From the NCBI RefSeq assembly GCF_000350525.1, contig NZ_AOCN01000012.1, positions 62,001 to 126,000 of the forward strand: 64,000 nt of DNA, given 5' to 3'. Positions within the stretch are counted from its first letter, which is position 1. Each line of letters begins with the position of its first letter. Of the stretch, positions 1-64,000 are shown in pieces. This DNA is from Leucobacter salsicius M1-8. GTDB lineage: Bacteria > Actinomycetota > Actinomycetes > Actinomycetales > Microbacteriaceae. The notes under the pieces are model-generated. The model did not search any database and was not told where the DNA came from. It saw only the letters and a program-made list of their open reading frames with translations. The position numbers and the translations under genes were made by a program.

Positions 1-1003
1 CCCAACGGGTGTTCGACAGCGGGATGCTCCCCCGGCGGTCGGCCGGGAGCACCGGCGCCTTCGCGTCGGACGAAACGTAGTCCTCCAAGTGCTGCTGCAG
101 CCGACCGATCATGAGCTTCGGGATGCTGAGGGATCGCCTGCCAGCCTCACTCTTCAGATCGGTGTAGCCACCGGTGTTGGCGTTGAGCTGGCGCCGCACA
201 TGCAGTGTGGCGCTTCCGTCGTCGTGCCACTCGATGTCACGACGTTGCAGGCCGAGGCACTCACCTCGGCGCAGCTGACACCATGCCGCGAGCAGCACCG
301 CGATAGCCCACTGATCTGGAACCGCCTCGTACAGTGCTTCAACCTGAATGGGATTCGCAACGTCTTCACCCGCGTCGTGGTCTGCGTCGTGCCTCACCGA
401 CTCTTGCCGCGGTACCGATACATTCGGTGCCGCCGGGATGATGCCGTCTCGTGCGGCCTGCCGAAGGATCATCATGAGCACGATGAGCACCGGTCTCGTA
501 ATGCCGTTGAACTTCGAGTTCGGGTTGAGCGGCGCGGGGATCTGATCAAGCCGGTCCGTCATCACCTTGATGCGGGCGGCGTCGATCTCGCGCACCGGAG
601 TGCTTCCGAACTCTGGAACGAGGTAGCCGGTAACCTTCCCCTGGTACGAGCGCACCGTACCAACCGCCCGTTTCTTACCGCTGCGATTGGGTTCGGTACG
701 GATCATTTCAAGCCAACGCTTGGAATACTCCTCGAAGCCCAACGACTGCGCCTGTTCGATCTCCAGCTCGGCTTGCAGCCGCGCTGCAATCTGCTCCGGT
801 GGCTCCCAAAGGCCCCGTGCCATCTTCGATTGCACCCCGGCAAGCCAGGTTCGTGCATCCGTTTTGGTGAGAAAGGTGAGCGGCCGGTCTTGATCGGTTC
901 TGGCCGTGTAGGTCGTTCCGTCGAGTCCTGGGTATCGAGCTTGCCAGCGGCCCGATGGGAGCTTGCGCAGGCTCCCCCAATTCTCGCGTTTGCTGTTGCT
1001 CAT
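1..1003 (-). CDS. Tyrosine recombinase (phage/ICE integrase), 5' part
   Basis: The gene is truncated by the left window edge; 334 codons are present and the frame stays open to base 2. It should catalyse site-specific integration or excision of a mobile element. The N-terminus (about residues 8-60) resembles the AP2-like/arm-binding domain of phage integrases, residues about 90-190 the SAM-like core-binding domain, and the rest the catalytic domain. Visible catalytic residues are the first Arg in LRRGECLGL (R245) and the beta-hairpin Lys in LKSEAGRRSLSIP (K284). The HxxR and Tyr nucleophile lie beyond the edge. The ATG start has a good GGAGGG site 6 nt upstream. Being transcribed away from nrdF, it suggests that the element extends leftwards from here. 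Family assignment is firm; integrity cannot be judged. Confidence 0.9.
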   Translation of the reverse strand, partial: MSNSKRENWGSLRKLPSGRWQARYPGLDGTTYTARTDQDRPLTFLTKTDARTWLAGVQSKMARGLWEPPEQIAARLQAELEIEQAQSLGFEEYSKRWLEMIRTEPNRSGKKRAVGTVRSYQGKVTGYLVPEFGSTPVREIDAARIKVMTDRLDQIPAPLNPNSKFNGITRPVLIVLMMILRQAARDGIIPAAPNVSVPRQESVRHDADHDAGEDVANPIQVEALYEAVPDQWAIAVLLAAWCQLRRGECLGLQRRDIEWHDDGSATLHVRRQLNANTGGYTDLKSEAGRRSLSIPKLMIGRLQQHLEDYVSSDAKAPVLPADRRGSIPLSNTRW

Positions 1004-1043
1004 GATGCCCTCCCATGGACTCGAACGGACGCTGGCGGACCGT

Positions 1044-1235
1044 CGTGCCACTTCGTGCCACTCGACCTCACACCCCTCCTAGATCCGCATGATTCCGCGG
1101 ATCTCCGGGGGTTGATTCGATCGTTCGTGGCACGAAGTGGCACGGCTTGGGCGGTGCAGCAACCGCAAATTCCGGTCGCTACCTCGCCCTCCTTCCGCAT
1201 GGAAGGTGCGCGCGTGCCATCCCCGTGCCACTTCG
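1044..1235. repeat. Inverted/direct repeats upstream of integrase (possible arm-type or att sites)
   Basis: An 18-base sequence built from two CGTGCCAC units (1044-1061) recurs as an exact inverted copy at 1127-1144. A further CGTGCCACTTCG is at 1224-1235, with a near copy CGTGCCAT at about 1212. Between them lies an 8-bp inverted repeat (arms 1081-1088 and 1097-1104). The stretch 1004-1366 has no convincing gene. Such short repeats beside an integrase start are typical of integrase arm sites, excisionase sites or a repressor operator; which one is inference. Confidence 0.5.
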
Positions 1236-1292
1236 GGTGGGTATTCCTGTTCATCTCTGTTCTCCTCTGTCTTTCGACTGGGAGACACGAAA

Positions 1293-1330
1293 ACGCCCCT
1301 GATCTGCGAAAACTCGCGGATCAGGGGCGT
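1293..1330 (-). terminator. Rho-independent terminator of nrdF
   Basis: The stem arms are 1293-1308 and 1315-1330, a 16-bp stem with one G-U pair and a 6-nt loop. In the leftward direction it is followed by a short TTTT run. It lies about 35 bp beyond the nrdF stop. Confidence 0.8.
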
Positions 1331-1366
1331 GAACAGGTATTTAGGCGGGGCCTCTAAGAAGAAATC

Positions 1367-2410
<1,044 letters not shown>

Positions 2411-2494
2411 CTAAACAAGCGTTTCGACAAGCAAAACACCCATAATCTTTGCCAGCTTACCGCTCTAGGTGGCTTTCGTCACCTCGACACTCAA

Positions 2495-2540
2495 GCACTA
2501 CATGTTGTGCCCTATGGTGCAATATTTCCCACATCGTGTG
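2495..2540 (-). promoter_or_regulatory. Candidate NrdR box pair upstream of nrdF
   Basis: The palindromic CACTACATGTTGTG (2496-2509) fits the NrdR box consensus. A weaker CACATCGTGTG (2530-2540) lies with its centre about 32 bp away, about three helical turns. The same spacing is seen upstream of nrdH. NrdR is the ATP/dATP-sensing repressor of nrd genes. The remainder of the 436-bp nrdF-nrdE gap (2541-2730) is G/C-rich and shows no gene. Confidence 0.65.
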
Positions 2541-2730
2541 CTTTGTTTCGCATGAGCACACAGGTGAACACGGGAAGCCTAACTCGGGGTTGCATGCCCC
2601 ACGCGGGGCCGCTGCCCTACTGGGGCCACACCCTGGGGTAATGGGCACGCTTTACCCCTCGCCGTGGCCCCTATGGGCTTGCAGGCTCGAGGAACCCCGA
2701 CCCTGGGGGCTCCCATAAGCGCAAAGCAAA

Positions 2731-2764
2731 AGAAGGAGTGGCCCCGGCTGGGACCACTCCTTCT
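2731..2764 (-). terminator. Rho-independent terminator of nrdHIE
   Basis: Arms 2731-2741 and 2754-2764 form a perfect 11-bp stem, followed in the leftward direction by TTTTGCTTTG. It sits 17 bp after the nrdE stop codon. Confidence 0.85.
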
Positions 2765-2780
2765 TGTCAGCGACTGCTCA

Positions 2781-4919
2781 CTAGAGCATGCAGCTGACGC
2801 ACTCCGTCATGTCAGTGCCCTCGAGGGCGAGCTGACGGATCCGGATGTAGTAGATCGTCTTGATGCCCTTGCGCCATGCGTAGATCTGCGCGCGGTTGAT
2901 GTCGCGGGTCGTCGCCGTGTCCTTGAAGAACAGCGTGAGCGAGAGGCCCTGGTCGACGTGCTGCGTTGCCGCGGCGTAGGTGTCGATGATCTTCTCGGGG
3001 CCGATCTCGTAGGCGTCCTCGTAGAACTCAAGGTTGTCGTTCGTCATGAACGGAGCCGGGTAGTAGACGCGGCCCAGCTTGCCTTCCTTGCGAATCTCAA
3101 CCTTCGAGGCGATCGGGTGGATCGAGCTCGTCGAGTTGTTAATGTACGAGATCGAACCGGTCGGCGGCACAGCCTGCAGATTCTGGTTGTAGATGCCGTG
3201 CTCCATGACGCTTGCCTTGAGCTCTGCCCAGTCGGCCTGGGTCGGAATCTCGATGCCGGCGTTTGCGAACATCTCGGCAACGCGGGGCGTCTCGGGCAGC
3301 CACTCGCTATCGGTGTACTTGTCGAAGAACTCTCCCGACGCGTACTTCGAGTCCTCGAAGCCGCCGAACACCTGCTTACGCTCGATCGAGATCTTGTTCG
3401 ACGCGGTCAGCGCGTGGAACAGCACCGTGTAGAAGTAGATGTTCGTGAAGTCGATGCCCTCTTCGGAGCCGTAGTGCACGCGCTCACGAGCGAGGTAGCC
3501 GTGCAGGTTCATCTGGCCGAGGCCGATGGCGTGCGACTGCGCGTTGCCGTCCTCAATTGAACGCACCGAACGAATCGCGCTCATGTCGCTCACCGCGGTC
3601 AGCGACCGGATCGCGAGGTCAACCGTGTCACCCAGGTTGCCGCCGTCCATCGCCATGGCGATGTTCATCGAGCCCAGATTGCACGAGATGTCCTTGCCGA
3701 TGTCCTTGTAGCTGAGGTCCTCGTTGTACGTGGTCGGGGTGTTGACCTGAAGAATCTCGGAGCAGAGGTTCGACATGTTGATGCGCCCCTTGATCGGGTT
3801 CGCCTTGTTCACCGTGTCTTCAAACACGATGTAGGGGTAGCCCGACTCGAACTGCAGCTCAGCGACCGTCTGGAAGAACACGCGCGCGCTGATCTTGGTC
3901 TTCTTGATGCGCGAATCGTTGACCATGTCGTAGTAGTGCTCGGTGACCGACAGGTCGCCGAAGGGCACGCCGTAGACCTTCTCGACGTCGTACGGCGAGA
4001 AGAGGTACATATCTTCGTTCTTCTTCGCGAGTTCGAACGTGATGTCGGGAACGACGACGCCCAGCGACAGCGTCTTGATACGAATCTTCTCGTCTGCGTT
4101 CTCACGCTTGGTGTCGAGGAACTTCATAATGTCGGGGTGGTGTGCCGAGAGGTACACCGCGCCCGCGCCCTGACGCGCACCGAGCTGGTTTGCGTAGCTG
4201 AAGCTGTCTTCGAGGAGCTTCATGACGGGAATGATGCCCGAGGACTGGTTCTCGATCTTCTTGATCGGGGCACCCGACTCGCGCACGTTCGACAGCGACA
4301 ACGCCACGCCACCGCCGCGCTTGGAGAGCTGCAGCGACGAGTTAATGCCGCGCGAGATCGACTCCATGTTGTCCTCGACGCGCAGCAGGAAGCACGAGAC
4401 GAGCTCACCGCGCTGGGCCTTGCCCAGGTTGAGGAAGGTGGGCGTAGCCGGCTGGAAGCGGCCCGAGATCATCTCGCGCATGAAGCCGCGAGCAAGCTCC
4501 TGGTCGCCCTGAGCCAGTCCGAGCGACACCATCACGACGCGGTCCTCGAAGCGCTCGAGGTAACGCTTGCCGTCAAACGTCTTGAGCGCGTACGAGGTGA
4601 AGAACTTGAACGCGCCGAGGAACGCGGGGAAGCGGAACTTCATCGCGTAGGCCTCATTGGTGAGGCTCTCGACGAAGGAGATCGAGTACTGGTCGAGCAG
4701 TGCCTTCTCGTAGTAATCGTTGTCGATCAGGTAGCGCATGCGCTCTTCGAAGTTGTGGAAGAACACCATGTTCTGGTTCACATGCTGCAGGAAGTACTGG
4801 CGCGCAGCCTCACGATCCTTTTCGAACTGGATCTTGCCGTCGGCGTCGTACAGGTTGAGCATCGCGTTCAGCGAGTTAAAATCCATCTCGCTGATCTTTG
4901 ACGACTCGTGGCCTTCCAT
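2781..4919 (-). CDS. nrdE: Ribonucleoside-diphosphate reductase class Ib, alpha subunit
   Basis: This 712-residue catalytic subunit reduces NDPs to dNDPs with NrdF as radical source and NrdH as electron donor. Active-site elements are visible: the Cys of ELVSCF and the Cys of ISCNLGS (reducing pair), NLCSE (Asn, thiyl-radical Cys, Glu), PPTGS, and the C-terminal ECVSCML with the shuttle cysteines. The ATG at 4919 overlaps the nrdI stop as TAATG with GGAAG upstream, so translational coupling is likely; an in-frame TTG at 4934 is the alternative. It is the last gene of nrdH-nrdI-nrdE. Confidence 0.97.
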
Positions 4920-5320
4920 TACTGCTGCTTCCAAAACTCATCCAATCCACGCTGCACGGCGGTTACGTCGTCCGGCGTTCCAAATACTTCAAACCGGTAG
5001 AGGAAGGGCACTTGGCACTTCCTCGCAATAATGTCTCCTGCAATCGCGAAGCCCGTACCGAAATTCAAGTTTCCGGCGGCCATCACACCGCGAATGAGCC
5101 CGCGGTTCTTCTCGTCATTGAGAAATTTGATGACTTGCTTGGGTACGGCCCGGGTCTGCGGGCCACCGCCGTAAGTGGGGACGAGGAGCACATACGGCTC
5201 CGTCACCACGAGCGGTTCTTCACGCGCATAGAGGGGGATCCGGATCGCAGGGCGACCCAGCTTTTCAACAAAGCGCTTGGTGTTACCCGAAACGCTCGAG
5301 AAATACACCAAATCGGCCAT
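4919..5320 (-). CDS. nrdI: NrdI flavodoxin-like activase of class Ib RNR
   Basis: This 133-residue FMN protein supplies the oxidant for assembling the Mn2-tyrosyl cofactor of NrdF. The flavin phosphate loop [11 protein letters not shown] is at the N-terminus, and PTYGGGP plus AAGNLNFG are the further FMN-binding loops typical of NrdI. Two ATGs are close together; the second (5320) is chosen because the GAGG site is 9 nt from it but only 3 nt from the first (5326). It overlaps nrdE by one base and follows nrdH by 65 bp. Confidence 0.95.
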
Positions 5321-5385
5321 GATCATTTACCTCGATACCGCGATACCCCGAGGTCGTGAGACGCCGGGGTGGGTAAGTCGGGTGG

Positions 5386-5619
5386 CTAGGCCAACCGACT
5401 CGCGAGCGCCGAAATCTTGTCGGGGCGGAAGCCCGACCAGTGTTCGTCGTCGGTCACCACGACGGGAGCCTGGAGGTAGCCCAGTTCCTTCACCGTTTCG
5501 AGCGCCGTCTCGTCTTCAGAGAGGTCGAGCACGTTGTACTCAATTCCCTTGCTGTCGAGCGCACGATACGTCGCGGTGCACTGCACGCACGACGGCTTGG
5601 TGTATACCGTGATGGCCAT
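5386..5619 (-). CDS. nrdH: NrdH glutaredoxin-like redoxin
   Basis: This 77-residue thioredoxin-fold protein is the hydrogen donor of NrdEF, reduced by thioredoxin reductase. The redox motif CVQC is at the usual position after TVYTKPS. The C-terminal WSGFRPDKI is characteristic of NrdH. The ATG at 5619 fits the family start MAITVYTKPSC and has GAAGG upstream. First gene of the nrdHIE operon, under the paired boxes at 5660-5705. Confidence 0.96.
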   Translation of the reverse strand: MAITVYTKPSCVQCTATYRALDSKGIEYNVLDLSEDETALETVKELGYLQAPVVVTDDEHWSGFRPDKISALASRLA

Positions 5620-5659
5620 TTCACGCCCTTCTTTCAAAACACACGCGCCTCGGCCGAGG

Positions 5660-5705
5660 CACTACATATAGTGAACCACATCGAGCTCAACCACAACATG
5701 GTGTA
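5660..5705 (-). promoter_or_regulatory. Candidate NrdR box pair upstream of nrdH
   Basis: CACTACATATAGTG (5660-5673) is a near-perfect NrdR box. A second, less symmetric box CACAACATGGTGTA lies at 5692-5705 with centres about 32 bp apart, the same spacing as upstream of nrdF. This implies common NrdR control of both nrd transcripts. Confidence 0.75.
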
Positions 5706-5796
5706 GTTACAGCAATGTAGTTTTCCACCGGCTCTCCACCGATGCGGGGGCTTTCTTGGGGATTACTTTCCGCATCGTTCTGCGCCTTCAAGCGGG

Positions 5797-5805
5797 TTAT
5801 CCACA
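5797..5805 (+). promoter_or_regulatory. DnaA-box-like nonamer
   Basis: TTATCCACA matches the strict DnaA consensus and lies about 180 bp upstream of nrdH. DnaA control of nrd genes is known in E. coli. A single site in a G/C-rich genome may also be chance. Confidence 0.4.
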
Positions 5806-5866
5806 GGTGTCGGAGGGTGTGTGGAGATTCGCTCCCACCCCTCGCTCGGCGTGTCGCGCGTAGTGG

Positions 5867-6292
5867 TCATTCGAGCGCGATCGGCCAGAGAAATTCTTGC
5901 CCGCCAGGCTCAAACCAGCGCAACACCAACAGCGCATCGGGCGCCGCGGCGCTCACCCCGGCCACGCCACCGCGCACCACGACGCGCACTCGCTCGCCCG
6001 GCAGCACGGTGCCTGGCAGGGAGAGCCCCAGCACGCCAGCACCGGCCAGCGCGAAGCGCACCGAGTGCGCGGGCCGATCACCGCAGTGTTCTACCTCTAA
6101 GACGCCGGAGGCCGAACGGGCACTCACCCTCCATGGCAACGCGATCGCGCACGGGCGATCTGCGGGCTCTCTCGGCTCAGCGCCCGCCGACGGATCGGCG
6201 CGTGCGCGCACCGCGGCGCTGATGTTGGCGGGGCCGACCCGCGCCGCTCGGGGCGGTGGCCGCACCCGTGAACTCAGTCGAAAGGGATTCAT
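5867..6292 (-). CDS. Conserved-looking hypothetical protein
   Basis: A 141-residue Ala/Arg/Pro-rich protein starting MNPFRLSSR and ending in LRWFEPGGQEFLWPIALE. No catalytic motif, signal peptide or membrane segment is evident. The mixed-hydrophobic C-terminal half (ALAGAGVLGLSLPG, GERVRVVV) could form a small beta domain. It is leftward and lies 37 bp downstream of rlmH, so it may be the last gene of that transcription unit. The family is not recognised. Coding status is supported by position, orientation and an uninterrupted frame rather than by homology. Confidence 0.55.
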   Translation of the reverse strand: MNPFRLSSRVRPPPRAARVGPANISAAVRARADPSAGAEPREPADRPCAIALPWRVSARSASGVLEVEHCGDRPAHSVRFALAGAGVLGLSLPGTVLPGERVRVVVRGGVAGVSAAAPDALLVLRWFEPGGQEFLWPIALE

Positions 6293-6329
6293 GGGTGCAG
6301 GGTACGCCGCACCTCAGACGTTGGTGTCG

Positions 6330-6788
6330 CTACACGTGGTGGTAGGGCCGACCGCCCGCAATCTCCTGCGCCCGGTACAGCTGTTCGGCCAGGATCAGCC
6401 GCACGAGCTGGTGCGGAAACACGAGCTTCGACAGGCTCCACACGAAGTCGGCGCGCCCGCGTACCTCGTCGCTCACGCCGTAGGCGCCACCGATCGCCAC
6501 GACGACCGGGCGGCCCGCATCAAACGCACCCTGCAGCGTCGCCGCGAGCGCGGGCGAGTCCACGTTCTTGCCGCGCTCGTCGAGCAGCACGAGGAACGCG
6601 CTCCGATCAACCTTCGCGAGAATCCGCTCCGACTCCTCGGCACGCGCCGCATCGCCCTCTCGGGCCGAGTGCGGCAGCAGCTGCCAGGTCGCGTCGAACG
6701 GTTTGCGAAGCCGCTTCTCATAGCGGTCGATGCCGTCAACGACCCACTTCTCATGCTTCTTGCCCACTGCAAGCACCCGCACGCTCAC
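6330..6788 (-). CDS. rlmH: 23S rRNA (pseudouridine1915-N3)-methyltransferase
   Basis: A 152-residue SPOUT-family methyltransferase that modifies pseudouridine 1915 in helix 69 of 23S rRNA. Diagnostic segments are LLDERGKNVDS, VAIGGAYGVSDEV (SAM-binding knot), LSLSKLVFPHQL-type LSKLVFPHQ, and the C-terminal EQLYRAQEIAGG with YHH. Length fits RlmH (about 155). The GTG at 6788 overlaps the aminotransferase stop as GTGA and gives the family N-terminus VRVLAVGK. A longer in-frame opening upstream lies inside the neighbouring gene and is not used. Confidence 0.95.
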   Translation of the reverse strand: MSVRVLAVGKKHEKWVVDGIDRYEKRLRKPFDATWQLLPHSAREGDAARAEESERILAKVDRSAFLVLLDERGKNVDSPALAATLQGAFDAGRPVVVAIGGAYGVSDEVRGRADFVWSLSKLVFPHQLVRLILAEQLYRAQEIAGGRPYHHV

Positions 6789-8023
6789 GCAGCCACCACC
6801 TGTTCGCCCCGCACCGTCGCGAGATACTCGGCGATACGACCGATCGCTTCTTCGAGCACGGGAACCGTTGGCAGGGTGACAAAGCGCAGGTGATCCGGAG
6901 TCGCGAGATTGAAGCCGCGGCCGTTCGTCACCAGCACCCGAGTCGCGCGCAGCAGGTCGATCACAAAGGCCTGGTCGTCGTCGATGCGGTACACCTCGGG
7001 ATCGAGCCGGGGGAACAGGTACATGGCGCCTCCCGGCAACTCGCACGTGACCCCGGGGATCGACGTGAGCAGGCGATGCGCGGCGTCGCGCTGCTCGCGC
7101 AGCCGCCCGCCCGGGGCACACAGCGCGCCGATGCCCGACCATTCAGGGTCGTCGAGCGCCGCGGTGATCGCGTGCTGCGCGGGCACGTTTGAGCACATGC
7201 GCATGTTCGTGAGCAGGGTGAGGCCCTCGAGGAAGTCGCGGGCGCGCGCCTTGTCACCTGAGATGGCGAGCCACCCGGCGCGGTAGCCCGCGACGCGCTG
7301 GGCCTTCGAGAGCCCGCTGAAGGTGAGGCAGAGCGTATCCCGAGCATGCAGCGCCGCGTGCTCGTGCACCGCCCCGTCGTACAGAATCTTCTCGTAGATC
7401 TCGTCAGCCATGAGCACGAGGCCGTGCCGCTCGGCGAGCTCGGCAAACCCGCGCACGAGCTCGGCGCTGTAGACCGCCCCCGTGGGATTGTTGGGATTGA
7501 TGAGCACGATGCCCTTGGTGGCTGGCGTGATGAGCCGCTCGATCGCGTCGAGATCGGGCATCCACCCGTTCAGTTCGTCGCACGGGTAGTGCACGGCCCG
7601 CGCTCCCGAGAGTGTGACCTGGGCGGTCCACAGCGGGTAATCGGGGGCTGGCACCAACACTTCATCACCATCACTCACGAGCGCCTGCAAGACGAGCGAG
7701 ATGAGTTCGCTGACACCGTTGCCGACGATCACATCCTCGGGCGTGACTCCCGCCACGCCCACGTTCGCGTAGTAGCGGGCCACCGCTTCGCGCGCGGGCA
7801 GGATCCCTCGTGAATCGCTGTACCCCTGCGCGTCAGGCAGGGCGCCCCGCAGCGCCTCGACGATCTCGGGCGGGGCCTCGAACCCAAACGGCGCCGGGTT
7901 GCCGATGTTGAGCTTGAGGATCTCGTGCCCCTCACGCTCGAGCTTCTCTGCCTCAACGAGGATCGGGCCACGCACGTCGTAGCGCACCCCTCTCAGCTTC
8001 TGGGATTGGGTGATTTGACGCAT
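6785..8023 (-). CDS. PLP-dependent aminotransferase, alanine transaminase (AlaA) type
   Basis: A 412-residue class I/II aminotransferase, probably making alanine from pyruvate and glutamate. Fold-type I landmarks are DYPLWTAQ, NPNNPTGAVY, DEIYEKILYDG and the Schiff-base Lys in FSGLSKAQRVAGYRAGW. That last motif resembles E. coli AlaA/YfbQ rather than aspartate aminotransferases. The ATG at 8023 is preferred; a GTG at 8032 is in frame. The stop overlaps the rlmH start, and the ABC exporter gene ends 27 bp upstream. Confidence 0.88.
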   Translation of the reverse strand: MRQITQSQKLRGVRYDVRGPILVEAEKLEREGHEILKLNIGNPAPFGFEAPPEIVEALRGALPDAQGYSDSRGILPAREAVARYYANVGVAGVTPEDVIVGNGVSELISLVLQALVSDGDEVLVPAPDYPLWTAQVTLSGARAVHYPCDELNGWMPDLDAIERLITPATKGIVLINPNNPTGAVYSAELVRGFAELAERHGLVLMADEIYEKILYDGAVHEHAALHARDTLCLTFSGLSKAQRVAGYRAGWLAISGDKARARDFLEGLTLLTNMRMCSNVPAQHAITAALDDPEWSGIGALCAPGGRLREQRDAAHRLLTSIPGVTCELPGGAMYLFPRLDPEVYRIDDDQAFVIDLLRATRVLVTNGRGFNLATPDHLRFVTLPTVPVLEEAIGRIAEYLATVRGEQVVAA

Positions 8024-8050
8024 CTGCCGCACGCAAGAAGTGTAATCGCG

Positions 8051-9904
8051 TTACTGCTGCTGCGCATACAGCTCGGCGTACGCTCCGCCCTGCGCGATGA
8101 GTTCAGCATGTGTGCCGTGTTCGAGAATGCGCCCGGCGCCCACCACGTAGATCCGGTCGGCTCCCTCGATCGTCGACAGCCGGTGCGCGATCGCGATCGT
8201 GGTGCGGCCACCGCGCGCGCCATCGAGCGCCCGCTGCACCGCACGCTCGTTGACGGTGTCGAGCGCGCTCGTCGCCTCGTCGAGGACGAGCACGCGCGGG
8301 TTCTTGAGCAGCACGCGCGCGATCGCGATGCGCTGCTTCTCGCCGCCCGAGAGCCGGTAGCCACGCTCCCCCACGACAGTGTCATAGCCGTGCGCAAACC
8401 CCGCGATCGCATCGTGAATGTTCGCGAGCCTCGCGGCCGCTTCGAGCTCCTCGAGCGTCGCATCGGGCTTGCCGTAGCGCAGGTTCTCGGCGATCGTCGC
8501 GTGAAACAGGTACGGATCCTGCGTCACGACGCCGATCCGATCCATGAGCGCCTCCTGCCGTAGGTCGCGCACGTCGTCTCCCGCGTAACGCACGCTGCCC
8601 GCGGTTGCATCGTAGAGGCGCGGCACGAGCGATCCGATGGTCGTCTTGCCGGATCCGGATGCCCCGACGAAGGCCACAAACTCACCGGGTTCCACCCGAA
8701 ACGACACCCGGTCGAGCGTGGGGCGCTCAGTCTCCTCGGCATCGGCGTAGCGAAAGGTGACGGCGTCGAACTCGATGCGCCCTGCGCGATCCGGAGCTTC
8801 GGAGGGGTCACGCGCATCGGGGGCATCTGAGATCGCAGGCACCAGATTCAGATACTCGAAGATGCGGGCGAACAGCGCTCGCGAGGTCTGGAGGTCGAGC
8901 GCGATGCGCATCAGCGCCATGAGCGGGAAGAGCAGCCGCGACTGCACGGTCGTGAACGCGACGATCGTGCCCGCCGTAATGCCGGGGTCGAAACCCTCGC
9001 CCTGGGCCGACGTGATGATGAAGCCCGAGACGAGGTAGACGATCGCCGGTACCGCCGACAGAAACACCTGCACCATCGCGAAGAAGTACTGCCCGCTCAT
9101 GGTCTGGCGCACCTGCAGGTCGATCTGCCGTGCGTTTTCAGCGGCGTAGCGATCGGTTTCGGCCCGCTGGCGGGAGTAGGTCTTGGCGAGCAGCACCCCC
9201 GACACCGAGAGGGCCTCCTGGGTGATCGCTGTCATCTCCGACAGTGACTCCTGCGTCTTCCCGGCGATGCGGGCGCGTACCTGGCCGACGCGGCGCTGCG
9301 CAATGACGAGCACGGGCATCAGCACGAGCGCGATCAGGGTGAGCTGCCAACTGAGGATGATCATTGCGATCGCCGCCGCGATCACCGTGACGGTGTTACC
9401 GATGACGTTTGACACCGTGTTGGTGAGCACGTTGGCGACGCCACCCACGTCGTTTTGCAGCCGAGACTGGATCACGCCGGTCTTGGTGCGTGTGAAGAAG
9501 CCGAGCTCCATAGCTTGCAGGTGGGAGAAGAGCCGCACGCGCAGGTCCCCCATCACCCGGTTGCCCACCCGCGCGGTGTAGAGGGTTTGCACGATGCCGA
9601 GACCGCTCGACAGCACGAACGCAGTGACCATCGCGCCGACGAGCCAGGCGAGCAGCGGCATGTTGGGGATACCGTCTTGCGGGAACAGGCCGTCGTCGAA
9701 GACGCGCTGCGTGATCAGCGGGGGCAAGATGCCGAGCCCTGCCGAGATCATGACGAGCGCGATGATGAGGGCGAGCTGGCGCTTGTACGGCCGAAACAGG
9801 TCGGAGATGTGGCGGCCGAGATTTGGAATCTCGGGCGCCGCCGCGTTTTGCTCACGCTGTTTTGCGGAGTCTCCGCCCGCCACTCCGCGCCCACCAGGTC
9901 TCAT
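8051..9904 (-). CDS. ABC exporter, fused permease and ATPase (MsbA/multidrug type)
   Basis: A 617-residue half-transporter working as a dimer in the membrane. Residues about 38-340 hold six membrane segments (for example LALIIALVMISAGLGI and TVTVIAAAIAMIILSW). The nucleotide-binding domain covers about 385-615 with Walker A GASGSGKTT, Q-loop VTQDPYLF, signature LSGGEKQR, Walker B VLVLDEATSALD and switch His AIAHRLST. Substrate unknown: drug, lipid or peptide. It sits in a leftward row with the DUF2207-like gene and the aminotransferase, and is separated from the glycopolymer genes by one gene. Confidence 0.93.
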   Translation of the reverse strand: MRPGGRGVAGGDSAKQREQNAAAPEIPNLGRHISDLFRPYKRQLALIIALVMISAGLGILPPLITQRVFDDGLFPQDGIPNMPLLAWLVGAMVTAFVLSSGLGIVQTLYTARVGNRVMGDLRVRLFSHLQAMELGFFTRTKTGVIQSRLQNDVGGVANVLTNTVSNVIGNTVTVIAAAIAMIILSWQLTLIALVLMPVLVIAQRRVGQVRARIAGKTQESLSEMTAITQEALSVSGVLLAKTYSRQRAETDRYAAENARQIDLQVRQTMSGQYFFAMVQVFLSAVPAIVYLVSGFIITSAQGEGFDPGITAGTIVAFTTVQSRLLFPLMALMRIALDLQTSRALFARIFEYLNLVPAISDAPDARDPSEAPDRAGRIEFDAVTFRYADAEETERPTLDRVSFRVEPGEFVAFVGASGSGKTTIGSLVPRLYDATAGSVRYAGDDVRDLRQEALMDRIGVVTQDPYLFHATIAENLRYGKPDATLEELEAAARLANIHDAIAGFAHGYDTVVGERGYRLSGGEKQRIAIARVLLKNPRVLVLDEATSALDTVNERAVQRALDGARGGRTTIAIAHRLSTIEGADRIYVVGAGRILEHGTHAELIAQGGAYAELYAQQQ

Positions 9905-9940
9905 GCCCTGAGCCTAGTACCAGCGCTATGCGCAGCGCCG

Positions 9941-11038
9941 CTAGATATTGAGCAGGTCGCCGATGCCCTCGAGCACGGCGCCCCCCGCATCGAGCACCTG
10001 CCCGACACCGCCAGTCGCCTCGGCGATGTGTGCGGCCATCTCGGCGAGCTGCGTGGCGTACATTGCGAACTCGGCGACCATGATCACATCGTCAAAGCCG
10101 GCTGCTGACGCCTCCAGCTGCGAGGATTCGATGCGCAGCACCTCGGCCCACTCCTTCTCCTGCTCAAAGAGGATCGCGTACGGCAACAGCTGCTCGTACA
10201 CGTGCAACCGGTCAAGCTCGTTCGACACGGGCACCCGTACCGCACCCTGAGGCGACTGCAGCACACGCAAACGGTCGGCCTCGGCCAAGCGAATGTACTC
10301 GCGCATCCCTTCGAGGTGACGCCGGGCCATCAGACTTGGCGGTAGAAACCTGCGCCACGGGCGCGGGCAGACGATGAGCGCCGCGATGGTCGCGCAGAAG
10401 GCCAGCGCGCCGACCATCACCCCGGCGGGTGCCGTCGCCTCGGTGCCCCATACCGCGCCGCAGATGCCAGCCACGACGACTGTCGCGGCCACCCCAATCC
10501 ACCCGAACACGTTGACGACGTTGCTCTGCCAGCGCACCGACCGGGCAGCGATCAGCCCCCGGCCAGCAAGATCGGCAACCGTATCGGCGAGCAACGCGGC
10601 CGCGCGCTTGCCCGCGGCACCACGATTGGTCACGAGGCGTCGGGCTGTGCGGTCCTTGGTCTGCTCCCCCAGAAACACGGCCAGCACGCGCTGCTCCTGG
10701 GCGTTGAACTGCACGCCGGGTGCCAGCTCGATCGAGAGCTGCTGCGCACCACGCTTCGAGGCTGTGGACGCTGCCTGATCCGGCTGCTGGCGATCCGGAT
10801 CATTCGGTTCAAGCAGCCGAATCTTCTTGCGGATTGCGAGATCGATGAGCGCGGCGGGCAGCGCCCGCGCGTCAGCGTTCGCGAGCACCGCGTCGAAGAG
10901 CACCGATGAATTGGGTAGCGGCGCGTACTCGGCGATGACCGTGCCGACGGGTTGCCGGGATCCGCGCCGGGACGCGATCGCGATGATGAGCAGGGTCGCC
11001 GCGGGAATGCCGGCGACGAGAATCGCGAAGAAAACCAT
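9941..11038 (-). CDS. DUF2207-like membrane protein, short form
   Basis: A 365-residue protein with one N-terminal membrane anchor (residues 1-22) and a central pair (about 175-225). The EYAPLPNSSVLFDAVL, ALPAALIDLAIRKKIRLLE and LEGMREYIRLAEADRL segments resemble the cytoplasmic C-terminal half of DUF2207/YciQ proteins. The large extracytoplasmic N-terminal half found in full-length members (about 550-600 residues) is absent. A glycine/isoleucine-rich tail follows. No clear ribosome binding site; the start is 9 bp after the CapK-like gene, so coupling is likely. Function unknown. Confidence 0.7.
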   Translation of the reverse strand: MVFFAILVAGIPAATLLIIAIASRRGSRQPVGTVIAEYAPLPNSSVLFDAVLANADARALPAALIDLAIRKKIRLLEPNDPDRQQPDQAASTASKRGAQQLSIELAPGVQFNAQEQRVLAVFLGEQTKDRTARRLVTNRGAAGKRAAALLADTVADLAGRGLIAARSVRWQSNVVNVFGWIGVAATVVVAGICGAVWGTEATAPAGVMVGALAFCATIAALIVCPRPWRRFLPPSLMARRHLEGMREYIRLAEADRLRVLQSPQGAVRVPVSNELDRLHVYEQLLPYAILFEQEKEWAEVLRIESSQLEASAAGFDDVIMVAEFAMYATQLAEMAAHIAEATGGVGQVLDAGGAVLEGIGDLLNI

Positions 11039-11047
11039 GGGGCAATT

Positions 11048-12391
11048 CTAGGTCTCGGGTTCTGCCGCCCCCACCTCGCTGATGATGTACTTGGTTTTGC
11101 CGCCGGTCTGCGGCAGGCTGTCCACGTAGTCCACTGTGACCGGCACCTCATCGGCGATGCGCCTTCGCACGTGCGCCAGGGCCTGACGAATATGTTCGTC
11201 ACCGAGCGGGTCGTCGCCGCGCACCACCTTGATCCGCAGAGAGTAATCGGCGGCCTGGACGACCTGAAACATCCTGACCGACTCGGGGTGCTCCGAGAAC
11301 ATCGTCATCAGTCCGTGATTGATGAGACCTCCACTGGGCAATCGCACGACGTCGGTCGTGCGGCCCTCGGGCTGCGCGATCATAGGCAGCGTCACGCCGC
11401 AGGGGCACTCCCGGTCGAGGAGTTTCCCTCGGTCACCCACCCGGTACCGGATCATGGGGAAAACACGGTTGAGCAGGTCAGTGACGACAATATCCCCCAC
11501 TACTCCCGAGGGCACCGGCTGCCCGTCTGGTCCGAGAATTTCGATACGCCGGGTATCAGCGAAGACGTGCAGGCCCTGGCGCTCGCGACATTCTGCCGCC
11601 ATCCAGTTGATCTCGGAGCCTCGGTACTCGTCATACACCGGGGTGCCATATACGGAAGCAAGGCGGTGTCGCGCATTATCCGTCAGTGGTGCGGCAGTCG
11701 TCGCGACTGCCCTGGGAGTGGGGATCGACAGCCCCTCCGCTTCGAGAAAGTCTGCAAACTCGAGCATCGCCCCAACGTAGCCTTCGATGAGCGCCGGTCG
11801 GACCTGCACAATGGAGCGGTGAAATGCTCGCATCGTTGTCGCGTCGAAGAGCTTCGCGTCGAGGTAGATCTGCTTTGACGGCCACCAGGTTACGGCGGTC
11901 TTCAGATTGTCCACGAGCCCGAACCCCCAGCGGCCGACGCGTGCGAGATTGTCCCACGGTTCCACCCCCCACCAGCGGTACATTCGCCATGCGTGGGCGA
12001 GGGTGGGCACTCGGGAGTCCTGCTGCAACCGGAGCGGTTCACCGCTGCTGCCACCGGTCATCGCTTCCCTGGCCGTGCGCGAGTTGGACTCTGTTGACAC
12101 AAATTCCCCGCGGTGTTCCTTCACCATCGACCGCTCAACCACTGGGATGCGCTGCCAGGCTTCCGGTTGTTCCAGGTGGGTCAGGTCGACACCACGTTCG
12201 GCAAAGGTACGGGCGTAGTAGACCGTGTTTGCCGCCGCGAAGCGCGCGATCGCGGCGGCCTTGGAGGCCTGCAACTCCGAGATTTCTTCGCGAGGTCGAT
12301 GCTCGTTGGCAAGCAGTTCGTCGAGGAATCTACCTGATCGACGCCGCACCGTGCGGCTCTTCAGCGTGAATGCAGTCTGAGCCAGTCCCAT
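11048..12391 (-). CDS. CapK/PaaK-like adenylate-forming enzyme (polysaccharide locus type)
   Basis: A 447-residue member of the phenylacetate-CoA ligase-like group often found in capsule loci (CapK family). AMP-binding landmarks include TGGSSGEPLRL (phosphate loop), YDEYRGSEINWMAAEC and VTDLLNRVFPMIRYRVGD, with CxC-type residues in LDRECPCGV. True PaaK acts on phenylacetate, but cluster-encoded relatives probably activate an acyl or amino substituent for the polymer; the substrate here is unknown. The ATG at 12391 has a strong AAGGAG 6 nt upstream; the longer frame from 12457 would overlap the next gene. It lies 46 bp after the CDP-alcohol phosphatidyltransferase gene. Confidence 0.82.
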   Translation of the reverse strand: MGLAQTAFTLKSRTVRRRSGRFLDELLANEHRPREEISELQASKAAAIARFAAANTVYYARTFAERGVDLTHLEQPEAWQRIPVVERSMVKEHRGEFVSTESNSRTAREAMTGGSSGEPLRLQQDSRVPTLAHAWRMYRWWGVEPWDNLARVGRWGFGLVDNLKTAVTWWPSKQIYLDAKLFDATTMRAFHRSIVQVRPALIEGYVGAMLEFADFLEAEGLSIPTPRAVATTAAPLTDNARHRLASVYGTPVYDEYRGSEINWMAAECRERQGLHVFADTRRIEILGPDGQPVPSGVVGDIVVTDLLNRVFPMIRYRVGDRGKLLDRECPCGVTLPMIAQPEGRTTDVVRLPSGGLINHGLMTMFSEHPESVRMFQVVQAADYSLRIKVVRGDDPLGDEHIRQALAHVRRRIADEVPVTVDYVDSLPQTGGKTKYIISEVGAAEPET

Positions 12392-12437
12392 CTCTATCTC
12401 CTTGTTGAGGCTCGAAGGTGCGCGGTCGAGATTTGGG

Positions 12438-13181
12438 TCACTGCCGCTCGTACTCACCGAGCTGTCGATACCACTTGGCGAGGGCCAAGACGAGGAAGAG
12501 CGTGTTGCACACGAACATGAGCGTGTACACCCCGAAGAACAGGATCGGCGCCCCCAGGAGCACGAAGATCAGGCAGAACAGCCCGTAGTCCGACGGGAGA
12601 ATCAGGATCGCGCGCAGGGTTCCGGTGGAGGCCGAGGACGCTGGGGCTTTGCCTCCGGCCGCACGCGCAAGGAGCAGGTCTCGTTCCATCATGCCAAAGA
12701 AGACGAGACTATCGACGACGAGGTAGGCGATCGGTACCAGCAGCCATGCCGCCTGCAGGTCGAAGTGGCGATACACCGAGATCAGAATGGCGGAGTGAAT
12801 CGTGAGCACCTTTGCGGCATCCACAGTGTGATCCAGCCACTCGCCCTGCACACTTCCGCCACCGCGCAGGCGCGCGAGCTGACCATCGGCCGAATCCAGT
12901 GCATATCCGAGCATCAACAGTACGCTGACGAGCACTCCCAGCCACCACGCGGGCGCCACCAGCGCGACGAGCGCAATTGCCGAGAAGGTGAAGATCGCAC
13001 TCACGAAGGTCACCGTATTTGGCGTCCAGCCCAGAACGTGTCCGAAGGCGGCAAACCGACGCCCGAGCGGCCTATTCACGAAGCGAGAATACAGCGGGGT
13101 ACCGGCGGATGGTTTCTGCGCGCTGCGCAGGCGTTCCAGCGCGGCCCCGTAGCGTCGCTCAGAAACATCGTCCATTTGCAT
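12438..13181 (-). CDS. CDP-alcohol phosphatidyltransferase family protein
   Basis: A 247-residue integral membrane enzyme with about six hydrophobic segments. The family signature is complete in DSADGQLARLRGG followed by GEWLDHTVD, with all metal/CDP-binding Asp residues present. Such enzymes transfer a phospho-alcohol from a CDP-activated donor. In polysaccharide loci, relatives may attach a phospho-polyol to a lipid or sugar; the substrate here is not readable. The N-terminal segment before the first membrane helix (about 60 residues) is Arg-rich. Start choice is uncertain: ATG at 13181 or 13175, or TTG at 13208. Divergent from the next gene. Confidence 0.88.
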   Translation of the reverse strand: MQMDDVSERRYGAALERLRSAQKPSAGTPLYSRFVNRPLGRRFAAFGHVLGWTPNTVTFVSAIFTFSAIALVALVAPAWWLGVLVSVLLMLGYALDSADGQLARLRGGGSVQGEWLDHTVDAAKVLTIHSAILISVYRHFDLQAAWLLVPIAYLVVDSLVFFGMMERDLLLARAAGGKAPASSASTGTLRAILILPSDYGLFCLIFVLLGAPILFFGVYTLMFVCNTLFLVLALAKWYRQLGEYERQ

Positions 13182-13292
13182 CAGCCCCAATGCCTTGAGC
13201 CACCCCAAATAGGCTGCGGCTCTGACTCGTCAGTGAGTTAGGTGAGTACGAGTATAGTCGTCACCAGTCATGTCGATCACTGGAGATGCAAC

Positions 13293-14756
13293 ATGAGAAT
13301 TGAATTGTTCGTCAGCCGAGCGCAGCAGCGAAAGTGGCACGAGGTGCTCGCTCAGTGCCTCCGAGATCTTCCCGGCGTCGAGGTTCGGGTCCACTTGACA
13401 GATGATGCAAAAACCCCGGGGTACCGTCGACTGCAACGGCTTCTCTGGCTTGAACGACGGCTGCATCATCTTGATCCCGGCGGGCTCGGGCTCGGGGCCC
13501 TCCACGCAACGCCCACGGACCCTCACCCGTTCGAACCCGACATCACGATCGATCTCACCGCCCAGCCGCTGGCCGGGCGGTGGTCGGTTCGGTACGACGG
13601 CCGCCCTGGAGAGCAGGCGGCCGTCGACGCGCTTCGCTCTGGGCACTTGCCCCTCGTGAGTATCGTCGATGAAACAGGCAGCGAGCGCGCAACGGGGCGA
13701 CCCGGGAGCGAAGTACCCGGCTTGTTTTCAACGGCGCTCGCTGATCTCAGTGTGGGAGTATCCACGTTGCTCGTCGGAGCTATCTCGGGAAAGAAATTCG
13801 CACTCCCTGACCCCGGCGCCTCCTCCCCTAAGTCGCCCCGGTCACACACCGAAATCGGACTCCGCGGGGTGGCTGGCGCTGCCATCCGCGTTGCGTACCG
13901 GGTCGGGTTTCGTTCGCCCCACTGGAGAGTGGGGTGGCGTGCCGCGGGTGATGCCGACGCGCTCACCACTGGTCGGCTCACCGGAGCCCCATGGGCCGAT
14001 GTCGCCGATGATGGGCACCGATTCTATGCCGATCCGTTTCCATTTGATCGTGGTGGACGCACATACCTCTTTGTTGAAGACTTTGATCACCGCACGGGCA
14101 AGGGTGTTATTTCGGTAGCCCCGTGGGACGAACACGGGCAGACGGAAGAGTTCACCCCCGTCCTCATGCACGATGTACATCTGTCCTATCCATTCGTGCT
14201 CGAGCATGCCGGGGAGGTGTGGATGATCCCCGAAACCTCGGGAGCAGGCAGAATTGAGCTGTATCGAGCAGTGGAGTTTCCGCACGCGTGGGAGTTACAC
14301 TCGGTACTCGTGGACGGAGTTGTCGCCAGCGACGCGACCCCCTTCATGCATGCTGACCGCTGGTGGCTCACCGCAACTGTCGGGCTCGGCGGTTCACTCT
14401 CGGACAGCCTGTACGTGTGGTCTGCACCTGATTTGTTGGGTCCGTGGACTGAGCACACGAACAATCCGGTGCTCATCGATATTGCGAGCGCTCGGCCGGC
14501 TGGCCGAGTCGAGCTTCGCGATGGACGGTTACTGCGACCCGTTCAAGACGGTAGGAAAGGCTACGGTGCGGCGATAAGTGTGGCAGAGATCACTCGGCTC
14601 GATGACGATGCTTTCGCACAGACCATCGTTGCTCGGTATGCGTCAGGGGCAGCGTGGCCCGGCACACGCGTGCACACACTGAACCGGAGCGGCGGCATTG
14701 AGGTGATCGACGGTTCCAGACTGTCCCCCCGTCTCCGCCGTCCGCGGCGTCGATGA
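13293..14756 (+). CDS. Glucosamine inositolphosphorylceramide transferase-like beta-propeller protein
   Basis: A 487-residue protein. Residues about 1-200 are a loosely conserved N-terminal region, and about 225-450 resemble the five-bladed GH43-like propeller domain of the GIPC glucosaminyltransferase family. Blade motifs are FYADPFPF, TYLFVEDF, GVISVAPWD, SYPFVLEHAGEVWMIPET and SDATPFMHADRWWL. In many bacteria this domain is fused to a formyltransferase; here no formyltransferase domain is visible. A glycan-modifying role in the surrounding locus is inferred. The ATG at 13293 has GGAG 7 nt upstream; the longer frame from 13242 lacks one. First rightward gene of the locus, flanked by leftward genes. 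Confidence 0.75.
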   Translation: MRIELFVSRAQQRKWHEVLAQCLRDLPGVEVRVHLTDDAKTPGYRRLQRLLWLERRLHHLDPGGLGLGALHATPTDPHPFEPDITIDLTAQPLAGRWSVRYDGRPGEQAAVDALRSGHLPLVSIVDETGSERATGRPGSEVPGLFSTALADLSVGVSTLLVGAISGKKFALPDPGASSPKSPRSHTEIGLRGVAGAAIRVAYRVGFRSPHWRVGWRAAGDADALTTGRLTGAPWADVADDGHRFYADPFPFDRGGRTYLFVEDFDHRTGKGVISVAPWDEHGQTEEFTPVLMHDVHLSYPFVLEHAGEVWMIPETSGAGRIELYRAVEFPHAWELHSVLVDGVVASDATPFMHADRWWLTATVGLGGSLSDSLYVWSAPDLLGPWTEHTNNPVLIDIASARPAGRVELRDGRLLRPVQDGRKGYGAAISVAEITRLDDDAFAQTIVARYASGAAWPGTRVHTLNRSGGIEVIDGSRLSPRLRRPRRR

Positions 14757-14771
14757 TGCGGGGCCCGCTGG

Positions 14772-15824
14772 TTATTTCTCCCGCCGCTTGACCTCGACCG
14801 CGCGACGAAACGCCTCGACATGCATGCGCCCTGCGTCATCCCATTCACGCCGAGATAGGTCAGGGCGACCCGTCAACTCAGAAACCGAGCGCCAAGCTCT
14901 CAGGAGAGTGTCACCGTCAAGTTCACCGTCATACATGATCACCCAGGCCGCACCCACCTCCGCGGCAAGCGCCTCATTGACGTCAGTGCGTGGCACGAGC
15001 ACCGGACGGTCCAATGACAGTGCGGCCAACACGCTTCCAGAATTATGCATAAAGCGATACGCAAGAACGATGAGATCCGACGACGTCACGACGTCGACCA
15101 ATTCTGCATCGCTCAGGAAGTCCAAGTGCAATGTCACACCGGGCAAGGTTGCCGTCCGCCGTCGTAGATCATTTGCCAGCTCCTGCGTTGACGGTTTCCC
15201 CCCGCCTCGGAGGGTCAGCACCGGATCAAGTTCGACGGCCTGCGCGAAGGCATCAATAAATGATTCCATTCCCTTGTACCGCCGTATCCCGCCAAAGGTG
15301 CCCAGCTGACCAGGCTTCTGTATCGCGCGGGGGCATGGAGCGTACCATCCGCGATAGTGCCCATGAAGAATCAGACTGTGTGGGGCGGCTTCGGGGAGAG
15401 GAGTAGTCGGGTTGAGAATGATGCGGTAGTTAGTCCGCCGATCGATACGGCGAAGTAGCCAGAGCCGCACGGCATTGTCGTCTGGGAGCTCGATGTTGTG
15501 CACGGTGCGCACGACAGCAATCTTGCGGGAGACTGTGTGGCGCACCCAGAGCAGCAACGTCAGCGAGAAGAGGATCGTCGATTTCCACCAGGTAGTGCCA
15601 TGGAGATTTACTTCCGGCCAATGCCAGTGAAACGCATCATACTTGCCCAGTAGGGCTTGCTTCCAGGAGAAGCGGAGGTGTTCAACTCCTTCAGCTTCAG
15701 ACAGTGCTTTGTCGAGCATGGTGATGTACGGATTGGTGGTCGGACGAGGAGCACCGAGGGACTGCATCACACGCAGGACGCGTGATGATTCAGGGCGAGT
15801 TCTCTGATGCTTCGACACAGGCAT
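14772..15824 (-). CDS. Glycosyltransferase, GT4/GT-B type
   Basis: A 350-residue predicted GT-B fold protein. The N-terminal acceptor domain contains FHWHWPEVN and VVRTVHNIELPDD. The C-terminal donor domain contains GTFGGIRRYKGMESFIDAF and LAYRFMHNSGSVLAALSLDRPVLVP, the equivalent of the E-x7-E region. It probably transfers a hexose from a nucleotide sugar to the lipid-linked repeat unit. The specificity is unknown. It lies downstream of a GT2 gene on the same strand (55-bp gap) and converges on the propeller gene with a 15-bp gap. Confidence 0.8.
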   Translation of the reverse strand: MPVSKHQRTRPESSRVLRVMQSLGAPRPTTNPYITMLDKALSEAEGVEHLRFSWKQALLGKYDAFHWHWPEVNLHGTTWWKSTILFSLTLLLWVRHTVSRKIAVVRTVHNIELPDDNAVRLWLLRRIDRRTNYRIILNPTTPLPEAAPHSLILHGHYRGWYAPCPRAIQKPGQLGTFGGIRRYKGMESFIDAFAQAVELDPVLTLRGGGKPSTQELANDLRRRTATLPGVTLHLDFLSDAELVDVVTSSDLIVLAYRFMHNSGSVLAALSLDRPVLVPRTDVNEALAAEVGAAWVIMYDGELDGDTLLRAWRSVSELTGRPDLSRREWDDAGRMHVEAFRRAVEVKRREK

Positions 15825-15879
15825 TCCCCTTCTTACAGCGGATCATTGCGTCACTCTGCGGAGAGTGCGGCGGCGCCAA

Positions 15880-16824
15880 TCAGCTTCGACTGTATTCTTC
15901 GAACTTGATTCCACACGAGGCGGCGATCATGCCTGCCCCCCGACTCAGGAGTCTGCGGCCCCGCGCATTGTGCGGCAGGCTATTTGTGGCGTATCCCCAC
16001 GCGGTTCGCACGCTTCCAACCATGACGCGCATGAACCCCTGTGTCGCATACCTCGCTCTGAGGCTGACCCGCTGAGACGTTGATGATGCCTCTGCGATAT
16101 GCAGACGCACTGAGACGTTCCCCAGCGCAAATGAGCGACGCAGGAGGGCGGAACGGGTGATGCGATCCGCATAAATGGGGTCGATCACGACCGAATCCTG
16201 GCACCACACGATCGTCCCGCCTCGACGCACCAGCTCTCGGGTGAATGCGCTGTCTTCCCCTCCCGCCAGACCAATCTGGCGGTCAAAGTCGATACCGAGT
16301 TCTCGCACTCGTCTCAAATCCAACAGTAGGTTGTTGGTTGCGGCGACATCCATGCGGGCGCCTGCAACCCGCAACGGACGGCGGAAGAATCCTCCTGCCA
16401 GCACCCAGGGGTCGACATCGGGTGGGAAATCGGTGATCACCCTCCCCGCTACCGCAGAGGCCCCCGTGTTTTCGCGCATTGCGAGGAGTTCCCGCAGCCA
16501 ACCCTCCTGCGGTATCTCGTCATCGTCGACAAAAGCAAGCAGCTCGAACTCGGCGGATTCGGCGAGCGCCCTGCTCCGGGCGGCAGCGATGCCTGGCTCG
16601 CGTTCGAGCACATACGTGAGATTTTGTGTCTCAACTGCTTGAACGGTGGCCGCGGCTGAACCCGATGGGTCGTTATCGATGACCAGTATGCCGACAGTCG
16701 CGAGGTTCGAGACTTCCGCGATGCGTTCGGGCAATGCTTTCAGGAGGGCGGTGAGACGATCAGGTCTGCGAAACGTGGGAATCGCGATCACTACCGAGAG
16801 CGGATCGGTGCGAGCATCAGCCAT
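15880..16824 (-). CDS. Family 2 glycosyltransferase
   Basis: A 314-residue GT-A protein. The N-terminal SVVIAIPTFRRPDRL is the nucleotide-sugar fold start, FVDDDEIP carries the DxD-type metal site, and GLAGGEDSAFTREL carries the ED acceptor-base motif. No long C-terminal membrane pair is evident. It adds a sugar to the repeat unit; donor unknown. Divergent from the rhamnosyltransferase-like gene, so the 16825-17038 gap holds promoters for both directions. Confidence 0.88.
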   Translation of the reverse strand: MADARTDPLSVVIAIPTFRRPDRLTALLKALPERIAEVSNLATVGILVIDNDPSGSAAATVQAVETQNLTYVLEREPGIAAARSRALAESAEFELLAFVDDDEIPQEGWLRELLAMRENTGASAVAGRVITDFPPDVDPWVLAGGFFRRPLRVAGARMDVAATNNLLLDLRRVRELGIDFDRQIGLAGGEDSAFTRELVRRGGTIVWCQDSVVIDPIYADRITRSALLRRSFALGNVSVRLHIAEASSTSQRVSLRARYATQGFMRVMVGSVRTAWGYATNSLPHNARGRRLLSRGAGMIAASCGIKFEEYSRS

Positions 16825-17038
16825 GTCAATCTGCCGCCTGAGGGCAGAGGACGAAAGCCGTACAAACGCGTATCCTCAAGTCATCACCAGTCCTCATTGA
16901 CGTAGCACTCCATGGGTTCTTACTCGGCTAGCTTTGGGGACAGTATACGGATTCATCGAGTGGGAGGTACCGTGTCTCAACGAAGAACACGATCCGGCAG
17001 CCCGACGCTGCACACCTACGAGAGAGCTGAGCGGCACC

Positions 17039-17998
17039 ATGCCTAATATTTCAGATCCACTCGCAAGCCTCGCAATCTTGGTCGTCAATTACGGTTCACA
17101 CGATGTGGTCGAGGCAAACCTCATCCGCTCACTGAGACACGAGTTTCCCGGTCAGGTTGTGATCGTGGATAACTTCACCACATCTGAGGAACGCCAGTCG
17201 ATGCGAGATGCGTGTTCGCGTCACGGCTGGACCCTGCTCGCGCTCGACACAAACGAAGGGTTTGGTGGCGGCAACAATCGCGGCGCCGACTTCGCAATCC
17301 GTCAAGGAGCGACTGAGCTCTTGATGGTCAACCCCGACGCATGGTTGAGCCTGGAGACAATCCGTCACATGCACGAGCAGGTACGAGAAGATCCGATGCT
17401 GCAGCTCGCCCCGGTCGTACTGCGCCCAGACGGGAGTCTGTACTGTGCTGAGGTCGATCTGCATCTGGAAAGCGGAGAAATGCGGGCGACGCGGAGGAGG
17501 CCGGCGGATGCAGATCCGGATCAAATACACACGTGGGTCAGCGGCGCGTGCTTCATAATGAGCGTCACCCTCTGGGAACGCCTAGGTGGGTTCGACGAGG
17601 AGTACTTCCTCTACTGGGAAGACGTCGACCTGTCGCGCCGGGTGGTGCAGTTGGGCGGCACCGTTCGGGCTGATTCCGAGCTCTCTGCGGTGCACGATGA
17701 GGGGACCACCCACCGTGTTTCAGGCGAGAACCGCGCAAAGTCGCCGATCTACTACTTCTACAACTCGCGCAACCGACTGCTGTACGCCGCGAAATTCCTG
17801 TCCCGTCCCGACGGCCAACGCTGGATGCGCCACACGCCTCGGGCGTCATACGGCATATTGCTGCAGGGAGGCCGGCGTCAGTTCATGAATCCTCGGCGAT
17901 CGATCTGGCCCGTGCTTCGCGGGAGCATTGCGGGGATGCGTCTGTGGCGATCCCGCACCAGCACCATTCGGCCAGAGAACCTCAATCCGAAACGCTGA
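17039..17998 (+). CDS. Family 2 glycosyltransferase, rhamnosyltransferase (WbbL)-like
   Basis: A 319-residue GT2 protein starting SLAILVVNYGSHDVV. NEGFGGGNNRGADFA and WVSGACFIM followed by GGFDEEYFLYWEDVDL are typical of dTDP-rhamnosyltransferases of the WbbL/RfbN group, consistent with rmlA, rmlB and rmlCD in the same locus. The start at 17039 fits the family. A longer in-frame start at 16934 exists but adds an unconserved 35 residues. The ribosome binding site is weak for both. Confidence 0.85.
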   Translation: MPNISDPLASLAILVVNYGSHDVVEANLIRSLRHEFPGQVVIVDNFTTSEERQSMRDACSRHGWTLLALDTNEGFGGGNNRGADFAIRQGATELLMVNPDAWLSLETIRHMHEQVREDPMLQLAPVVLRPDGSLYCAEVDLHLESGEMRATRRRPADADPDQIHTWVSGACFIMSVTLWERLGGFDEEYFLYWEDVDLSRRVVQLGGTVRADSELSAVHDEGTTHRVSGENRAKSPIYYFYNSRNRLLYAAKFLSRPDGQRWMRHTPRASYGILLQGGRRQFMNPRRSIWPVLRGSIAGMRLWRSRTSTIRPENLNPKR

Positions 17999-18129
17999 CT
18001 TTCTGCCTCAGCAGAAATTACTTAAAGTCGCCCACCGACCTTGGGCAAGCCCCCTACAATGCGATATCGGTCATCACCAGAGCAATGGCGCTTAAGGGTG
18101 TAGACCGCGAGCACCGAGGGGGCCGTGTC

Positions 18130-18753
18130 TTGAATAGATTGAGCACGGGCATTGCAGTTCGACACCGTTCGGCCGTCATCTTGTTGGCGGCCACAGCGGT
18201 CATCAGTTTGACCGGCTGCATGGCGAGCCCCGACGTGGGAGCCGGCAACGGACCACCAGATTCAAGCGGCGGCGGGAGCAGCACGCCAGCGTCTCAACCA
18301 GCTCCCCCAGTAAAGCCTGAGTCGGCGGGCAGCGTCGGCCCGGTTGAACAGCCCGAGCTTCCAGCGGTTGACGGAGAGCTGGATGAAACTATCAAGCTCT
18401 CCACCGGCTTCACGGTCGCGCTCGACTCGATTTCAGCAACGACCGTCAAGGCAGAAACCCCGGGAGATGTTGCGGGACCTGCCGTCGAGGTCGTTGTACA
18501 GGTCACCAACGTTTCTAAGGAGCCGCAGCGCGTAGATTCCGCTGTGGTCACGCTAGAGACCGACGAAGGTGACCTCGGGATCCCGACAATTGCTGGAGGG
18601 GCGTCAGCGCTGAAGGGCGAACTCGCCCCTCAAGAGAGCACCAAAGGGCACTACCTTTTCATGCTCGACCCAGCCGAGGGCCGAGACATCAGTATCAGTG
18701 TGAATTACGCAGCAGGAGAACCTGTCGCTAAGTTCACTGGGCGCACGCCCTAA
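18130..18753 (+). CDS. Secreted lipoprotein, DUF4352-like
   Basis: A 207-residue lipoprotein. The signal peptide has basic residues, then AVILLAATAVISLTGC, where LTGC is the lipobox and Cys is the lipidation site. A Gly/Ser/Pro-rich linker (about residues 35-75) leads to an immunoglobulin-like beta domain (GFTVALDSISA ... VEVVVQVTNVS ... GHYLFMLDP) resembling DUF4352. The start is uncertain: TTG at 18130 with GAGGGGG upstream, or ATG at 18085, which adds 15 residues. It lies 17 bp before the giant PKD protein, so the two are probably co-expressed and may act together at the surface. Confidence 0.75.
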   Translation: MNRLSTGIAVRHRSAVILLAATAVISLTGCMASPDVGAGNGPPDSSGGGSSTPASQPAPPVKPESAGSVGPVEQPELPAVDGELDETIKLSTGFTVALDSISATTVKAETPGDVAGPAVEVVVQVTNVSKEPQRVDSAVVTLETDEGDLGIPTIAGGASALKGELAPQESTKGHYLFMLDPAEGRDISISVNYAAGEPVAKFTGRTP

Positions 18754-18770
18754 GCGAGTCGGAGAAACTC

Positions 18771-21700
18771 ATGCCATTTGCCGGACGTGGCTTCAAAGCC
18801 ATCCTTGGTGCAATTACGACCGCGACACTGGTGGCGAGCGCCATTGTCCTGGGATCTGGGACCGCTGCCCTAGCCGCCGATCCAGTTCCTTCACCCCCGC
18901 CCTTCCTGCAACGCGACCAGTCGGTCGTGACCGGCGATCCGCTGCCCACCGTACAGATCGACAGCGGATACGTTTGGGCGCAAACAACCATCGGCTCCAC
19001 TGTGTACGCGGTCGGCCAGTTTGAGAACGCACGCGCAGCACTTGCTGCCCCAGGAACTTCTCTCACGCCACGCACCAACATTCTGGCGTTCGACATCAAT
19101 TCCGGCGCGCTGCTGCCCTTCGCCCCCACGGTCAACGGATCTATTAAGGCGGTAGCAGCATCTCCTGATGGCAAGCGAATCTACATTGGCGGCTCATTTA
19201 ATAACGTCAACGGCCAGACGCGTTGGAACATCGCCGCGCTCGACGCACAAACCGGGCAACTCGTTGCCGGTTTTGCCCCCTCCATCGGTGGCAACGGCGT
19301 CTATGCACTCGCAGCCGACGCCACTGGCGTCTATGTTGGAGGACTGTTCACCCAGGCAAACGGTACGGCCCGCACGAACCTGGCCGCGTTCGCCACTTCA
19401 AACGGTGCGCTACGGACCGATTGGGTGGCCCAGCCCGAACAGCAGGTGGACGCGATGATCATGGACCCCGACGGGCAAAACGTCATCGTCGGCGGCCGTT
19501 TCTCCAACGTAAACGGAGACGGCAAATGGCGCGGACTCGTGTCAGTCAATGCCAGCAATGGTCTAGTCAATCAGGCTTGGGAAGGCACCGCAAAGGTCAA
19601 GAACGGCTGGGGCACCGGATCAAACAAGGGCAAGGCCGGCATCTTCGCGCTCAATAGGGACGGCAACGCGGTGTATGGTACCGGCTGGGTGTTCGCGGAC
19701 GCGCAAACCGGCAACCTTGAGGGCGTGTTCTCTCTCAAGCCTTCATCAGGCACGACCCGATGGATCTCAGACTGCCTGGGTGACCACTACGGTGTTTACT
19801 CCACAGGAAGTGTGGTGTATTCGACCACTCACTCCCACGCTTGCAGCACCAACGGGCTCTGGCCCGAGCAGCCCACTCGTCAGTATAAGTACGTTCAGGC
19901 TATGACTGCGGACGCTCGAGGAACGCTGTCTCGCCAGCCGCACGCTGGGAGCACCTACGTCAATTGGGAAGGCGAAGCCGCCCCGTCAGCATACGCATGG
20001 TACCCAGACTTCTTCACGGGCACAGCGTCTGGCCTAGGTCAGGCCGGTTTGTCGATCACTGGAGCGGGCAACGTCATCTCGATCGCCGGCGAATTTCCTG
20101 GCGTGAATAATCGTTACTTCCAAGGAATCGTGCGCTTCTCGAGCACCCCGCCAGGCGGCGCAAAGGACGGCCCTCGAACAACCACGGCAGCCTGGGGTGC
20201 GCCAACCGCTTCGTCAGTTGTGCCCGGACGTATCAGGCTGTCGATCAATGGCACCTGGGACCGCGACGATCGCGACCTCACCTATGAACTCACACGGTCC
20301 GGCACGACCAACCCGGTCGCATCTGTCACACGCTCCAACGGTTGGTGGAACGTACCCACCGTGAGCCTGACTGACACAAACGTAGTGGCCGACCAGAGTT
20401 ACACCTACCGAATTACCGTAAAAGACGGTGATGGCAATGCCGTTGTGAGTGCCCCAGTTACGGCGACGGCGAGCGCCGGTACCGCAGCCGAGTACACCAG
20501 CGCAGTCCTCGACGATGGCGCCAACCTGTACTACCCGCTAGGCAGCAGCACTGTCGACTGGGCCGGAGCAAATCCACCGGTGTTTGGTAGCGGTGCACAG
20601 GCCCAGCAGCCGAGCGCTGTGAATGGCTCCAGCACTGGCTTCACGAACTTCACTGGTTCGAGCACGGGCCGCGTCTCGAGTTCCTTTAAGACGGCAACCC
20701 CCTCGGATTTCACCGCCGAACTGTGGTTCAAGACCACGACAAACCGTGGTGGCAAGTTGCTGGGATACGGCAACGCGCAAACCGATTCTTCGTCGTCCTA
20801 CGACCGCCATATCTACATGCGAAATGACGGCCGACTCAACTTTGGCGTGTACCCGGGATCGACCAAGGTCGTGACCACCACGTCACCGCTAAACGACGGC
20901 AAGTGGCATCACGTCGCAGCAAGCCTCAGCACTGGCGGAATGAAGCTGTTCGTTGACGGGCAGCTCGCGGCATCTGACCCGACCGTCTCCTATGGAGAGG
21001 GCTACAGCGGCTACTGGCGCGTCGGAGGCGACAACCTCAGCAGCTGGCCGAACGCACCGACGTCAAACTGGTTCTCAGGGGCGATCGACGAGGTTGCTGT
21101 GTACCCGAGCGCGCTCACCCCATCTCAGATCGCTACACACTATGCAATTGGAACGGGCAGAACCGCCCCAACTGCGAGCTTCACCTCTGCAGCCAATGAG
21201 CTAGCCGTCAACTTCAACGGCTCCGGATCCACTGTGTCACCGGGCGGCACCATCGCAAACTACAGCTGGGATTTCGGCGACGGGTCTGCCGTGGCTTCTG
21301 GAGCCTCGGCCACCACAACGCACACCTTCCCCGCCACCGGAACCTACACGGTGACACTCACTGTTCGCGATGACCAGGGACTCATCGGATCCGTGTCCAA
21401 GGAAGTATCCGTGCTCGGCCCGAACTCGCTCCCAACCGCTTCGTTTACGTCAGCGGCCAACGGCCTGACTGTCTCAACGGACGGCACCGGATCGAGCGAC
21501 ACCGACGGTACCATTTCCTCCTACTCTTGGAACTGGGGAGATGGCAGCGCGGCTGGCTCTGGCTCGCTGGCAACTCACGACTACGCCGCAGCCGGCACCT
21601 ACGAGGTCAAGCTGACGGTCACCGACGACCGGGGTGGCACGGCAACCACGAGTCGTCAAGTCACAACAACCCACGACGCTCCCGTAGCAACATTTTCTAC

Positions 21701-23714
21701 CTCGGCGGCGGGGCTGACCGTCGACGTTGATGCCAGCGGGTCAACCGCTTCGAACGGCGCAACGCTCACCTACGCTTGGGACTGGGGTGACGGCGCCGCG
21801 AGCTCAACGGGTGCGCAAGCTACACACGCATACGCCGCGGATGGCACCTACGACATCACGGTAACCGCGACCGACAGTCTCGGGGCGAGTAGTTCCGTCA
21901 CCCACACGGTTACCGTGGAGGCAACGGTGTATGCGTTCCTCGATGACTTCGAACGAGTCGTGTCGAGCGGTTGGGGCGCGGCCCCTAACGGTGGCGTGTG
22001 GACCACAATGCTCGGTTCAGCCAACGTCGCTTCTGTCAACGGAACACACGGTGTGCTCAACCTTGCACCCGGCAGTACTCGGCAGCTCGCGCAGCAGGGC
22101 CTGTCACTGGCTGACACCGAATCAACTCTTGATTACAAGATGGGATACGGCCCTGCTATTGGGACAGGCTATGTGGGGTTGACGCTTCGCCAAACCCCTA
22201 CAAACGGCTACACAATTCAGGCATGGCACAGGAACAATGGCACGATCTGGCTCGTCGCGCAGCAGGGCGGCACTGTCATCAAATCTCAAGCGATCTCAGG
22301 GATGGCTTGGGCGCAGGGCGACGAATTCACGGTCAAGACTGAGGTGTCTGGCTCAAGCCCCACCACCCTTCGCGCCAAGATATGGCCAAAGGGCGGTACA
22401 GAGCCACAGACATGGCAGTTGAGCGCCACCGATTCCACCTCAGGGCTGCAGCAGGCAGGCTTTGTCTCGGTCCGCAATAACGTGGGATCCAGCTCGGCTG
22501 CAGTCGGCCAAGTCACGTTTGACCGCATCACCATCCGAGATCTGGGCTCAACGGTTCCGGTCGAAAACGTTCCTCCCGTCGCGGCGTTCACACCCGCAGC
22601 CACGGGCCTCTCGGTGACCGCTAACGCCACCGCGTCCTCCGACGCTGACGGAACTATCGCCTCGTACGCATGGAACTGGGGTGATGGTTCCCCCAGCAGC
22701 TCGGGAGTCTCCGCCACCCACGCCTATGCCGCGGCCGGTACCTACAATGTGTCCCTCACCGTCACCGACAACGATGGGGCCACTCACTCGGTCTCGAAAC
22801 CAGTTACCGTCACGGCACCCGCAAATAATGTGCCCCCCGTCGCAGCTTTCACTCCTACAACGACTGGCTTGTCAGTAGCGACCGACGCCGCGGCATCCGC
22901 TGATCCGGATGGCACGATCGCGAGCTACGCGTGGGACTGGGGTGATGGTTCCCCCGGCAGCACCGGCGCTACAGCTACCCACGCCTACGCCGCAGCGGGC
23001 CAGTACACCATTACCTTGGTGATTACAGACAACGCAGGGGCCATGGGCACCACCACTCAGAATGTGACGGTGGATGCCCCACCTCCCGCGGAGTTCCTCC
23101 TCCAAGATGACTTTGAGCGCAGCGCAACGTCATCCTGGGGAGCCGCCACCATTGGCGGGCCCTGGACCATCAGCGGTGGTGCAGCCTCGGCCGCTTCGGT
23201 CGCAGACGGCAAAGCCCGGTTGAACCTCGCGGCCGGGAGCACCCGGTTCGCGATGCTCCCCCAGGCTTCGTTGCGGGAGTACACGGCGGAGGTTGATTTC
23301 TCGACTTCTGCCACTCCCGACAGCGGCGCAACGTATGCCGGCATGGTCGCACGCGATACCGGGGCAGGCACGTACTTGGTACATGCCTGGCTACGCCCCG
23401 GCGGGACGGTCTGGCTGATAGCCCAGCAGGGTTCGACGGTGCTGCAGTCATCAACGCTCTCTGGCCTCACCTATGCCGCAGGCGATACCTTTACGCTGAA
23501 GCTCGAGGTTTCTGGCACCACCGCAACGCAGATCAACGCGAAGCTTTGGAAGGTGGGGACCCCCGAGCCCGCCAACTGGCAGGTGGCAGTGCAGAATACT
23601 GACCCAGCACTCCAGGCCAATGGCACCGTGGGTCTGCGGGCAAGCCGCACCGGCGCCTCGACAACGCCCGCGGTCGTCACCTTTGACCGTTTCCAAGCAA
23701 AGGAAATCGGGTGA
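18771..23714 (+). CDS. Giant secreted PKD/LamG/beta-propeller surface protein
   Basis: A 1647-residue exported protein. There is a signal peptide (about 1-36, cleavage after TAALA). Then comes a beta-propeller-like region (about 55-465) with repeated VYVGGLFTQANG-type units, an FN3-like domain (about 473-575) and a LamG/ConA-like domain (about 577-797) containing ELWFKT and IDEVAVYPSALT. Three PKD domains follow (about 797-1048; YSWDFGDGS, YSWNWGDGS, YAWDWGDG), then a jelly-roll-like domain beginning DDFERVVSSGWG (about 1050-1265), two more PKD domains (about 1265-1440), and a second DDFERSATSSWG domain to the end. No sortase motif or C-terminal anchor is seen. Start ATG has GGAG 6-7 nt upstream. 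Likely glycan-binding or matrix protein of the locus; function inferred. Confidence 0.88.
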   Translation: MPFAGRGFKAILGAITTATLVASAIVLGSGTAALAADPVPSPPPFLQRDQSVVTGDPLPTVQIDSGYVWAQTTIGSTVYAVGQFENARAALAAPGTSLTPRTNILAFDINSGALLPFAPTVNGSIKAVAASPDGKRIYIGGSFNNVNGQTRWNIAALDAQTGQLVAGFAPSIGGNGVYALAADATGVYVGGLFTQANGTARTNLAAFATSNGALRTDWVAQPEQQVDAMIMDPDGQNVIVGGRFSNVNGDGKWRGLVSVNASNGLVNQAWEGTAKVKNGWGTGSNKGKAGIFALNRDGNAVYGTGWVFADAQTGNLEGVFSLKPSSGTTRWISDCLGDHYGVYSTGSVVYSTTHSHACSTNGLWPEQPTRQYKYVQAMTADARGTLSRQPHAGSTYVNWEGEAAPSAYAWYPDFFTGTASGLGQAGLSITGAGNVISIAGEFPGVNNRYFQGIVRFSSTPPGGAKDGPRTTTAAWGAPTASSVVPGRIRLSINGTWDRDDRDLTYELTRSGTTNPVASVTRSNGWWNVPTVSLTDTNVVADQSYTYRITVKDGDGNAVVSAPVTATASAGTAAEYTSAVLDDGANLYYPLGSSTVDWAGANPPVFGSGAQAQQPSAVNGSSTGFTNFTGSSTGRVSSSFKTATPSDFTAELWFKTTTNRGGKLLGYGNAQTDSSSSYDRHIYMRNDGRLNFGVYPGSTKVVTTTSPLNDGKWHHVAASLSTGGMKLFVDGQLAASDPTVSYGEGYSGYWRVGGDNLSSWPNAPTSNWFSGAIDEVAVYPSALTPSQIATHYAIGTGRTAPTASFTSAANELAVNFNGSGSTVSPGGTIANYSWDFGDGSAVASGASATTTHTFPATGTYTVTLTVRDDQGLIGSVSKEVSVLGPNSLPTASFTSAANGLTVSTDGTGSSDTDGTISSYSWNWGDGSAAGSGSLATHDYAAAGTYEVKLTVTDDRGGTATTSRQVTTTHDAPVATFSTSAAGLTVDVDASGSTASNGATLTYAWDWGDGAASSTGAQATHAYAADGTYDITVTATDSLGASSSVTHTVTVEATVYAFLDDFERVVSSGWGAAPNGGVWTTMLGSANVASVNGTHGVLNLAPGSTRQLAQQGLSLADTESTLDYKMGYGPAIGTGYVGLTLRQTPTNGYTIQAWHRNNGTIWLVAQQGGTVIKSQAISGMAWAQGDEFTVKTEVSGSSPTTLRAKIWPKGGTEPQTWQLSATDSTSGLQQAGFVSVRNNVGSSSAAVGQVTFDRITIRDLGSTVPVENVPPVAAFTPAATGLSVTANATASSDADGTIASYAWNWGDGSPSSSGVSATHAYAAAGTYNVSLTVTDNDGATHSVSKPVTVTAPANNVPPVAAFTPTTTGLSVATDAAASADPDGTIASYAWDWGDGSPGSTGATATHAYAAAGQYTITLVITDNAGAMGTTTQNVTVDAPPPAEFLLQDDFERSATSSWGAATIGGPWTISGGAASAASVADGKARLNLAAGSTRFAMLPQASLREYTAEVDFSTSATPDSGATYAGMVARDTGAGTYLVHAWLRPGGTVWLIAQQGSTVLQSSTLSGLTYAAGDTFTLKLEVSGTTATQINAKLWKVGTPEPANWQVAVQNTDPALQANGTVGLRASRTGASTTPAVVTFDRFQAKEIG

Positions 23715-23787
23715 TTCGGCGGCCCCTTGTCGAGTTTCTAGAGCGCGAGCCTTTCCAAAGCACTAGACATCGGCAAGCATAGGAAAC

Positions 23788-25116
23788 GTGACTACCTTGC
23801 TCATGGCCTTGGGGGGACTCGCCGCAGCGATCGTTGCATTGCTCGTGCTGCGAGCCGCCCCCCGGGTAGGGGTTGCGTTGTGGCTGGTCGTGCTCTTCTT
23901 CGTTCCCGTGTGGATCGGAGTGAGCGTGGGGCCCTTCTGGTCGGCGATCACTGCGATCACGATAGCCATGATCATGACGTGCAGCACATCGATCGTGCTC
24001 TCCCCCGCTGACGGCCTCATGGCCGCATTCGCCCTACTCATCGTCGCCCAGTACGCACTGGACCTCACGACACTCTCTGGCGCTGTCATCGCCTTGTCCG
24101 AGTGGCTCCTGCCCTATATCTGGGGGCGACTCATATTGACACGCGTGAGCCTCGACTTCCTCATTCGCGCTATTTCAGTGGTCGCCATCGTGGCGGCCGG
24201 GCTTGCAATCCTAGAGTCCATCACCGCGACCAATTTCTTTGTCATGATCGCCTGGGGAGATCCCGGCCTCTACAACCTGTGGGCAGAGCTCCAACCGCGT
24301 GGCGGGCTGGTACGGGTTGAGGGTGCGTTCGGCCATTCAATTGCCCTGGGTGCTTCTTTGTCCATGTGCGCCGCGTTTGTGCTCGCAACGAAGTGGCGCC
24401 TCACCATTCGACTCATCGTGCTGTTGGGGATTGCCGCGGCGATCATGCTGACGTTGAGCCGAATCGGCCTCGTCACCTTTGTAATTACGGTGGCCCTCTC
24501 GATCATCGTCCTTCCTGGTTTGACTCGGGCGGCACGAGTGATGATCAGTGCCGCAGCGCTGGCAGCTGCTTTCGTCATCGTGCCATTCGTGAGCGGCGTG
24601 TTCTTGGAAGCTGGACAGGAGGCTGACGGCAGCGCAAACTACCGACTCGACTTGCTCTCGTTGGGGCTCGTCATTCGCCCCTTTGGCGCTGCGCCAGACA
24701 TTACCGGCTTGACCGTCAACGGCGAGTATCTTGGCACGTTTTCCCGTTCGATCGACAACGCGCTCATGGTCGTTGCGATGCGGGTGGGCTGGGTGCCTAC
24801 GTTGCTACTCATCACGGTATTGGTCATCGCGGTGGGTCGGGTGTTCCTCAAGCGCGGTGCAAACGTTGCGAACATTGCGCTCACCGGGCAACTTCCCGGG
24901 CTCTTTGCTGTCGCCTTCATCACTCAGTACTCGGCATTCTTTTGGTTCACCGTTGGGTTGGCCATTGAGCTCGGGCTTGACAACCGCAGGCGCGCAAGGG
25001 AAACCACACCAGACAAGACGACTTCATTCACCTCCGAGCCAAGCATGCCCTCCGCTGGTATCCTGGGCCGACTATCGCCCGAAAGGCCTGGCGGGGTGTG
25101 GGGAGGTTCGATGTGA
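23788..25116 (+). CDS. O-antigen polymerase/ligase-like membrane protein (Wzy-like)
   Basis: A 442-residue polytopic protein with about 10-12 hydrophobic segments and one larger loop containing YNLWAELQPRGGLVRVEGAFGHSI (shown in part by GLVRVEGAFGHS), as in Wzy_C/WaaL proteins. It would polymerise lipid-linked repeat units on the outer face of the membrane. The GTG start has AGGAA upstream. The stop overlaps the kinase gene start (GTGA), indicating an operon with the following genes. Assignment rests on topology, loop and context; sequence identity in this family is always low. Confidence 0.8.
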   Translation: MTTLLMALGGLAAAIVALLVLRAAPRVGVALWLVVLFFVPVWIGVSVGPFWSAITAITIAMIMTCSTSIVLSPADGLMAAFALLIVAQYALDLTTLSGAVIALSEWLLPYIWGRLILTRVSLDFLIRAISVVAIVAAGLAILESITATNFFVMIAWGDPGLYNLWAELQPRGGLVRVEGAFGHSIALGASLSMCAAFVLATKWRLTIRLIVLLGIAAAIMLTLSRIGLVTFVITVALSIIVLPGLTRAARVMISAAALAAAFVIVPFVSGVFLEAGQEADGSANYRLDLLSLGLVIRPFGAAPDITGLTVNGEYLGTFSRSIDNALMVVAMRVGWVPTLLLITVLVIAVGRVFLKRGANVANIALTGQLPGLFAVAFITQYSAFFWFTVGLAIELGLDNRRRARETTPDKTTSFTSEPSMPSAGILGRLSPERPGGVWGGSM

Positions 25117-26546
25117 CTGAAAACACATCAGCATGGACGCTCGGATCTGTCTGGGTCGCGCTCAAAAAACGCTGGTACCTCATCGCCGCTGCGGCAGCAC
25201 TCGGTGGGATCGCAGGCTTGACGATGTCACTCCTAACGACGCCGGTGTTCCAATCCACGGCCACGCTGTTCATATCTATCAGCCAAGGGTCCACGGGATC
25301 GGATCTCAACCAGGGCACCGCCTATGCCCAAAACCAGATGCAGTCCTTTGCCCGGCTCGCGACCTCATCACGCGTACTTGAGCCGGTAATTGAAGAGCTC
25401 CATCTCGATATGACGCCAAAGGAGCTGGCGCGCAATGTCGAGGTGATCACTCCAACGAATACAGTGATCCTCAGCATTCAGGCCGCGTCCACGTCTCCCG
25501 AACGGGCTGCCGCCGTCGCAAACTCGATTGCAGAGAGCTTGGCTGAGACGGTCAAGGAAGTCTCACCGACCGGCACTGAGGGTGCGCCTTCGATCGCGGC
25601 GACCCTCGTTGATACCGCGGTGGTTCCCGAGTACCAAATTTCACCCAACAAGTCTCGAGACACACTACTCGCCGCGGCTGTCGGGTTTCTTCTGGGCGTC
25701 GCAGCCGCCCTCATCTATAGTCTGCTCGACACGCGCATTCCGAACGCCGCCGCGCTCCGGGCGGCGGTGCCTCTTCCCGTTCTTGGTTCCATTTCCCGAG
25801 TTCGCAACGGCAAGCAGGGCGTGGGCCTTGTCGTCGCACATGATCCGCTGGGGCACATGTCGGAGGAGTTCAGGCGGGTGCGCTCGGCACTCACCTATGC
25901 CGGCGTATCAGACCGGCTGCAACGAATCCTCATCACTTCCACTACGGAGAGCGAAGGCAAGTCAACGTTTAGTGCAAACTTCGCCCTCACCCTGGCTGAG
26001 CTGCGGAGTCGGGTACTGCTCATTGATGCCGACTTTCGGAAGCCCAGGATCACCGATATTTTCGGGGTTGAGGGTGCAGTTGGGCTGACGTCAGTGCTGC
26101 TGGGTGATGCCACGTTCGAACAGGCCAAGATCCAACGTCGCGGGACTTCCCTCGACATCCTGACCGCAGGCACGGTCCCGCCCAACCCTTCTGAGATGCT
26201 GACTTCGGATGCGATGCGACGCCTCATTGATGCCGTCGCTCTAGAGTATGACTACGTCATCATAGATTCACCACCCATTTTGAGCGTCGCAGACGCGGGC
26301 CTCACTTCCCCCCTCGTCGATGGCGCGCTGCTCGTCGTCGACGCGGGGCGCACCAGGCGATCGCAACTCGCGCAGGCAGTGACCTCGTTCGAGTCCGCTG
26401 GTGGGCAAATCATTGGCGTCGTGTTGAACAAGGCGCGGCAGCGGCGAAGCACTGACGGCTACTACATGGAGGGCAGCAAATCAACGCACGCCGCAGCCAC
26501 GGGCTCTCCAGTGCACCCCAGACGAAAGCCTGGTCGACGCTCATGA
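25113..26546 (+). CDS. Polysaccharide co-polymerase / tyrosine autokinase (Wzc/CpsCD-like)
   Basis: A 477-residue fusion of a Wzz-type chain-length domain and a BY-kinase. There are membrane helices at about 20-40 (YLIAAAAALGGIAGL) and about 185-205 (LAAAVGFLLGVAAALIYSLL). The cytoplasmic kinase has Walker A TTESEGKST, A' VLLIDADFRKP and B YVIIDSPP. The C-terminus contains only a YY pair (GYYMEG) instead of a longer Tyr cluster. It controls chain length and export with Wzy/Wzx; the counter-acting phosphatase is encoded at 30371. The GTG at 25113 has GGGAGG 6-7 nt upstream; the GTG at 25098 is less likely. Confidence 0.92.
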   Translation: MTENTSAWTLGSVWVALKKRWYLIAAAAALGGIAGLTMSLLTTPVFQSTATLFISISQGSTGSDLNQGTAYAQNQMQSFARLATSSRVLEPVIEELHLDMTPKELARNVEVITPTNTVILSIQAASTSPERAAAVANSIAESLAETVKEVSPTGTEGAPSIAATLVDTAVVPEYQISPNKSRDTLLAAAVGFLLGVAAALIYSLLDTRIPNAAALRAAVPLPVLGSISRVRNGKQGVGLVVAHDPLGHMSEEFRRVRSALTYAGVSDRLQRILITSTTESEGKSTFSANFALTLAELRSRVLLIDADFRKPRITDIFGVEGAVGLTSVLLGDATFEQAKIQRRGTSLDILTAGTVPPNPSEMLTSDAMRRLIDAVALEYDYVIIDSPPILSVADAGLTSPLVDGALLVVDAGRTRRSQLAQAVTSFESAGGQIIGVVLNKARQRRSTDGYYMEGSKSTHAAATGSPVHPRRKPGRRS

Positions 26547-27616
26547 GAATGCTGATTGCTTGGGCCGATGATATTTCGCCCAACCTGGGGGTGCGCGCCC
26601 TAGGACGCGGGTCAACCGACCTGCTGACGTCCGCCTACCCGCACGCCGAGATTGAGATGATGAACTATGGGTCCCGACCAGCCGCTATCGACTGGTCGCC
26701 ACGCACCCTGTTGAAAAATCGGTTCTTACCGAGCTCAGGGATGATGGAGTGGCTCGCATCATTCGATGTGTACTGGGACACACGATCGGGCGACAGCTTT
26801 GCTGACATCTATGGGTTTGACCGGCACCTCACCATGTCTCTCATCCATGAATTTGCAGCGCAGGCGGGAGTGCAGTGCGTCATGGCGCCGCAAACAATCG
26901 GCCCCTTCTCTCGTTGGCCATCAAATCGACTGGCCGCGAGAAACCTCAAACGGTCGAGCCTCGTGTTCGCCCGCGACCCGAAGAGTGCAGACGCTGCTGC
27001 CGCACTCGGGCGCCCCGTTGATGCGCTGACCACCGATCTGGTGTTCGCGATTGACCCTCCGGCTCACACAGCACCTCGTGACGTGGTGCTCAACATCTCA
27101 GGGCTGCTCTGGCAGCCCAATCCCCACGTGGACTATGAGGAGTACCGCCGTTCTGTTCGGCTTGTGATCGAGGGGTTGCGTTCAGACGGCAGGTCTATCA
27201 CGCTCTTGCCGCACGTCATCGCTTCCGCCGACCCAGACAGCGACATCGCCGCAGTCGAAACTATTCACGCAGAGTATGACCGCGAGTTCGAACTTTGTAC
27301 CCCCACGGACCTCGACGACGCACGAAGCATACTCGCTGCCGCACAGGTCGTCATCGGCGCCCGCATGCACGCCTGTCTCAACGCCCTGTCAACAGGAACA
27401 CCGGCTATCGCTATGGCATACTCTCGGAAGTTTCGGCCTCTTCTTGCTGAGTTGGGGTGGGACGAGGTGGTCGAGATCCGGGATGCTTCAAGCACGAGCA
27501 GCGCAGTGCTTGCGGCAGTGCGCTCACCGGGGCTAGCTGAGCGCGCACTTCACGCCCAAGCTACCGGCCGCGCGCACATCGACAGATTGCGACCAGCCAT
27601 CGAATCGCTCGTGTAG
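26543..27616 (+). CDS. Polysaccharide pyruvyl transferase family protein
   Basis: A 357-residue member of the CsaB/EpsI-type family that transfers pyruvate from phosphoenolpyruvate to form ketals on sugars. Family segments include LGVRALGRGSTDLL, VYWDTRSGDSFADIYG, MAPQTIGPFSRWPS, VFARDPKSADAAAALG and the C-terminal VIGARMHACLNALSTGTPAIAMAYSRKF (quoted in part: GARMHACLNALSTG). It overlaps the kinase gene by ATGA. It adds acidic groups to the polymer; the acceptor sugar is unknown. The nearby FrhB-like gene frequently accompanies this family. Confidence 0.9.
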   Translation: MRMLIAWADDISPNLGVRALGRGSTDLLTSAYPHAEIEMMNYGSRPAAIDWSPRTLLKNRFLPSSGMMEWLASFDVYWDTRSGDSFADIYGFDRHLTMSLIHEFAAQAGVQCVMAPQTIGPFSRWPSNRLAARNLKRSSLVFARDPKSADAAAALGRPVDALTTDLVFAIDPPAHTAPRDVVLNISGLLWQPNPHVDYEEYRRSVRLVIEGLRSDGRSITLLPHVIASADPDSDIAAVETIHAEYDREFELCTPTDLDDARSILAAAQVVIGARMHACLNALSTGTPAIAMAYSRKFRPLLAELGWDEVVEIRDASSTSSAVLAAVRSPGLAERALHAQATGRAHIDRLRPAIESLV

Positions 27617-27623
27617 GGCTGGC

Positions 27624-29102
27624 ATGTCGGCGGCTCAGGACCTCGCGCATTCCGCTGCCCGCGGTGCAGTCTTCACGATGGGCGCGCAACTCGCGCGCAT
27701 CTTGCTACAGCTGCTGTCAGTTGTGGTCCTCGCTCGACTGCTCACACCACACGACTATGGCCTCCTCGCCATCGCGCTCGTCATCGTTGGCATCGGAGAG
27801 ATTTTTCGCGATTTCGGTCTCACCTCTGCCGCCGTCCAAGCCCCCGTGCTCAGCAACGGCCAGCGTGACAATTTGTTCTGGATCAACTCCTCGCTCGGGG
27901 TGTTCCTTGCGATCATCGTTTTCCTCTCGGCCTGGCCCATCACTTGGGTGAGTGGCCAAGATGAGCTCCTCGTCATTGTGCAAGCTCTTTCCCTCGTGTT
28001 TGTACTCAACGGTCTCGCCACGCAATATCGCGCACAGCTCATGCGTGCGCTAGGTTTCACCGCGCTCGCCATAGCTGACGTCGTTTCTGCCGCGGTCGCC
28101 CTCGTGATCGCTGTGGGGGCGGCTGTTCTCGGGGCGGGCTACTGGGCGCTGGTCTATCAACAGCTCGCCACTGCAGCGATTCTCTTGATCATGCTCGTCT
28201 GGTTCGGCCGATGGCGGCCAGGAATGTACTCGAGGCAGCACAAGGTAGGTGAACTCGTCAGGTTCGGATGGCATCTTGTCGCCACAAACCTCATCACCTA
28301 CGGCGCTGCTCAGGTCGACACTATTCTGGTCGCGGCCAAGTTCGGCACGGCCCCGCTTGGTTTCTACAATCGCGCCTACCAAATCGTGATGACTCCCTTA
28401 AACCAGATCCGGTCACCTATTACCAACGTGGCGCTGCCGGTGTTCTCGCGCGCCCAGGAAGACCGTGAACGGTTCAATTCCTTTGTAGTTGCAGGGCAGT
28501 TGGCGCTCGGCTACTCCCTGGGTGTGCCGCTCTTGCTGGTGTGCGGCTTGGCCGAACCCGTGGTCGCCATCATGCTCGGCGCGCAGTGGGAAGAAGCGAC
28601 GCCAGTGCTGAGGTTCTTTGCGATCGCTGGCACGCTCACGACGCTCTCGTTTGTGGGTTACTGGGTGTACGTATCTCGCGGGCTGAGTAAACAGCTCTTG
28701 CAGTACTCACTCGTGTCCACAGCGATTCGACTGATCTGCATTGTCGGTGGCTCCTTCTTCGGGGTGGTGGGAATCGCTGCAGGTTTCGCGCTCGCCCCGG
28801 CCCTCGCATGGCCGCTATCTATCTTCTGGCTTTCTCGCGTCACTGATCTTCCGGTACGAGCGTTGTATACCGGCGCATCGCGAATCCTCCTTGTCTCTGC
28901 AACCGGTGCGCTGGCAGCTTGGGCAGCCTCCGAAGCCGTCGCTTCAGCGGGCGGACCCTGGCTCTCACTTGGCTGCGGGCTTGCGGCAGCGGCGGCGGCC
29001 ATCGGGCTCTTGTTCGTGGTGCCGCAGCTTCGCCGAGACGCTGCAACGCTGCGCTCAATCGTAAAACTTATGGTTCAGGGTCGCCGGAAGCTACAAGATT
29101 GA
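27624..29102 (+). CDS. Wzx-type flippase, lipopolysaccharide/EPS biosynthesis (MOP superfamily)
   Basis: A 492-residue membrane protein with about 12-14 helices. The N-terminus GAVFTMGAQLARILLQL and VVLARLLTPHDYGLLAIA is diagnostic for the WzxC/MviN-like group; FYNRAYQIVMTPLNQ is a further conserved region. It should flip the undecaprenyl-linked repeat unit across the membrane. It is 7 bp after the pyruvyl transferase gene and 60 bp before the FrhB-like gene. Confidence 0.92.
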   Translation: MSAAQDLAHSAARGAVFTMGAQLARILLQLLSVVVLARLLTPHDYGLLAIALVIVGIGEIFRDFGLTSAAVQAPVLSNGQRDNLFWINSSLGVFLAIIVFLSAWPITWVSGQDELLVIVQALSLVFVLNGLATQYRAQLMRALGFTALAIADVVSAAVALVIAVGAAVLGAGYWALVYQQLATAAILLIMLVWFGRWRPGMYSRQHKVGELVRFGWHLVATNLITYGAAQVDTILVAAKFGTAPLGFYNRAYQIVMTPLNQIRSPITNVALPVFSRAQEDRERFNSFVVAGQLALGYSLGVPLLLVCGLAEPVVAIMLGAQWEEATPVLRFFAIAGTLTTLSFVGYWVYVSRGLSKQLLQYSLVSTAIRLICIVGGSFFGVVGIAAGFALAPALAWPLSIFWLSRVTDLPVRALYTGASRILLVSATGALAAWAASEAVASAGGPWLSLGCGLAAAAAAIGLLFVVPQLRRDAATLRSIVKLMVQGRRKLQD

Positions 29103-29162
29103 CCGGACCAGGCAGTAGGGTGGCAGCACGGGGATGGCAGGGTCGCACGGGGAAGGAACGCT

Positions 29163-30374
29163 GTGAGTACCGTCCAGGAGCTAGTAGCGAAGGTGCTGCA
29201 GGCTGACGCCTGCTCTGGTTGCGGAGCGTGCACGCTTCTCGACACGGGGCTCTCGATGCGCGTCAACTCAGCAGGATACCTGCGCCCTGCTGCTGTGAGC
29301 CCGCCCTCAGAACGAGCTGGTGCAGTGCGCGCATTCAAGCGAGTTTGCCCGGGTCGCGAAGTCGTTGCGCACCGCCCAGCGGGCACCACCAGGCATCCCC
29401 TAATGGGTTCCTACGTTGGCATCTGGGAAGCGTGGGCCGTTAATCCAGAGATCCGGCATCGCGGCAGCAGCGGTGGCGTGCTCACCGCGATTCAGAGCTG
29501 GCTCCTTACTTCGGGCGCCATAACGCAGGTAGCCACCGCGGCCGCAGACCCGCAGCAACCGGTAAGAACTGTACCGGTGCGGATCGTTTCTCGCGAAGAG
29601 GCTCTCGCCGCAGCTGGCTCTCGATACGCTCCGGTGGGTGTTGGCTCGATCGCCTCTCTCGATCCCACCCACGCCATCACCGCCAAGCCTTGTGAGGCCA
29701 GCGCCATTCGCGCGCTCTCCGGGGGGCGAATCGGAGAGACGCCGCTTCTCCTTTCTTTTTTCTGCGCGGGCACTCCGAGTCAGCATGCGACGGAGCGTCT
29801 CGTGCATGACCTCGGAGGCCCGGCCCCCGAGGAGATCACAGACCTCTGGTACCGCGGGAGGGGGTGGCCTGGCCGCTTCACAGCGGTGTTTGACGGCGGT
29901 CAGGTCAGTACCGACTACGACAGCTCATGGGGGCAGGCACTCGGCCCAACGACACAGTGGCGCTGCAAAATTTGTCCCGACGGTATCGGAGAGGCAGCCG
30001 ACATCGCCGCCGCTGACTCCTGGGACTCCGACGATCGCGGCTATCCAACGTTTGGCGAGCAGGAAGGCCGGAGCGCGCTCATTGCCCGCACCGAGCGCGG
30101 CCGCGCGGTTGTGCTCGCCGCTCAGGAGGCCGGCGTCATCGAGCTGCACCCCCTCGAGCCCGAACGGCTTGCCCGGGCACAGCCCCTCCAAACCTCTCGA
30201 CGCCAGTTCCTTGCGGCGCGGCTCTGGGCCACCCGCCTCGGCGGACGATCGGTGCCCCGCTACCGCGGGTTTGGTCTCACTTGGCTCTCCCTGGCACAGC
30301 CGCGCATTGCGTTGCGCACGTTCCGCGGTACGCTCAGGAGACTCCGGGGAACGAAGCAGGGAGGCATCCAATGA
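29163..30374 (+). CDS. Coenzyme F420 hydrogenase/dehydrogenase beta subunit-like iron-sulfur protein
   Basis: A 403-residue FrhB-family protein. CSGCGACTLL near the N-terminus followed by a distant KRVCPG resembles a 4Fe-4S ligand set. KPCEASAIRAL, SFFCAGTPS and WRCKICPDGIGEAADIAAADSW (in part WRCKICPDG) match the FrhB N- and C-terminal domains with further Cys pairs. Relatives occur in exopolysaccharide loci next to pyruvyl transferases, where their redox or sugar-modifying role is not established. The GTG start has GGAAGG upstream; the stop overlaps the phosphatase start. Confidence 0.9.
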   Translation: MSTVQELVAKVLQADACSGCGACTLLDTGLSMRVNSAGYLRPAAVSPPSERAGAVRAFKRVCPGREVVAHRPAGTTRHPLMGSYVGIWEAWAVNPEIRHRGSSGGVLTAIQSWLLTSGAITQVATAAADPQQPVRTVPVRIVSREEALAAAGSRYAPVGVGSIASLDPTHAITAKPCEASAIRALSGGRIGETPLLLSFFCAGTPSQHATERLVHDLGGPAPEEITDLWYRGRGWPGRFTAVFDGGQVSTDYDSSWGQALGPTTQWRCKICPDGIGEAADIAAADSWDSDDRGYPTFGEQEGRSALIARTERGRAVVLAAQEAGVIELHPLEPERLARAQPLQTSRRQFLAARLWATRLGGRSVPRYRGFGLTWLSLAQPRIALRTFRGTLRRLRGTKQGGIQ

Positions 30375-30994
30375 GGGGTTCGGTTCTCTTCGTGTGCAGT
30401 GCCAACGTCTGCCGTTCGCCACTGATGCAGTACTCATTTCTCGAAGCAGTACCCGAAGCCACAGACTGGGATGTGGCGAGCGCCGGGGTCGCTGCACGAG
30501 AGGGTGCGCCCCCGTGCAGCCTCTCACTGAGCCTGCTTCAGGAAGAGGACGTCCACGCCCAGGCCGCGACCCACCGCGCCACTCAACTCGATCGAGACCA
30601 GTTGCAGGCTGACTTGGTCATCGTCGCGTCTCGTGCTGAACGGGCTACGATTGCGCAGCACTCACCCGACGTACGATGGCGAGTCTTCACCCTTGCCGAG
30701 GCTGTTTACCTCGGTCGATCTGCGGGTCAGCACTACCCCGGGGAGCGAGAGCAACCGGGCACGGTGGCCCAGTACGCGCAGATGCTCGACTCTCAGCGAG
30801 GCATGCTCGTTCTCCCCCGCCCACGCAACCAGCGTCGATATCTCAGCGGCTTGGAGCAGCCTCATCCCCTCGACATCTCTGACGGCCACCAGCTTCGGCG
30901 CCGTGCACACACACGTACGCTCAGGCGCATACGCACGGAGATCACCGAGTTTTCGTCCCTACTCGCCGGTTTTGTCGCGGCAGTCGAGCAATAG
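30371..30994 (+). CDS. Low-molecular-weight protein-tyrosine phosphatase (Wzb-like)
   Basis: A 207-residue phosphatase with the P-loop VCSANVCRSP near the N-terminus (Cys nucleophile, Arg six residues on). The probable general acid lies in PLDISDGHQ, where the usual Asp-Pro is replaced by Asp-Gly. It should dephosphorylate the Wzc-like kinase. Slightly longer than typical LMW-PTPs (about 150-190). ATG overlaps the FrhB-like stop (ATGA). Confidence 0.9.
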   Translation: MRGSVLFVCSANVCRSPLMQYSFLEAVPEATDWDVASAGVAAREGAPPCSLSLSLLQEEDVHAQAATHRATQLDRDQLQADLVIVASRAERATIAQHSPDVRWRVFTLAEAVYLGRSAGQHYPGEREQPGTVAQYAQMLDSQRGMLVLPRPRNQRRYLSGLEQPHPLDISDGHQLRRRAHTRTLRRIRTEITEFSSLLAGFVAAVEQ

Positions 30995-31011
30995 GAACGG
31001 ATACTGGGCCC

Positions 31012-32181
31012 ATGAATGCTGGCAAGGATCTCACCATCGCGATGGTTGGCACGCGGGGCGTACCAGCAGCCTACGGCGGGTTCGAGACCGCGATCGAAGA
31101 AATTGGTCAGCGTCTCGTTCGGCACGGTCACCGGGTGTTGGTTTACGCTCGCGGTGCAGAGCAAAAGGAACGCGAATTCCTCGGCATGGAGCTGATTCAT
31201 CTTCCCGCCGTGCCGGTGAAGCAGATCGAGACACTGAGTCACACCGGGCTCTCAACCGTGCACGCGTTCACTCGAAAGAAGATCGACGCCGCGTTCGTCT
31301 TCAATGCGGCAAACGCTCCATTCTTGCCGCTGCTTCGCGCGCGCAGAATCCCGACGGCACTGCACATGGACGGGCTTGAGTGGCGCAGATCCAAGTGGGG
31401 GGCCCGCGGTCGGTCATATTACCGCTGGGCCGAGCAGTTAGGTGTTCGTCGTGCCGATGCCTTGATTTCAGATGCCCCCGGCATCGCCAACTACTATCGT
31501 CACCAGTTCGGCGTCGCTACCGAGATGATCCGTTACGGTGCCCCTCTCCTGGATGCGGCCCCCGATCATGGGATCCGCAAGATCGGGCTTGAGCCGAATG
31601 GGTATCACTTGGTCGTAGCCCGTTTCGAACCCGAGAATCACGTGATCGAGATCGTGGCGGGTTACTCGGCGAGCAATGCCAAATTGCCGCTCGTGGTTGT
31701 GGGGTCGGCGCCGTATAGCGCCCACTACACACAGCAGATTGAAGCCATCGCGCAGGGAGACCCACGAATCCGCCTGTTGGGTGGGGTGTATGACCAGGAA
31801 CTCCTCGATGCCTTGTACTTCCATGCACGCACCTACCTGCATGGGCACTCCGTTGGTGGTACAAACCCGTCGTTGCTGCGTGCAATGGGTGCTGGCACTG
31901 CGGTGATTGCGTTTGATGTCGGGTTCAACCGCGAAACAGCAGGAGGAGGCTGGTTCTTCTCCGACAGCGATGGTGTCTCCAAGTCCATCATTGACGCAGA
32001 GGCTTCGCCAGAAGTGGTGCTGGCTACGGCACAGGCTGCTCGCGCCCGCGCCGCAGCTGAGTTCAATTGGGACAAGGTCGCGAGGCAGTACGAGGATCTT
32101 GCACATCGCCTCGCCTCCGGTGAGTCCATCCACCAGACTGCACGCCACGCACGCAGGGCCTCCGAGGAGTGGCCGGAGTGA
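31012..32181 (+). CDS. Glycosyltransferase GT4 with DUF1972 N-terminus
   Basis: A 389-residue GT-B protein. The N-terminal AMVGTRGVPAAYGGFETAIEEIG (quoted in part: GTRGVPAAYGGFETA) is the DUF1972 signature, seen in rhamnosyl/mannosyl transferases of capsule loci. ALHMDGLEWRRSKWG and the donor-domain YLHGHSVGGTNPSLLRAM (in part HSVGGTNPSLL) fit the same group. The gene is 17 bp after the phosphatase gene and overlaps the next GT by GTGA. Confidence 0.9.
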   Translation: MNAGKDLTIAMVGTRGVPAAYGGFETAIEEIGQRLVRHGHRVLVYARGAEQKEREFLGMELIHLPAVPVKQIETLSHTGLSTVHAFTRKKIDAAFVFNAANAPFLPLLRARRIPTALHMDGLEWRRSKWGARGRSYYRWAEQLGVRRADALISDAPGIANYYRHQFGVATEMIRYGAPLLDAAPDHGIRKIGLEPNGYHLVVARFEPENHVIEIVAGYSASNAKLPLVVVGSAPYSAHYTQQIEAIAQGDPRIRLLGGVYDQELLDALYFHARTYLHGHSVGGTNPSLLRAMGAGTAVIAFDVGFNRETAGGGWFFSDSDGVSKSIIDAEASPEVVLATAQAARARAAAEFNWDKVARQYEDLAHRLASGESIHQTARHARRASEEWPE

Positions 32182-33314
32182 CTCCGCAGACCGTACTGGC
32201 TGTTCATTCGAGTGGGGACCTCTTTGGCTCTGATCGAATGTTTCTCGAGAGCATAGTCGGGCTCAGAAGCGCTGGCCACAACGTCGTAGTCGCGTTGCCA
32301 GCCACCGGCCCGATGGTGCCTGAACTCCACGCAATTGGAGCACGCGTCGTCGTGCTACCCATGCTCGTGCTCAGGCGGGCCCACCTCCGCCCTTCTGGTT
32401 GGGGCATACTTGCGCGCGACGGAATTCGTGGTTTCGTGGCGGCTCACAGGCTGTTGAGAAAGCTACACCCATCCGCAGTCTATGTGAGCACGATCACGCT
32501 TCCCCACTGGCCGGTTGCAGCCAGATTGCACCGGGCACACGTCGTCGCCCACGTGCACGAGGCCGAGGGCTACGTGCACCGATTGGTCAATGCCGCCGCA
32601 TATTTGCCGCTTGCGGCCGCTCATACCGTGATCGTCAATAGTGACTATTCGAAACATGTGCTCGGCGAGAGCCTCCCCCCGTTGCGGGATCGGGCTCAAG
32701 TCATTCTTAACGGGGTCGCCAGCCCAGACGACCCGATGCCACCGCGCGAGGCAATTACCGGGGCACTGCGCGTCTGCTATGTCGGTCGGCTCTCCCCTCG
32801 CAAGGGTCCGGATCTGGTCCTCAAGGCTGCCCGCATCCTCGCGCTGAACAACAGTCCTGTGCAGATCACACTCGTCGGATCGGTGTTTGCGGGCAATGAA
32901 TGGTACGAACAGGAGCTTCGTGACCTCGCGGCCGAGCTCCCTGAAGGCGCCTCTGTCACGTTTGCAGGATTCGCGCCCAATATCTGGCCGCATCTCGCTG
33001 GAGCCGATGTCGCTGTCGTCCCGTCACGCCTTGACGAGTCGTTTGGCAATACTGCTGTCGAGGGGGTGCTCGCGCTTCGCCCAGTGGTCGCAAGCGACCT
33101 CTCGGGGCTGCGGGAAGCAGTAGGCCGGTACTCGACCGCCTACCTCGTCGCCCCCGATGACGAGTATGAACTCGTCGCTGCACTCAGGCAGGTGCGCACC
33201 AACTGGTCGAGTCTGCACGAGCGCGTGGCGGCCGAGCGCATTCAAGCTCTCAACCGCCACGCACCCGCCAGCTACCGCGCTTCAATCAGTCGCGCTGTGA
33301 CCGGCATTACCTGA
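32178..33314 (+). CDS. Glycosyltransferase GT4/GT1
   Basis: A 378-residue GT-B protein with Gly-rich acceptor loop HSSGDLFGSDRMF, donor-domain VCYVGRLSPRKGPDL and VVPSRLDESFGNTAVEGVLA holding the ExxxxxxxE motif. Specificity unknown. GTG at 32178 overlaps the previous stop and has GAGGAG 8 nt upstream; a GTG at 32169 sits on that site and is rejected. The gene ends only 2 bp from the convergent beta-helix gene, without a visible hairpin terminator between them. Confidence 0.9.
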   Translation: MTPQTVLAVHSSGDLFGSDRMFLESIVGLRSAGHNVVVALPATGPMVPELHAIGARVVVLPMLVLRRAHLRPSGWGILARDGIRGFVAAHRLLRKLHPSAVYVSTITLPHWPVAARLHRAHVVAHVHEAEGYVHRLVNAAAYLPLAAAHTVIVNSDYSKHVLGESLPPLRDRAQVILNGVASPDDPMPPREAITGALRVCYVGRLSPRKGPDLVLKAARILALNNSPVQITLVGSVFAGNEWYEQELRDLAAELPEGASVTFAGFAPNIWPHLAGADVAVVPSRLDESFGNTAVEGVLALRPVVASDLSGLREAVGRYSTAYLVAPDDEYELVAALRQVRTNWSSLHERVAAERIQALNRHAPASYRASISRAVTGIT

Positions 33315-33316
33315 CG

Positions 33317-36300
33317 CTAGCGTGACTGCGCGCCAAGCACGCTGCTGCCCTGTGCCAGGTGCGTTGCCGAGGCAATATTGGCGGGCACGCTGCGCGCCAC
33401 CGCCGCCTGATCCTTTACATACGCGCTTTGCAGTGCATAGTTGCTCGTCGTGAGCGCACCACCCTCAACGAGGCGCGAGCGCTTCTCCTGCCCCGTCGAG
33501 GAGCGGAACAGGTCCAGCGTGTTGGTCACGGTCGGATTGCCAGCCGCTCCAGTCGACCAGACGCCAAACCACTTCGGGGCATTGGCGTTGGCACGCTGGT
33601 ACAGGTTGCCATCCGTCCACGACACCATGCGATTGGCGGTGAACTCGCGCGAGAAGTCCTCCACGCACATCAGGCAGTTTCCAGAGGAAGAACCGACCAC
33701 GTTGTTCGCTACGACAGTATTGCGTGTGATCCACGGCATGGTGAGGTCGGGCTTTGGCTGCCTGGGGTCGTGGCCCGCAGCAGACAGGTCAGACGCTCGA
33801 CGACGGTCCTGCGTGATGTTGATGTTGCGACTGTTACCGACGGCCGTGTTGTTCCACACCTGAACGTTGCCGGTGTTGATCACATAGATGCCCGCGAGAG
33901 CATTGTCGGCCACAATGTTGTCTGCGACGATGGCCGTATCTGACAGTTCCAGGACGAGGCCATTGCCCGTATTTCCAATGACATCATTTCCGGTGAACCG
34001 AATGTTGTAGACCGATTCGTCGAACCAGGGGCCTTGACCAAGGTTGTCCACGAAGGCCGAGTCGACCACAGAGACGTTGCGCGAACGTCCGACCTTGAAC
34101 GCCCCTGACACGGGCGCACGGTTAAACCGCTCCGTATTGTTACCAGAGGACAGCACGCGCTCGAGCTTGAGGCCATCGGCTGTAGCCGCGCCTCCGCCCA
34201 GCAATCCATTGTCAATCATCGAAACGCGACGCAGCGTCGTGTTGGGGCTCCATGTGTAGAACCCTGTCGTCGCGTTGTCTTGGATTGTCACGTCGGTGAA
34301 CGTGACATTTGCCGCGGCGGCGATGACCGCTCCCATGTCAGGCACACTGGGCGCGTACCGCTTCACACCGATACCACGCACCTCGGAGTTGTCTGACCGA
34401 ACCGAAAGCGCCTGCACGAGCGAGCTTGCTTCCACACGCTTCCCGGTCGGGTTGCTGCCAATAACCATCTCATCCCGGGCGTCATCCACAAAGAACGTCC
34501 CCTTCGTGACCTTGCTGCGCGAAGTAACCTCGGTCAGCTTCACACCTCCGACCCAAACCTGATCGGGGTGGGCGGCCATTGGATACTCGGGGTTCACAAA
34601 CTGCCAACCAGGCTGCGTGCTGTCAGGTTTGCCTCGCACAAAGGTGGGGCTGTCATCCAGTTCCAGGGTCCAGCCCGACTTCACCCAGGTTGTACCGGAG
34701 GCTACCCAGCCGACCACCGGGGCTGCGCCGTCGAGCCACACAGCTTCGTTGGGATACGGCTGAACCGTCACGCGCTTCTGCGGCGGCACCAGCACCTCCT
34801 CGTGGTAAGAGCCCGCGCGAAGCACGATGGTGCCACCATTGCGCACCTTGCGCAGCGCAGCGGTGATTGTTTTCAAGGGTGCCGCTTGGCTGCCCGCGAA
34901 TACGTCGTTTCCTGCAGGAGCAACAAAGACCGCGCCCGCAGGCACCGGGTAGCTGAGCGTTCCTGGTGCCGCAGCACCGGGATTTCCCCGCAGTCCAGTC
35001 TCGGGACCTGGCTCTGGCTCTGGCTTGGGCTCAGGCTCGGGCGCCGTCGGGATCTCAGGCAGGTTGTCGGTCCCGCTGACTCGCAGCGCGTCGATCATCA
35101 GCGGCGCGACCTCTGTTCCGTTGGAGGTGTACAGCGACAGCCTGGCGCTACCCGCCACAGCACCGCTGGTGCTTGCGGCGGTGACACTCCAGGTGGCGGG
35201 CTCGTCGTCAGTTGCCAACCAGGCCGATGCCGCGAGCGAGGTCTGAGTGTCTCCCCGCACGGCGGTGCGCACACGCAGGGTGTCACCTGCGCGAACGGCC
35301 GAGTCGAGGCGGACCGATTTCAGCACCGTTGAGGTGGTGAGGCCGCTGGTTTCGACAAGCGCGAGGTCGACCGCACCGTTCGGCTGAATCTGCAACTGGG
35401 CGCCCACAGCGCCGGCATCGGTGGCGCGAAGCCCCGACGTCAGGTACAGTCCGCTTCCGCCCTTCGGGAGAGCAGGAACCTTCACTTCAAAGCGCAGTTG
35501 GGCATCAGCGAGCGAGAGTCCCGCAGCCGTCACGACACTGGTTCGACCTGGGGCGGGGCTTGCGATGGAGGCACCGTTCGTGCCCACTGACAGCACCGCC
35601 GCCGGAGTTGATTCCCACGTTGCACCGGAGTCCGAGGTGCCCCAGCTACCGGAGACCTCGCGCGCAAAATCATCGCTCAGTTTAGCTTTGTCGGCCTCGG
35701 GCCAGGGCTTGGCCTCGGGCTCGGGGTCAGGATTAGGCTCGGGGTTGGGCGTCGGTTCGGTTGCTTGATCCGGTGCGCCAGCGCGCACTGAGAGCAGATT
35801 GACCGTTGTTGCCGGGGCGGCAGATGAACTGTAGGCCGACCATGAAACGTTCCCCGCTCCGCTGAGTGCGGGCGTTACCTGGTCAGTGAGCTCGAGCTGC
35901 CACTCCGGGGCCGAAGCAGCAGGGTTCCACACCCGAGCGTGCAGCGCTACCGCGCCGGTGCCCACGGCCTTGACCTCGAGAACGGCGTCGGCCTGCACGT
36001 CGAGCGAGACGGTGCGCTCCTGCAGTACCCGCGTTTGGGCCCCCTCGGTACGCGTCAGCGCGAGTTCGACCTGACCGTTGGTCAGCGCGCGAACGCGCGC
36101 CGCATACGAGGAGTCACCGGTGTCGCGCACTAGTGAGCTGAAGTACACTCCGCTTCCCTCAGTGGGGATCGTGGGGATCCGAAATGCTGTGCGAACCTGA
36201 GTGTCACTGAGAGACGCGCCATTCCAGGCCATGTTTGCCGTGCGTCCTGCGCCAGCTGGTTGCAGCACCGCGGCGCCGCCGGAGGCAGACGAGACGGCCG

Positions 36301-36508
36301 CCGAGTTTGCGATGTACGCTCCCGAGGCGGGGTCGCCCCAGCCGCTTACTGCGGAACGGTCAAACTCATCGGACAAGACCAGCCCGGGGGCTGCCTGCGC
36401 CGGAGCAACAACTACTCCCGTGAGCAGCAACGAGAGCAGCGCAATTACTGCGATGAGGATTGAACGTGAGCGTGAAAGATAGTGCGGGTAAGAGGCGCTT
36501 GCGGCCAT
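33317..36508 (-). CDS. Giant secreted right-handed beta-helix protein with two jelly-roll-like domains
   Basis: A 1063-residue exported protein. A signal peptide with a long hydrophobic core (ILIAVIALLSLLLTGVVV, cleavage after AQA) is followed by a domain beginning SDEFDRSAVSGWG (about 43-250), a Pro/Glu-rich linker, a second domain SDDFAREVSGSWG (about 273-480), another EPEPKPEPEP linker (about 489-505) and a pectate-lyase/polysaccharide-lyase-like beta-helix from about 525. The helix region begins FVAPAGNDVFAGSQAAPLKTI, quoted in part by APAGNDVFAGS, and has repeated NNTAVGNS/DNIVADN units. It could cleave or bind the polymer. ATG at 36508 is preferred to GTG at 36544, which would put 12 extra residues before the signal. 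No wall-anchor motif. Confidence 0.85.
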   Translation of the reverse strand: MAASASYPHYLSRSRSILIAVIALLSLLLTGVVVAPAQAAPGLVLSDEFDRSAVSGWGDPASGAYIANSAAVSSASGGAAVLQPAGAGRTANMAWNGASLSDTQVRTAFRIPTIPTEGSGVYFSSLVRDTGDSSYAARVRALTNGQVELALTRTEGAQTRVLQERTVSLDVQADAVLEVKAVGTGAVALHARVWNPAASAPEWQLELTDQVTPALSGAGNVSWSAYSSSAAPATTVNLLSVRAGAPDQATEPTPNPEPNPDPEPEAKPWPEADKAKLSDDFAREVSGSWGTSDSGATWESTPAAVLSVGTNGASIASPAPGRTSVVTAAGLSLADAQLRFEVKVPALPKGGSGLYLTSGLRATDAGAVGAQLQIQPNGAVDLALVETSGLTTSTVLKSVRLDSAVRAGDTLRVRTAVRGDTQTSLAASAWLATDDEPATWSVTAASTSGAVAGSARLSLYTSNGTEVAPLMIDALRVSGTDNLPEIPTAPEPEPKPEPEPGPETGLRGNPGAAAPGTLSYPVPAGAVFVAPAGNDVFAGSQAAPLKTITAALRKVRNGGTIVLRAGSYHEEVLVPPQKRVTVQPYPNEAVWLDGAAPVVGWVASGTTWVKSGWTLELDDSPTFVRGKPDSTQPGWQFVNPEYPMAAHPDQVWVGGVKLTEVTSRSKVTKGTFFVDDARDEMVIGSNPTGKRVEASSLVQALSVRSDNSEVRGIGVKRYAPSVPDMGAVIAAAANVTFTDVTIQDNATTGFYTWSPNTTLRRVSMIDNGLLGGGAATADGLKLERVLSSGNNTERFNRAPVSGAFKVGRSRNVSVVDSAFVDNLGQGPWFDESVYNIRFTGNDVIGNTGNGLVLELSDTAIVADNIVADNALAGIYVINTGNVQVWNNTAVGNSRNINITQDRRRASDLSAAGHDPRQPKPDLTMPWITRNTVVANNVVGSSSGNCLMCVEDFSREFTANRMVSWTDGNLYQRANANAPKWFGVWSTGAAGNPTVTNTLDLFRSSTGQEKRSRLVEGGALTTSNYALQSAYVKDQAAVARSVPANIASATHLAQGSSVLGAQSR

Positions 36509-36637
36509 ACAGTTGAGGATTCCTAGCGTGAACGTATTACCCACGGCCGCAATTACTCACGGCAGCGGCTGATATCCCCTGAAACTCGCGCTAGCCTAAC
36601 CCGATTTCACCTCCCAAAGTAACCTCGCTGCGTACAT

Positions 36638-38044
36638 TCACAGTTTGCCGACGCCCACCAGATACTCCGAAAGCGCCGTCTCGACGGCCCGCGGTACAAA
36701 CCCCGTTGCGGCCAGTTTGTCGAGCGCGAGAACGCTGTTGGCTGGCCGAGGGGCGGCTTCTTTGCCCGCGAAATACTGCGCGGTACTCACGCCCGCAATT
36801 CGATCCGGATCATGGCCCAGCTCAGCAAACACGCGTCGCGCGATGTCGGCCCACGAGGCCGCATCGCCCCCGCTCGTGAGGTTATAAACTCCATGCTCGG
36901 GGCGCTGCCTGAGCAGGTGCACGATGCCCGCGGCGATGTCTTTAGTGAAGCTGAGACGCCCGACCTGGTCGTTCACGACCGAGGGGTCGACGCCGCGCTC
37001 TGCGAGCCGCGCCATGGTGCGCACGAAGTTGTCGCCGTCGCCGATCACCCAGCTGGTGCGCACGATGTAGTGGTTCGGCACGGTGGCCACGAGCGCGTCG
37101 CCCGCGGCCTTGGTCTGGCCGTAGACGCCGAGCGGGGCAACCCGATCCTGCTCCGTGTAGGGGCCCGGTCTCGTGCCGTCGAAGACGTAGTCGCTCGAGA
37201 CGTGCACGAGCGTGATCCGATGACGGGACACGTGGCTGACGAGCCGCGCGAGGCCCGTCACGTTGGCATCCCAGCAGTCGGTTCGGCCCGCCGCGGTCTC
37301 GGCGAGGTCGACCGCCGTGTAGGCGGCGGCGTTGATCACCGTGTCGTAGTCGCCCCAGCGCACGCGGTCGAGGCTCGTCTCGTCACCAAGGTCGATGCGC
37401 GCGCGGTCGGCAAAGTCGGCCTGCGGCAGTGCGCCACGAAGCGCGCGACCCACCTGCCCGCCCGCCCCGAGCACGAGGGTGCGCTTGGCTGGCATGGGCG
37501 TCACGCCTGCCAGCCGGGGGTGTGCCAGGTCCTTTTCAGAGCGCTCGGCCTGCTCGAGCGGGATCGGCCAGTCGATAGCGGCGGTCTCGTCGGCGAGATT
37601 CAAGAAGGTGTAGGCGCCCTGAGACTCGGCCGACCAGTGGTCATTGACGAGGTAGACGTAGGCGGTGTTGTCCTCAAGCGTTTGGTACGCGTTGCCGACG
37701 CCGCGCGGCACGAAGATGGCCGAGGACGGGTCGAGCTCGGCGGTGAACACGGTGCCGAAACTGGGGCCCTCGCGCAGGTCCACCCAGGCACCAAAGATGC
37801 GTCCGGTCGCCACCGAGACGTACTTGTCCCAGGGCTCGGCGTGGATGCCACGAGTGGCGCCGCGCTTGTCGTTGAAGGAGATGTTGTTTTGCACCGGCCC
37901 GAAATCAGGCAGTCCGAGGGCCACCATCTTCTCGCGCTGCCAGTTCTCCTTGAACCAGCCGCGATTGTCGCCGTGCACCGGCAGGTCGAGCAGCATCAGC
38001 CCCGGAATTGTGGTCTCGCGCACCGCAAGCGATTTCGCTTCCAC
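36638..38044 (-). CDS. Bifunctional dTDP-4-dehydrorhamnose 3,5-epimerase / dTDP-4-dehydrorhamnose reductase
   Basis: A 468-residue fusion of RmlC (about 1-185) and RmlD (about 187-468), giving the last two steps of dTDP-L-rhamnose synthesis in one chain. RmlC landmarks: DNRGWFKENW, NNISFNDKRGATRGIHAEP (catalytic His; quoted in part as GATRGIHAEP), PRGVGNAYQTLED. RmlD landmarks: LVLGAGGQVGRAL (NADPH site), NAAAYTAVDLAE, VSSDYVFDG, YGQTKAAGD (catalytic Tyr/Lys). GTG start with GGGGAGG upstream. It lies 2 bp after rmlB in an rmlA-rmlB-rmlCD operon. The symbol is left empty because two functions are fused. Confidence 0.94.
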   Translation of the reverse strand: MEAKSLAVRETTIPGLMLLDLPVHGDNRGWFKENWQREKMVALGLPDFGPVQNNISFNDKRGATRGIHAEPWDKYVSVATGRIFGAWVDLREGPSFGTVFTAELDPSSAIFVPRGVGNAYQTLEDNTAYVYLVNDHWSAESQGAYTFLNLADETAAIDWPIPLEQAERSEKDLAHPRLAGVTPMPAKRTLVLGAGGQVGRALRGALPQADFADRARIDLGDETSLDRVRWGDYDTVINAAAYTAVDLAETAAGRTDCWDANVTGLARLVSHVSRHRITLVHVSSDYVFDGTRPGPYTEQDRVAPLGVYGQTKAAGDALVATVPNHYIVRTSWVIGDGDNFVRTMARLAERGVDPSVVNDQVGRLSFTKDIAAGIVHLLRQRPEHGVYNLTSGGDAASWADIARRVFAELGHDPDRIAGVSTAQYFAGKEAAPRPANSVLALDKLAATGFVPRAVETALSEYLVGVGKL

Positions 38045-38046
38045 GG

Positions 38047-39932
<1,886 letters not shown>

Positions 39933-40110
39933 GTCGCACCTCACTTCTGGCGCACCGCAGCTCGGGCCACAGAAGCCCGCACCAGGTCGCCATTGAACTG
40001 GATGCTTCTGATCCTCTCACGACAGCGTGGAGTTCGTGCAAGATTTAGCGCATGCTTCGCTTCGCGGTCCGCGGCGCCACTGCACCGCTACCCCTCGGTG
40101 TCGTGAGTGC

Positions 40111-40509
40111 TTAGACCGCAGCGCGAATCTTCTCGCCGAGCTTCTGCGCGACCTTCTTGTTCTTTGCGCCGTCGAGCAGTGCTTTCGGGCGGCCCGGCAT
40201 GTTTGCCATGTAGATGGCAACGTGGGATCCCTGGGGCGTCTCGGTGATCTCGATGCCGGTCGCGAGTTCCCAGCTCAGCCAGGTCTTCTTGGTGATCACC
40301 GCGAACTGCAGCTGGTCGTCGCTCACGCCGGCCACGGTGTGGCCGAGCTCTGCGATGACGCGCTGCACGGCTGCGCTCGCCTGCGTGACCGACACCGGCA
40401 GATCCAGCTCAGCCCCCGCTTCGGTGTTCACGAAGCTAAAGGACGGGGCGAGCGCAGCACCGTACTGATCGACGAAACGAGAGTTGAGGAGCATATCGAA
40501 GACTGGCAT
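40111..40509 (-). CDS. Hypothetical protein
   Basis: A 132-residue protein starting MPVFDMLLNSRFVDQYG, with no signal peptide or membrane segment. The alternating pattern around SVTQASAAVQRVIAELG, DDQLQFAVITKKTWLSWELATGIEI (in part FAVITKKTWLSWE) and GSHVAIYMANMPG suggests a small alpha/beta fold. The family is not recognised. It lies 16 bp after the thiamine-binding protein gene on the same strand. A longer in-frame opening to 40572 overlaps that gene. Confidence 0.65.
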   Translation of the reverse strand: MPVFDMLLNSRFVDQYGAALAPSFSFVNTEAGAELDLPVSVTQASAAVQRVIAELGHTVAGVSDDQLQFAVITKKTWLSWELATGIEITETPQGSHVAIYMANMPGRPKALLDGAKNKKVAQKLGEKIRAAV

Positions 40510-40525
40510 GCACCCCAGCGTACGC

Positions 40526-40846
40526 TCAGGCGTCGTCGATGGCTTGTTCGAGCCGCTCGAGTTTGCCGTCAATCTCGCCGGTAAACCCTGGGCGAATATC
40601 AGCCTTCATCACGAGCGAAACGCGAGCGCCAAACGGCATGACGGCCTCGGTAGCGCGCTTGACGACGTCGAAGACCTCGTCCCATTCGCCCTCGATCTCG
40701 GTGAACATCGACGAGGTGCGGTGCGGCAGGCCCGACTCGCGCACGACCTTCACGGCCTCGGCGACCGCGTCAGACACGGACCCGTCGGCGCGCTCGGCAC
40801 GCCCCGGTACGGCGCCGCTCGGGGCAACAGAGAACGCAAGAATCAT
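40526..40846 (-). CDS. Thiamine-binding protein, MTH1187/YkoF-like (DUF77)
   Basis: A 106-residue protein of the small ferredoxin-like fold family: LAFSVAPSG at the N-terminus, SDAVAEAVKVVRESGL and HRTSSMFTEIEGEWDEVFDVVKRA (in part SSMFTEIEGEWDEV) are family hallmarks. Members bind thiamine or its pyrimidine moiety. Start ATG with AAAGGA upstream. The downstream hypothetical gene is probably co-transcribed. Confidence 0.88.
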   Translation of the reverse strand: MILAFSVAPSGAVPGRAERADGSVSDAVAEAVKVVRESGLPHRTSSMFTEIEGEWDEVFDVVKRATEAVMPFGARVSLVMKADIRPGFTGEIDGKLERLEQAIDDA

Positions 40847-40936
40847 GTGGGGTCCTTTCGAAGAAGCTCCGGATCGCCCCAGTCTACGCAGCCGCCGCTT
40901 GGCGGCCCGCTCCCAGTCTCACCCGCTCCACAGATA

Positions 40937-40982
40937 GGAAACTCCGTACGGCTTAGAGGACCCTAAGCCGTACGGAGTTTCC
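40937..40982 (-). terminator. Hairpin terminator downstream of DHA2 exporter gene
   Basis: Perfect 20-bp arms 40937-40956 and 40963-40982 with a 6-nt loop. The pairing continues outwards with 5 more bases on each side after one mismatch. It lies about 30 bp after the exporter stop; only a TTT run follows. Confidence 0.75.
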
Positions 40983-41014
40983 CATCTGCAAGTGGGTGTG
41001 GCCGAGGCAGCGGC

Positions 41015-42520
41015 CTACGGGTTGACCCGCACCGGCCCGGTGTCAGACTTCACGGGGCGCTTGCCAAACAGCAGCGAGACGACGATGCCCAGCCCGATAA
41101 CCGCGAGCGGCAGGATCAGCGAGTGGGCCATGGCAGTCGAGAAGCCCTCGCGCAGCGGCGCGGGCAGCGCACCGACCTTGCCCGACCCCATCTCCCCCAT
41201 CGTCGCGGCCTTCACACCGAACTGGACGGTGAGCAGCGCTGCCATCAGCACCGTGATGGCAGCTGAACCGAGTACCGCACCCACCTGGCGGCTGGTGTTG
41301 TAGACGCCTGATCCGGCGCCCGCAAGCTCAGGAGCCAACCCGAACGTCGTGATCGAGGCGAGCGGCCCCCACATGAAGGCGTTGCCGAGGCCGAGCACCG
41401 CGCTGGCGACGAGCAGCAGCCAGATCGACGCGTCGGGGCGCATCAGCACGAGGTACATGGCGAGACCCACGCCCACCAGCGCCATGCCAAGCGTGGCGAC
41501 GCGGCGCGGTTCGCCGCGGTCGATGAACAGCCCGACGGGGCGGGCGAGCGCGATCGACAGCACCGCCATGGGCGCGAGCATCAGCGCCGATTCCGTGGGC
41601 GTGAGGCCGAGCACAAGCTGGAAGTAGAACATCATGGGCAGGCTCTGCGCGGTGACCGCGAAGCCGACGGTCACGATGGCGGCGGTGCCGACCGAGAAGT
41701 TGCGGTCGCGGAAGACACGCAGCGGAATCAGCGGCTCGCCCTTCTGCTTCCACTGCCACAGCACAAACAGCGTGAGGAGCACGACGCCGGCTACGATCAG
41801 CATCGGCACCGTGATGGGGCCCGCGATCGTGCCCCAGTCGTAGCTCTCGCCCTCCTGGATGCCAAACACCAGCAGCAGCATGCCGATGCCGCTCAGCGCG
41901 ACGCCGAGCCAGTCGAAGCGGTGCGCGCTGGTGGGCAGCTTGGGCACGTACTTCAGGGCGAGCACGAAGGCGATCACACCGACGGGAATGTTCACGAAGA
42001 AGATCCACTCCCAGCCGCCCGCGTCGATCAGGAAGCCGCCCAGGATCGGGCCGACGAGCGTCGCAACGCCCGCCGTGACGCCCCAGATCGCCATCGCTGA
42101 GCCGCGCTCGCGGGGCGCGAAGATGCGCGTGATCACGGCCATGGTCTGCGGCGTGAGCATCGCGGCTCCGAGGCCCTGGGCGACGCGCGCGCCAATGAGC
42201 ACCTCGATGTTGGGCGCCATGCCGCATGCGAGCGAGGCGAGCGTGAACACCACGAGGCCGATCAGGTACAACCGGCGCGGGCCGAAGCGATCGCCGAGGC
42301 GCCCGGTGATAAGCAGCGGCACGGCGTACGCGAGCAGATAGGCGCTCGTCGCCCACAGCGTCGCAGTCATCGTCGTCTCGAGGCCCTGCATGATCGACGG
42401 GTTGGCGACCGACACGATCGTCGTATCGACGAGGATCATGAAGAAGCCCAGCACCATCGACCACAGTGCCGCCCAGGGCCGGATCTGACTGCTGGCTGGG
42501 GTGCTGCGCTCGTTACTCAC
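41015..42520 (-). CDS. MFS drug exporter, DHA2 (EmrB/QacA) family
   Basis: A 501-residue transporter with about 14 membrane helices. Family motifs include FFMILVDTTIVSVANPSI (helix 1), GRLGDRFGPRRLYLIG (loop 2-3), RVAQGLGAAMLTP, and ATLVGPILGGFLID (motif C). It expels toxic organic compounds by proton exchange; substrate unknown. Monocistronic, divergent from the quinone oxidoreductase gene. Confidence 0.94.
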   Translation of the reverse strand: MSNERSTPASSQIRPWAALWSMVLGFFMILVDTTIVSVANPSIMQGLETTMTATLWATSAYLLAYAVPLLITGRLGDRFGPRRLYLIGLVVFTLASLACGMAPNIEVLIGARVAQGLGAAMLTPQTMAVITRIFAPRERGSAMAIWGVTAGVATLVGPILGGFLIDAGGWEWIFFVNIPVGVIAFVLALKYVPKLPTSAHRFDWLGVALSGIGMLLLVFGIQEGESYDWGTIAGPITVPMLIVAGVVLLTLFVLWQWKQKGEPLIPLRVFRDRNFSVGTAAIVTVGFAVTAQSLPMMFYFQLVLGLTPTESALMLAPMAVLSIALARPVGLFIDRGEPRRVATLGMALVGVGLAMYLVLMRPDASIWLLLVASAVLGLGNAFMWGPLASITTFGLAPELAGAGSGVYNTSRQVGAVLGSAAITVLMAALLTVQFGVKAATMGEMGSGKVGALPAPLREGFSTAMAHSLILPLAVIGLGIVVSLLFGKRPVKSDTGPVRVNP

Positions 42521-42540
42521 TCGGTTAGCCTACGCGCTTT

Positions 42541-42550
42541 GATCCGGATC
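42541..42550. repeat. Palindromic decamer GATCCGGATC (intergenic copy)
   Basis: One of ten exact copies in the window. Positions are 5237, 10792, 17513, 36802, 42541, 48161, 50190, 57275, 61192 and 63008 (first base). Two are intergenic; the others fall in at least three codon phases. See the separate finding. Confidence 0.8.
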
Positions 42551-42653
42551 GGGCCGCGCGTGGGCGCTGCCGGCGCTGGCCCGCGTGCCGGGTTTTGTGA
42601 GCCGAAGCCTGCTTTCTGGCATGTCGGTGCGCCGACGGGCGTATGTTGAACAC

Positions 42654-43982
42654 ATGACTACCCTCAACGCTGAGCACATGCGGGCCGCCTATATTCGCGA
42701 GACGGGCCCGGTCGATTCGATCGTCGTGGGTGACCTTCCAATTCCACGACCCGGCCCAGGAAGCGTGCTCGTGCACAACTCGGTCATGGCCGTGAACCAC
42801 GTCGACACGTTTATTCGCGCGGGCGCCTACGCGACGCCACTGCCCGCTGGCGTTCCCTTCGTCGTGGGCCGCGACCTCGCGGGCACCGTGGTCGAGGTGG
42901 GCTCCGGGGTGACCGGCTTCGCGGTCGGCGACGCCGTGTGGTGCAACAGCATGGGGCACGACGGCCGGCAGGGGTCGTTCAGTGACTACTCGGTCGTGCC
43001 TGCCGACCGGCTGTACCCCCTGCCCGCCGGGGTGACGCCCGAGACAGTGATGTCGGTCGCGCACACGGGTGCGACCGCCTATCTCGGGCTGGTGCGCGAG
43101 GCCGGGCTGCGGATCGGCGAGACGGTGTTCATCGGCGGCGCGGCTGGCGGCGTCGGATCGGCCGCCGTACAACTGGCCCGAGCCGCCGGTGCGCGCGTGC
43201 TCGCCTCGTGCGCGCCGCACGACGCCGAGTGGGTGCGTTCGTGCGGCGCCGACGAGGTTTTCGACCGCACCGACCCGGCACTGCTCGAGCGGGTGTACGC
43301 CTCGGCCTCCTCGGGCATTGACGTGTGGTGGGACACCACTGGCCGACTCGATCTCACGGCGGTGCTGCCGCTCGTGCGTCGGGGCGGACGGGTCGTCGTC
43401 ACGGCGGGTGCAACCGGCCCGGGCTTCACGTTGACGCCCGCGTCGTTCTACACCAGAGACATCCAGCTGCGAGGCTTTGCCCTCAGCAACGCATCGGTCG
43501 CAAACCTGGCCGAGGCCGCCGCATCCCTCAACGCCCTACTGACTCGCGGCGGGTTCAAGAGCCGCGTCGCGAAGGTACTCTCGCTCGAGGAGGCCGCGAG
43601 CGCCCACAGGCTCATGGAGTCGCACGCGGCTCCGGGCAAGCTGCTGGTGAAGCCGGGCACCGCACGCCCGAAGCCGCACGCACCCGGTGCTGGGGTTGGG
43701 GCTGGAGTTGGGGCTGGGGCCGCAGGTGCGGCTGCGCGCGGCGCTAGTTCAGGCGCCGTACCAGCTGCTCGACCGGCACCGCACGCGAAGCCGCACGCCG
43801 GATCAGCGCAGCGCACCGATCCGGCACCAAAACCGGCAGCGCCTAAGCCTGCAGCACCCAAACCAGCAGCACATCAGTCGGCAGCACCTCAGTCAGCAGC
43901 ACCTCAGTCAGCTCCGACCGCCTCTCCCAATCCCGCAGAGCCCAAGCCGGCCCCAAAACCCGCACCCAAACCAGCTCCCTAG
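42654..43982 (+). CDS. Zinc-free NAD(P)H:quinone oxidoreductase-like protein with repetitive C-terminal tail
   Basis: A 442-residue protein. Residues about 1-335 form a medium-chain dehydrogenase/reductase of the zinc-free quinone oxidoreductase type: GRDLAGTVVEVGSGV, HTGATAYLGLV, and nucleotide site IGGAAGGVGSAAVQLARAAGA (in part GGAAGGVGSAAVQLA). The catalytic unit seems complete at GKLLVKPG. The remaining about 110 residues are low-complexity Ala/Pro/Gly/Lys, with GAGVGAGVGAGAAG and tandem PKPAA and PQSAA units, probably disordered. The ATG at 42654 is taken; M at 42678 is also possible. No clear ribosome binding site. Confidence 0.85.
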   Translation: MTTLNAEHMRAAYIRETGPVDSIVVGDLPIPRPGPGSVLVHNSVMAVNHVDTFIRAGAYATPLPAGVPFVVGRDLAGTVVEVGSGVTGFAVGDAVWCNSMGHDGRQGSFSDYSVVPADRLYPLPAGVTPETVMSVAHTGATAYLGLVREAGLRIGETVFIGGAAGGVGSAAVQLARAAGARVLASCAPHDAEWVRSCGADEVFDRTDPALLERVYASASSGIDVWWDTTGRLDLTAVLPLVRRGGRVVVTAGATGPGFTLTPASFYTRDIQLRGFALSNASVANLAEAAASLNALLTRGGFKSRVAKVLSLEEAASAHRLMESHAAPGKLLVKPGTARPKPHAPGAGVGAGVGAGAAGAAARGASSGAVPAARPAPHAKPHAGSAQRTDPAPKPAAPKPAAPKPAAHQSAAPQSAAPQSAPTASPNPAEPKPAPKPAPKPAP

Positions 43983-44009
43983 CTCTCAACGCGCTTCGAC
44001 TCCATATCG

Positions 44010-44061
44010 AAATGACGAGGGGACACGGTAATCGCGCGATTACCGTGTCCCCTCGTCATTT
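44010..44061. terminator. Perfect 52-bp palindrome, bidirectional terminator
   Basis: Arms 44010-44035 and 44036-44061 are exact reverse complements. It sits between convergent genes ending at 43982 and 44090. The A/T-rich outer ends (AAAT/ATTT) provide weak U tracts in both directions. Confidence 0.8.
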
Positions 44062-44089
44062 GGGTATCCCTAGTGCGGGGACCCCCGGG

Positions 44090-45193
44090 TTACCCCTTGA
44101 GCGCCTCGCCGAGCTTCACGCGCGATCCGGTGCGCAGGATCGAGCCCTCGTAGATGCGCGCCCCGATTCCCCACACCAGGGCGATCGAGACCGCCAGCAC
44201 ACCCATCGACAGCACGGGCTCCCACCAAGCTGCAGTGCCGAGATAGAGCCGCATCGGCATGCCGACGGGCGCCGAGAACGGCACGTAGCTCATGATCGCG
44301 AGCGCGGTCGGGTTGTTGTAGAACACGATCACGCCGAGGTACGGCAGCATCACGAGCATCATGACGGGGCTCGTGACCGAGCCGATGTCCTCCTGCCGCG
44401 ACACGAGCGAGGCGAGCGCCGCATACAGCGCCGCCAGCAGCACGAACCCGAACGCGAAGAGCACGCCGAACCAGATGAGGGCCGTGCCCAGTTCGCCAAG
44501 CAGCAGGTCTTGCCCCGTCGCGAGCATGCCCACCGCGGCGAGCCCGGCGATCGCGACGACCTGGGCCAGCGCGAGGATGCTGTTGCCGAGGATCTTGCCC
44601 GCGAGGATCGTGCGGGCGGGCACCGTGGCAAGCAGAATCTCGACGATGCGCGTCTGCTTCTCCTCGACAACGCTCTGCGCAATCGTCGTGCCGAACGTCA
44701 TCGCGCTCATCATGAACACGATGCCAAATGCGATCGCGATGATGTATGCGAGAAACGGGCTCTCGGTCGTGGGGGCGAGCAGTTCAAGAGTCGGCGAAGC
44801 CGACAGCGCCTGCACGACCTCCATGGGCGGGGAATCCTTCGCCAGCACCGTCAGATCGACGGGCGTATCGCCCCCGGGCACCACCGCGGCTTCGACGTCG
44901 CCGTCAAGCACGAGTTGCTCGGCGGCCGCGCGATCCGGCACCTGCGTCACCTCAAAGCCCGCGGCCTCGAGCGGGTCGGCGACGGTGCCCACTGCGGCGA
45001 CCTGCGTGGGGCCGCCTATGCCGCCGGCCTTCGCGATGAATCCGCTCGCGAGGACTCCCGCGAGCACCAGGAAGAGCAGGATGCCCGTCGAGATGAGAAA
45101 GGCTTTCGACCGCAGGCGCGTGGTGATCTCGCGCTCAGCGACGATCCAGGTGGCCTGCGCGGGCGAGAGCTGGGTGTGGGATGCGGTGCTCAT
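44090..45193 (-). CDS. ABC-2 type transporter permease (NatB-like)
   Basis: A 367-residue membrane protein. N-terminal helix ISTGILLFLVLAGVLASGFI, a periplasmic region of about 110 residues, then five to six helices starting FLAYIIAIAFGIVFMMSAM (in part AIAFGIVFMMSAM). EEKQTRIVEILLATVPA is the conserved ABC-2/NatB motif. It pairs with the ATPase encoded immediately upstream (overlapping start/stop) for export of Na+, a drug or a peptide; the substrate is not readable. Confidence 0.9.
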   Translation of the reverse strand: MSTASHTQLSPAQATWIVAEREITTRLRSKAFLISTGILLFLVLAGVLASGFIAKAGGIGGPTQVAAVGTVADPLEAAGFEVTQVPDRAAAEQLVLDGDVEAAVVPGGDTPVDLTVLAKDSPPMEVVQALSASPTLELLAPTTESPFLAYIIAIAFGIVFMMSAMTFGTTIAQSVVEEKQTRIVEILLATVPARTILAGKILGNSILALAQVVAIAGLAAVGMLATGQDLLLGELGTALIWFGVLFAFGFVLLAALYAALASLVSRQEDIGSVTSPVMMLVMLPYLGVIVFYNNPTALAIMSYVPFSAPVGMPMRLYLGTAAWWEPVLSMGVLAVSIALVWGIGARIYEGSILRTGSRVKLGEALKG

Positions 45194-46116
45194 CGGACTA
45201 CCTCCTGGAAGATCTGGGCGAGGGACGGGGTTTCTTGACCGAAGCGACGCACGGTCGTTCCGGATCCGCCGGCCTCGGCGGGCTGGGAGCCCAGGGCGAC
45301 CGCGGCCGCGAGCACCCGCTGCGCGGCCTCCGCGGTTTCGGCGTCGAAGCGGGCGATCCCCCCATCAAGGTGGGTGACAGTCACGCCGGGCTGCTGGCGC
45401 ACCCAGCCGGCGTCGGCTGCGGGGCCCGCGAGCTCGAGCGCGAAGCTGAGGCCCGCGTGGTCGGCTCGCAGCTGCTCGCGTGATCCGGCGGCGAGGATCT
45501 TGCCGCCGCCGATCACGACGACGTCGTCGCAGAGGCGCTCGACGATATCGAGCTGATGTGAGGAGAACAGGACCGGGGCGCCTTGTGCCGCGTAGTCACG
45601 CAGCACCCCGAGCACGACCTCGACCGCCATCGGGTCGAGGCCCGAGAACGGCTCGTCGAGCACAAGCGCCGCCGGCTCGTGTACGAGCGCCGCCGCGATC
45701 TGTGCGCGCTGCTGGTTGCCAAGCGACAGGCTCTCGAGCGTGTCGCTCGCGCGCTCGGTGAGGCCGAGTCGGTCAATGAGGCCCTCGGCCGAGGCTTTGG
45801 CGGCGGCCGGGGCCATTCCGTGCAGGCGGCCCAGGTAGACGAGCTGCTCGAGCACCTTCATTTTGGGGTACAGCCCGCGCTCCTCAGGCATGTAACCAAT
45901 ACGTGCGCGATCTGCTGCCGTGATCGAGGCCCCCTCGAATGCGATGCTGCCCGAGTCGGCGGCGAGCACTCCCAACAGAATGCGCATCGTGGTGGTCTTG
46001 CCCGCGCCGTTGCCGCCGACGAACCCGGTCATGCGCCCGCTCTCGACGCCAAACGTGACGTTGTCGAGCACGCGTCGGCTGCCAAAAGTGCGGCTGATGC
46101 CCTGAATCTCGATCAT
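45190..46116 (-). CDS. ABC transporter ATPase (NatA-like)
   Basis: A 308-residue ATPase: Walker A GGNGAGKTT, Q-loop YMPEERGLYPKM, signature LSLGNQQRAQ, Walker B ALVLDEPFSGLD and switch SSHQLDIVE. The PEERGLYP box is typical of NatA-type proteins. ATG at 46116 with AAGGG upstream; the much longer open frame to 46464 is rejected because family homology begins at IEIQGISRTFG. Divergent from a two-component system that may regulate it. Confidence 0.93.
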   Translation of the reverse strand: MIEIQGISRTFGSRRVLDNVTFGVESGRMTGFVGGNGAGKTTTMRILLGVLAADSGSIAFEGASITAADRARIGYMPEERGLYPKMKVLEQLVYLGRLHGMAPAAAKASAEGLIDRLGLTERASDTLESLSLGNQQRAQIAAALVHEPAALVLDEPFSGLDPMAVEVVLGVLRDYAAQGAPVLFSSHQLDIVERLCDDVVVIGGGKILAAGSREQLRADHAGLSFALELAGPAADAGWVRQQPGVTVTHLDGGIARFDAETAEAAQRVLAAAVALGSQPAEAGGSGTTVRRFGQETPSLAQIFQEVVR

Positions 46117-46282
46117 GGATGTTCCCTTCGTTCCCTCTAGCTTGGCGGAGCGCACGGGGGCCACGCCTCCCCCTCTCGGGGGAATTCGGGCGGCCGATCC
46201 GGTGCGGTGTAATCGCGCACGCCGCTCCGGATCCCCCTCACGGAGGAGGCGATCGTGGTGGCCGGTCACTACGCTGAATCTC

Positions 46283-47683
46283 ATGATGACTCTCGCGGCA
46301 GCACCGCACTCGGGGCGGCCGGGACGGCCACAGCGACCGAGCCCAGCAGGGCGGTGGGCGAGGCCGCGGGCAAACCGGGAGGCGCTGCAATTCGACCTCG
46401 TGCTGGCCCTCGTGCTCGCGCTCTCGGCAACCACAACCTCGCTGTTGTACGCCCGCGCGAGCATCTACCCCGAGTTGGCGCCCGCGTGGGTGTGGGTTGT
46501 GGGGCTCGGACTGGTCACTCTGCCGCTCGCTGTGCGGAGGGTGTGGCCAGTACCTGTCGCGGTGCTCTCGGCGGTGGGGTTCTTCATCTGCGGGCAGTTC
46601 GCGGTGCCCGAGTTGCTCATCACCAACATCGGCTTGTTCATCGCGCTGTACACGGTCGGCGCTTGGGAGCCCCGGCGCAGCCTCGCGTTCTGGGCCAGGT
46701 TTGGCATCAGCACAGCGATGGTGTTGTGGCTCACCGTGTCGCTCATCGTTGCATCGTCGAACGCCGACGCACTGCCCGGCGTCTCTCGGAGCGGCTTGTT
46801 CTCGGCGTTCGCCACGTACGCGGTCATTCAGATCATCACGAATCTGGTGTACTTTGGCGGCGCGTTCTTCTTTGGTAACCGCTCATGGCAGTCGGCGAGG
46901 ATGCGCGCGCAGCTTGAGGCGCAGGGCCGCGAGCTCGAACTTGAGCGGCGCACGAGCGCCGAGCAGGCGGTCGCACTCGATCGCATCGCAATCGCCCGCG
47001 AGCTGCACGACGTCGTCGCACATCACGTGTCAGTGATGGGCATCCAGGCGGCTGCCGCACGACGGTTGGTGGCACAGTACGCCACCACGGCAGGCCCCGT
47101 CGAAAGCGATGCCTCCCCGCTGTCCCGCGCCCAAGCCGCCCTCGAGGTCGTCGAAACGAGCGCGGAGCAGGCGATCGCCGAGCTGCACGGGCTCGTGGGT
47201 ACGCTGCGGGCCCCGGATCCCGCCGATGCCGCTACAACGCTCGGAATCGCCCAGCTCCCCGCGCTGACCTCTTCCTCGACCAGTGCGGGGGTGCCCACCA
47301 CCCTGATCGTGGTGGGCGAGGCCCGCCCGGTACCGCTGCTCGTCGACGTCGCGCTCTACCGCACAACGCAGGAGGCCCTCACGAACGTGCGCAAGCACGC
47401 CGGTGGTGGCGCTGAGGCCACCGTGCGGCTGCGGTTCGAGGCAGACGCGGTCGAGCTCGAAGTGGGCGATACCGGCTTCGCGCAGCGATTTGTGGCCAGC
47501 AGCACGGGCAACGGTTCGGGGCTCGGGCTGCGCGGCATGCGCGAGCGAGTGGGCGCAGTCGGCGGCACGGTCGAAGCGCAGCGCCGCGAGCACGGCGGAT
47601 TCCTGGTGCGAGCTAGAATCCCGCTGGCTCACGCCTCCCCCAACACCGTTACCGACACCGCCATTCAGGAGGCCCGCCCATGA
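46283..47683 (+). CDS. Two-component sensor histidine kinase (NarL-partner/HisKA_3 type)
   Basis: A 466-residue sensor. About 35 cytosolic residues, then five to six membrane helices (about 38-205) without a large external domain. A HisKA_3 dimerisation domain follows with phospho-acceptor His in ARELHDVVAHHVS (about residue 241). The ATPase domain has TTQEALTNVRKHA (N box), VGDTGF and GSGLGLRGMRERV. It phosphorylates the response regulator whose gene overlaps it by ATGA. Start ATG at 46283 or 46286; no strong ribosome binding site. Confidence 0.92.
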   Translation: MMTLAAAPHSGRPGRPQRPSPAGRWARPRANREALQFDLVLALVLALSATTTSLLYARASIYPELAPAWVWVVGLGLVTLPLAVRRVWPVPVAVLSAVGFFICGQFAVPELLITNIGLFIALYTVGAWEPRRSLAFWARFGISTAMVLWLTVSLIVASSNADALPGVSRSGLFSAFATYAVIQIITNLVYFGGAFFFGNRSWQSARMRAQLEAQGRELELERRTSAEQAVALDRIAIARELHDVVAHHVSVMGIQAAAARRLVAQYATTAGPVESDASPLSRAQAALEVVETSAEQAIAELHGLVGTLRAPDPADAATTLGIAQLPALTSSSTSAGVPTTLIVVGEARPVPLLVDVALYRTTQEALTNVRKHAGGGAEATVRLRFEADAVELEVGDTGFAQRFVASSTGNGSGLGLRGMRERVGAVGGTVEAQRREHGGFLVRARIPLAHASPNTVTDTAIQEARP

Positions 47684-48390
47684 TCCGGGTACTACTCGTC
47701 GACGACCAGGCGCTCGTGCGCTCGGGCTTTCGCATCATCCTCGAAACGGAGCCCGACATCGAGGTCGTGGGCGAGGCTGGCGACGGCGTCGCAGCCATCG
47801 AGCTCGCGAAGTCCCTCGCCCCCGATGTGATCTGTATGGACGTCGAGATGCCCCGGCTGAACGGCATTGAGGCCTCGCGCCGCATTCTGGCGGCTACCCC
47901 TCACTCCTCCGTACTGATCCTCACGACGTTCGGTCACGAGGAGTACCTGTTCGACGCCCTCGCCGCCGGCGTCAGCGGCTTTCTCGTGAAAACCGCCCGT
48001 GCCGAACAGCTCATCGACGCGGTCCACACGCTCGCCGCCGGCGGCGCGCTCCTCGGCACGGATGTCACCCGGGCGGTCATGGAGCGGGCCACGCGCCCCG
48101 CAGGTGCGATGTATTCGGGCGATGCCGCGGCCGCGGCTCCTGTCGATTCGGGCGATGCCGGATCCGGATCAACACAAAACCCAGACCCGTTTGTCGCCGT
48201 GGGACTCACGGAGCGTGAGCGTGACGTGCTGCGGCAGCTCGCGACGGGCGCGTCGAACGCCGAGATTGCGGCCGCGTTGTTTGTGGGCGAGGCCACCGTG
48301 AAGACCCACGTGTCCAACGTGCTGCAAAAGCTAGGCGTACGTGACCGCATTCAGGCGGTCGTGTGGGCGCACACGCGCGGCGCGGCCTAG
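47680..48390 (+). CDS. LuxR/NarL-type response regulator
   Basis: A 236-residue regulator. Receiver domain 1-120 with phospho-Asp D54 in VICMDVEMP, acid pocket VDDQ and Lys in FLVKTA. The C-terminal helix-turn-helix (about 172-232) contains LTERERDVLRQLATGASNAEIA (in part LTERERDVLRQLA) and EATVKTHVSNVL. An Ala/Gly/Ser-rich linker of about 40 residues separates the domains. AGGAGG lies upstream of the ATG. Likely target: the adjacent divergent NatAB-like exporter. Confidence 0.94.
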   Translation: MIRVLLVDDQALVRSGFRIILETEPDIEVVGEAGDGVAAIELAKSLAPDVICMDVEMPRLNGIEASRRILAATPHSSVLILTTFGHEEYLFDALAAGVSGFLVKTARAEQLIDAVHTLAAGGALLGTDVTRAVMERATRPAGAMYSGDAAAAAPVDSGDAGSGSTQNPDPFVAVGLTERERDVLRQLATGASNAEIAAALFVGEATVKTHVSNVLQKLGVRDRIQAVVWAHTRGAA

Positions 48391-48410
48391 CGATCAATCC
48401 CCAAAATAAG

Positions 48411-48461
48411 GTGAAGTCCGGAATGTGCCATTTGGGGGGGAGTGCACACGCCGGACTTCAC
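48411..48461 (+). terminator. Nested hairpin after response-regulator gene
   Basis: Outer arms 48411-48421 and 48451-48461 (11 bp, perfect) enclose a TGTGC/GCACA inner pairing around a G7 run. No long T tract follows, so termination is probable rather than proven. The rest of the 292-bp gap to 48683 shows no gene; TACGAT at 48670-48675 may be the -10 of a leaderless transcript of the next gene. Confidence 0.5.
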
Positions 48462-48682
48462 ATAAGGCCCAAGACCGCAGGCAGTTGCCGCGCTTTCTTG
48501 GTTCCGGAAGCTAAGAGGCCGTTCTGCCCAGAATGTGACGCGGCTCCCCCAAAATCGGATTCCCGGGCGTGTCACGCGCAGCGCTGACCTCGCTCCCTGC
48601 CAGCAATCATTGACGCGCTGCCCTGGCCCCGCATAGCGCCCTCACTGCCGATATGACGCCCCCTGATGCTACGATTCGGGGC

Positions 48683-50002
48683 ATGAGTGGTCCCGCTGTA
48701 TCAAGCCCTCAGTCGAGCGACGGCGCACACAATCTCACTGATGCGGCCCTCTGCAATGAGGTGCGAAACGGTGAGGCCTGGCCCCTCGGTGAGCTCTGGG
48801 TGCGGCACTAAGACCTGGCCCTTGCCTGGGCGCTCAAGAAGGACGACTCGCTGGGCGAGGACGTTGTGGCCGAGTCGTTTGACCTCGTTTTCCAGGCGCT
48901 GCTCAAGGGTGGCGGCCCGACCGAGGCATTTAAGCCCTACCTGTTTCGCACCATGAATGCCCAGTTCGGGCGCCACTGGAAGTCCCGGCAGCGCAACCAG
49001 CAGCTGACCGACACCGAGGTTGAAGACCCCGACTTCGTGGGGGCCGCCGACCGCATTGATTCTGATGAGCAGCGGGGCGCTGCGGCACAGGCGTTGCGCT
49101 CCCTCCCCGAGCGGTGGCAGCAGGTCATCGTTGCCGTCGACGTCGAAGGTCGGTCGGTGCAGGAGGTAGCCGAGAGCTTTGGCCTCACCCCCAATTCGGC
49201 GTCGGTGCTGCTCAAGCGCGCCCGCGAGGGCCTGCGCAAGGCCTGGCTGAGTGTGATGCATCCCGCGCGCAACCTCCCCGAGGAGTGCACCCGCAGCGTG
49301 TCACGATTTGGCGAACTGCGCTGGGGTAAGAAGGACACCCCTGCGCGACTCGAGGCTCGAGCGCACATTGACGGCTGTGATCGTTGCGACGCACGTTGGG
49401 TGCAGTTCAGGGACCAAGCCGTCATCGTCGGGCTCGTGAGCGCGGGCATTCTGGCGCTGGGCGCCGGTGCTCACAGGCGAGTCACGGTGCCAGCTGTCGC
49501 AGCCGTTGGCGCGGCGGCGCTTGCGCTATCGGCCACCGCGCTGATCGCTCCCCTGCTCGGGGCCGATCTCTTCCCTGACTCATCGAACGCGGATCGGCAG
49601 CCACCGGCTGCCCCGCTCGATGCTTCTGCAGTACCCCGGCCTGAGGGAGGCAACGGGACCACCCCAGACGGGTCGCAGAGCCAGCCGCACAACGCCGCGG
49701 GTGCAGCGGCGTCGGCGCCAAGTCAGGCCGACGGCACCGGGGCTCGCACTGCTGACGGCAGCACCGGATCCAATTCCTCGGGCACCAACGCATCGAACGG
49801 CGCGGGCGCTCGCACCAACGGAAACGTTTTGGGGAACGTCTCGAGCCAAGCGTCAAGCACGAGCAGTGCCGATGGTGGCGCGAGCAGCGCCGCCAGCAGC
49901 AACGCCGATGCCGACGGCACTTCCGAGGCCAGCAACGTGCTCTACTTCGGCGATTGGACCGACTGGTGCGAGGCCAAGCAGTCATTCACCAAGGACTGCT
50001 AA
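48683..50002 (+). pseudogene. ECF-type sigma factor fused to zinc-finger anti-sigma/membrane domain, interrupted by in-frame stop
   Basis: The frame from ATG 48683 reads through sigma region 2 sequence (ELWVRH, then DLALAWALKKDDSLGEDVV) except for TAA at 48809-48811 (codon 43), where sigma factors usually have an aromatic residue. After it the frame is open to 50002. Sigma region 4 is intact (SLPERWQQVIVAV, NSASVLLKRAREGLRK). It is followed by a zinc-binding H-x3-C-x2-C (AHIDGCDRCDARW), two hydrophobic segments (about residues 252-300), a Ser/Ala/Gly-rich extracytoplasmic stretch and YFGDWTDWCEAKQSF near the C-terminus. Restart at GTG 48866 could give a 378-residue product lacking part of region 2. 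Faces the damaged surface-protein gene. Confidence 0.8.
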
Positions 50003-50011
50003 CGCGCTGCG

Positions 50012-51851
50012 CTACTCGCTGAGCTGACGGCGCGACCTTCGCAGCCCCGCCCCTCCGACGGCGAGCGCGAGCAAGAGGCACAGACCCACGATTGCGAAGG
50101 CGGGCGAGTGGCCTTCAGCGCCCGTCGCGCTCAGCCCCGCGGCCTCAGGCCCGTTCGGGCTACCCTCGCTACCAGCACCGTTCGCCGCTGATCCGGATCC
50201 CGCGGCTTGCGAGGCAGCTGCGCTTGACGCGCCCGCGGTGGCGCCGGCGGCCGCGGCGTTGTCGACCCCACCAGCGGTATCCGCAGTGGCATCGACCGTG
50301 GGTGTTGGCGGCTTAATGACGGGCCTCGCGCTGTCCCCCAGCACGATGAGTTCGCCGCCACGAGCACTCACGGGCACCCCGTTTGCCTGTGCCTTCAGGC
50401 TCGAGAGAATGATCTCGTCGATCTCGGGGCACCACGTTCTCGAACTTGATTGTGCGGCGGGCCCCCGGGAGGATACTGCCCTCCAGCTCTTGGTTCTGGG
50501 GAATGATTGTGTCCAGCTGCACCGCGATGCTGGTGAGTGTTTCGGGGCTGTTGTTCTCGACGAGCACGTACACCTCGATCTTCTCCCCCGGCGACGCCGC
50601 GCCGTCCCCATTGGTGTCAATGACTCGCGCCTTCACGTCGGTGCGCACGTCAATGGGAGCTGGCACCGCTGGCGAAAACTTGGCTGTGTTGTTGGCCAGG
50701 TTCGTGTCTACCTCGTTGAGCTCGACACGGCCGGTCCACTGACTCGCAACCACCGAAGCGTCTACGGGCGCACCCAACTCGAACCGCAGGCTGCGTGATT
50801 CACCGGGCTGCAGCGCACCGCCGATGCATTGGTGGGCTCCCACCGTGGCAGTACAGGTTCAAGGCGCGGTTACCGGACGAGTGTCTGCGGTGTCTGGGGC
50901 CAGCCGCAGCTGGTAACCGGTGATCAGCGTTGAACCGACGTTGTGCACTGTGGCAGTGACGAGGTGAGTGTCGCCCGCGCCCGTACGCTCCGAAGCGACC
51001 TTGAGCGCCACGTCGCCGGGCGGCGGCGGGATCATGGCACCGTCGAGTTGATTTGATGTCTCCCCGGTGGAGTAACCTACGACCTCAGCCGCAATCGGGT
51101 CCACCGAAGTGATCTTGATCTGCACCGACCCTCCGCCGTTCGACATGAAGCCGAGATTGCCATTGCCGTAGGTCCATGCAGCACCAAAGCTGCCGCTCTT
51201 GACCCGCGAGGAGTCGAGCGCGGGGATCGCCCCGGGGGTCACAGCTCCGTCGAGGGAGACACGTGTCAGTTTCGCCTGGTTGCCCGTGCCCGAGAGCCCC
51301 CAGAAAAACCCGTCGTTCCAGGCCATACCGATGGGCTCAAACTTTTGCGGCAGCGTCTTCACGCCACACGAATTCGACGCCACCACGTCAAAGCAGCCGA
51401 GCTCTCTCCCGCCATTTGCAACATAGAACAGCTGGTCTTCAAACGCGCCTGCACCGAAAGCTGCGGCTGAACTCGAACTTCCAAACCTCGTAATGCCACC
51501 GTCGCTGTTGATAACGTTCTCGACCGATCCGTCATCGAGAATCCGCAGGAGCGTGCCGCCATTGTTTGCAATCGCGTACAGCGACGAGGTGGGAAGGTGC
51601 GCCGCAAGTGCATTGTAGGTTGTGGCCGCGGGGGCACCCACCGTCTCCATCGTCAGCTTACCGTCGGCATCAATCTGCCCGCGAGTGAGCTGCGTCGGGT
51701 CACCCACAGAGATGTAGAGGCCGGGTTCATGCTGAGCGGAGCCCGCCGCGTGGGCGATGCTCGTCGGAACGATAGCTCCGGCAAGCACGACGGCACCTGC
51801 GACCAGCAGTGCGCTCAGGCGCCTCGAAACATTTGATGCCCGAAGGGCCAT
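50012..51851 (-). pseudogene. Sortase-type surface protein gene with nonsense and frameshift lesions
   Basis: ATG 51851 (GGGGAG upstream) starts a signal peptide (LSALLVAGAVVLAGAIVP, cleavage near AHA). A propeller-like repeat region follows (GLYISVGDPTQLTRGQID, LYAIANNGGTLLRIL). TGA at 50859-50861 stops this frame, but the same frame continues as TCTATVGAHQCIGG with DUF11-like repeats until a GGGG run at 50426-50429. One extra base there shifts the frame; removing it restores VVPEIDEIILSSL. The shifted frame continues through an Ala/Gly/Ser-rich region to LSATGAEG, a hydrophobic helix and RRSRRQLSE, a sortase-like wall-anchor signal. It converges with the sigma-factor gene (9-bp gap). Confidence 0.82.
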
Positions 51852-52019
51852 CTGACACACTCCCCAAATACAGTGTGCACAGCTACCTCCCCCGAGCGCC
51901 GCGCATAGCGACCTCTCGCTACACATTGACCAAAGTATACGTGACCTCCATTACGCCACATATTCGTCGCAAGTCCTTGGACCCATTCACCCCGGCTTCG
52001 CATTCGTATCTCTTGGGCC

Positions 52020-52643
52020 CTAGACCCCCATGGAACCGAAGGCTAGCCGCGCAGCGATCACCAGCATAACCGCCGCAACAATGCCGTCGAGAATCTGCCA
52101 TGATCGTGGGGTCGCAAAGAACCGCGTGAGCAGGCGCGCACCGTATCCGAGCGCAAAGAACCACACGACGCTCGCGATGGCTCCGCCCGCGGCAAACCAC
52201 CACTTCTCGGGGTCACCCTGCGCATTGCCAATCGATCCCATCAGCACCATCGTGTCGAGATAGACGTGCGGGTTGAGGTACGTAATCGCGAGGCACGCGA
52301 GCACCGTACGCTTCAGCGAACCAGCGGTACCGTTCGCGCTCTGGTCCACAATCATGCCCTCGGGCTTCATCGCGCGTCGCACCGCGGTCCACGCATACCA
52401 GAGCAAGAACACGACGCCGCCCCAGCGCACGATCTCGAGCACGATGGGGGCGCGCTCAACAACGAAACCGATCCCGGCCACTCCCAGGGTCTCGAGGAGC
52501 GCATCAGTAAGCCCGCAGATGAGCACCACGGGCAGCACGTGTTCACGTCGAATGCCCTGACGCAATACAAACGCATTCTGCGCGCCGATCGCCATGATGA
52601 GCGATAGACCGCTGCCGATACCGATGAGGAGAGGAATGATCAC
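52020..52643 (-). CDS. LysE/ArgO family amino-acid exporter
   Basis: A 207-residue, six-helix exporter for lysine/arginine. GLSLIMAIGAQNAFVLRQGIRREHV (in part AIGAQNAFVLRQG) is the family signature, and YLNPHVYLDTMVLMG is the second conserved region. GTG at 52643 gives the usual start IIPLLIGIGSG; GTG at 52670 is an alternative. Divergent from its presumed LysG regulator with a 91-bp intergenic region. Confidence 0.92.
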   Translation of the reverse strand: MIIPLLIGIGSGLSLIMAIGAQNAFVLRQGIRREHVLPVVLICGLTDALLETLGVAGIGFVVERAPIVLEIVRWGGVVFLLWYAWTAVRRAMKPEGMIVDQSANGTAGSLKRTVLACLAITYLNPHVYLDTMVLMGSIGNAQGDPEKWWFAAGGAIASVVWFFALGYGARLLTRFFATPRSWQILDGIVAAVMLVIAARLAFGSMGV

Positions 52644-52734
52644 AGCATCGACGCTAGGGCCTCGGGGCACTCATCTGCCACTTCAGCGCACCTCATGTTT
52701 CTTCAGGCGCATTAGCAGTGCTTAACTTAGACGC

Positions 52735-53637
52735 ATGGACCTGCCCGTGGAGCACCTGCAAACCTTCGCCGCCATCATCGCAGAGGGCAGCTTCGAAGGT
52801 GCCGCCCGGCGCCTGCACATCACTCCCTCGGCCGTGAGCCAACGCGTGCGCGCCATGGAGCAACGCTCCGGATCCGTGCTGCTGCGCCGCACCCGGCCCG
52901 TCACCACCACCGCTGCAGGTGCGACCGTGCTGCGCGCCGCCCGACAGGTCGAACAGATCATGAGCGACGTCGCGGTCGAACTCGAGCAGGGCCCGGCGGG
53001 CGGTGCACTGATTCCCATCGTCGTCAACGCCGATTCACTCGCAACCTGGTTCGTGCCGGCGCTCGCCCGCGCGGCCCGCGAGACCGGTGCCCGCTTCGAG
53101 GTGCTACGCGCCGATGAAACCGTATCCACTGAAAAGCTCCGCAACGGTGAGGTGATGGCCGCGCTCACGGCCACCGCTGAAGCGGTGCCCGGCTGCACCT
53201 CCACACACATCGGGGTCGACCGGTACCGCGCCGTCGCAAGCCCCGAGTTCGCCGCCACTCACTTTGCCGAAGGTGTTACCGCAGAAGCCCTCGCCGTCGC
53301 CCCCATCGTGGAGTTCGACCGCCACGATGCCTTTCAACGCCGCTTCATGCGGCAGGTCACGCGCGCCACTATCTCTCCACCACGCCATTTCGTGCCGTCG
53401 TCGGCCGAGTTTGCCCACGCGGTCGCCCTCGGCATGGGCTGGGGCATGCTCCCCGAGCTGCAGTGCGCCCCCGGCATCGCCGCGGGCACCCTGGTGCCGC
53501 TGGGCAGTGACTCGTCCCTCGACCTCCCGCTGTACTGGCAGCGATGGAACTTGCGCTCCCCCGCCCTCGACGCCCTCTCCGCAATCATTGCCGATGAGGC
53601 GCGGGTCGCCCTGGCCCCATCCGAATCACACCCCTAA
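52735..53637 (+). CDS. lysG: LysR-family regulator, LysG/ArgP type
   Basis: A 300-residue regulator. The N-terminal winged helix contains LQTFAAIIAEGSFEGAARRLHITPSAVSQRV (in part GSFEGAARRLHITPSAVSQ), typical of the ArgP/LysG branch, followed by the effector domain with VVNADSLATWFVPAL. It should activate the divergent lysE with basic amino acids. TAACTT at 52723-52728 ends six bases before the ATG, which suggests a leaderless mRNA; no ribosome binding site is seen. Confidence 0.92.
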   Translation: MDLPVEHLQTFAAIIAEGSFEGAARRLHITPSAVSQRVRAMEQRSGSVLLRRTRPVTTTAAGATVLRAARQVEQIMSDVAVELEQGPAGGALIPIVVNADSLATWFVPALARAARETGARFEVLRADETVSTEKLRNGEVMAALTATAEAVPGCTSTHIGVDRYRAVASPEFAATHFAEGVTAEALAVAPIVEFDRHDAFQRRFMRQVTRATISPPRHFVPSSAEFAHAVALGMGWGMLPELQCAPGIAAGTLVPLGSDSSLDLPLYWQRWNLRSPALDALSAIIADEARVALAPSESHP

Positions 53638-53721
53638 ACCTCGGCGCGTCAGGAATATTGTGCGCGCCCGCGCGTTACAACTGGTCGGTAGGAATTAACT
53701 GACCTTTAGGAGTCCCCGCTA

Positions 53722-54297
53722 GTGAACCCTCGTCTCGCCCAGACCAGTGCCCCCGTTCTGCCCACCCTCGCCGAGCGCTGGAGCCCCCGCGCCTTTGACG
53801 ATGCACACGAGTTCCCCGAGGGCGCACTGCGCGGCGTGTTCGAGGCGGCCCGCTGGGCGCCCAGCGCCAGCAACACGCAGCCGTGGCGATTCATTCTCGC
53901 GCGCCGCGGGTCAGACAGCTTTGCCAAGATCGAAGCACAGCTGATGGGCTTCAACCAGATGTGGGCCGGCACCGCTGCAGCCCTCATTGTGAACGTCGCC
54001 GAGACCGCCGACGCCGAGGGGAACGCCCGCCCGTGGGCCGAGTACGACCTGGGACAGGCCGTCGCGCACCTCAGCATCCAGGCACAGAGCGAGGGCTACC
54101 ACCTGCACCAGATGGGCGGGTTCGACCGCGACGGCATCTCGGCAGCCTTTGACCTCGAGGCTCGTCTCGTGCCCGTATCGATCACGGCCGTGGGCGCGAT
54201 CGGATCTGCCGACTCGCTGCCTGAGGCGCTGCGCGAACGCGAGCTGGCACCACGCAGCCGCTTCGACCTCGACGACATCATGCTCGTACGCGACTAG
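53722..54297 (+). CDS. Nitroreductase family protein
   Basis: A 191-residue FMN-dependent oxidoreductase of the short nitroreductase type: RWSPRAFDD, EAARWAPSASNTQPWRFI (in part RWAPSASNTQPW, FMN contacts), AEYDLGQAVAHLSIQA and the C-terminal RFDLDDIM. Physiological substrate unknown. GTG start with AGGAG 9-10 nt upstream. Monocistronic between two opposite-strand groups. Confidence 0.92.
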   Translation: MNPRLAQTSAPVLPTLAERWSPRAFDDAHEFPEGALRGVFEAARWAPSASNTQPWRFILARRGSDSFAKIEAQLMGFNQMWAGTAAALIVNVAETADAEGNARPWAEYDLGQAVAHLSIQAQSEGYHLHQMGGFDRDGISAAFDLEARLVPVSITAVGAIGSADSLPEALRERELAPRSRFDLDDIMLVRD

Positions 54298-54310
54298 TCA
54301 ATGCTGTGCG

Positions 54311-54338
54311 GTGGGTCTGGGCTCCGGCCCAGACCCAC
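54311..54338. terminator. Bidirectional hairpin terminator
   Basis: 12-bp perfect arms 54311-54322 and 54327-54338 with a TCCG tetraloop, between the convergent nitroreductase gene and the gene ending at 54352. Confidence 0.75.
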
Positions 54339-54351
54339 ACTCAAGGCCGAG

Positions 54352-54768
54352 CTAGCCCGCGGAGAATCTCGCGTCTGCGTCGTCGAGACGCAACGCACGC
54401 ACCAGTTCGGCGGCGTGCACGGTCGATAGGATCACGCGTGAATACTGGTCGAACTCGCCGACCCAGCCGCGTTCCTCATCAGGATGCGTGGGGCGCTCGA
54501 AGTCAATCACCACGGCCTCGCGGCCCGAACGCGCCAGCACGAAATCGCGGCCCGTCAGGTTGCGCCAGGTACCGGCTGCGTACTTGCCGGGCACATGCGT
54601 GCCTGGCGCCCGCACCCCGTGAATCCAGATCCACGGATCGTCGGTGATAATCGCAGACGTAATGGCGGCGCGCTCAAGCGTCACGTCGTGACGGCGAAAC
54701 GCGGCGAGCTTCTCGGCCGCCGTCAGCTTCACGACGACGCGGTCTGCGTACACTTCAACGCGTGCCAT
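54352..54768 (-). CDS. Conserved hypothetical protein (PH-like fold possible)
   Basis: A 138-residue soluble protein. The pattern VEVYADRVVVKLTAAEKL, WIWIHGVRAPGTHVPGKYAAGTW (in part HGVRAPGTHVPG) and GREAVVIDFERP resembles small actinobacterial proteins with a predicted PH-like beta barrel, but I cannot assign a function. It starts 4 bp after the hemD stop on the same strand, so it is the last gene of that unit. Confidence 0.75.
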   Translation of the reverse strand: MARVEVYADRVVVKLTAAEKLAAFRRHDVTLERAAITSAIITDDPWIWIHGVRAPGTHVPGKYAAGTWRNLTGRDFVLARSGREAVVIDFERPTHPDEERGWVGEFDQYSRVILSTVHAAELVRALRLDDADARFSAG

Positions 54769-54772
54769 CGGG

Positions 54773-55567
54773 CTAGTCCAGCGTGTCGCTCTGGTCGAGC
54801 ACCGACTCGACGGCGTCGATCATGGCGCGCTTCGTCTCGTACAGCGGGTGGTGCGGGTCGTCAGCCTCGACTGGCAAACCCAGCGCGGCTGCGGCCTCGA
54901 CCGTGTTGATACCGACGCATGCCAGCAGCGTGTCCGCAGGCAGCTCGGGAAACTGTGACGCCACTTCTTGCGCGATCTTCGCCGAGGCGACCACGATCGC
55001 GTTAATGCGGCCCGACTCGAGATCCTCGTGAATGTGCACCGAAGCGGGCACGCCCACGGTGCGGAACGCGAGCACCTGGGTGACGTCATGGCCGCGACCA
55101 ATCAGCCCCTGCGTGAGCACGGGAATGGCGACGTCAGAACGCAGCGTGAGCACGCGCAAGACGTCACCCGAATCGATCTCGGGCCATTCGCGCAACAGCG
55201 CATGGGTACTGTTCTCTTCGCCAGCGGGTGTGCGAGCAATCTCGTAGCCAGCATTCTTGAACGCCATGGCCGTCGCCTCGCCCACGATGGCGATGCGAGT
55301 GTCCGGATGAATGACCGCGTTGTGGTGTTGCAGCACGTCGGCGACCGTCGAGCTCGTCGCCGTCATCCAATCGAATTTGCCTGCTTCAAGATCTTTGAGC
55401 GCGTCAACGAGCTTGTCTTCTTCGCGCGTGTGAGCGAAGTCAACGAGCGGTGCAATCACCGTGTGTGCACCCTGCTCTCGAAGAGCCTTCGAGACCAGAT
55501 CGCCCCAAGTTCCCCCGCGCGGGACCAGCACTCGCAGGCCACTGAGCGGTTTCGCCTCAGCCGACAT
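54773..55567 (-). CDS. hemD: Uroporphyrinogen-III synthase family protein
   Basis: A 264-residue HEM4-domain protein that would cyclise hydroxymethylbilane to uroporphyrinogen III. Bilobal pattern: VLVPRGGTWGDLVSKAL, DWMTATSSTVADVL, IAIVGEATAMAFKNAGYE (in part IAIVGEATAMAFKNAG), VLTLRSDVA, IVVASAKIAQEVA, LLACVGINTVEAAAALG. No other haem genes are adjacent, which is unusual, although a porphyrinogen-oxidase-like gene lies 1.3 kb upstream. ATG at 55567; GTG at 55576 is also in frame. Confidence 0.88.
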   Translation of the reverse strand: MSAEAKPLSGLRVLVPRGGTWGDLVSKALREQGAHTVIAPLVDFAHTREEDKLVDALKDLEAGKFDWMTATSSTVADVLQHHNAVIHPDTRIAIVGEATAMAFKNAGYEIARTPAGEENSTHALLREWPEIDSGDVLRVLTLRSDVAIPVLTQGLIGRGHDVTQVLAFRTVGVPASVHIHEDLESGRINAIVVASAKIAQEVASQFPELPADTLLACVGINTVEAAAALGLPVEADDPHHPLYETKRAMIDAVESVLDQSDTLD

Positions 55568-55743
55568 AGACCCCACTCACTCGACGCTAAATATTGGAAG
55601 CCTGGTCAATAACAGCTGCAACCGACCTGGCGGACGACGGAAATCCGTTATCCCTATTCTTACCCTGCCACCCCTGTGACGCAAAACGAGGGCACGCGGG
55701 GCGGCAAACAGTAGCCGAACCGTGACCTCTTGTCTCTTACGAA

Positions 55744-56001
55744 CTATACGCGCTTCGAGACGGCGCGCACGACGCCCCACACTCCCAGCCCTACGACAGC
55801 GGCCGCACCGGCGACTGCTATCGCGAATGCGACGGGGCGCGTTCGTCTGGCCTCGACGACGCGACGCTTCGCCCCATCGATCGCTTCGTCGACACGACGC
55901 GCGTAATTGAGCTGGTGGGTGAGCTGCCCCAATGTGTCGTACAGCTCGGCCCGGGCCTGAGCTGCGTCGGCAACTCCCTGCTGCTGATGCTCAGCGTTCA
56001 T
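55744..56001 (-). CDS. DUF3618-like small membrane protein
   Basis: An 85-residue protein: an N-terminal helix with ARAELYDTLGQLTHQLNY, a basic DGAKRRVVEARRTRP segment, then one membrane helix FAIAVAGAAAVVGLGVWGVV. This is the DUF3618 pattern. The ATG overlaps the preceding stop by ATGA. Last gene of a three-gene envelope cluster comparable to E. coli yqjC-yqjD-yqjE; function unknown. Confidence 0.82.
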   Translation of the reverse strand: MNAEHQQQGVADAAQARAELYDTLGQLTHQLNYARRVDEAIDGAKRRVVEARRTRPVAFAIAVAGAAAVVGLGVWGVVRAVSKRV

Positions 56002-56459
56002 CGCCAATTACCTTCCTCGTTCACCTGGGGCATTCCCTCGCGAGACTTTGCCGTGTCGGCGTCAGAATTGATTCGCACCTCGGCGAGCACTGCAGCGTCT
56101 CCCTCGAGGCGGCCCAGCGTCTCGGCAGGCATCGGGTTGCCCCGTTTGATCAGCCACACCCCGCCGAGAATCGCGGCCGCAGCGAGCAGCAAGAACGCCC
56201 CCGCGACGGTGAGCGCCGCCAGCCACCAGGGCCACACGAGCGCAAGGGCGGCTACGGCGGCAATGAGGAGCGCCTGCAGCATAAAGAACAAGAAGAACAG
56301 GGCGACTACAATCGCGCCCAGTCCGATGCCTGCCTGCTTCGCCTTCGAAACGACCTCGCGTTTGGCGTTCTCGAACTCGATCTTGGCGAGCGTGATGATC
56401 TGGTGGGGCAGGCGCGCAAGCAGCTCGAACGTGCCCAACTCACCCTTGCGGCGGCTCAC
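55998..56459 (-). CDS. Phage holin III superfamily (Act_Holin/YqjE-like) membrane protein
   Basis: A 153-residue protein: amphipathic N-terminus (LLARLPHQIITLAKIEFENAK, in part LPHQIITLAKIEFENAK), two membrane helices (IVVALFFLFFMLQALLIAA, in part VVALFFLFFMLQALLI, and WWLAALTVAGAFLLLAAAAI, in part ALTVAGAFLLLAAAAI) and an acidic tail. This is the actinobacterial YqjE/holin-III superfamily; the name reflects fold, not a phage role. GTG start overlaps the upstream stop (GTGA). Confidence 0.85.
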   Translation of the reverse strand: MSRRKGELGTFELLARLPHQIITLAKIEFENAKREVVSKAKQAGIGLGAIVVALFFLFFMLQALLIAAVAALALVWPWWLAALTVAGAFLLLAAAAILGGVWLIKRGNPMPAETLGRLEGDAAVLAEVRINSDADTAKSREGMPQVNEEGNWR

Positions 56460-56791
56460 GCGTCGCTCGTTTGGTCATCTGGCGCGGGCGCGGCGGGCGC
56501 ACCGGGCGCAGCCGATGCCGCAGGCTTCGCGGCTGCCGCAGGCTTCGCGGTCGAATCGTCCTGCACAAACGCGGCAAACGCGCCTTTGCCGGCGCGAACC
56601 GCGGCTGCCTTCACACTGTCTACCTGGCCTTGCGCGGCCTCGCGCACCAGGCTCACGCCACGCTGCACCGGTGCGGTCTGCCACACGGACTGCGCGCCCC
56701 GCTTAATCTGCGCGTAACGCTCGCGCCCGGCTCTCGTACCCAACACGTATCCGACGGCCGCGCCGAGCACGAATGCGACTTTGCCCTTCAT
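56456..56791 (-). CDS. YtxH-like small envelope protein
   Basis: A 111-residue protein starting KGKVAFVLGAAVGYVLGTRAGRERY (in part GAAVGYVLGTRAGRERY), the YtxH/actinobacterial Gly-zipper membrane segment, then a helical middle and an Ala/Pro/Lys-rich tail. ATG at 56791 has GGGAGG upstream; the upstream frame to 56857 is not used. First gene of the three-gene cluster, all overlapping by 4 bp. Confidence 0.82.
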   Translation of the reverse strand: MKGKVAFVLGAAVGYVLGTRAGRERYAQIKRGAQSVWQTAPVQRGVSLVREAAQGQVDSVKAAAVRAGKGAFAAFVQDDSTAKPAAAAKPAASAAPGAPAAPAPDDQTSDA

Positions 56792-56877
56792 AATGCCTCC
56801 CGCCAATGGCGATTCATGAGTTGTAGCCAGCCTACTCGCCCACCCCGGGGCGCGCATACCCGCTGCGGAATACGTGG

Positions 56878-58413
56878 CTAGTCGCTAATACCGGTCAGCC
56901 GACGGCGCAGGTGCACGCTCGCACGCCGCGCATCCTCCACTGCCGACGCGAGGTCGCCGGCGTGCAGCCCGCGGCCCACGCGCAACTGCCAGGCGTGCTC
57001 GATCCGCTCAGCGGCGAGCTCCTCGGCTGCGGCGTCACGCGCCTGCACCTGCGCCCAGGGCGCCAACTGCCATTCGACATCGGCGTGCGCGAGCGCGGGA
57101 TGCTCCTCGCGTACGGCCTGTAGCTGCGCGCCCGCGTCACCCTGCGCTGCATCGGCCGACCCCGCGGCAGTCACGCGCCACTGGTCTCGCGCCACGCGTT
57201 CGTACTGCACCGACCATCCCGATACGCCACTGGAGACCGCGACAACGTCGCAATCGGCACTGCCTTCGCCCGCTGATCCGGATCCCTCCGACGCAGCGGC
57301 CGCGGCCGCTGCGAGGCCCGCGGGCAGATCCGCGATCGCCGCGGGCGCCTGGAGCGTCGCGCGCCAGAGCGCGTGCTCTGCGTCGCGCGCAAAAGCGCGG
57401 AGCGCATCGGGCACTGCCCAGCGCGCCGAGATCCCCGCGATGACGGCGACGACGTCGATGGCCTCGCCGTCGTGCTCAATAACGCGCCAGTGGGGCGAGA
57501 ACAGCTGGGCCACGGCCGAGTCGGCGCGCGCACCACCCGCCGCGTCCTCAAGTCTGATGGCCTCGACAACCGGGGCCCCGAACTGCACCCCGTAGAGCGC
57601 AAGCCGTTCGATGAGCGCGGCGCGCAGGCCCTGCCACCCTCCGGCGGGGCGCACTCGCGTCTCGCGGGCAGCATGATCCTCGGCCTCGGTGAGCACAGCC
57701 CCCGAGAGCGATCCGGCGACCGTGAGCGCGCCATTCAGACCCGGGGCGGCGATCGCGACGTCGACGTCGTTCGCGGAGACACCGAAGCGCGCACGCACAA
57801 GCGGATCCACCACGCGATCGAGCATCTGCTGCCCCATGCGGCTGCGTACCAGCGTTCCAAGCGCAGTCGTCTTGCCGATGGTGAGCACCGGGCGCACGCG
57901 GTCGACCGAGGCGCGCAGCGCGCCCCGCCCACCGAGCAGCGCGATCGAATCGCTCGACATGGGCACCGCGGGCACGCCCCACACGTTGGGTTCGGGTAGC
58001 GGCTGCCAGTCGCCGTTCGCGCCGCGCAGCAGCGTGCGGCTCGGCGCGCAGGCCTCGGGCTCGGCCGCGGCGAATGCTCCGGCCGGCGCGTGGCCGAGAG
58101 TCTCACTGTCGACCGCGGGCGCGTCCTCCCGGGCCGTCGCTTCCGGGCCCGTCTGCTCCGGGCCCTCGATGGGGCCCGCCACGTGCGCGAGGAATGCACG
58201 CAGCACACCGTCGGGGTCCGAGGCACCGCAATCCGGCGCAGTTATAGCACGCGCATCGGCAGCGAGCACATCGGTATCGAGCACCGCAGTATCGAGCTGC
58301 GACGCGGGCAGCCCCGCGGGCACCCCAACGCGCACGCGCAGGCCGACCTCGGCGAGTTCAAGAGCCGCGGCGAGCTCGGGGATTCCGTGGCCGATGACGT
58401 AGGCGTCAAGCAT
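56878..58413 (-). CDS. Porphyrinogen-oxidase/amine-oxidase-like protein with degenerate FAD motif
   Basis: A 511-residue protein with the overall pattern of HemY/HemG-type flavoproteins: N-terminal beta-alpha-beta start, GGRGALRASVDRV, GQQMLDRVVDPLVRARFGVS (in part MLDRVVDPLVRARFGV), PAGGWQGLRAALIERL, and GRGLHAGDLASAVEDARRA at the end, like the FAD-contacting C-terminal motif. However, the nucleotide loop reads VIGHGIPELAAAL: the third Gly of GxGxxG is Glu, and the Glu that normally follows beta-2 is missing. It may have lost FAD or bind it differently. The CPBP gene overlaps its start by 8 bp. Exact activity is uncertain. Confidence 0.6.
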   Translation of the reverse strand: MLDAYVIGHGIPELAAALELAEVGLRVRVGVPAGLPASQLDTAVLDTDVLAADARAITAPDCGASDPDGVLRAFLAHVAGPIEGPEQTGPEATAREDAPAVDSETLGHAPAGAFAAAEPEACAPSRTLLRGANGDWQPLPEPNVWGVPAVPMSSDSIALLGGRGALRASVDRVRPVLTIGKTTALGTLVRSRMGQQMLDRVVDPLVRARFGVSANDVDVAIAAPGLNGALTVAGSLSGAVLTEAEDHAARETRVRPAGGWQGLRAALIERLALYGVQFGAPVVEAIRLEDAAGGARADSAVAQLFSPHWRVIEHDGEAIDVVAVIAGISARWAVPDALRAFARDAEHALWRATLQAPAAIADLPAGLAAAAAAASEGSGSAGEGSADCDVVAVSSGVSGWSVQYERVARDQWRVTAAGSADAAQGDAGAQLQAVREEHPALAHADVEWQLAPWAQVQARDAAAEELAAERIEHAWQLRVGRGLHAGDLASAVEDARRASVHLRRRLTGISD

Positions 58414-59584
58414 TGGGGATTCCGTTCTCGGGGGCTGCAGGAGCTGCGGGGGTTACAGGGGCGATGCTGGAGGCGGGGACGGACACCTGGATCAGGTCAA
58501 TCCGTTCGCGACCGTGCCCACCGCGCGTGAAGACGCGCAGCGCGAGCCAAATAAACACCCCGAGGCCGACGATTTCGCCGATCACGCCCGACACGCCACC
58601 GCTCGATTCGGTCTGCGCGGTCGAGCTGCCGAGCCCGCCCGCCATGAACCCGAATGCCACGAGGTTGTTGACAATGTGGATCGCGATGGCCGCTTCGAGG
58701 CCGCCGGTGCGCCAGGTCAACCAGGCAGCCACACCACCCATGAGTCCCACCGCGGCGAGGCCCCAGATGTCGTAGATGTGCGCGAGCGCGAACCCGATTG
58801 ACGGCAGCAGGATCGCCACCCACGGGGTCTTGAACCAGGCGCCGAGCACCTGCATGAACAGCCCGCGGAACACGACCTCCTCGGCGGTCGCCTGGAACGG
58901 CACGAGCAGCAGCACCATCAGCATCGAAATGAGTGCGAGCTGCCAGCTAAAGCTATCGTCGGCGCCCGCGGTCGACTCAGTCACGGTGGCGGGGTCGAAC
59001 AGCAGACCAGCAGCGATTCCCGCAGCGTTCATCGCGATCACCGAGAGGACCGCCGCACCCATGAGCCGCCCGAGCAGGCCCCAGCGCATGCGACCAGCGA
59101 CCGACCAGATGCGGCCCGCGGGCTTCATGCCCATGGTGCGCATACCCAGATCGACCGCGGGGATCATCACGATGATCGATGCCAGGGAAATGAACACCGA
59201 GACGGGGCGCTGAGTGTCAAGCATCTCGCTCGCACCCGTCGCGACATCGTCGAGGAAGGTTGGGTCAAACGCGAGGACCAGAGGGATCGAGAGTAATCCC
59301 ACGGTGACCGTGAACACCCCGAAGTAGACACCCGAGATGAGCAGCAGCAGGAGCGGCTTCCACCAGCGATAGTTCGCGGTGCCCCGCAGCAGTCGGTGGT
59401 ACTCGAGAGGCTCGGTCTCGACCGTCTGCACGACGCGGGGCTGCGCCCAGGCTGGCTGCTGCGGCGCCCCGGGAGCGGCGGCCGCGACGGGCTCTGGCCC
59501 CGGCTGCGACTGCATCTGCGGCACCGGATCGGGCCGCGCGGGCTGGAAGTCGGGCGTCGGATCGCTCGGCGTGCTGCTCGTCAT
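58406..59584 (-). CDS. CPBP family intramembrane glutamic endopeptidase
   Basis: A 392-residue protein with a Pro/Gln/Ala-rich N-terminus (about 1-65), about eight membrane helices, and the Abi/CAAX protease motifs AEEVVFRGLFMQVL (EExxxR) and FALAHIYD (His). NNLVAF is the third conserved site. It may process prenylated or other membrane peptides; substrate unknown. ATG at 59584; the longer frame to 59878 crosses the glyS terminator and is rejected. It overlaps the following gene by 8 bp (ATGCTTGA). Confidence 0.9.
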   Translation of the reverse strand: MTSSTPSDPTPDFQPARPDPVPQMQSQPGPEPVAAAAPGAPQQPAWAQPRVVQTVETEPLEYHRLLRGTANYRWWKPLLLLLISGVYFGVFTVTVGLLSIPLVLAFDPTFLDDVATGASEMLDTQRPVSVFISLASIIVMIPAVDLGMRTMGMKPAGRIWSVAGRMRWGLLGRLMGAAVLSVIAMNAAGIAAGLLFDPATVTESTAGADDSFSWQLALISMLMVLLLVPFQATAEEVVFRGLFMQVLGAWFKTPWVAILLPSIGFALAHIYDIWGLAAVGLMGGVAAWLTWRTGGLEAAIAIHIVNNLVAFGFMAGGLGSSTAQTESSGGVSGVIGEIVGLGVFIWLALRVFTRGGHGRERIDLIQVSVPASSIAPVTPAAPAAPENGIPNA

Positions 59585-59627
59585 AGTGTCAATCTTCTCA
59601 CTCGTGTGCGGTGATGCGGGTGAGAGA

Positions 59628-59667
59628 AGGCGCCCACTTACCCAGGTATCTGGGTAAGTGGGCGCCT
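59628..59667 (-). terminator. Terminator of glyS
   Basis: Perfect 18-bp arms 59628-59645 and 59650-59667 with a 4-nt loop, about 20 bp after the glyS stop; a TCTCT tract follows in the leftward direction. Confidence 0.85.
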
Positions 59668-59687
59668 CCGGCGTGTGCAGCTGGTGA

Positions 59688-61073
59688 TTAGGCGCCGCGC
59701 AGGCGCTCCGCGAGATAGCCGTGCAGCTGCGCGAGCGGCACGCGCTCCTGCTGCATGGTGTCGCGCTCGCGCACGGTGACGGCCTGGTCGTCGAGCGAGT
59801 CGAAGTCGACCGTGACACAGAACGGCGTGCCGATCTCGTCCTGGCGGCGGTAGCGGCGGCCGATTGCGCCCGAATCATCGAAGTCGATGTTCCAGTCGTC
59901 GCGCAGGTCGGCTGCGAGCTCGCGGGCCATCGGCGAGAGCTTCTCGTTGCGACTCAGCGGCAGCACGGCCACCTTGATGGGCGCGAGGCGCGGGTCGAGA
60001 CCCAGCACGGTGCGCTTGTCGGTGCCGCCCTTCGCGTTGGGCACCTCTTCTTCGCGGTACGCGTCGACGAGGAACGCCATGAGCGAGCGGGTCAGACCGG
60101 CCGAGGGCTCGATCACGTACGGCGTGTAACGCGCATCGTTGGTCTGGTCGAAGAAGTTCAAGTCCTTGCCCGAGTGCTCGGTGTGGGTCTTGAGGTCGTA
60201 GTCGGTGCGGTTTGCGATGCCCTCGAGCTCGCCCCACTCGCTGCCGGTGAAGCCAAAGCGGTACTCGATGTCAGTCGTCTGCTTCGAGTAGTGCGACAGC
60301 TTCTCCTTCGGGTGGTCGTAGAAGCGCAGGTTCTCGGGGTTGATGCCGAGACCGGTGTACCAGCTCATGCGCTCGTCCATCCAGTACTGCTGCCACTCAT
60401 CGTCGGTGCCGGGCTCGACGAAGAACTCGAGCTCCATCTGCTCGAACTCGCGGGTGCGGAAGATGAAGTTACCGGGCGTGATCTCGTTGCGGAAGCTCTT
60501 GCCGATCTGGCCGATGCCAAAGGGAGGCTTCATGCGCGAGGCCTGCAGCACGTTCGAGAAGTTCACGAAGATGCCCTGCGCGGTCTCGGGGCGCAGGTAG
60601 TGCATGCCCTGCTCGTCGTCGACGGGGCCGAGATAGGTCTTGAGCAGACCCGAGAAGGCGCGCGGCTCGGTCCACTGACCGCGAGTTCCGCAGTGCACAC
60701 AGACGATGTCGGCCATGCCGTTCTCGGGCGGGCGACCCTTCTTCTCTTCGTACGCCTCGAGGAGATGATCCTCGCGCTGACGCTTGTGGCAGCTCGTGCA
60801 CTCGACGAGCGGGTCACTGAAGACCTCTACGTGGCCCGAGGCCTCCCACACCTTCTTGGGCAGGATGATGCTCGAGTCGATGCCAACCACGTCTTCACGC
60901 TTCTGCACCATCGACTTCCACCACTGGCGCTTGATGTTTTCCTTCAGCGCGGTGCCGAGCGGGCCGTAGTCCCATGCCGAGCGAGATCCGCCGTAGATCT
61001 CACCCGCCTGGAATACGAAGCCGCGGTGGCGGGCGAGGGCGATGACCTTATCGAGGCGGGACTGTTCAGCCAT
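59688..61073 (-). CDS. glyS: Glycine--tRNA ligase (alpha2 type)
   Basis: A 461-residue class II aminoacyl-tRNA synthetase. Zinc-type Cys pairs (ECTSCHKRQ and CVHCGTRG), motif 1 region [13 protein letters not shown], motif 2 [19 protein letters not shown] (in part [16 protein letters not shown]), motif 3 [14 protein letters not shown], and the anticodon-binding domain with [14 protein letters not shown] at 61073 gives the family start [18 protein letters not shown]; a weak GGAG is farther upstream. The longer frame to 61445 has no homology support. Confidence 0.97.
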
Positions 61074-61114
61074 GTGTTTTATCACTCCAAGGGGCAAGCG
61101 GGGATCTTGGGAAT

Positions 61115-61135
61115 GCGCGCCAAAACCTGGCGCGC
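61115..61135. terminator. Short GC-rich hairpin between LCP gene and glyS
   Basis: 8-bp arms 61115-61122 and 61128-61135 with a 5-nt loop, followed by no long T tract. It may terminate the LCP transcript (stop at 61210) or be part of the glyS leader. A GATCCGGATC copy lies just upstream at 61192-61201. Confidence 0.45.
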
Positions 61136-61209
61136 CCAGGGGCAAGTCTATCGGCGCATGGGCGCACCTGCTGATGCCCGATTCACAGCGCGATCCGGAT
61201 CCGGCCGCC

Positions 61210-62277
61210 CTAGGGCAGTTCAGAGCCGGGCCCGTGAAGGGCGGCGAACTCAGCCAGCGTGCCGGATTGGAAGGCGGCTTGCATGTTCGCGATCTCGGCC
61301 CAGTTGGGGAGCACGATCGACTGTCCATCAGTCGAGGTCCCCGTGCCCAGCGTGGGGCTCGTAAAGAACTCGATGGTGTCGGCGCGCACGGTGCGCATGT
61401 CGAAGCCCAGCCGCATCGCCTCCGGCAGGTCCAGCTCCTCGTCAAGAATTAAATACGATTTCAACGCGTTGAACGTATCCATGAGCTTGGTCGCATCGGT
61501 CAATGTGCCCTTGCTCAGCACCTGCTTCATGAGGCCCTGCAGGTACGCCTGCTGATTGCGCGCCCGCTGGTAGTCCCCATCGGCAAAGGCGTAGCGTTCG
61601 CGCACGAACGAGAGTGCCTGGTCGCCGTTCAGCGTGATGTCGCCCTCGGCAAAGGTGAAGCCTCCGCCCCCGTTCTGGGCGGTGAAGGCCTGCGAGTTGT
61701 GCACGGTCACGCCGCCCACCGCATCCGTCAGTCCCTTAAACGACTGGAAGTCAACGAGCGCGACGTGATCGATGCGTGCGCCAATGAAGTTCTCGACCGT
61801 GTTGACGGCGAGCGGCAGGCCGCCGAGCGAGAAGGCGGCATTGATCTTTGCCTCACCAAAGCCCTGAATCGGCACCCAGTTGTCGCGCATGATCGAGACG
61901 ATGGTCACGACCTCGCGGTCGGGCGAGACCTGGGCCACCATCATTGCGTCGCTGCGAAACCCCGTGAGGTCTTCGACATTGGTCAACGGGTCAGTCGATT
62001 CTCGCGAGTCGGAGCCCAACAGCAGAATGTTGATCGGTGCCTGCATCCCGTCGGCCACGGCGACGGCCGCCGGTCGCGTCAGCGACGGGTCCTGATGAAT
62101 ACTGAAACGACGCACCTCGTTGTACGAGCTCGACAGCAGCGCATACCCGATGCCCGCAGCAATCACCAGTAACGCGATCAGGACCCCCACTGCGATAAGC
62201 AAGTTGCGCAGGCCACGGCGCCGTTTTCTGGCCGGTCGCGCTCCCCCAAGTTCAGTAGGTGTGTACGCACTATTCAT
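61210..62277 (-). CDS. LytR-CpsA-Psr (LCP) family protein
   Basis: A 355-residue membrane-anchored phosphotransferase that attaches undecaprenyl-linked glycopolymers to peptidoglycan. A basic cytosolic N-terminus RPARKRRRG, one helix [20 protein letters not shown] (in part [16 protein letters not shown]), then the LCP domain with [42 protein letters not shown] and [16 protein letters not shown] (in part [10 protein letters not shown]), which carry the conserved Asp/Arg residues. AGGAG lies 7 nt before the ATG. Plausible attachment enzyme for the polymer made by the 11-40 kb locus; inferred. Confidence 0.93.
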
Positions 62278-62398
62278 GACAAGCTCCTGTCCCCTGGCTG
62301 GACTCGCCGCATCGCCTGCGCACGTGTAGCACGCGCGATGTGACCACCTATTTTCCGGGAACCACCCGGCGGGCGCAAGACGCTAGCCTGAAGACATT

Positions 62399-63562
62399 AT
62401 GAGCGAACCTGTCGGCCGCATTCTGCTGCGTTTTGCGCCCGCGATTTACGGGCCCACGGCGCTGTTTGCGGTGGGGGAAGGAGCCATTCTCCCGATTCTG
62501 CCGGTGCTCGCGACGCGCCTCGGCGCCGATGTGGCGCTCGCAACGCTCATCGCCGCAATGCTGGTGATCGGCCAGCTCATCGGAAACTTGCCCGCGGGTT
62601 GGGCGGTGGCGCGATTCGGGGAACGCCGGTCGATGGCGGTCTCTGGCGTGGTCGCGCTTGCGGGAGCCACCGGAGCCGCGCTCGCGCCCACGCTGTTTCT
62701 GCTCGGGGTCGCCACGCTCGTCATCGGCTTGAGCGCGGCGGTGTTTGGGCTCGCCCGCCACGCGTTTTTGACCATCCACGTTCCCGCCGCGATGCGCGCG
62801 CGGGCGCTGGCGGTGCTCGCGGGCACGTTTCGCTTCGGCACCTTTACCGGGCCGTTCATTGCCGCGGGGCTTCTTGCGGCAACGGGCAGCCCCGCCGCAG
62901 CGGCCTGGTTCTTCGCCGCCTGTCTCGTGCTGACGGTTGCGCTCGTGGTGGTCGCGCGCGAGCCCGAGATGCCCGCTCGGGCTGCTTCCGTCCCTTCCGC
63001 GGCAGGCGATCCGGATCATAAGCCGCACTCCACCGCGCCACGCGAACGAGACGCCGAGCAGACGGGGGTCTTCGCGACCATGGTGCGACACCGCGGCGTG
63101 CTCGCGAGGCTCGGTCTCTCGGCCGCCACGCTCGCCGCGCTGCGCTCGGCCAGGCAGGTACTCATTCCCGTGTGGGGCATCGCGATCGGCGCCGACCCCG
63201 GAACGATCGCCCTTGTGACGGGCATCTCGGGGGCGTGCGACTTTGCGCTGTTCTACGCGAGCGGTCAGATCACCGACCGGTTCGGTCGGCTCTGGGCCAC
63301 GACGCCGGCGATGCTACTCATGAGCGTTGGGCTGATCGTGCTCACGCTCGGCGCCGACCTCGCGCCGCGGGGCAACCCCGCGCCGTTCTTTGGCTCGTGG
63401 CACACGATCAGCGACGCGGGCGGAGCTGCGGCGCCCCTCATCATCGCGGGCATCGCCGCGGTGTCGCTGCCCGCAGCGTCGGCCGTCATGGGCGTGCTGG
63501 GGCTGCTGGGTGCCGCGGGGTTTCTCCGCTGGATGCCCCGCTACGTGCCCCGCAAGCGGTAG
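62399..63562 (+). CDS. MFS transporter, apparently missing part of helices 9-10
   Basis: A 387-residue transporter. Helices 1-8 look regular (ILPILPVLATRLG, AGWAVARFGERRSMA motif A, RFGTFTGPFIAAG, GQITDRFGR). After AMLLMSVGLI the sequence jumps directly to VLTLGADLAPRG, a motif that in relatives follows an additional membrane segment and loop of about 35-40 residues. The total is about that much shorter than usual. Then SDAGGAAAPLIIAG and the last helix follow. The reading frame is intact. Substrate unknown; function may be impaired. Confidence 0.85.
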   Translation: MSEPVGRILLRFAPAIYGPTALFAVGEGAILPILPVLATRLGADVALATLIAAMLVIGQLIGNLPAGWAVARFGERRSMAVSGVVALAGATGAALAPTLFLLGVATLVIGLSAAVFGLARHAFLTIHVPAAMRARALAVLAGTFRFGTFTGPFIAAGLLAATGSPAAAAWFFAACLVLTVALVVVAREPEMPARAASVPSAAGDPDHKPHSTAPRERDAEQTGVFATMVRHRGVLARLGLSAATLAALRSARQVLIPVWGIAIGADPGTIALVTGISGACDFALFYASGQITDRFGRLWATTPAMLLMSVGLIVLTLGADLAPRGNPAPFFGSWHTISDAGGAAAPLIIAGIAAVSLPAASAVMGVLGLLGAAGFLRWMPRYVPRKR

Positions 63563-63619
63563 CGCTGTGCGCCCCAGTGCCCCTATCTGAGCCGCTGCTC
63601 GGCCCTGACTTCCTGCGGC

Positions 63620-63686
63620 CCCAGAATATGCGTGGATTCTTCCGTCTCTGACACGGGCTAAAGCGGACAAATCCCCGCATATTTGG
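63620..63686. repeat. Imperfect long inverted repeat
   Basis: Segments 63620-63638 and 63669-63686 are reverse complements except for one mismatch and one inserted base, with about 30 nt between. Located 58 bp after the MFS gene. It may terminate that gene or be a REP-like element. The 63563-63796 gap otherwise shows only this and the next hairpin. Confidence 0.5.
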
Positions 63687-63750
63687 GTGGCGGGCAATCC
63701 ACCAGCAGCAGCACGGCGGTGGGCGATCCGGACCATCGCCCAAACACAAA

Positions 63751-63776
63751 GTGCCCCCGCTTTGCAGCGGGGGCAC
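63751..63776 (-). terminator. Terminator of aldehyde dehydrogenase gene
   Basis: 11-bp arms 63751-63761 and 63766-63776 with a TTGC loop, followed leftward by TTTGTGTTTG. It lies 20 bp after the dehydrogenase stop. Confidence 0.85.
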
Positions 63777-63796
63777 TCGTGATCAGTAGGCGTTCG

Positions 63797-64000
63797 TTAC
63801 TCCGCGACGAAGTACATGCGCTTGTTGGCGAACTCGCCGATGCCGAGCGGGCCCATCTCGCGGCCGAAGCCCGAGCGCTTCACTCCACCGAAGGGAATCT
63901 CGGCGGCCTCAGCGGCGATTGTGTTGACGTGCGACATGCCAACCTCGAGGCGCGAGGCGACGCGGGCCGCGCGCGCCTCGTCGGTCGAGAACACCGAGCC
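63797..64000 (-). CDS. NAD(P)-dependent aldehyde dehydrogenase, C-terminal part
   Basis: The last 67 codons of a gene cut by the right window edge. FGGVKRSGFGREMG followed by GIGEFANKRMYF is the C-terminal signature of aldehyde dehydrogenases, closest in pattern to succinate-semialdehyde dehydrogenases. The catalytic Cys and Glu lie outside the window, so the substrate is not determined. Confidence 0.9.
   Translation of the reverse strand, partial: GSVFSTDEARAARVASRLEVGMSHVNTIAAEAAEIPFGGVKRSGFGREMGPLGIGEFANKRMYFVAE

Follow-up and report, generated by a model that had tools for sequence, protein, structure and literature searches.

A palindromic 10-mer over-represented throughout two sister Leucobacter genomes looks like a lineage-specific recognition signal

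Copies and near copies in the window

A stretch of 64,000 nucleotides from Leucobacter salsicius M1-8 (hereafter the window) carries ten exact copies of the 10-base palindrome GATCCGGATC, which raises the question of what multiplies such a word in this genome (G000). A sequence-only reading had reported these copies and taken them for part of a genome-wide signal comparable to HIP1 of cyanobacteria. All ten were recovered at the first bases it had given, versus a mean of 0.09 and a maximum of one copy in 100 dinucleotide shuffles of the window. The differing codon phases it described were also recovered (DPD four times, GSG twice, and IRI once), but the two copies regarded as intergenic turned out to be three (at 42541, 50190, and 61192), leaving 7 of 10 within genes as called by a simple gene finder of our own. 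The copies and their variants are as follows (strand given for the non-palindromic forms).

5237..5246, exact GATCCGGATC, in a predicted gene, phase 2 (AIRI)
8649..8658, CCGGATCCGG, the alternative palindrome built from the half-site GATCCGG
8788..8797, plus strand, one-half variant GATCCGGAGC, which has the highest enrichment among single-mismatch forms
10792..10801, exact GATCCGGATC, in a predicted gene, phase 0 (DPDR)
17513..17522, exact GATCCGGATC, in a predicted gene, phase 0 (DPDQ)
21220..21229, minus strand, one-half variant GCTCCGGATC
36802..36811, exact GATCCGGATC, in a predicted gene, phase 0 (DPDR)
40866..40875, minus strand, one-half variant GCTCCGGATC
42541..42550, exact GATCCGGATC, between predicted genes
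46224..46233, minus strand, one-half variant GCTCCGGATC
48161..48170, exact GATCCGGATC, in a predicted gene, phase 1 (GSGS), overlapping CCGGATCCGG at 48158
50190..50199, exact GATCCGGATC, between predicted genes
52865..52874, minus strand, one-half variant GCTCCGGATC
57275..57284, exact GATCCGGATC, in a predicted gene, phase 1 (GSGS)
61192..61201, exact GATCCGGATC, between predicted genes, overlapping CCGGATCCGG at 61195
63008..63017, exact GATCCGGATC, in a predicted gene, phase 0 (DPDH)

Near copies carrying GATCCGGATG, on which the earlier reading had laid stress, do exist, albeit at 2838, 8652, and 22902, a few bases off the places named. Their enrichment is weak (4 versus 1.0 expected in 455 kb), and the stress was misplaced.

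Abundance and distribution of the 10-mer

Genome-wide, GATCCGGATC was counted 409 times in 3,185,418 bases (~128 per Mb), and the genome of a sister species (G096) holds 265 copies in 3.18 Mb (~83 per Mb). The backwards-read control is absent from the G000 genome, but this control is weak since it contains CTAG, a generally avoided word. Counts against Markov models of orders 3-5, proposed in the earlier reading, far exceeded the chance level: with exact copies masked, 82 copies in 595 kb of G000 (window included; the sampled contigs are no random draw) compare with 0.68 expected at order 3 and with 2.0, 7.8, and 12.6 at orders 4, 5, and 6, where the expectations are probably still inflated by the enriched half-sites. 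In 820 kb of G096, 59 copies were found versus 0.36 expected (order 3, masked). The over-representation of this perfect palindrome is thereby confirmed, and with it the presence of a word of at least 8 bases far above Markov expectation, as is characteristic of HIPs.

Among 593 distinct genomes counted, only G000 and G096 contain more than 129 copies. Their excess over an order-2 model amounts to 66 and 86 fold, respectively, far from the near-Markov count that the earlier reading had named as evidence against its view, whereas the other 44 of the 46 Leucobacter genomes sampled (out of 54; expected counts for most relatives derived from 20-kb samples) reach at most 9.5 fold. No comparable alternate palindrome was seen in other Leucobacter in samples of 20-80 kb, a size too small to exclude one. 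Taken together, GATCCGGATC looks like a recently spread, lineage-specific recognition signal.

Codon choice and coding context

The copies occupy all three codon phases as well as the space between genes, and they are not restricted to conserved DPD or GSG codons, a restriction that would have spoken against a genome-wide signal according to the earlier reading. Its claim that amino-acid choice fails to explain the motif holds, since synonymous shuffling of the same proteins removes nearly all genic copies. In G000, 51 genic exact copies compare with a mean of 2.1 after 40 synonymous-codon shuffles (maxima of 5 and 6 in two runs); for G096, the corresponding values are 42 copies and a mean of 2.5 (maximum 8, 40 shuffles). 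Genic half copies of the form GATCCGGnnC, summed over both orientations, numbered 128 versus 38.6 after shuffling (G000) and 121 versus 47.6 (G096). Codon choice explains neither the exact nor the half copies.

The preference for the motif is visible in peptides that it can encode: it spells 30 of the 34 DPD(L/P/H/Q/R) tetrapeptides in the 455-kb sample of G000 and 28 of 40 in the G096 sample, 10 of 18 and 8 of 27 xIRI, and 11 of 24 and 6 of 27 (R/G)SGS, respectively. A mere by-product of codon or dipeptide usage could draw on DPD accounting for more genic copies in G000 than any other reading (30 of 51) and on the 3.8-fold level of the 10-mer over the order-2 model in 43 other Leucobacter samples, in which unrelated palindromes are also raised (e.g., CGGGATCCCG, 5.6 fold). 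On account of the shuffles, and with copies in three phases and between genes, this explanation was rejected as extremely improbable. The half copies in G096 lean to one coding phase, with 45 of 120 genic ones in phase 0 on the same strand. The intergenic share of exact copies is 11 of 63 in G000 (14.1% non-coding, p 0.47) and 16 of 58 in G096 (16.9%, p 0.036), and no regulatory role is apparent from it in these samples.

As an observation in its own right, DPD exceeds the level set by composition 2.9 fold in G000, 1.95 fold in G096, and 1.8 fold in other Leucobacter samples.

Two-half rule of the near copies

Single-mismatch forms of GATCCGGATC are enriched 3.7 fold overall, and the near copies follow a dimer-like rule of two halves: GATCC is exact in one half, the outer G and C are retained, and C is the commonest base at position 2 of the other half. 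In 455 kb of G000, the variants GCTCCGGATC/GATCCGGAGC were found 28 times versus 1.3 expected and half copies GATCCGGnnC (nn other than AT) 154 times versus 28.8, whereas GnnCCGGnnC lacking any exact half stayed below expectation (498 versus 598). G096 shows the same pattern, with 148 half copies versus 27.6 expected and 664 versus 929 forms lacking an exact half. The alternative palindromic arrangement CCGGATCCGG is enriched as well (40 versus 1.5 expected in 595 kb, both strands counted). Among single-mismatch forms at position 2, the bases C, T, and G occur 28, 8, and 4 times in G000 and 28, 5, and 0 times in G096; in G000, T (0.8 expected) and G (0.7 expected) are also above expectation. 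The preference for C extends to the half copies, being weaker in G000 (83 of 154) than in G096 (110 of 148), with the other bases above expectation too.

Spacing, flanks, and turnover

The copies are single and apparently tend not to occur less than 1.5 kb apart. Pooled over both genomes, one gap below 500 bases was found versus 7.9 expected (p 0.0017) and 12 gaps below 1500 bases versus 22 (p 0.003), both uncorrected for the eight thresholds used; at 2000 bases p was 0.05, and from 3000 bases up there was no effect. Full copies are also fewer than expected within 1 kb of half copies (41 versus 57.5, p 0.02, and 13 versus 20.1, p 0.045). Judged by the coefficient of variation, gap lengths in G000 are overall no more even than chance would give (p 0.61), with p 0.038 in G096. 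The density per 20 kb is uneven in G000 (variance 4.2, mean 2.6; G096, 1.35 and 1.44), where half copies cluster (30 gaps below 300 bases versus 20.1 expected). A scarcity of copies in a mobile region is suggested by two copies versus ~9 expected within positions 1-60000 of contig C12 (p 0.006, the region having been picked after its low count was noticed).

In 63 aligned copies, with 40 bases inspected on either side, nothing is conserved beyond the 10 bases apart from a slight excess of A (48 of 126) at the base adjoining the site, reading outwards. REP elements and other small mobile palindromic repeats likewise come in many palindromic copies; they were rejected for want of a conserved flank. 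Over twenty 40-kb stretches of G096, 58 copies (0 to 7 each) showed no evident trend from origin to terminus. An oriented motif of the Chi or KOPS type was rejected as well, the full site being palindromic and the half copies free of strand bias: in the 800 kb of G096, GATCCGG half copies number 145 forward and 145 reverse, divided as 63/65 where the GC skew is negative (8 stretches) and 82/80 where it is positive (12 stretches), the skew itself being weak.

Orthologous alignment was possible for 6 of 69 G000 copies and 8 of 59 G096 copies, giving 12 independent places. A copy is common to both genomes at 2 of the 12, against exact matches for 45/200 and 26/134 random 10-mers, and the alleles at the unshared places are diverse. 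Although small, this comparison suggests that copies may turn over between the two genomes; conserved regulatory sites were rejected, as the copies are not conserved at the few places compared.

Candidate mechanisms

Turnover between sister genomes and the lack of a positional function would suit a function-free drive, in which biased repair turns near copies into the exact palindrome. If conversion started from a single precursor, that precursor should be depleted, yet the single-mismatch forms are enriched, orthologous places without a shared copy show varied alleles, and neutral drive does not predict the avoidance of close spacing. For a Vsr-like process in particular, C-to-T forms are undepleted at position 5 (2 versus 2.0 expected in G000, 5 versus 2.6 in G096), those at position 4 number 0 versus 1.1 and 2 versus 1.1, and G000 has no PF00145 methylase. 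We regard this drive as improbable.

Dispersal in and between genes, avoidance of close spacing, and the copy-poor mobile region would also suit a DNA uptake signal, whereby carrier DNA is preferentially taken up and recombined so that copies accumulate. Known uptake sequences of Neisseriaceae and Pasteurellaceae resemble GATCCGGATC in their many dispersed exact copies with a large genic share, but they are not palindromes according to the available part of PMC1939737, which also cites significantly even spacing (Karlin), described by the same author as less even than compaction would predict. At the comEC locus, neither assembly has intact uptake machinery: comEC is interrupted in both at one and the same position (residue 297/298 of the 882-aa G168 protein). 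On the missing side, G096 has genes for a serine integrase and an AbiV-like protein, and G000 has DUF5677 and Mrr-type nuclease genes. Were the inserted DNA to be excised, comEC could become intact again. In the open-licence literature, Leucobacter is barely named (once per paper) alongside competence or DNA uptake among the matches listed. With comEC split in both genomes, uptake is disfavored and in our view quite improbable.

A HIP1-type explanation, in which an orphan amino-methyltransferase would modify the site or its core, and repair or selection linked to this mark would multiply and keep it, is possible but rather unlikely. The frequency pattern resembles HIP1, and A at position 2 is most often replaced by C, the other base with an exocyclic amino group, but in G000 T and G are also above expectation there. 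Two PF01555 methylases are common to both genomes: a 287-aa DPPF enzyme (93% identical, adjoining pdxS in G000) and a small TSPPY protein (69%). Across the 44 other sampled Leucobacter, the median motif excess is 2.9 with the 287-aa enzyme (30 genomes) versus 1.2 without it (14 genomes; p 0.004, kinship ignored). However, this enzyme occurs in 33 of 54 Leucobacter genomes (spread over two frames in G165), the TSPPY protein occurs in 12 of them, no sampled carrier of either outside the pair exceeds 9.5 fold, and methylases commonly have targets shorter than 10 bases. Of other methylase families, PF02384 has three matches in G000 and none in G096. Cytosine-5 methylation with Vsr-type repair was rejected, PF00145 having no match in G000, as was Dam-type methylation, PF02086 being absent from both carriers.

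Relation to known systems

HIP1 (GCGATCGC) lies within and between genes. Like HIP1 and the alternate cyanobacterial HIPs, GATCCGGATC is a short perfect palindrome containing GATC and far above expectation. Some cyanobacterial genomes are rich in HIPs while related ones have few or carry a substitute, and the outer positions deviate more than the core, which is strict (Elhai 2015, PMC4390886); GATCCGGATC correspondingly abounds in two genomes, is low in relatives, and combines a strict core with looser outer positions. Unlike HIP1, it has 10 bases, resides in an actinobacterium, has only candidates for a cognate methylase (the two shared PF01555 proteins), and stays below the ~500-2500 copies per Mb quoted in the available part of PMC4390886, which offers no counterpart to its avoidance of close spacing.

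Searches of the open-licence literature with the 10-mer as query returned no genome-wide motif among the matches listed. For palindromes in excess, motifs of the HIP1 kind, and Leucobacter methylomes, the matches listed included none of this kind from beyond the cyanobacteria. Sites of the Noc, MatP, and ParB type are palindromic dimer sites scattered irrespective of genes, in sets of tens that are often regional. GATCCGGATC shares the palindromic form and this scatter, but differs by its ~400 copies and by its spread round the G096 chromosome in the 20 sampled stretches.

Proposed interpretation

The comparison with HIP1 made by the earlier reading is borne out by the Markov excess and the synonymous shuffles. 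On balance, we consider it probable that GATCCGGATC is a genome-wide signal of the dimer type, particular to this lineage and selected or driven for density, a reading that overlaps with some of the alternatives. A DNA-binding protein of two-fold symmetry would read the site, and selection would favor the presence of a site in every stretch of roughly a kilobase of resident chromosome rather than at particular genes. The putative dimeric reader would bind GATCCGGAGC more weakly and GCTCCGGAGC not at all. As to the mechanism, we tentatively favor a chromosome-organizing (nucleoid) protein binding as a dimer, with HIP1-type methylation as the next likeliest, although the sites of an essential nucleoid protein would not usually be expected to turn over fast or to be limited to two species. 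Conceivably, a dimeric protein particular to the two sister Leucobacter needs GATCCGGATC or GATCCGGnnC every few kb, and its arrival may have rewritten hundreds of places, codons and some amino acids included, since the split from relatives.

The function of HIP1 was still termed a mystery in the available part of the 2015 study (PMC4390886). A short DNA signal can strongly override codon choice, as seen in the DPD(L/P/H/Q/R) tetrapeptides (30/34 and 28/40). Of the 54 Leucobacter genomes searched, only those of the two sister species show an expansion similar to that of HIP1, and therefore its gain, its turnover, and the responsible gene can be searched for by simple comparison together with the methylome of one strain.

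Abundance and distribution of the palindrome

All ten exact copies of the ten-base palindrome that the sequence-only reading had located in the window were found at the first bases it gave, and dinucleotide shuffles of the window retain 0.09 copies on average. The genome of L. salsicius M1-8 (G000; 3,185,418 bases, 28 contigs, the window belonging to contig C12) holds 409 copies in total, and a count over 595 kb of it against a Markov model (order 3, copies masked) gave 82 copies vs 0.7 expected. The longest copy-free gap within the window (17,523-36,801) is a stretch of lower G+C encoding a PKD/laminin-G surface protein and a beta-helix protein and bordered by a weak glycosyltransferase match. 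GCCGGC (532 vs 996 expected) and six-base runs of C or G (57 vs 258 expected) are strongly under-represented in G000 (455 kb sample, both strands).

A count over 593 genomes with distinct handles (150 from the family, 54 from the genus, 396 from the phylum) placed G000 (409) and a sister Leucobacter species, G096 (265), at the top; in the latter, 59 copies stand against 0.4 expected (820 kb, order 3, copies masked). The next-highest counts (129, 117, and 114) all belong to Leucobacter, their samples being higher in G+C, while the maximum outside the genus is 72 copies, with 59 and 57 reached within the same family. After composition correction at order 2, for which 46 of 54 Leucobacter genomes were sampled, most by only 20 kb, the excess amounts to 86 fold in G096 and 66 fold in G000 vs 9.5 fold or less in the other 44, eight of them below 1. 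Pooling 43 other Leucobacter samples gave 3.8 fold for the 10-mer and 5.6 fold for the unrelated palindrome CGGGATCCCG; since the 10-mer is elsewhere in the genus no higher than unrelated palindromes, only this pair stands out. Both species group together with full support in a tree of a conserved methylase (30 of 33 copies, three with split matches being omitted). The top palindromic hexamer by z-score in the 43 other samples is GGATCC (824 vs 457 expected), and the top octamer is CGTCGACG (312 vs 140 expected). In another Leucobacter, a segment of about 410 bases (G150:C1:492443-492854), perhaps part of a repetitive protein gene, contains six exact copies.

Site anatomy and placement in genes

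Alignment of 63 copies with 40 bases on each side revealed nothing common beyond the 10 bases, apart from a weak preference for A at the base adjoining the site, read outwards (48/126). The tolerated mismatches are non-random. Among single-mismatch forms, GCTCCGGATC, GTTCCGGATC, and GGTCCGGATC reach 28, 8, and 4 copies in G000 (1.3, 0.8, and 0.7 expected; 455 kb) and 28, 5, and 0 in G096 (0.8, 0.5, and 0.3 expected; 800 kb). Changes of the fourth base sum to 0 vs 3.7 expected in G000 and 4 vs 4.0 in G096, being neither enriched nor depleted in the latter. Half copies (GATCCGGnnC, nn not AT), in which one half is exact and the other inexact, are abundant (154 vs 28.8 expected in G000; 148 vs 27.6 in G096), while sites without any exact half fall below expectation (498 vs 598; 664 vs 929). 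Synonymous shuffling gave the same picture within genes, both for half copies (128 vs 38.6 in G000; 121 vs 47.6 in G096) and for sites without an exact half (219 vs 292; 288 vs 415). The inexact half tends toward GCnCC, more clearly in G096 than in G000, with C at position 2 in 110 of 148 and 83 of 154 half copies, respectively. A second palindrome of the same half, CCGGATCCGG, is enriched 24-26 fold and exceeds synonymous shuffling in the genes of the two carriers (13 vs 1.3 and 9 vs 1.4). This directly observed site rule is the pattern expected from a protein of two-fold symmetry for which one half-site is essential, and points to a dimeric protein that would read the palindrome.

Of 63 copies in G000, 51 lie in predicted genes (codon phases 0/1/2: 30/11/10), 11 are intergenic, and one runs across a gene end; the 58 copies in G096 divide into 42 genic (28/6/8) and 16 intergenic ones. 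In G000 the fraction of intergenic copies is close to that of non-coding DNA (14.1%, p 0.47); in G096 it lies somewhat higher (16.9%, p 0.036). That amino-acid choice does not explain the motif, as proposed from sequence alone, held: 40 synonymous-codon shuffles left on average 2.1 of 51 genic copies in G000 (maximum 5) and 2.5 of 42 in G096 (maximum 8). At Asp-Pro-Asp, motif use comes close to saturating the opportunities in proteins, DPD ahead of an L, P, H, Q, or R residue being spelled with it in 30/34 cases in G000 and 28/40 in G096; the values are 10/18 and 8/27 for xIRI, and 11/24 and 6/27 for (R/G)SGS. In alignments to relatives, some copies sit at identical residues and several at differing ones (e.g., DPD for DPA or DPG), so that some probably arose together with amino-acid changes.

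Turnover and spacing of copies

Within the sampled parts, 6 of 69 copies in G000 and 8 of 59 in G096 were alignable between the two genomes, representing 12 independent places. A copy was kept at two of these; random 10-mers were identical in 45/200 and 26/134 cases. Of these two, one sits in a 510-base segment of 96% identity in the region directly before the window (C12:1-60000), which holds 2 copies vs about 9 expected (p 0.006, the region having been picked after the low count was noticed). Blocks therein are 88-95% identical to G096:C1 at about 1,767-1,783 kb, the average over aligned genome parts being about 80%. The region is probably a mobile element, based on the following contents.

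C12:1-60000, gene for a 716-aa PF01555 methylase, putatively type III-like by size
C12:1-60000, M23-peptidase gene
C12:1-60000, weak ParB_N match, slightly below the curated cut-off

Copies seem to avoid one another at close range: over both genomes, one gap is below 500 bases vs 7.9 expected and 12 are below 1500 bases vs 22 expected (eight gap thresholds tried, uncorrected), an effect gone by 3 kb. Two results speak against such avoidance: overall gap regularity does not exceed random in G000 (p 0.61; G096, p 0.038), and copy density per 20 kb is uneven in G000 (variance 4.2, mean 2.6). Full copies also avoid half copies within 1 kb (p 0.02 and 0.045 in the two carriers), an avoidance that is absent at 300 bases (p 0.18 and 0.57). 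Among themselves, half copies show no avoidance, are clustered below 500 bases in G000, and have no strand bias along the G096 chromosome. In both genomes, the quarter of genes whose codon usage is least typical has nominally the fewest copies per 100 kb (7.0 vs 10.2-21.8 and 3.8 vs 5.5-10.4).

Turnover and close-spacing avoidance suggest, less firmly than the site rule speaks for a dimer, that selection would act on copy density and not on place. Together with the site rule, they lead us to put a chromosome-binding protein first as the reader, ahead of a methylation-linked process and, behind that, a spread of copies by neutral drive.

Candidate methylases and DNA uptake

A methylation-linked process of the HIP1 type (the highly iterated palindrome of cyanobacteria) ranks second. 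PF00145 gave no match in G000 and one in G096, PF02086 none in either genome, and PF02384 none in G096. Both carriers share an orphan-looking DPPF methylase of 287 aa (93% identical), with RsrI, an unnamed methyltransferase, and CcrM as best solved-structure matches.

G000:C22 (L195:1411-2274), 287-aa DPPF methylase gene, adjoining pdxS
G096 (L196:1411-2274), 287-aa DPPF methylase gene

The gene itself bears a palindrome copy common to both genomes. Median motif excess is 2.9 in Leucobacter genomes with this methylase (n=30) vs 1.2 without (n=14; p 0.004), a weak trend from which the pair is excluded and whose statistics ignore kinship. The carriers also share a small TSPPY methylase-like protein (69% identical). 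As these methylases also occur in other Leucobacter (33/54 and 12/54 genomes with the 287-aa and TSPPY protein, respectively), neither alone accounts for the jump in the pair.

Use of the palindrome as a DNA uptake signal likewise ranks behind a chromosome-binding protein and methylation. A PF03772 (comEC) match is present in 52 of 54 Leucobacter genomes; in both carriers comEC begins at residue 297/298 (VSGAN) as counted on an intact relative of 882 aa, and foreign genes occupy the side that is missing.

G000:C26 (L283:5467-7143), cut comEC; missing side with a DUF5677 gene and an Mrr-type nuclease gene
G096:C1 near 343,724 (L153:3724-5442), cut comEC; missing side with a large serine integrase gene and an AbiV-like gene

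With comEC cut in both carriers, uptake by this route seems inactive for now, although loss of the inserted DNA could restore it. In five further Leucobacter, comEC matches begin from nearly the same profile position (26-28), so defence islands may have integrated into this gene repeatedly.

Relation to HIP1

The proposed genome-wide signal comparable to HIP1 was borne out, and the palindrome works like its cyanobacterial counterpart (PMC4390886). Compared with HIP1, it is rarer, occurs in another phylum, and is confined to two sister species. The site rule and the distribution are observed directly, whereas the reader protein, with a chromosome-binding protein put first, and its purpose are inferred. 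Limited to these two sister species, the expansion of the palindrome in Leucobacter is probably young.
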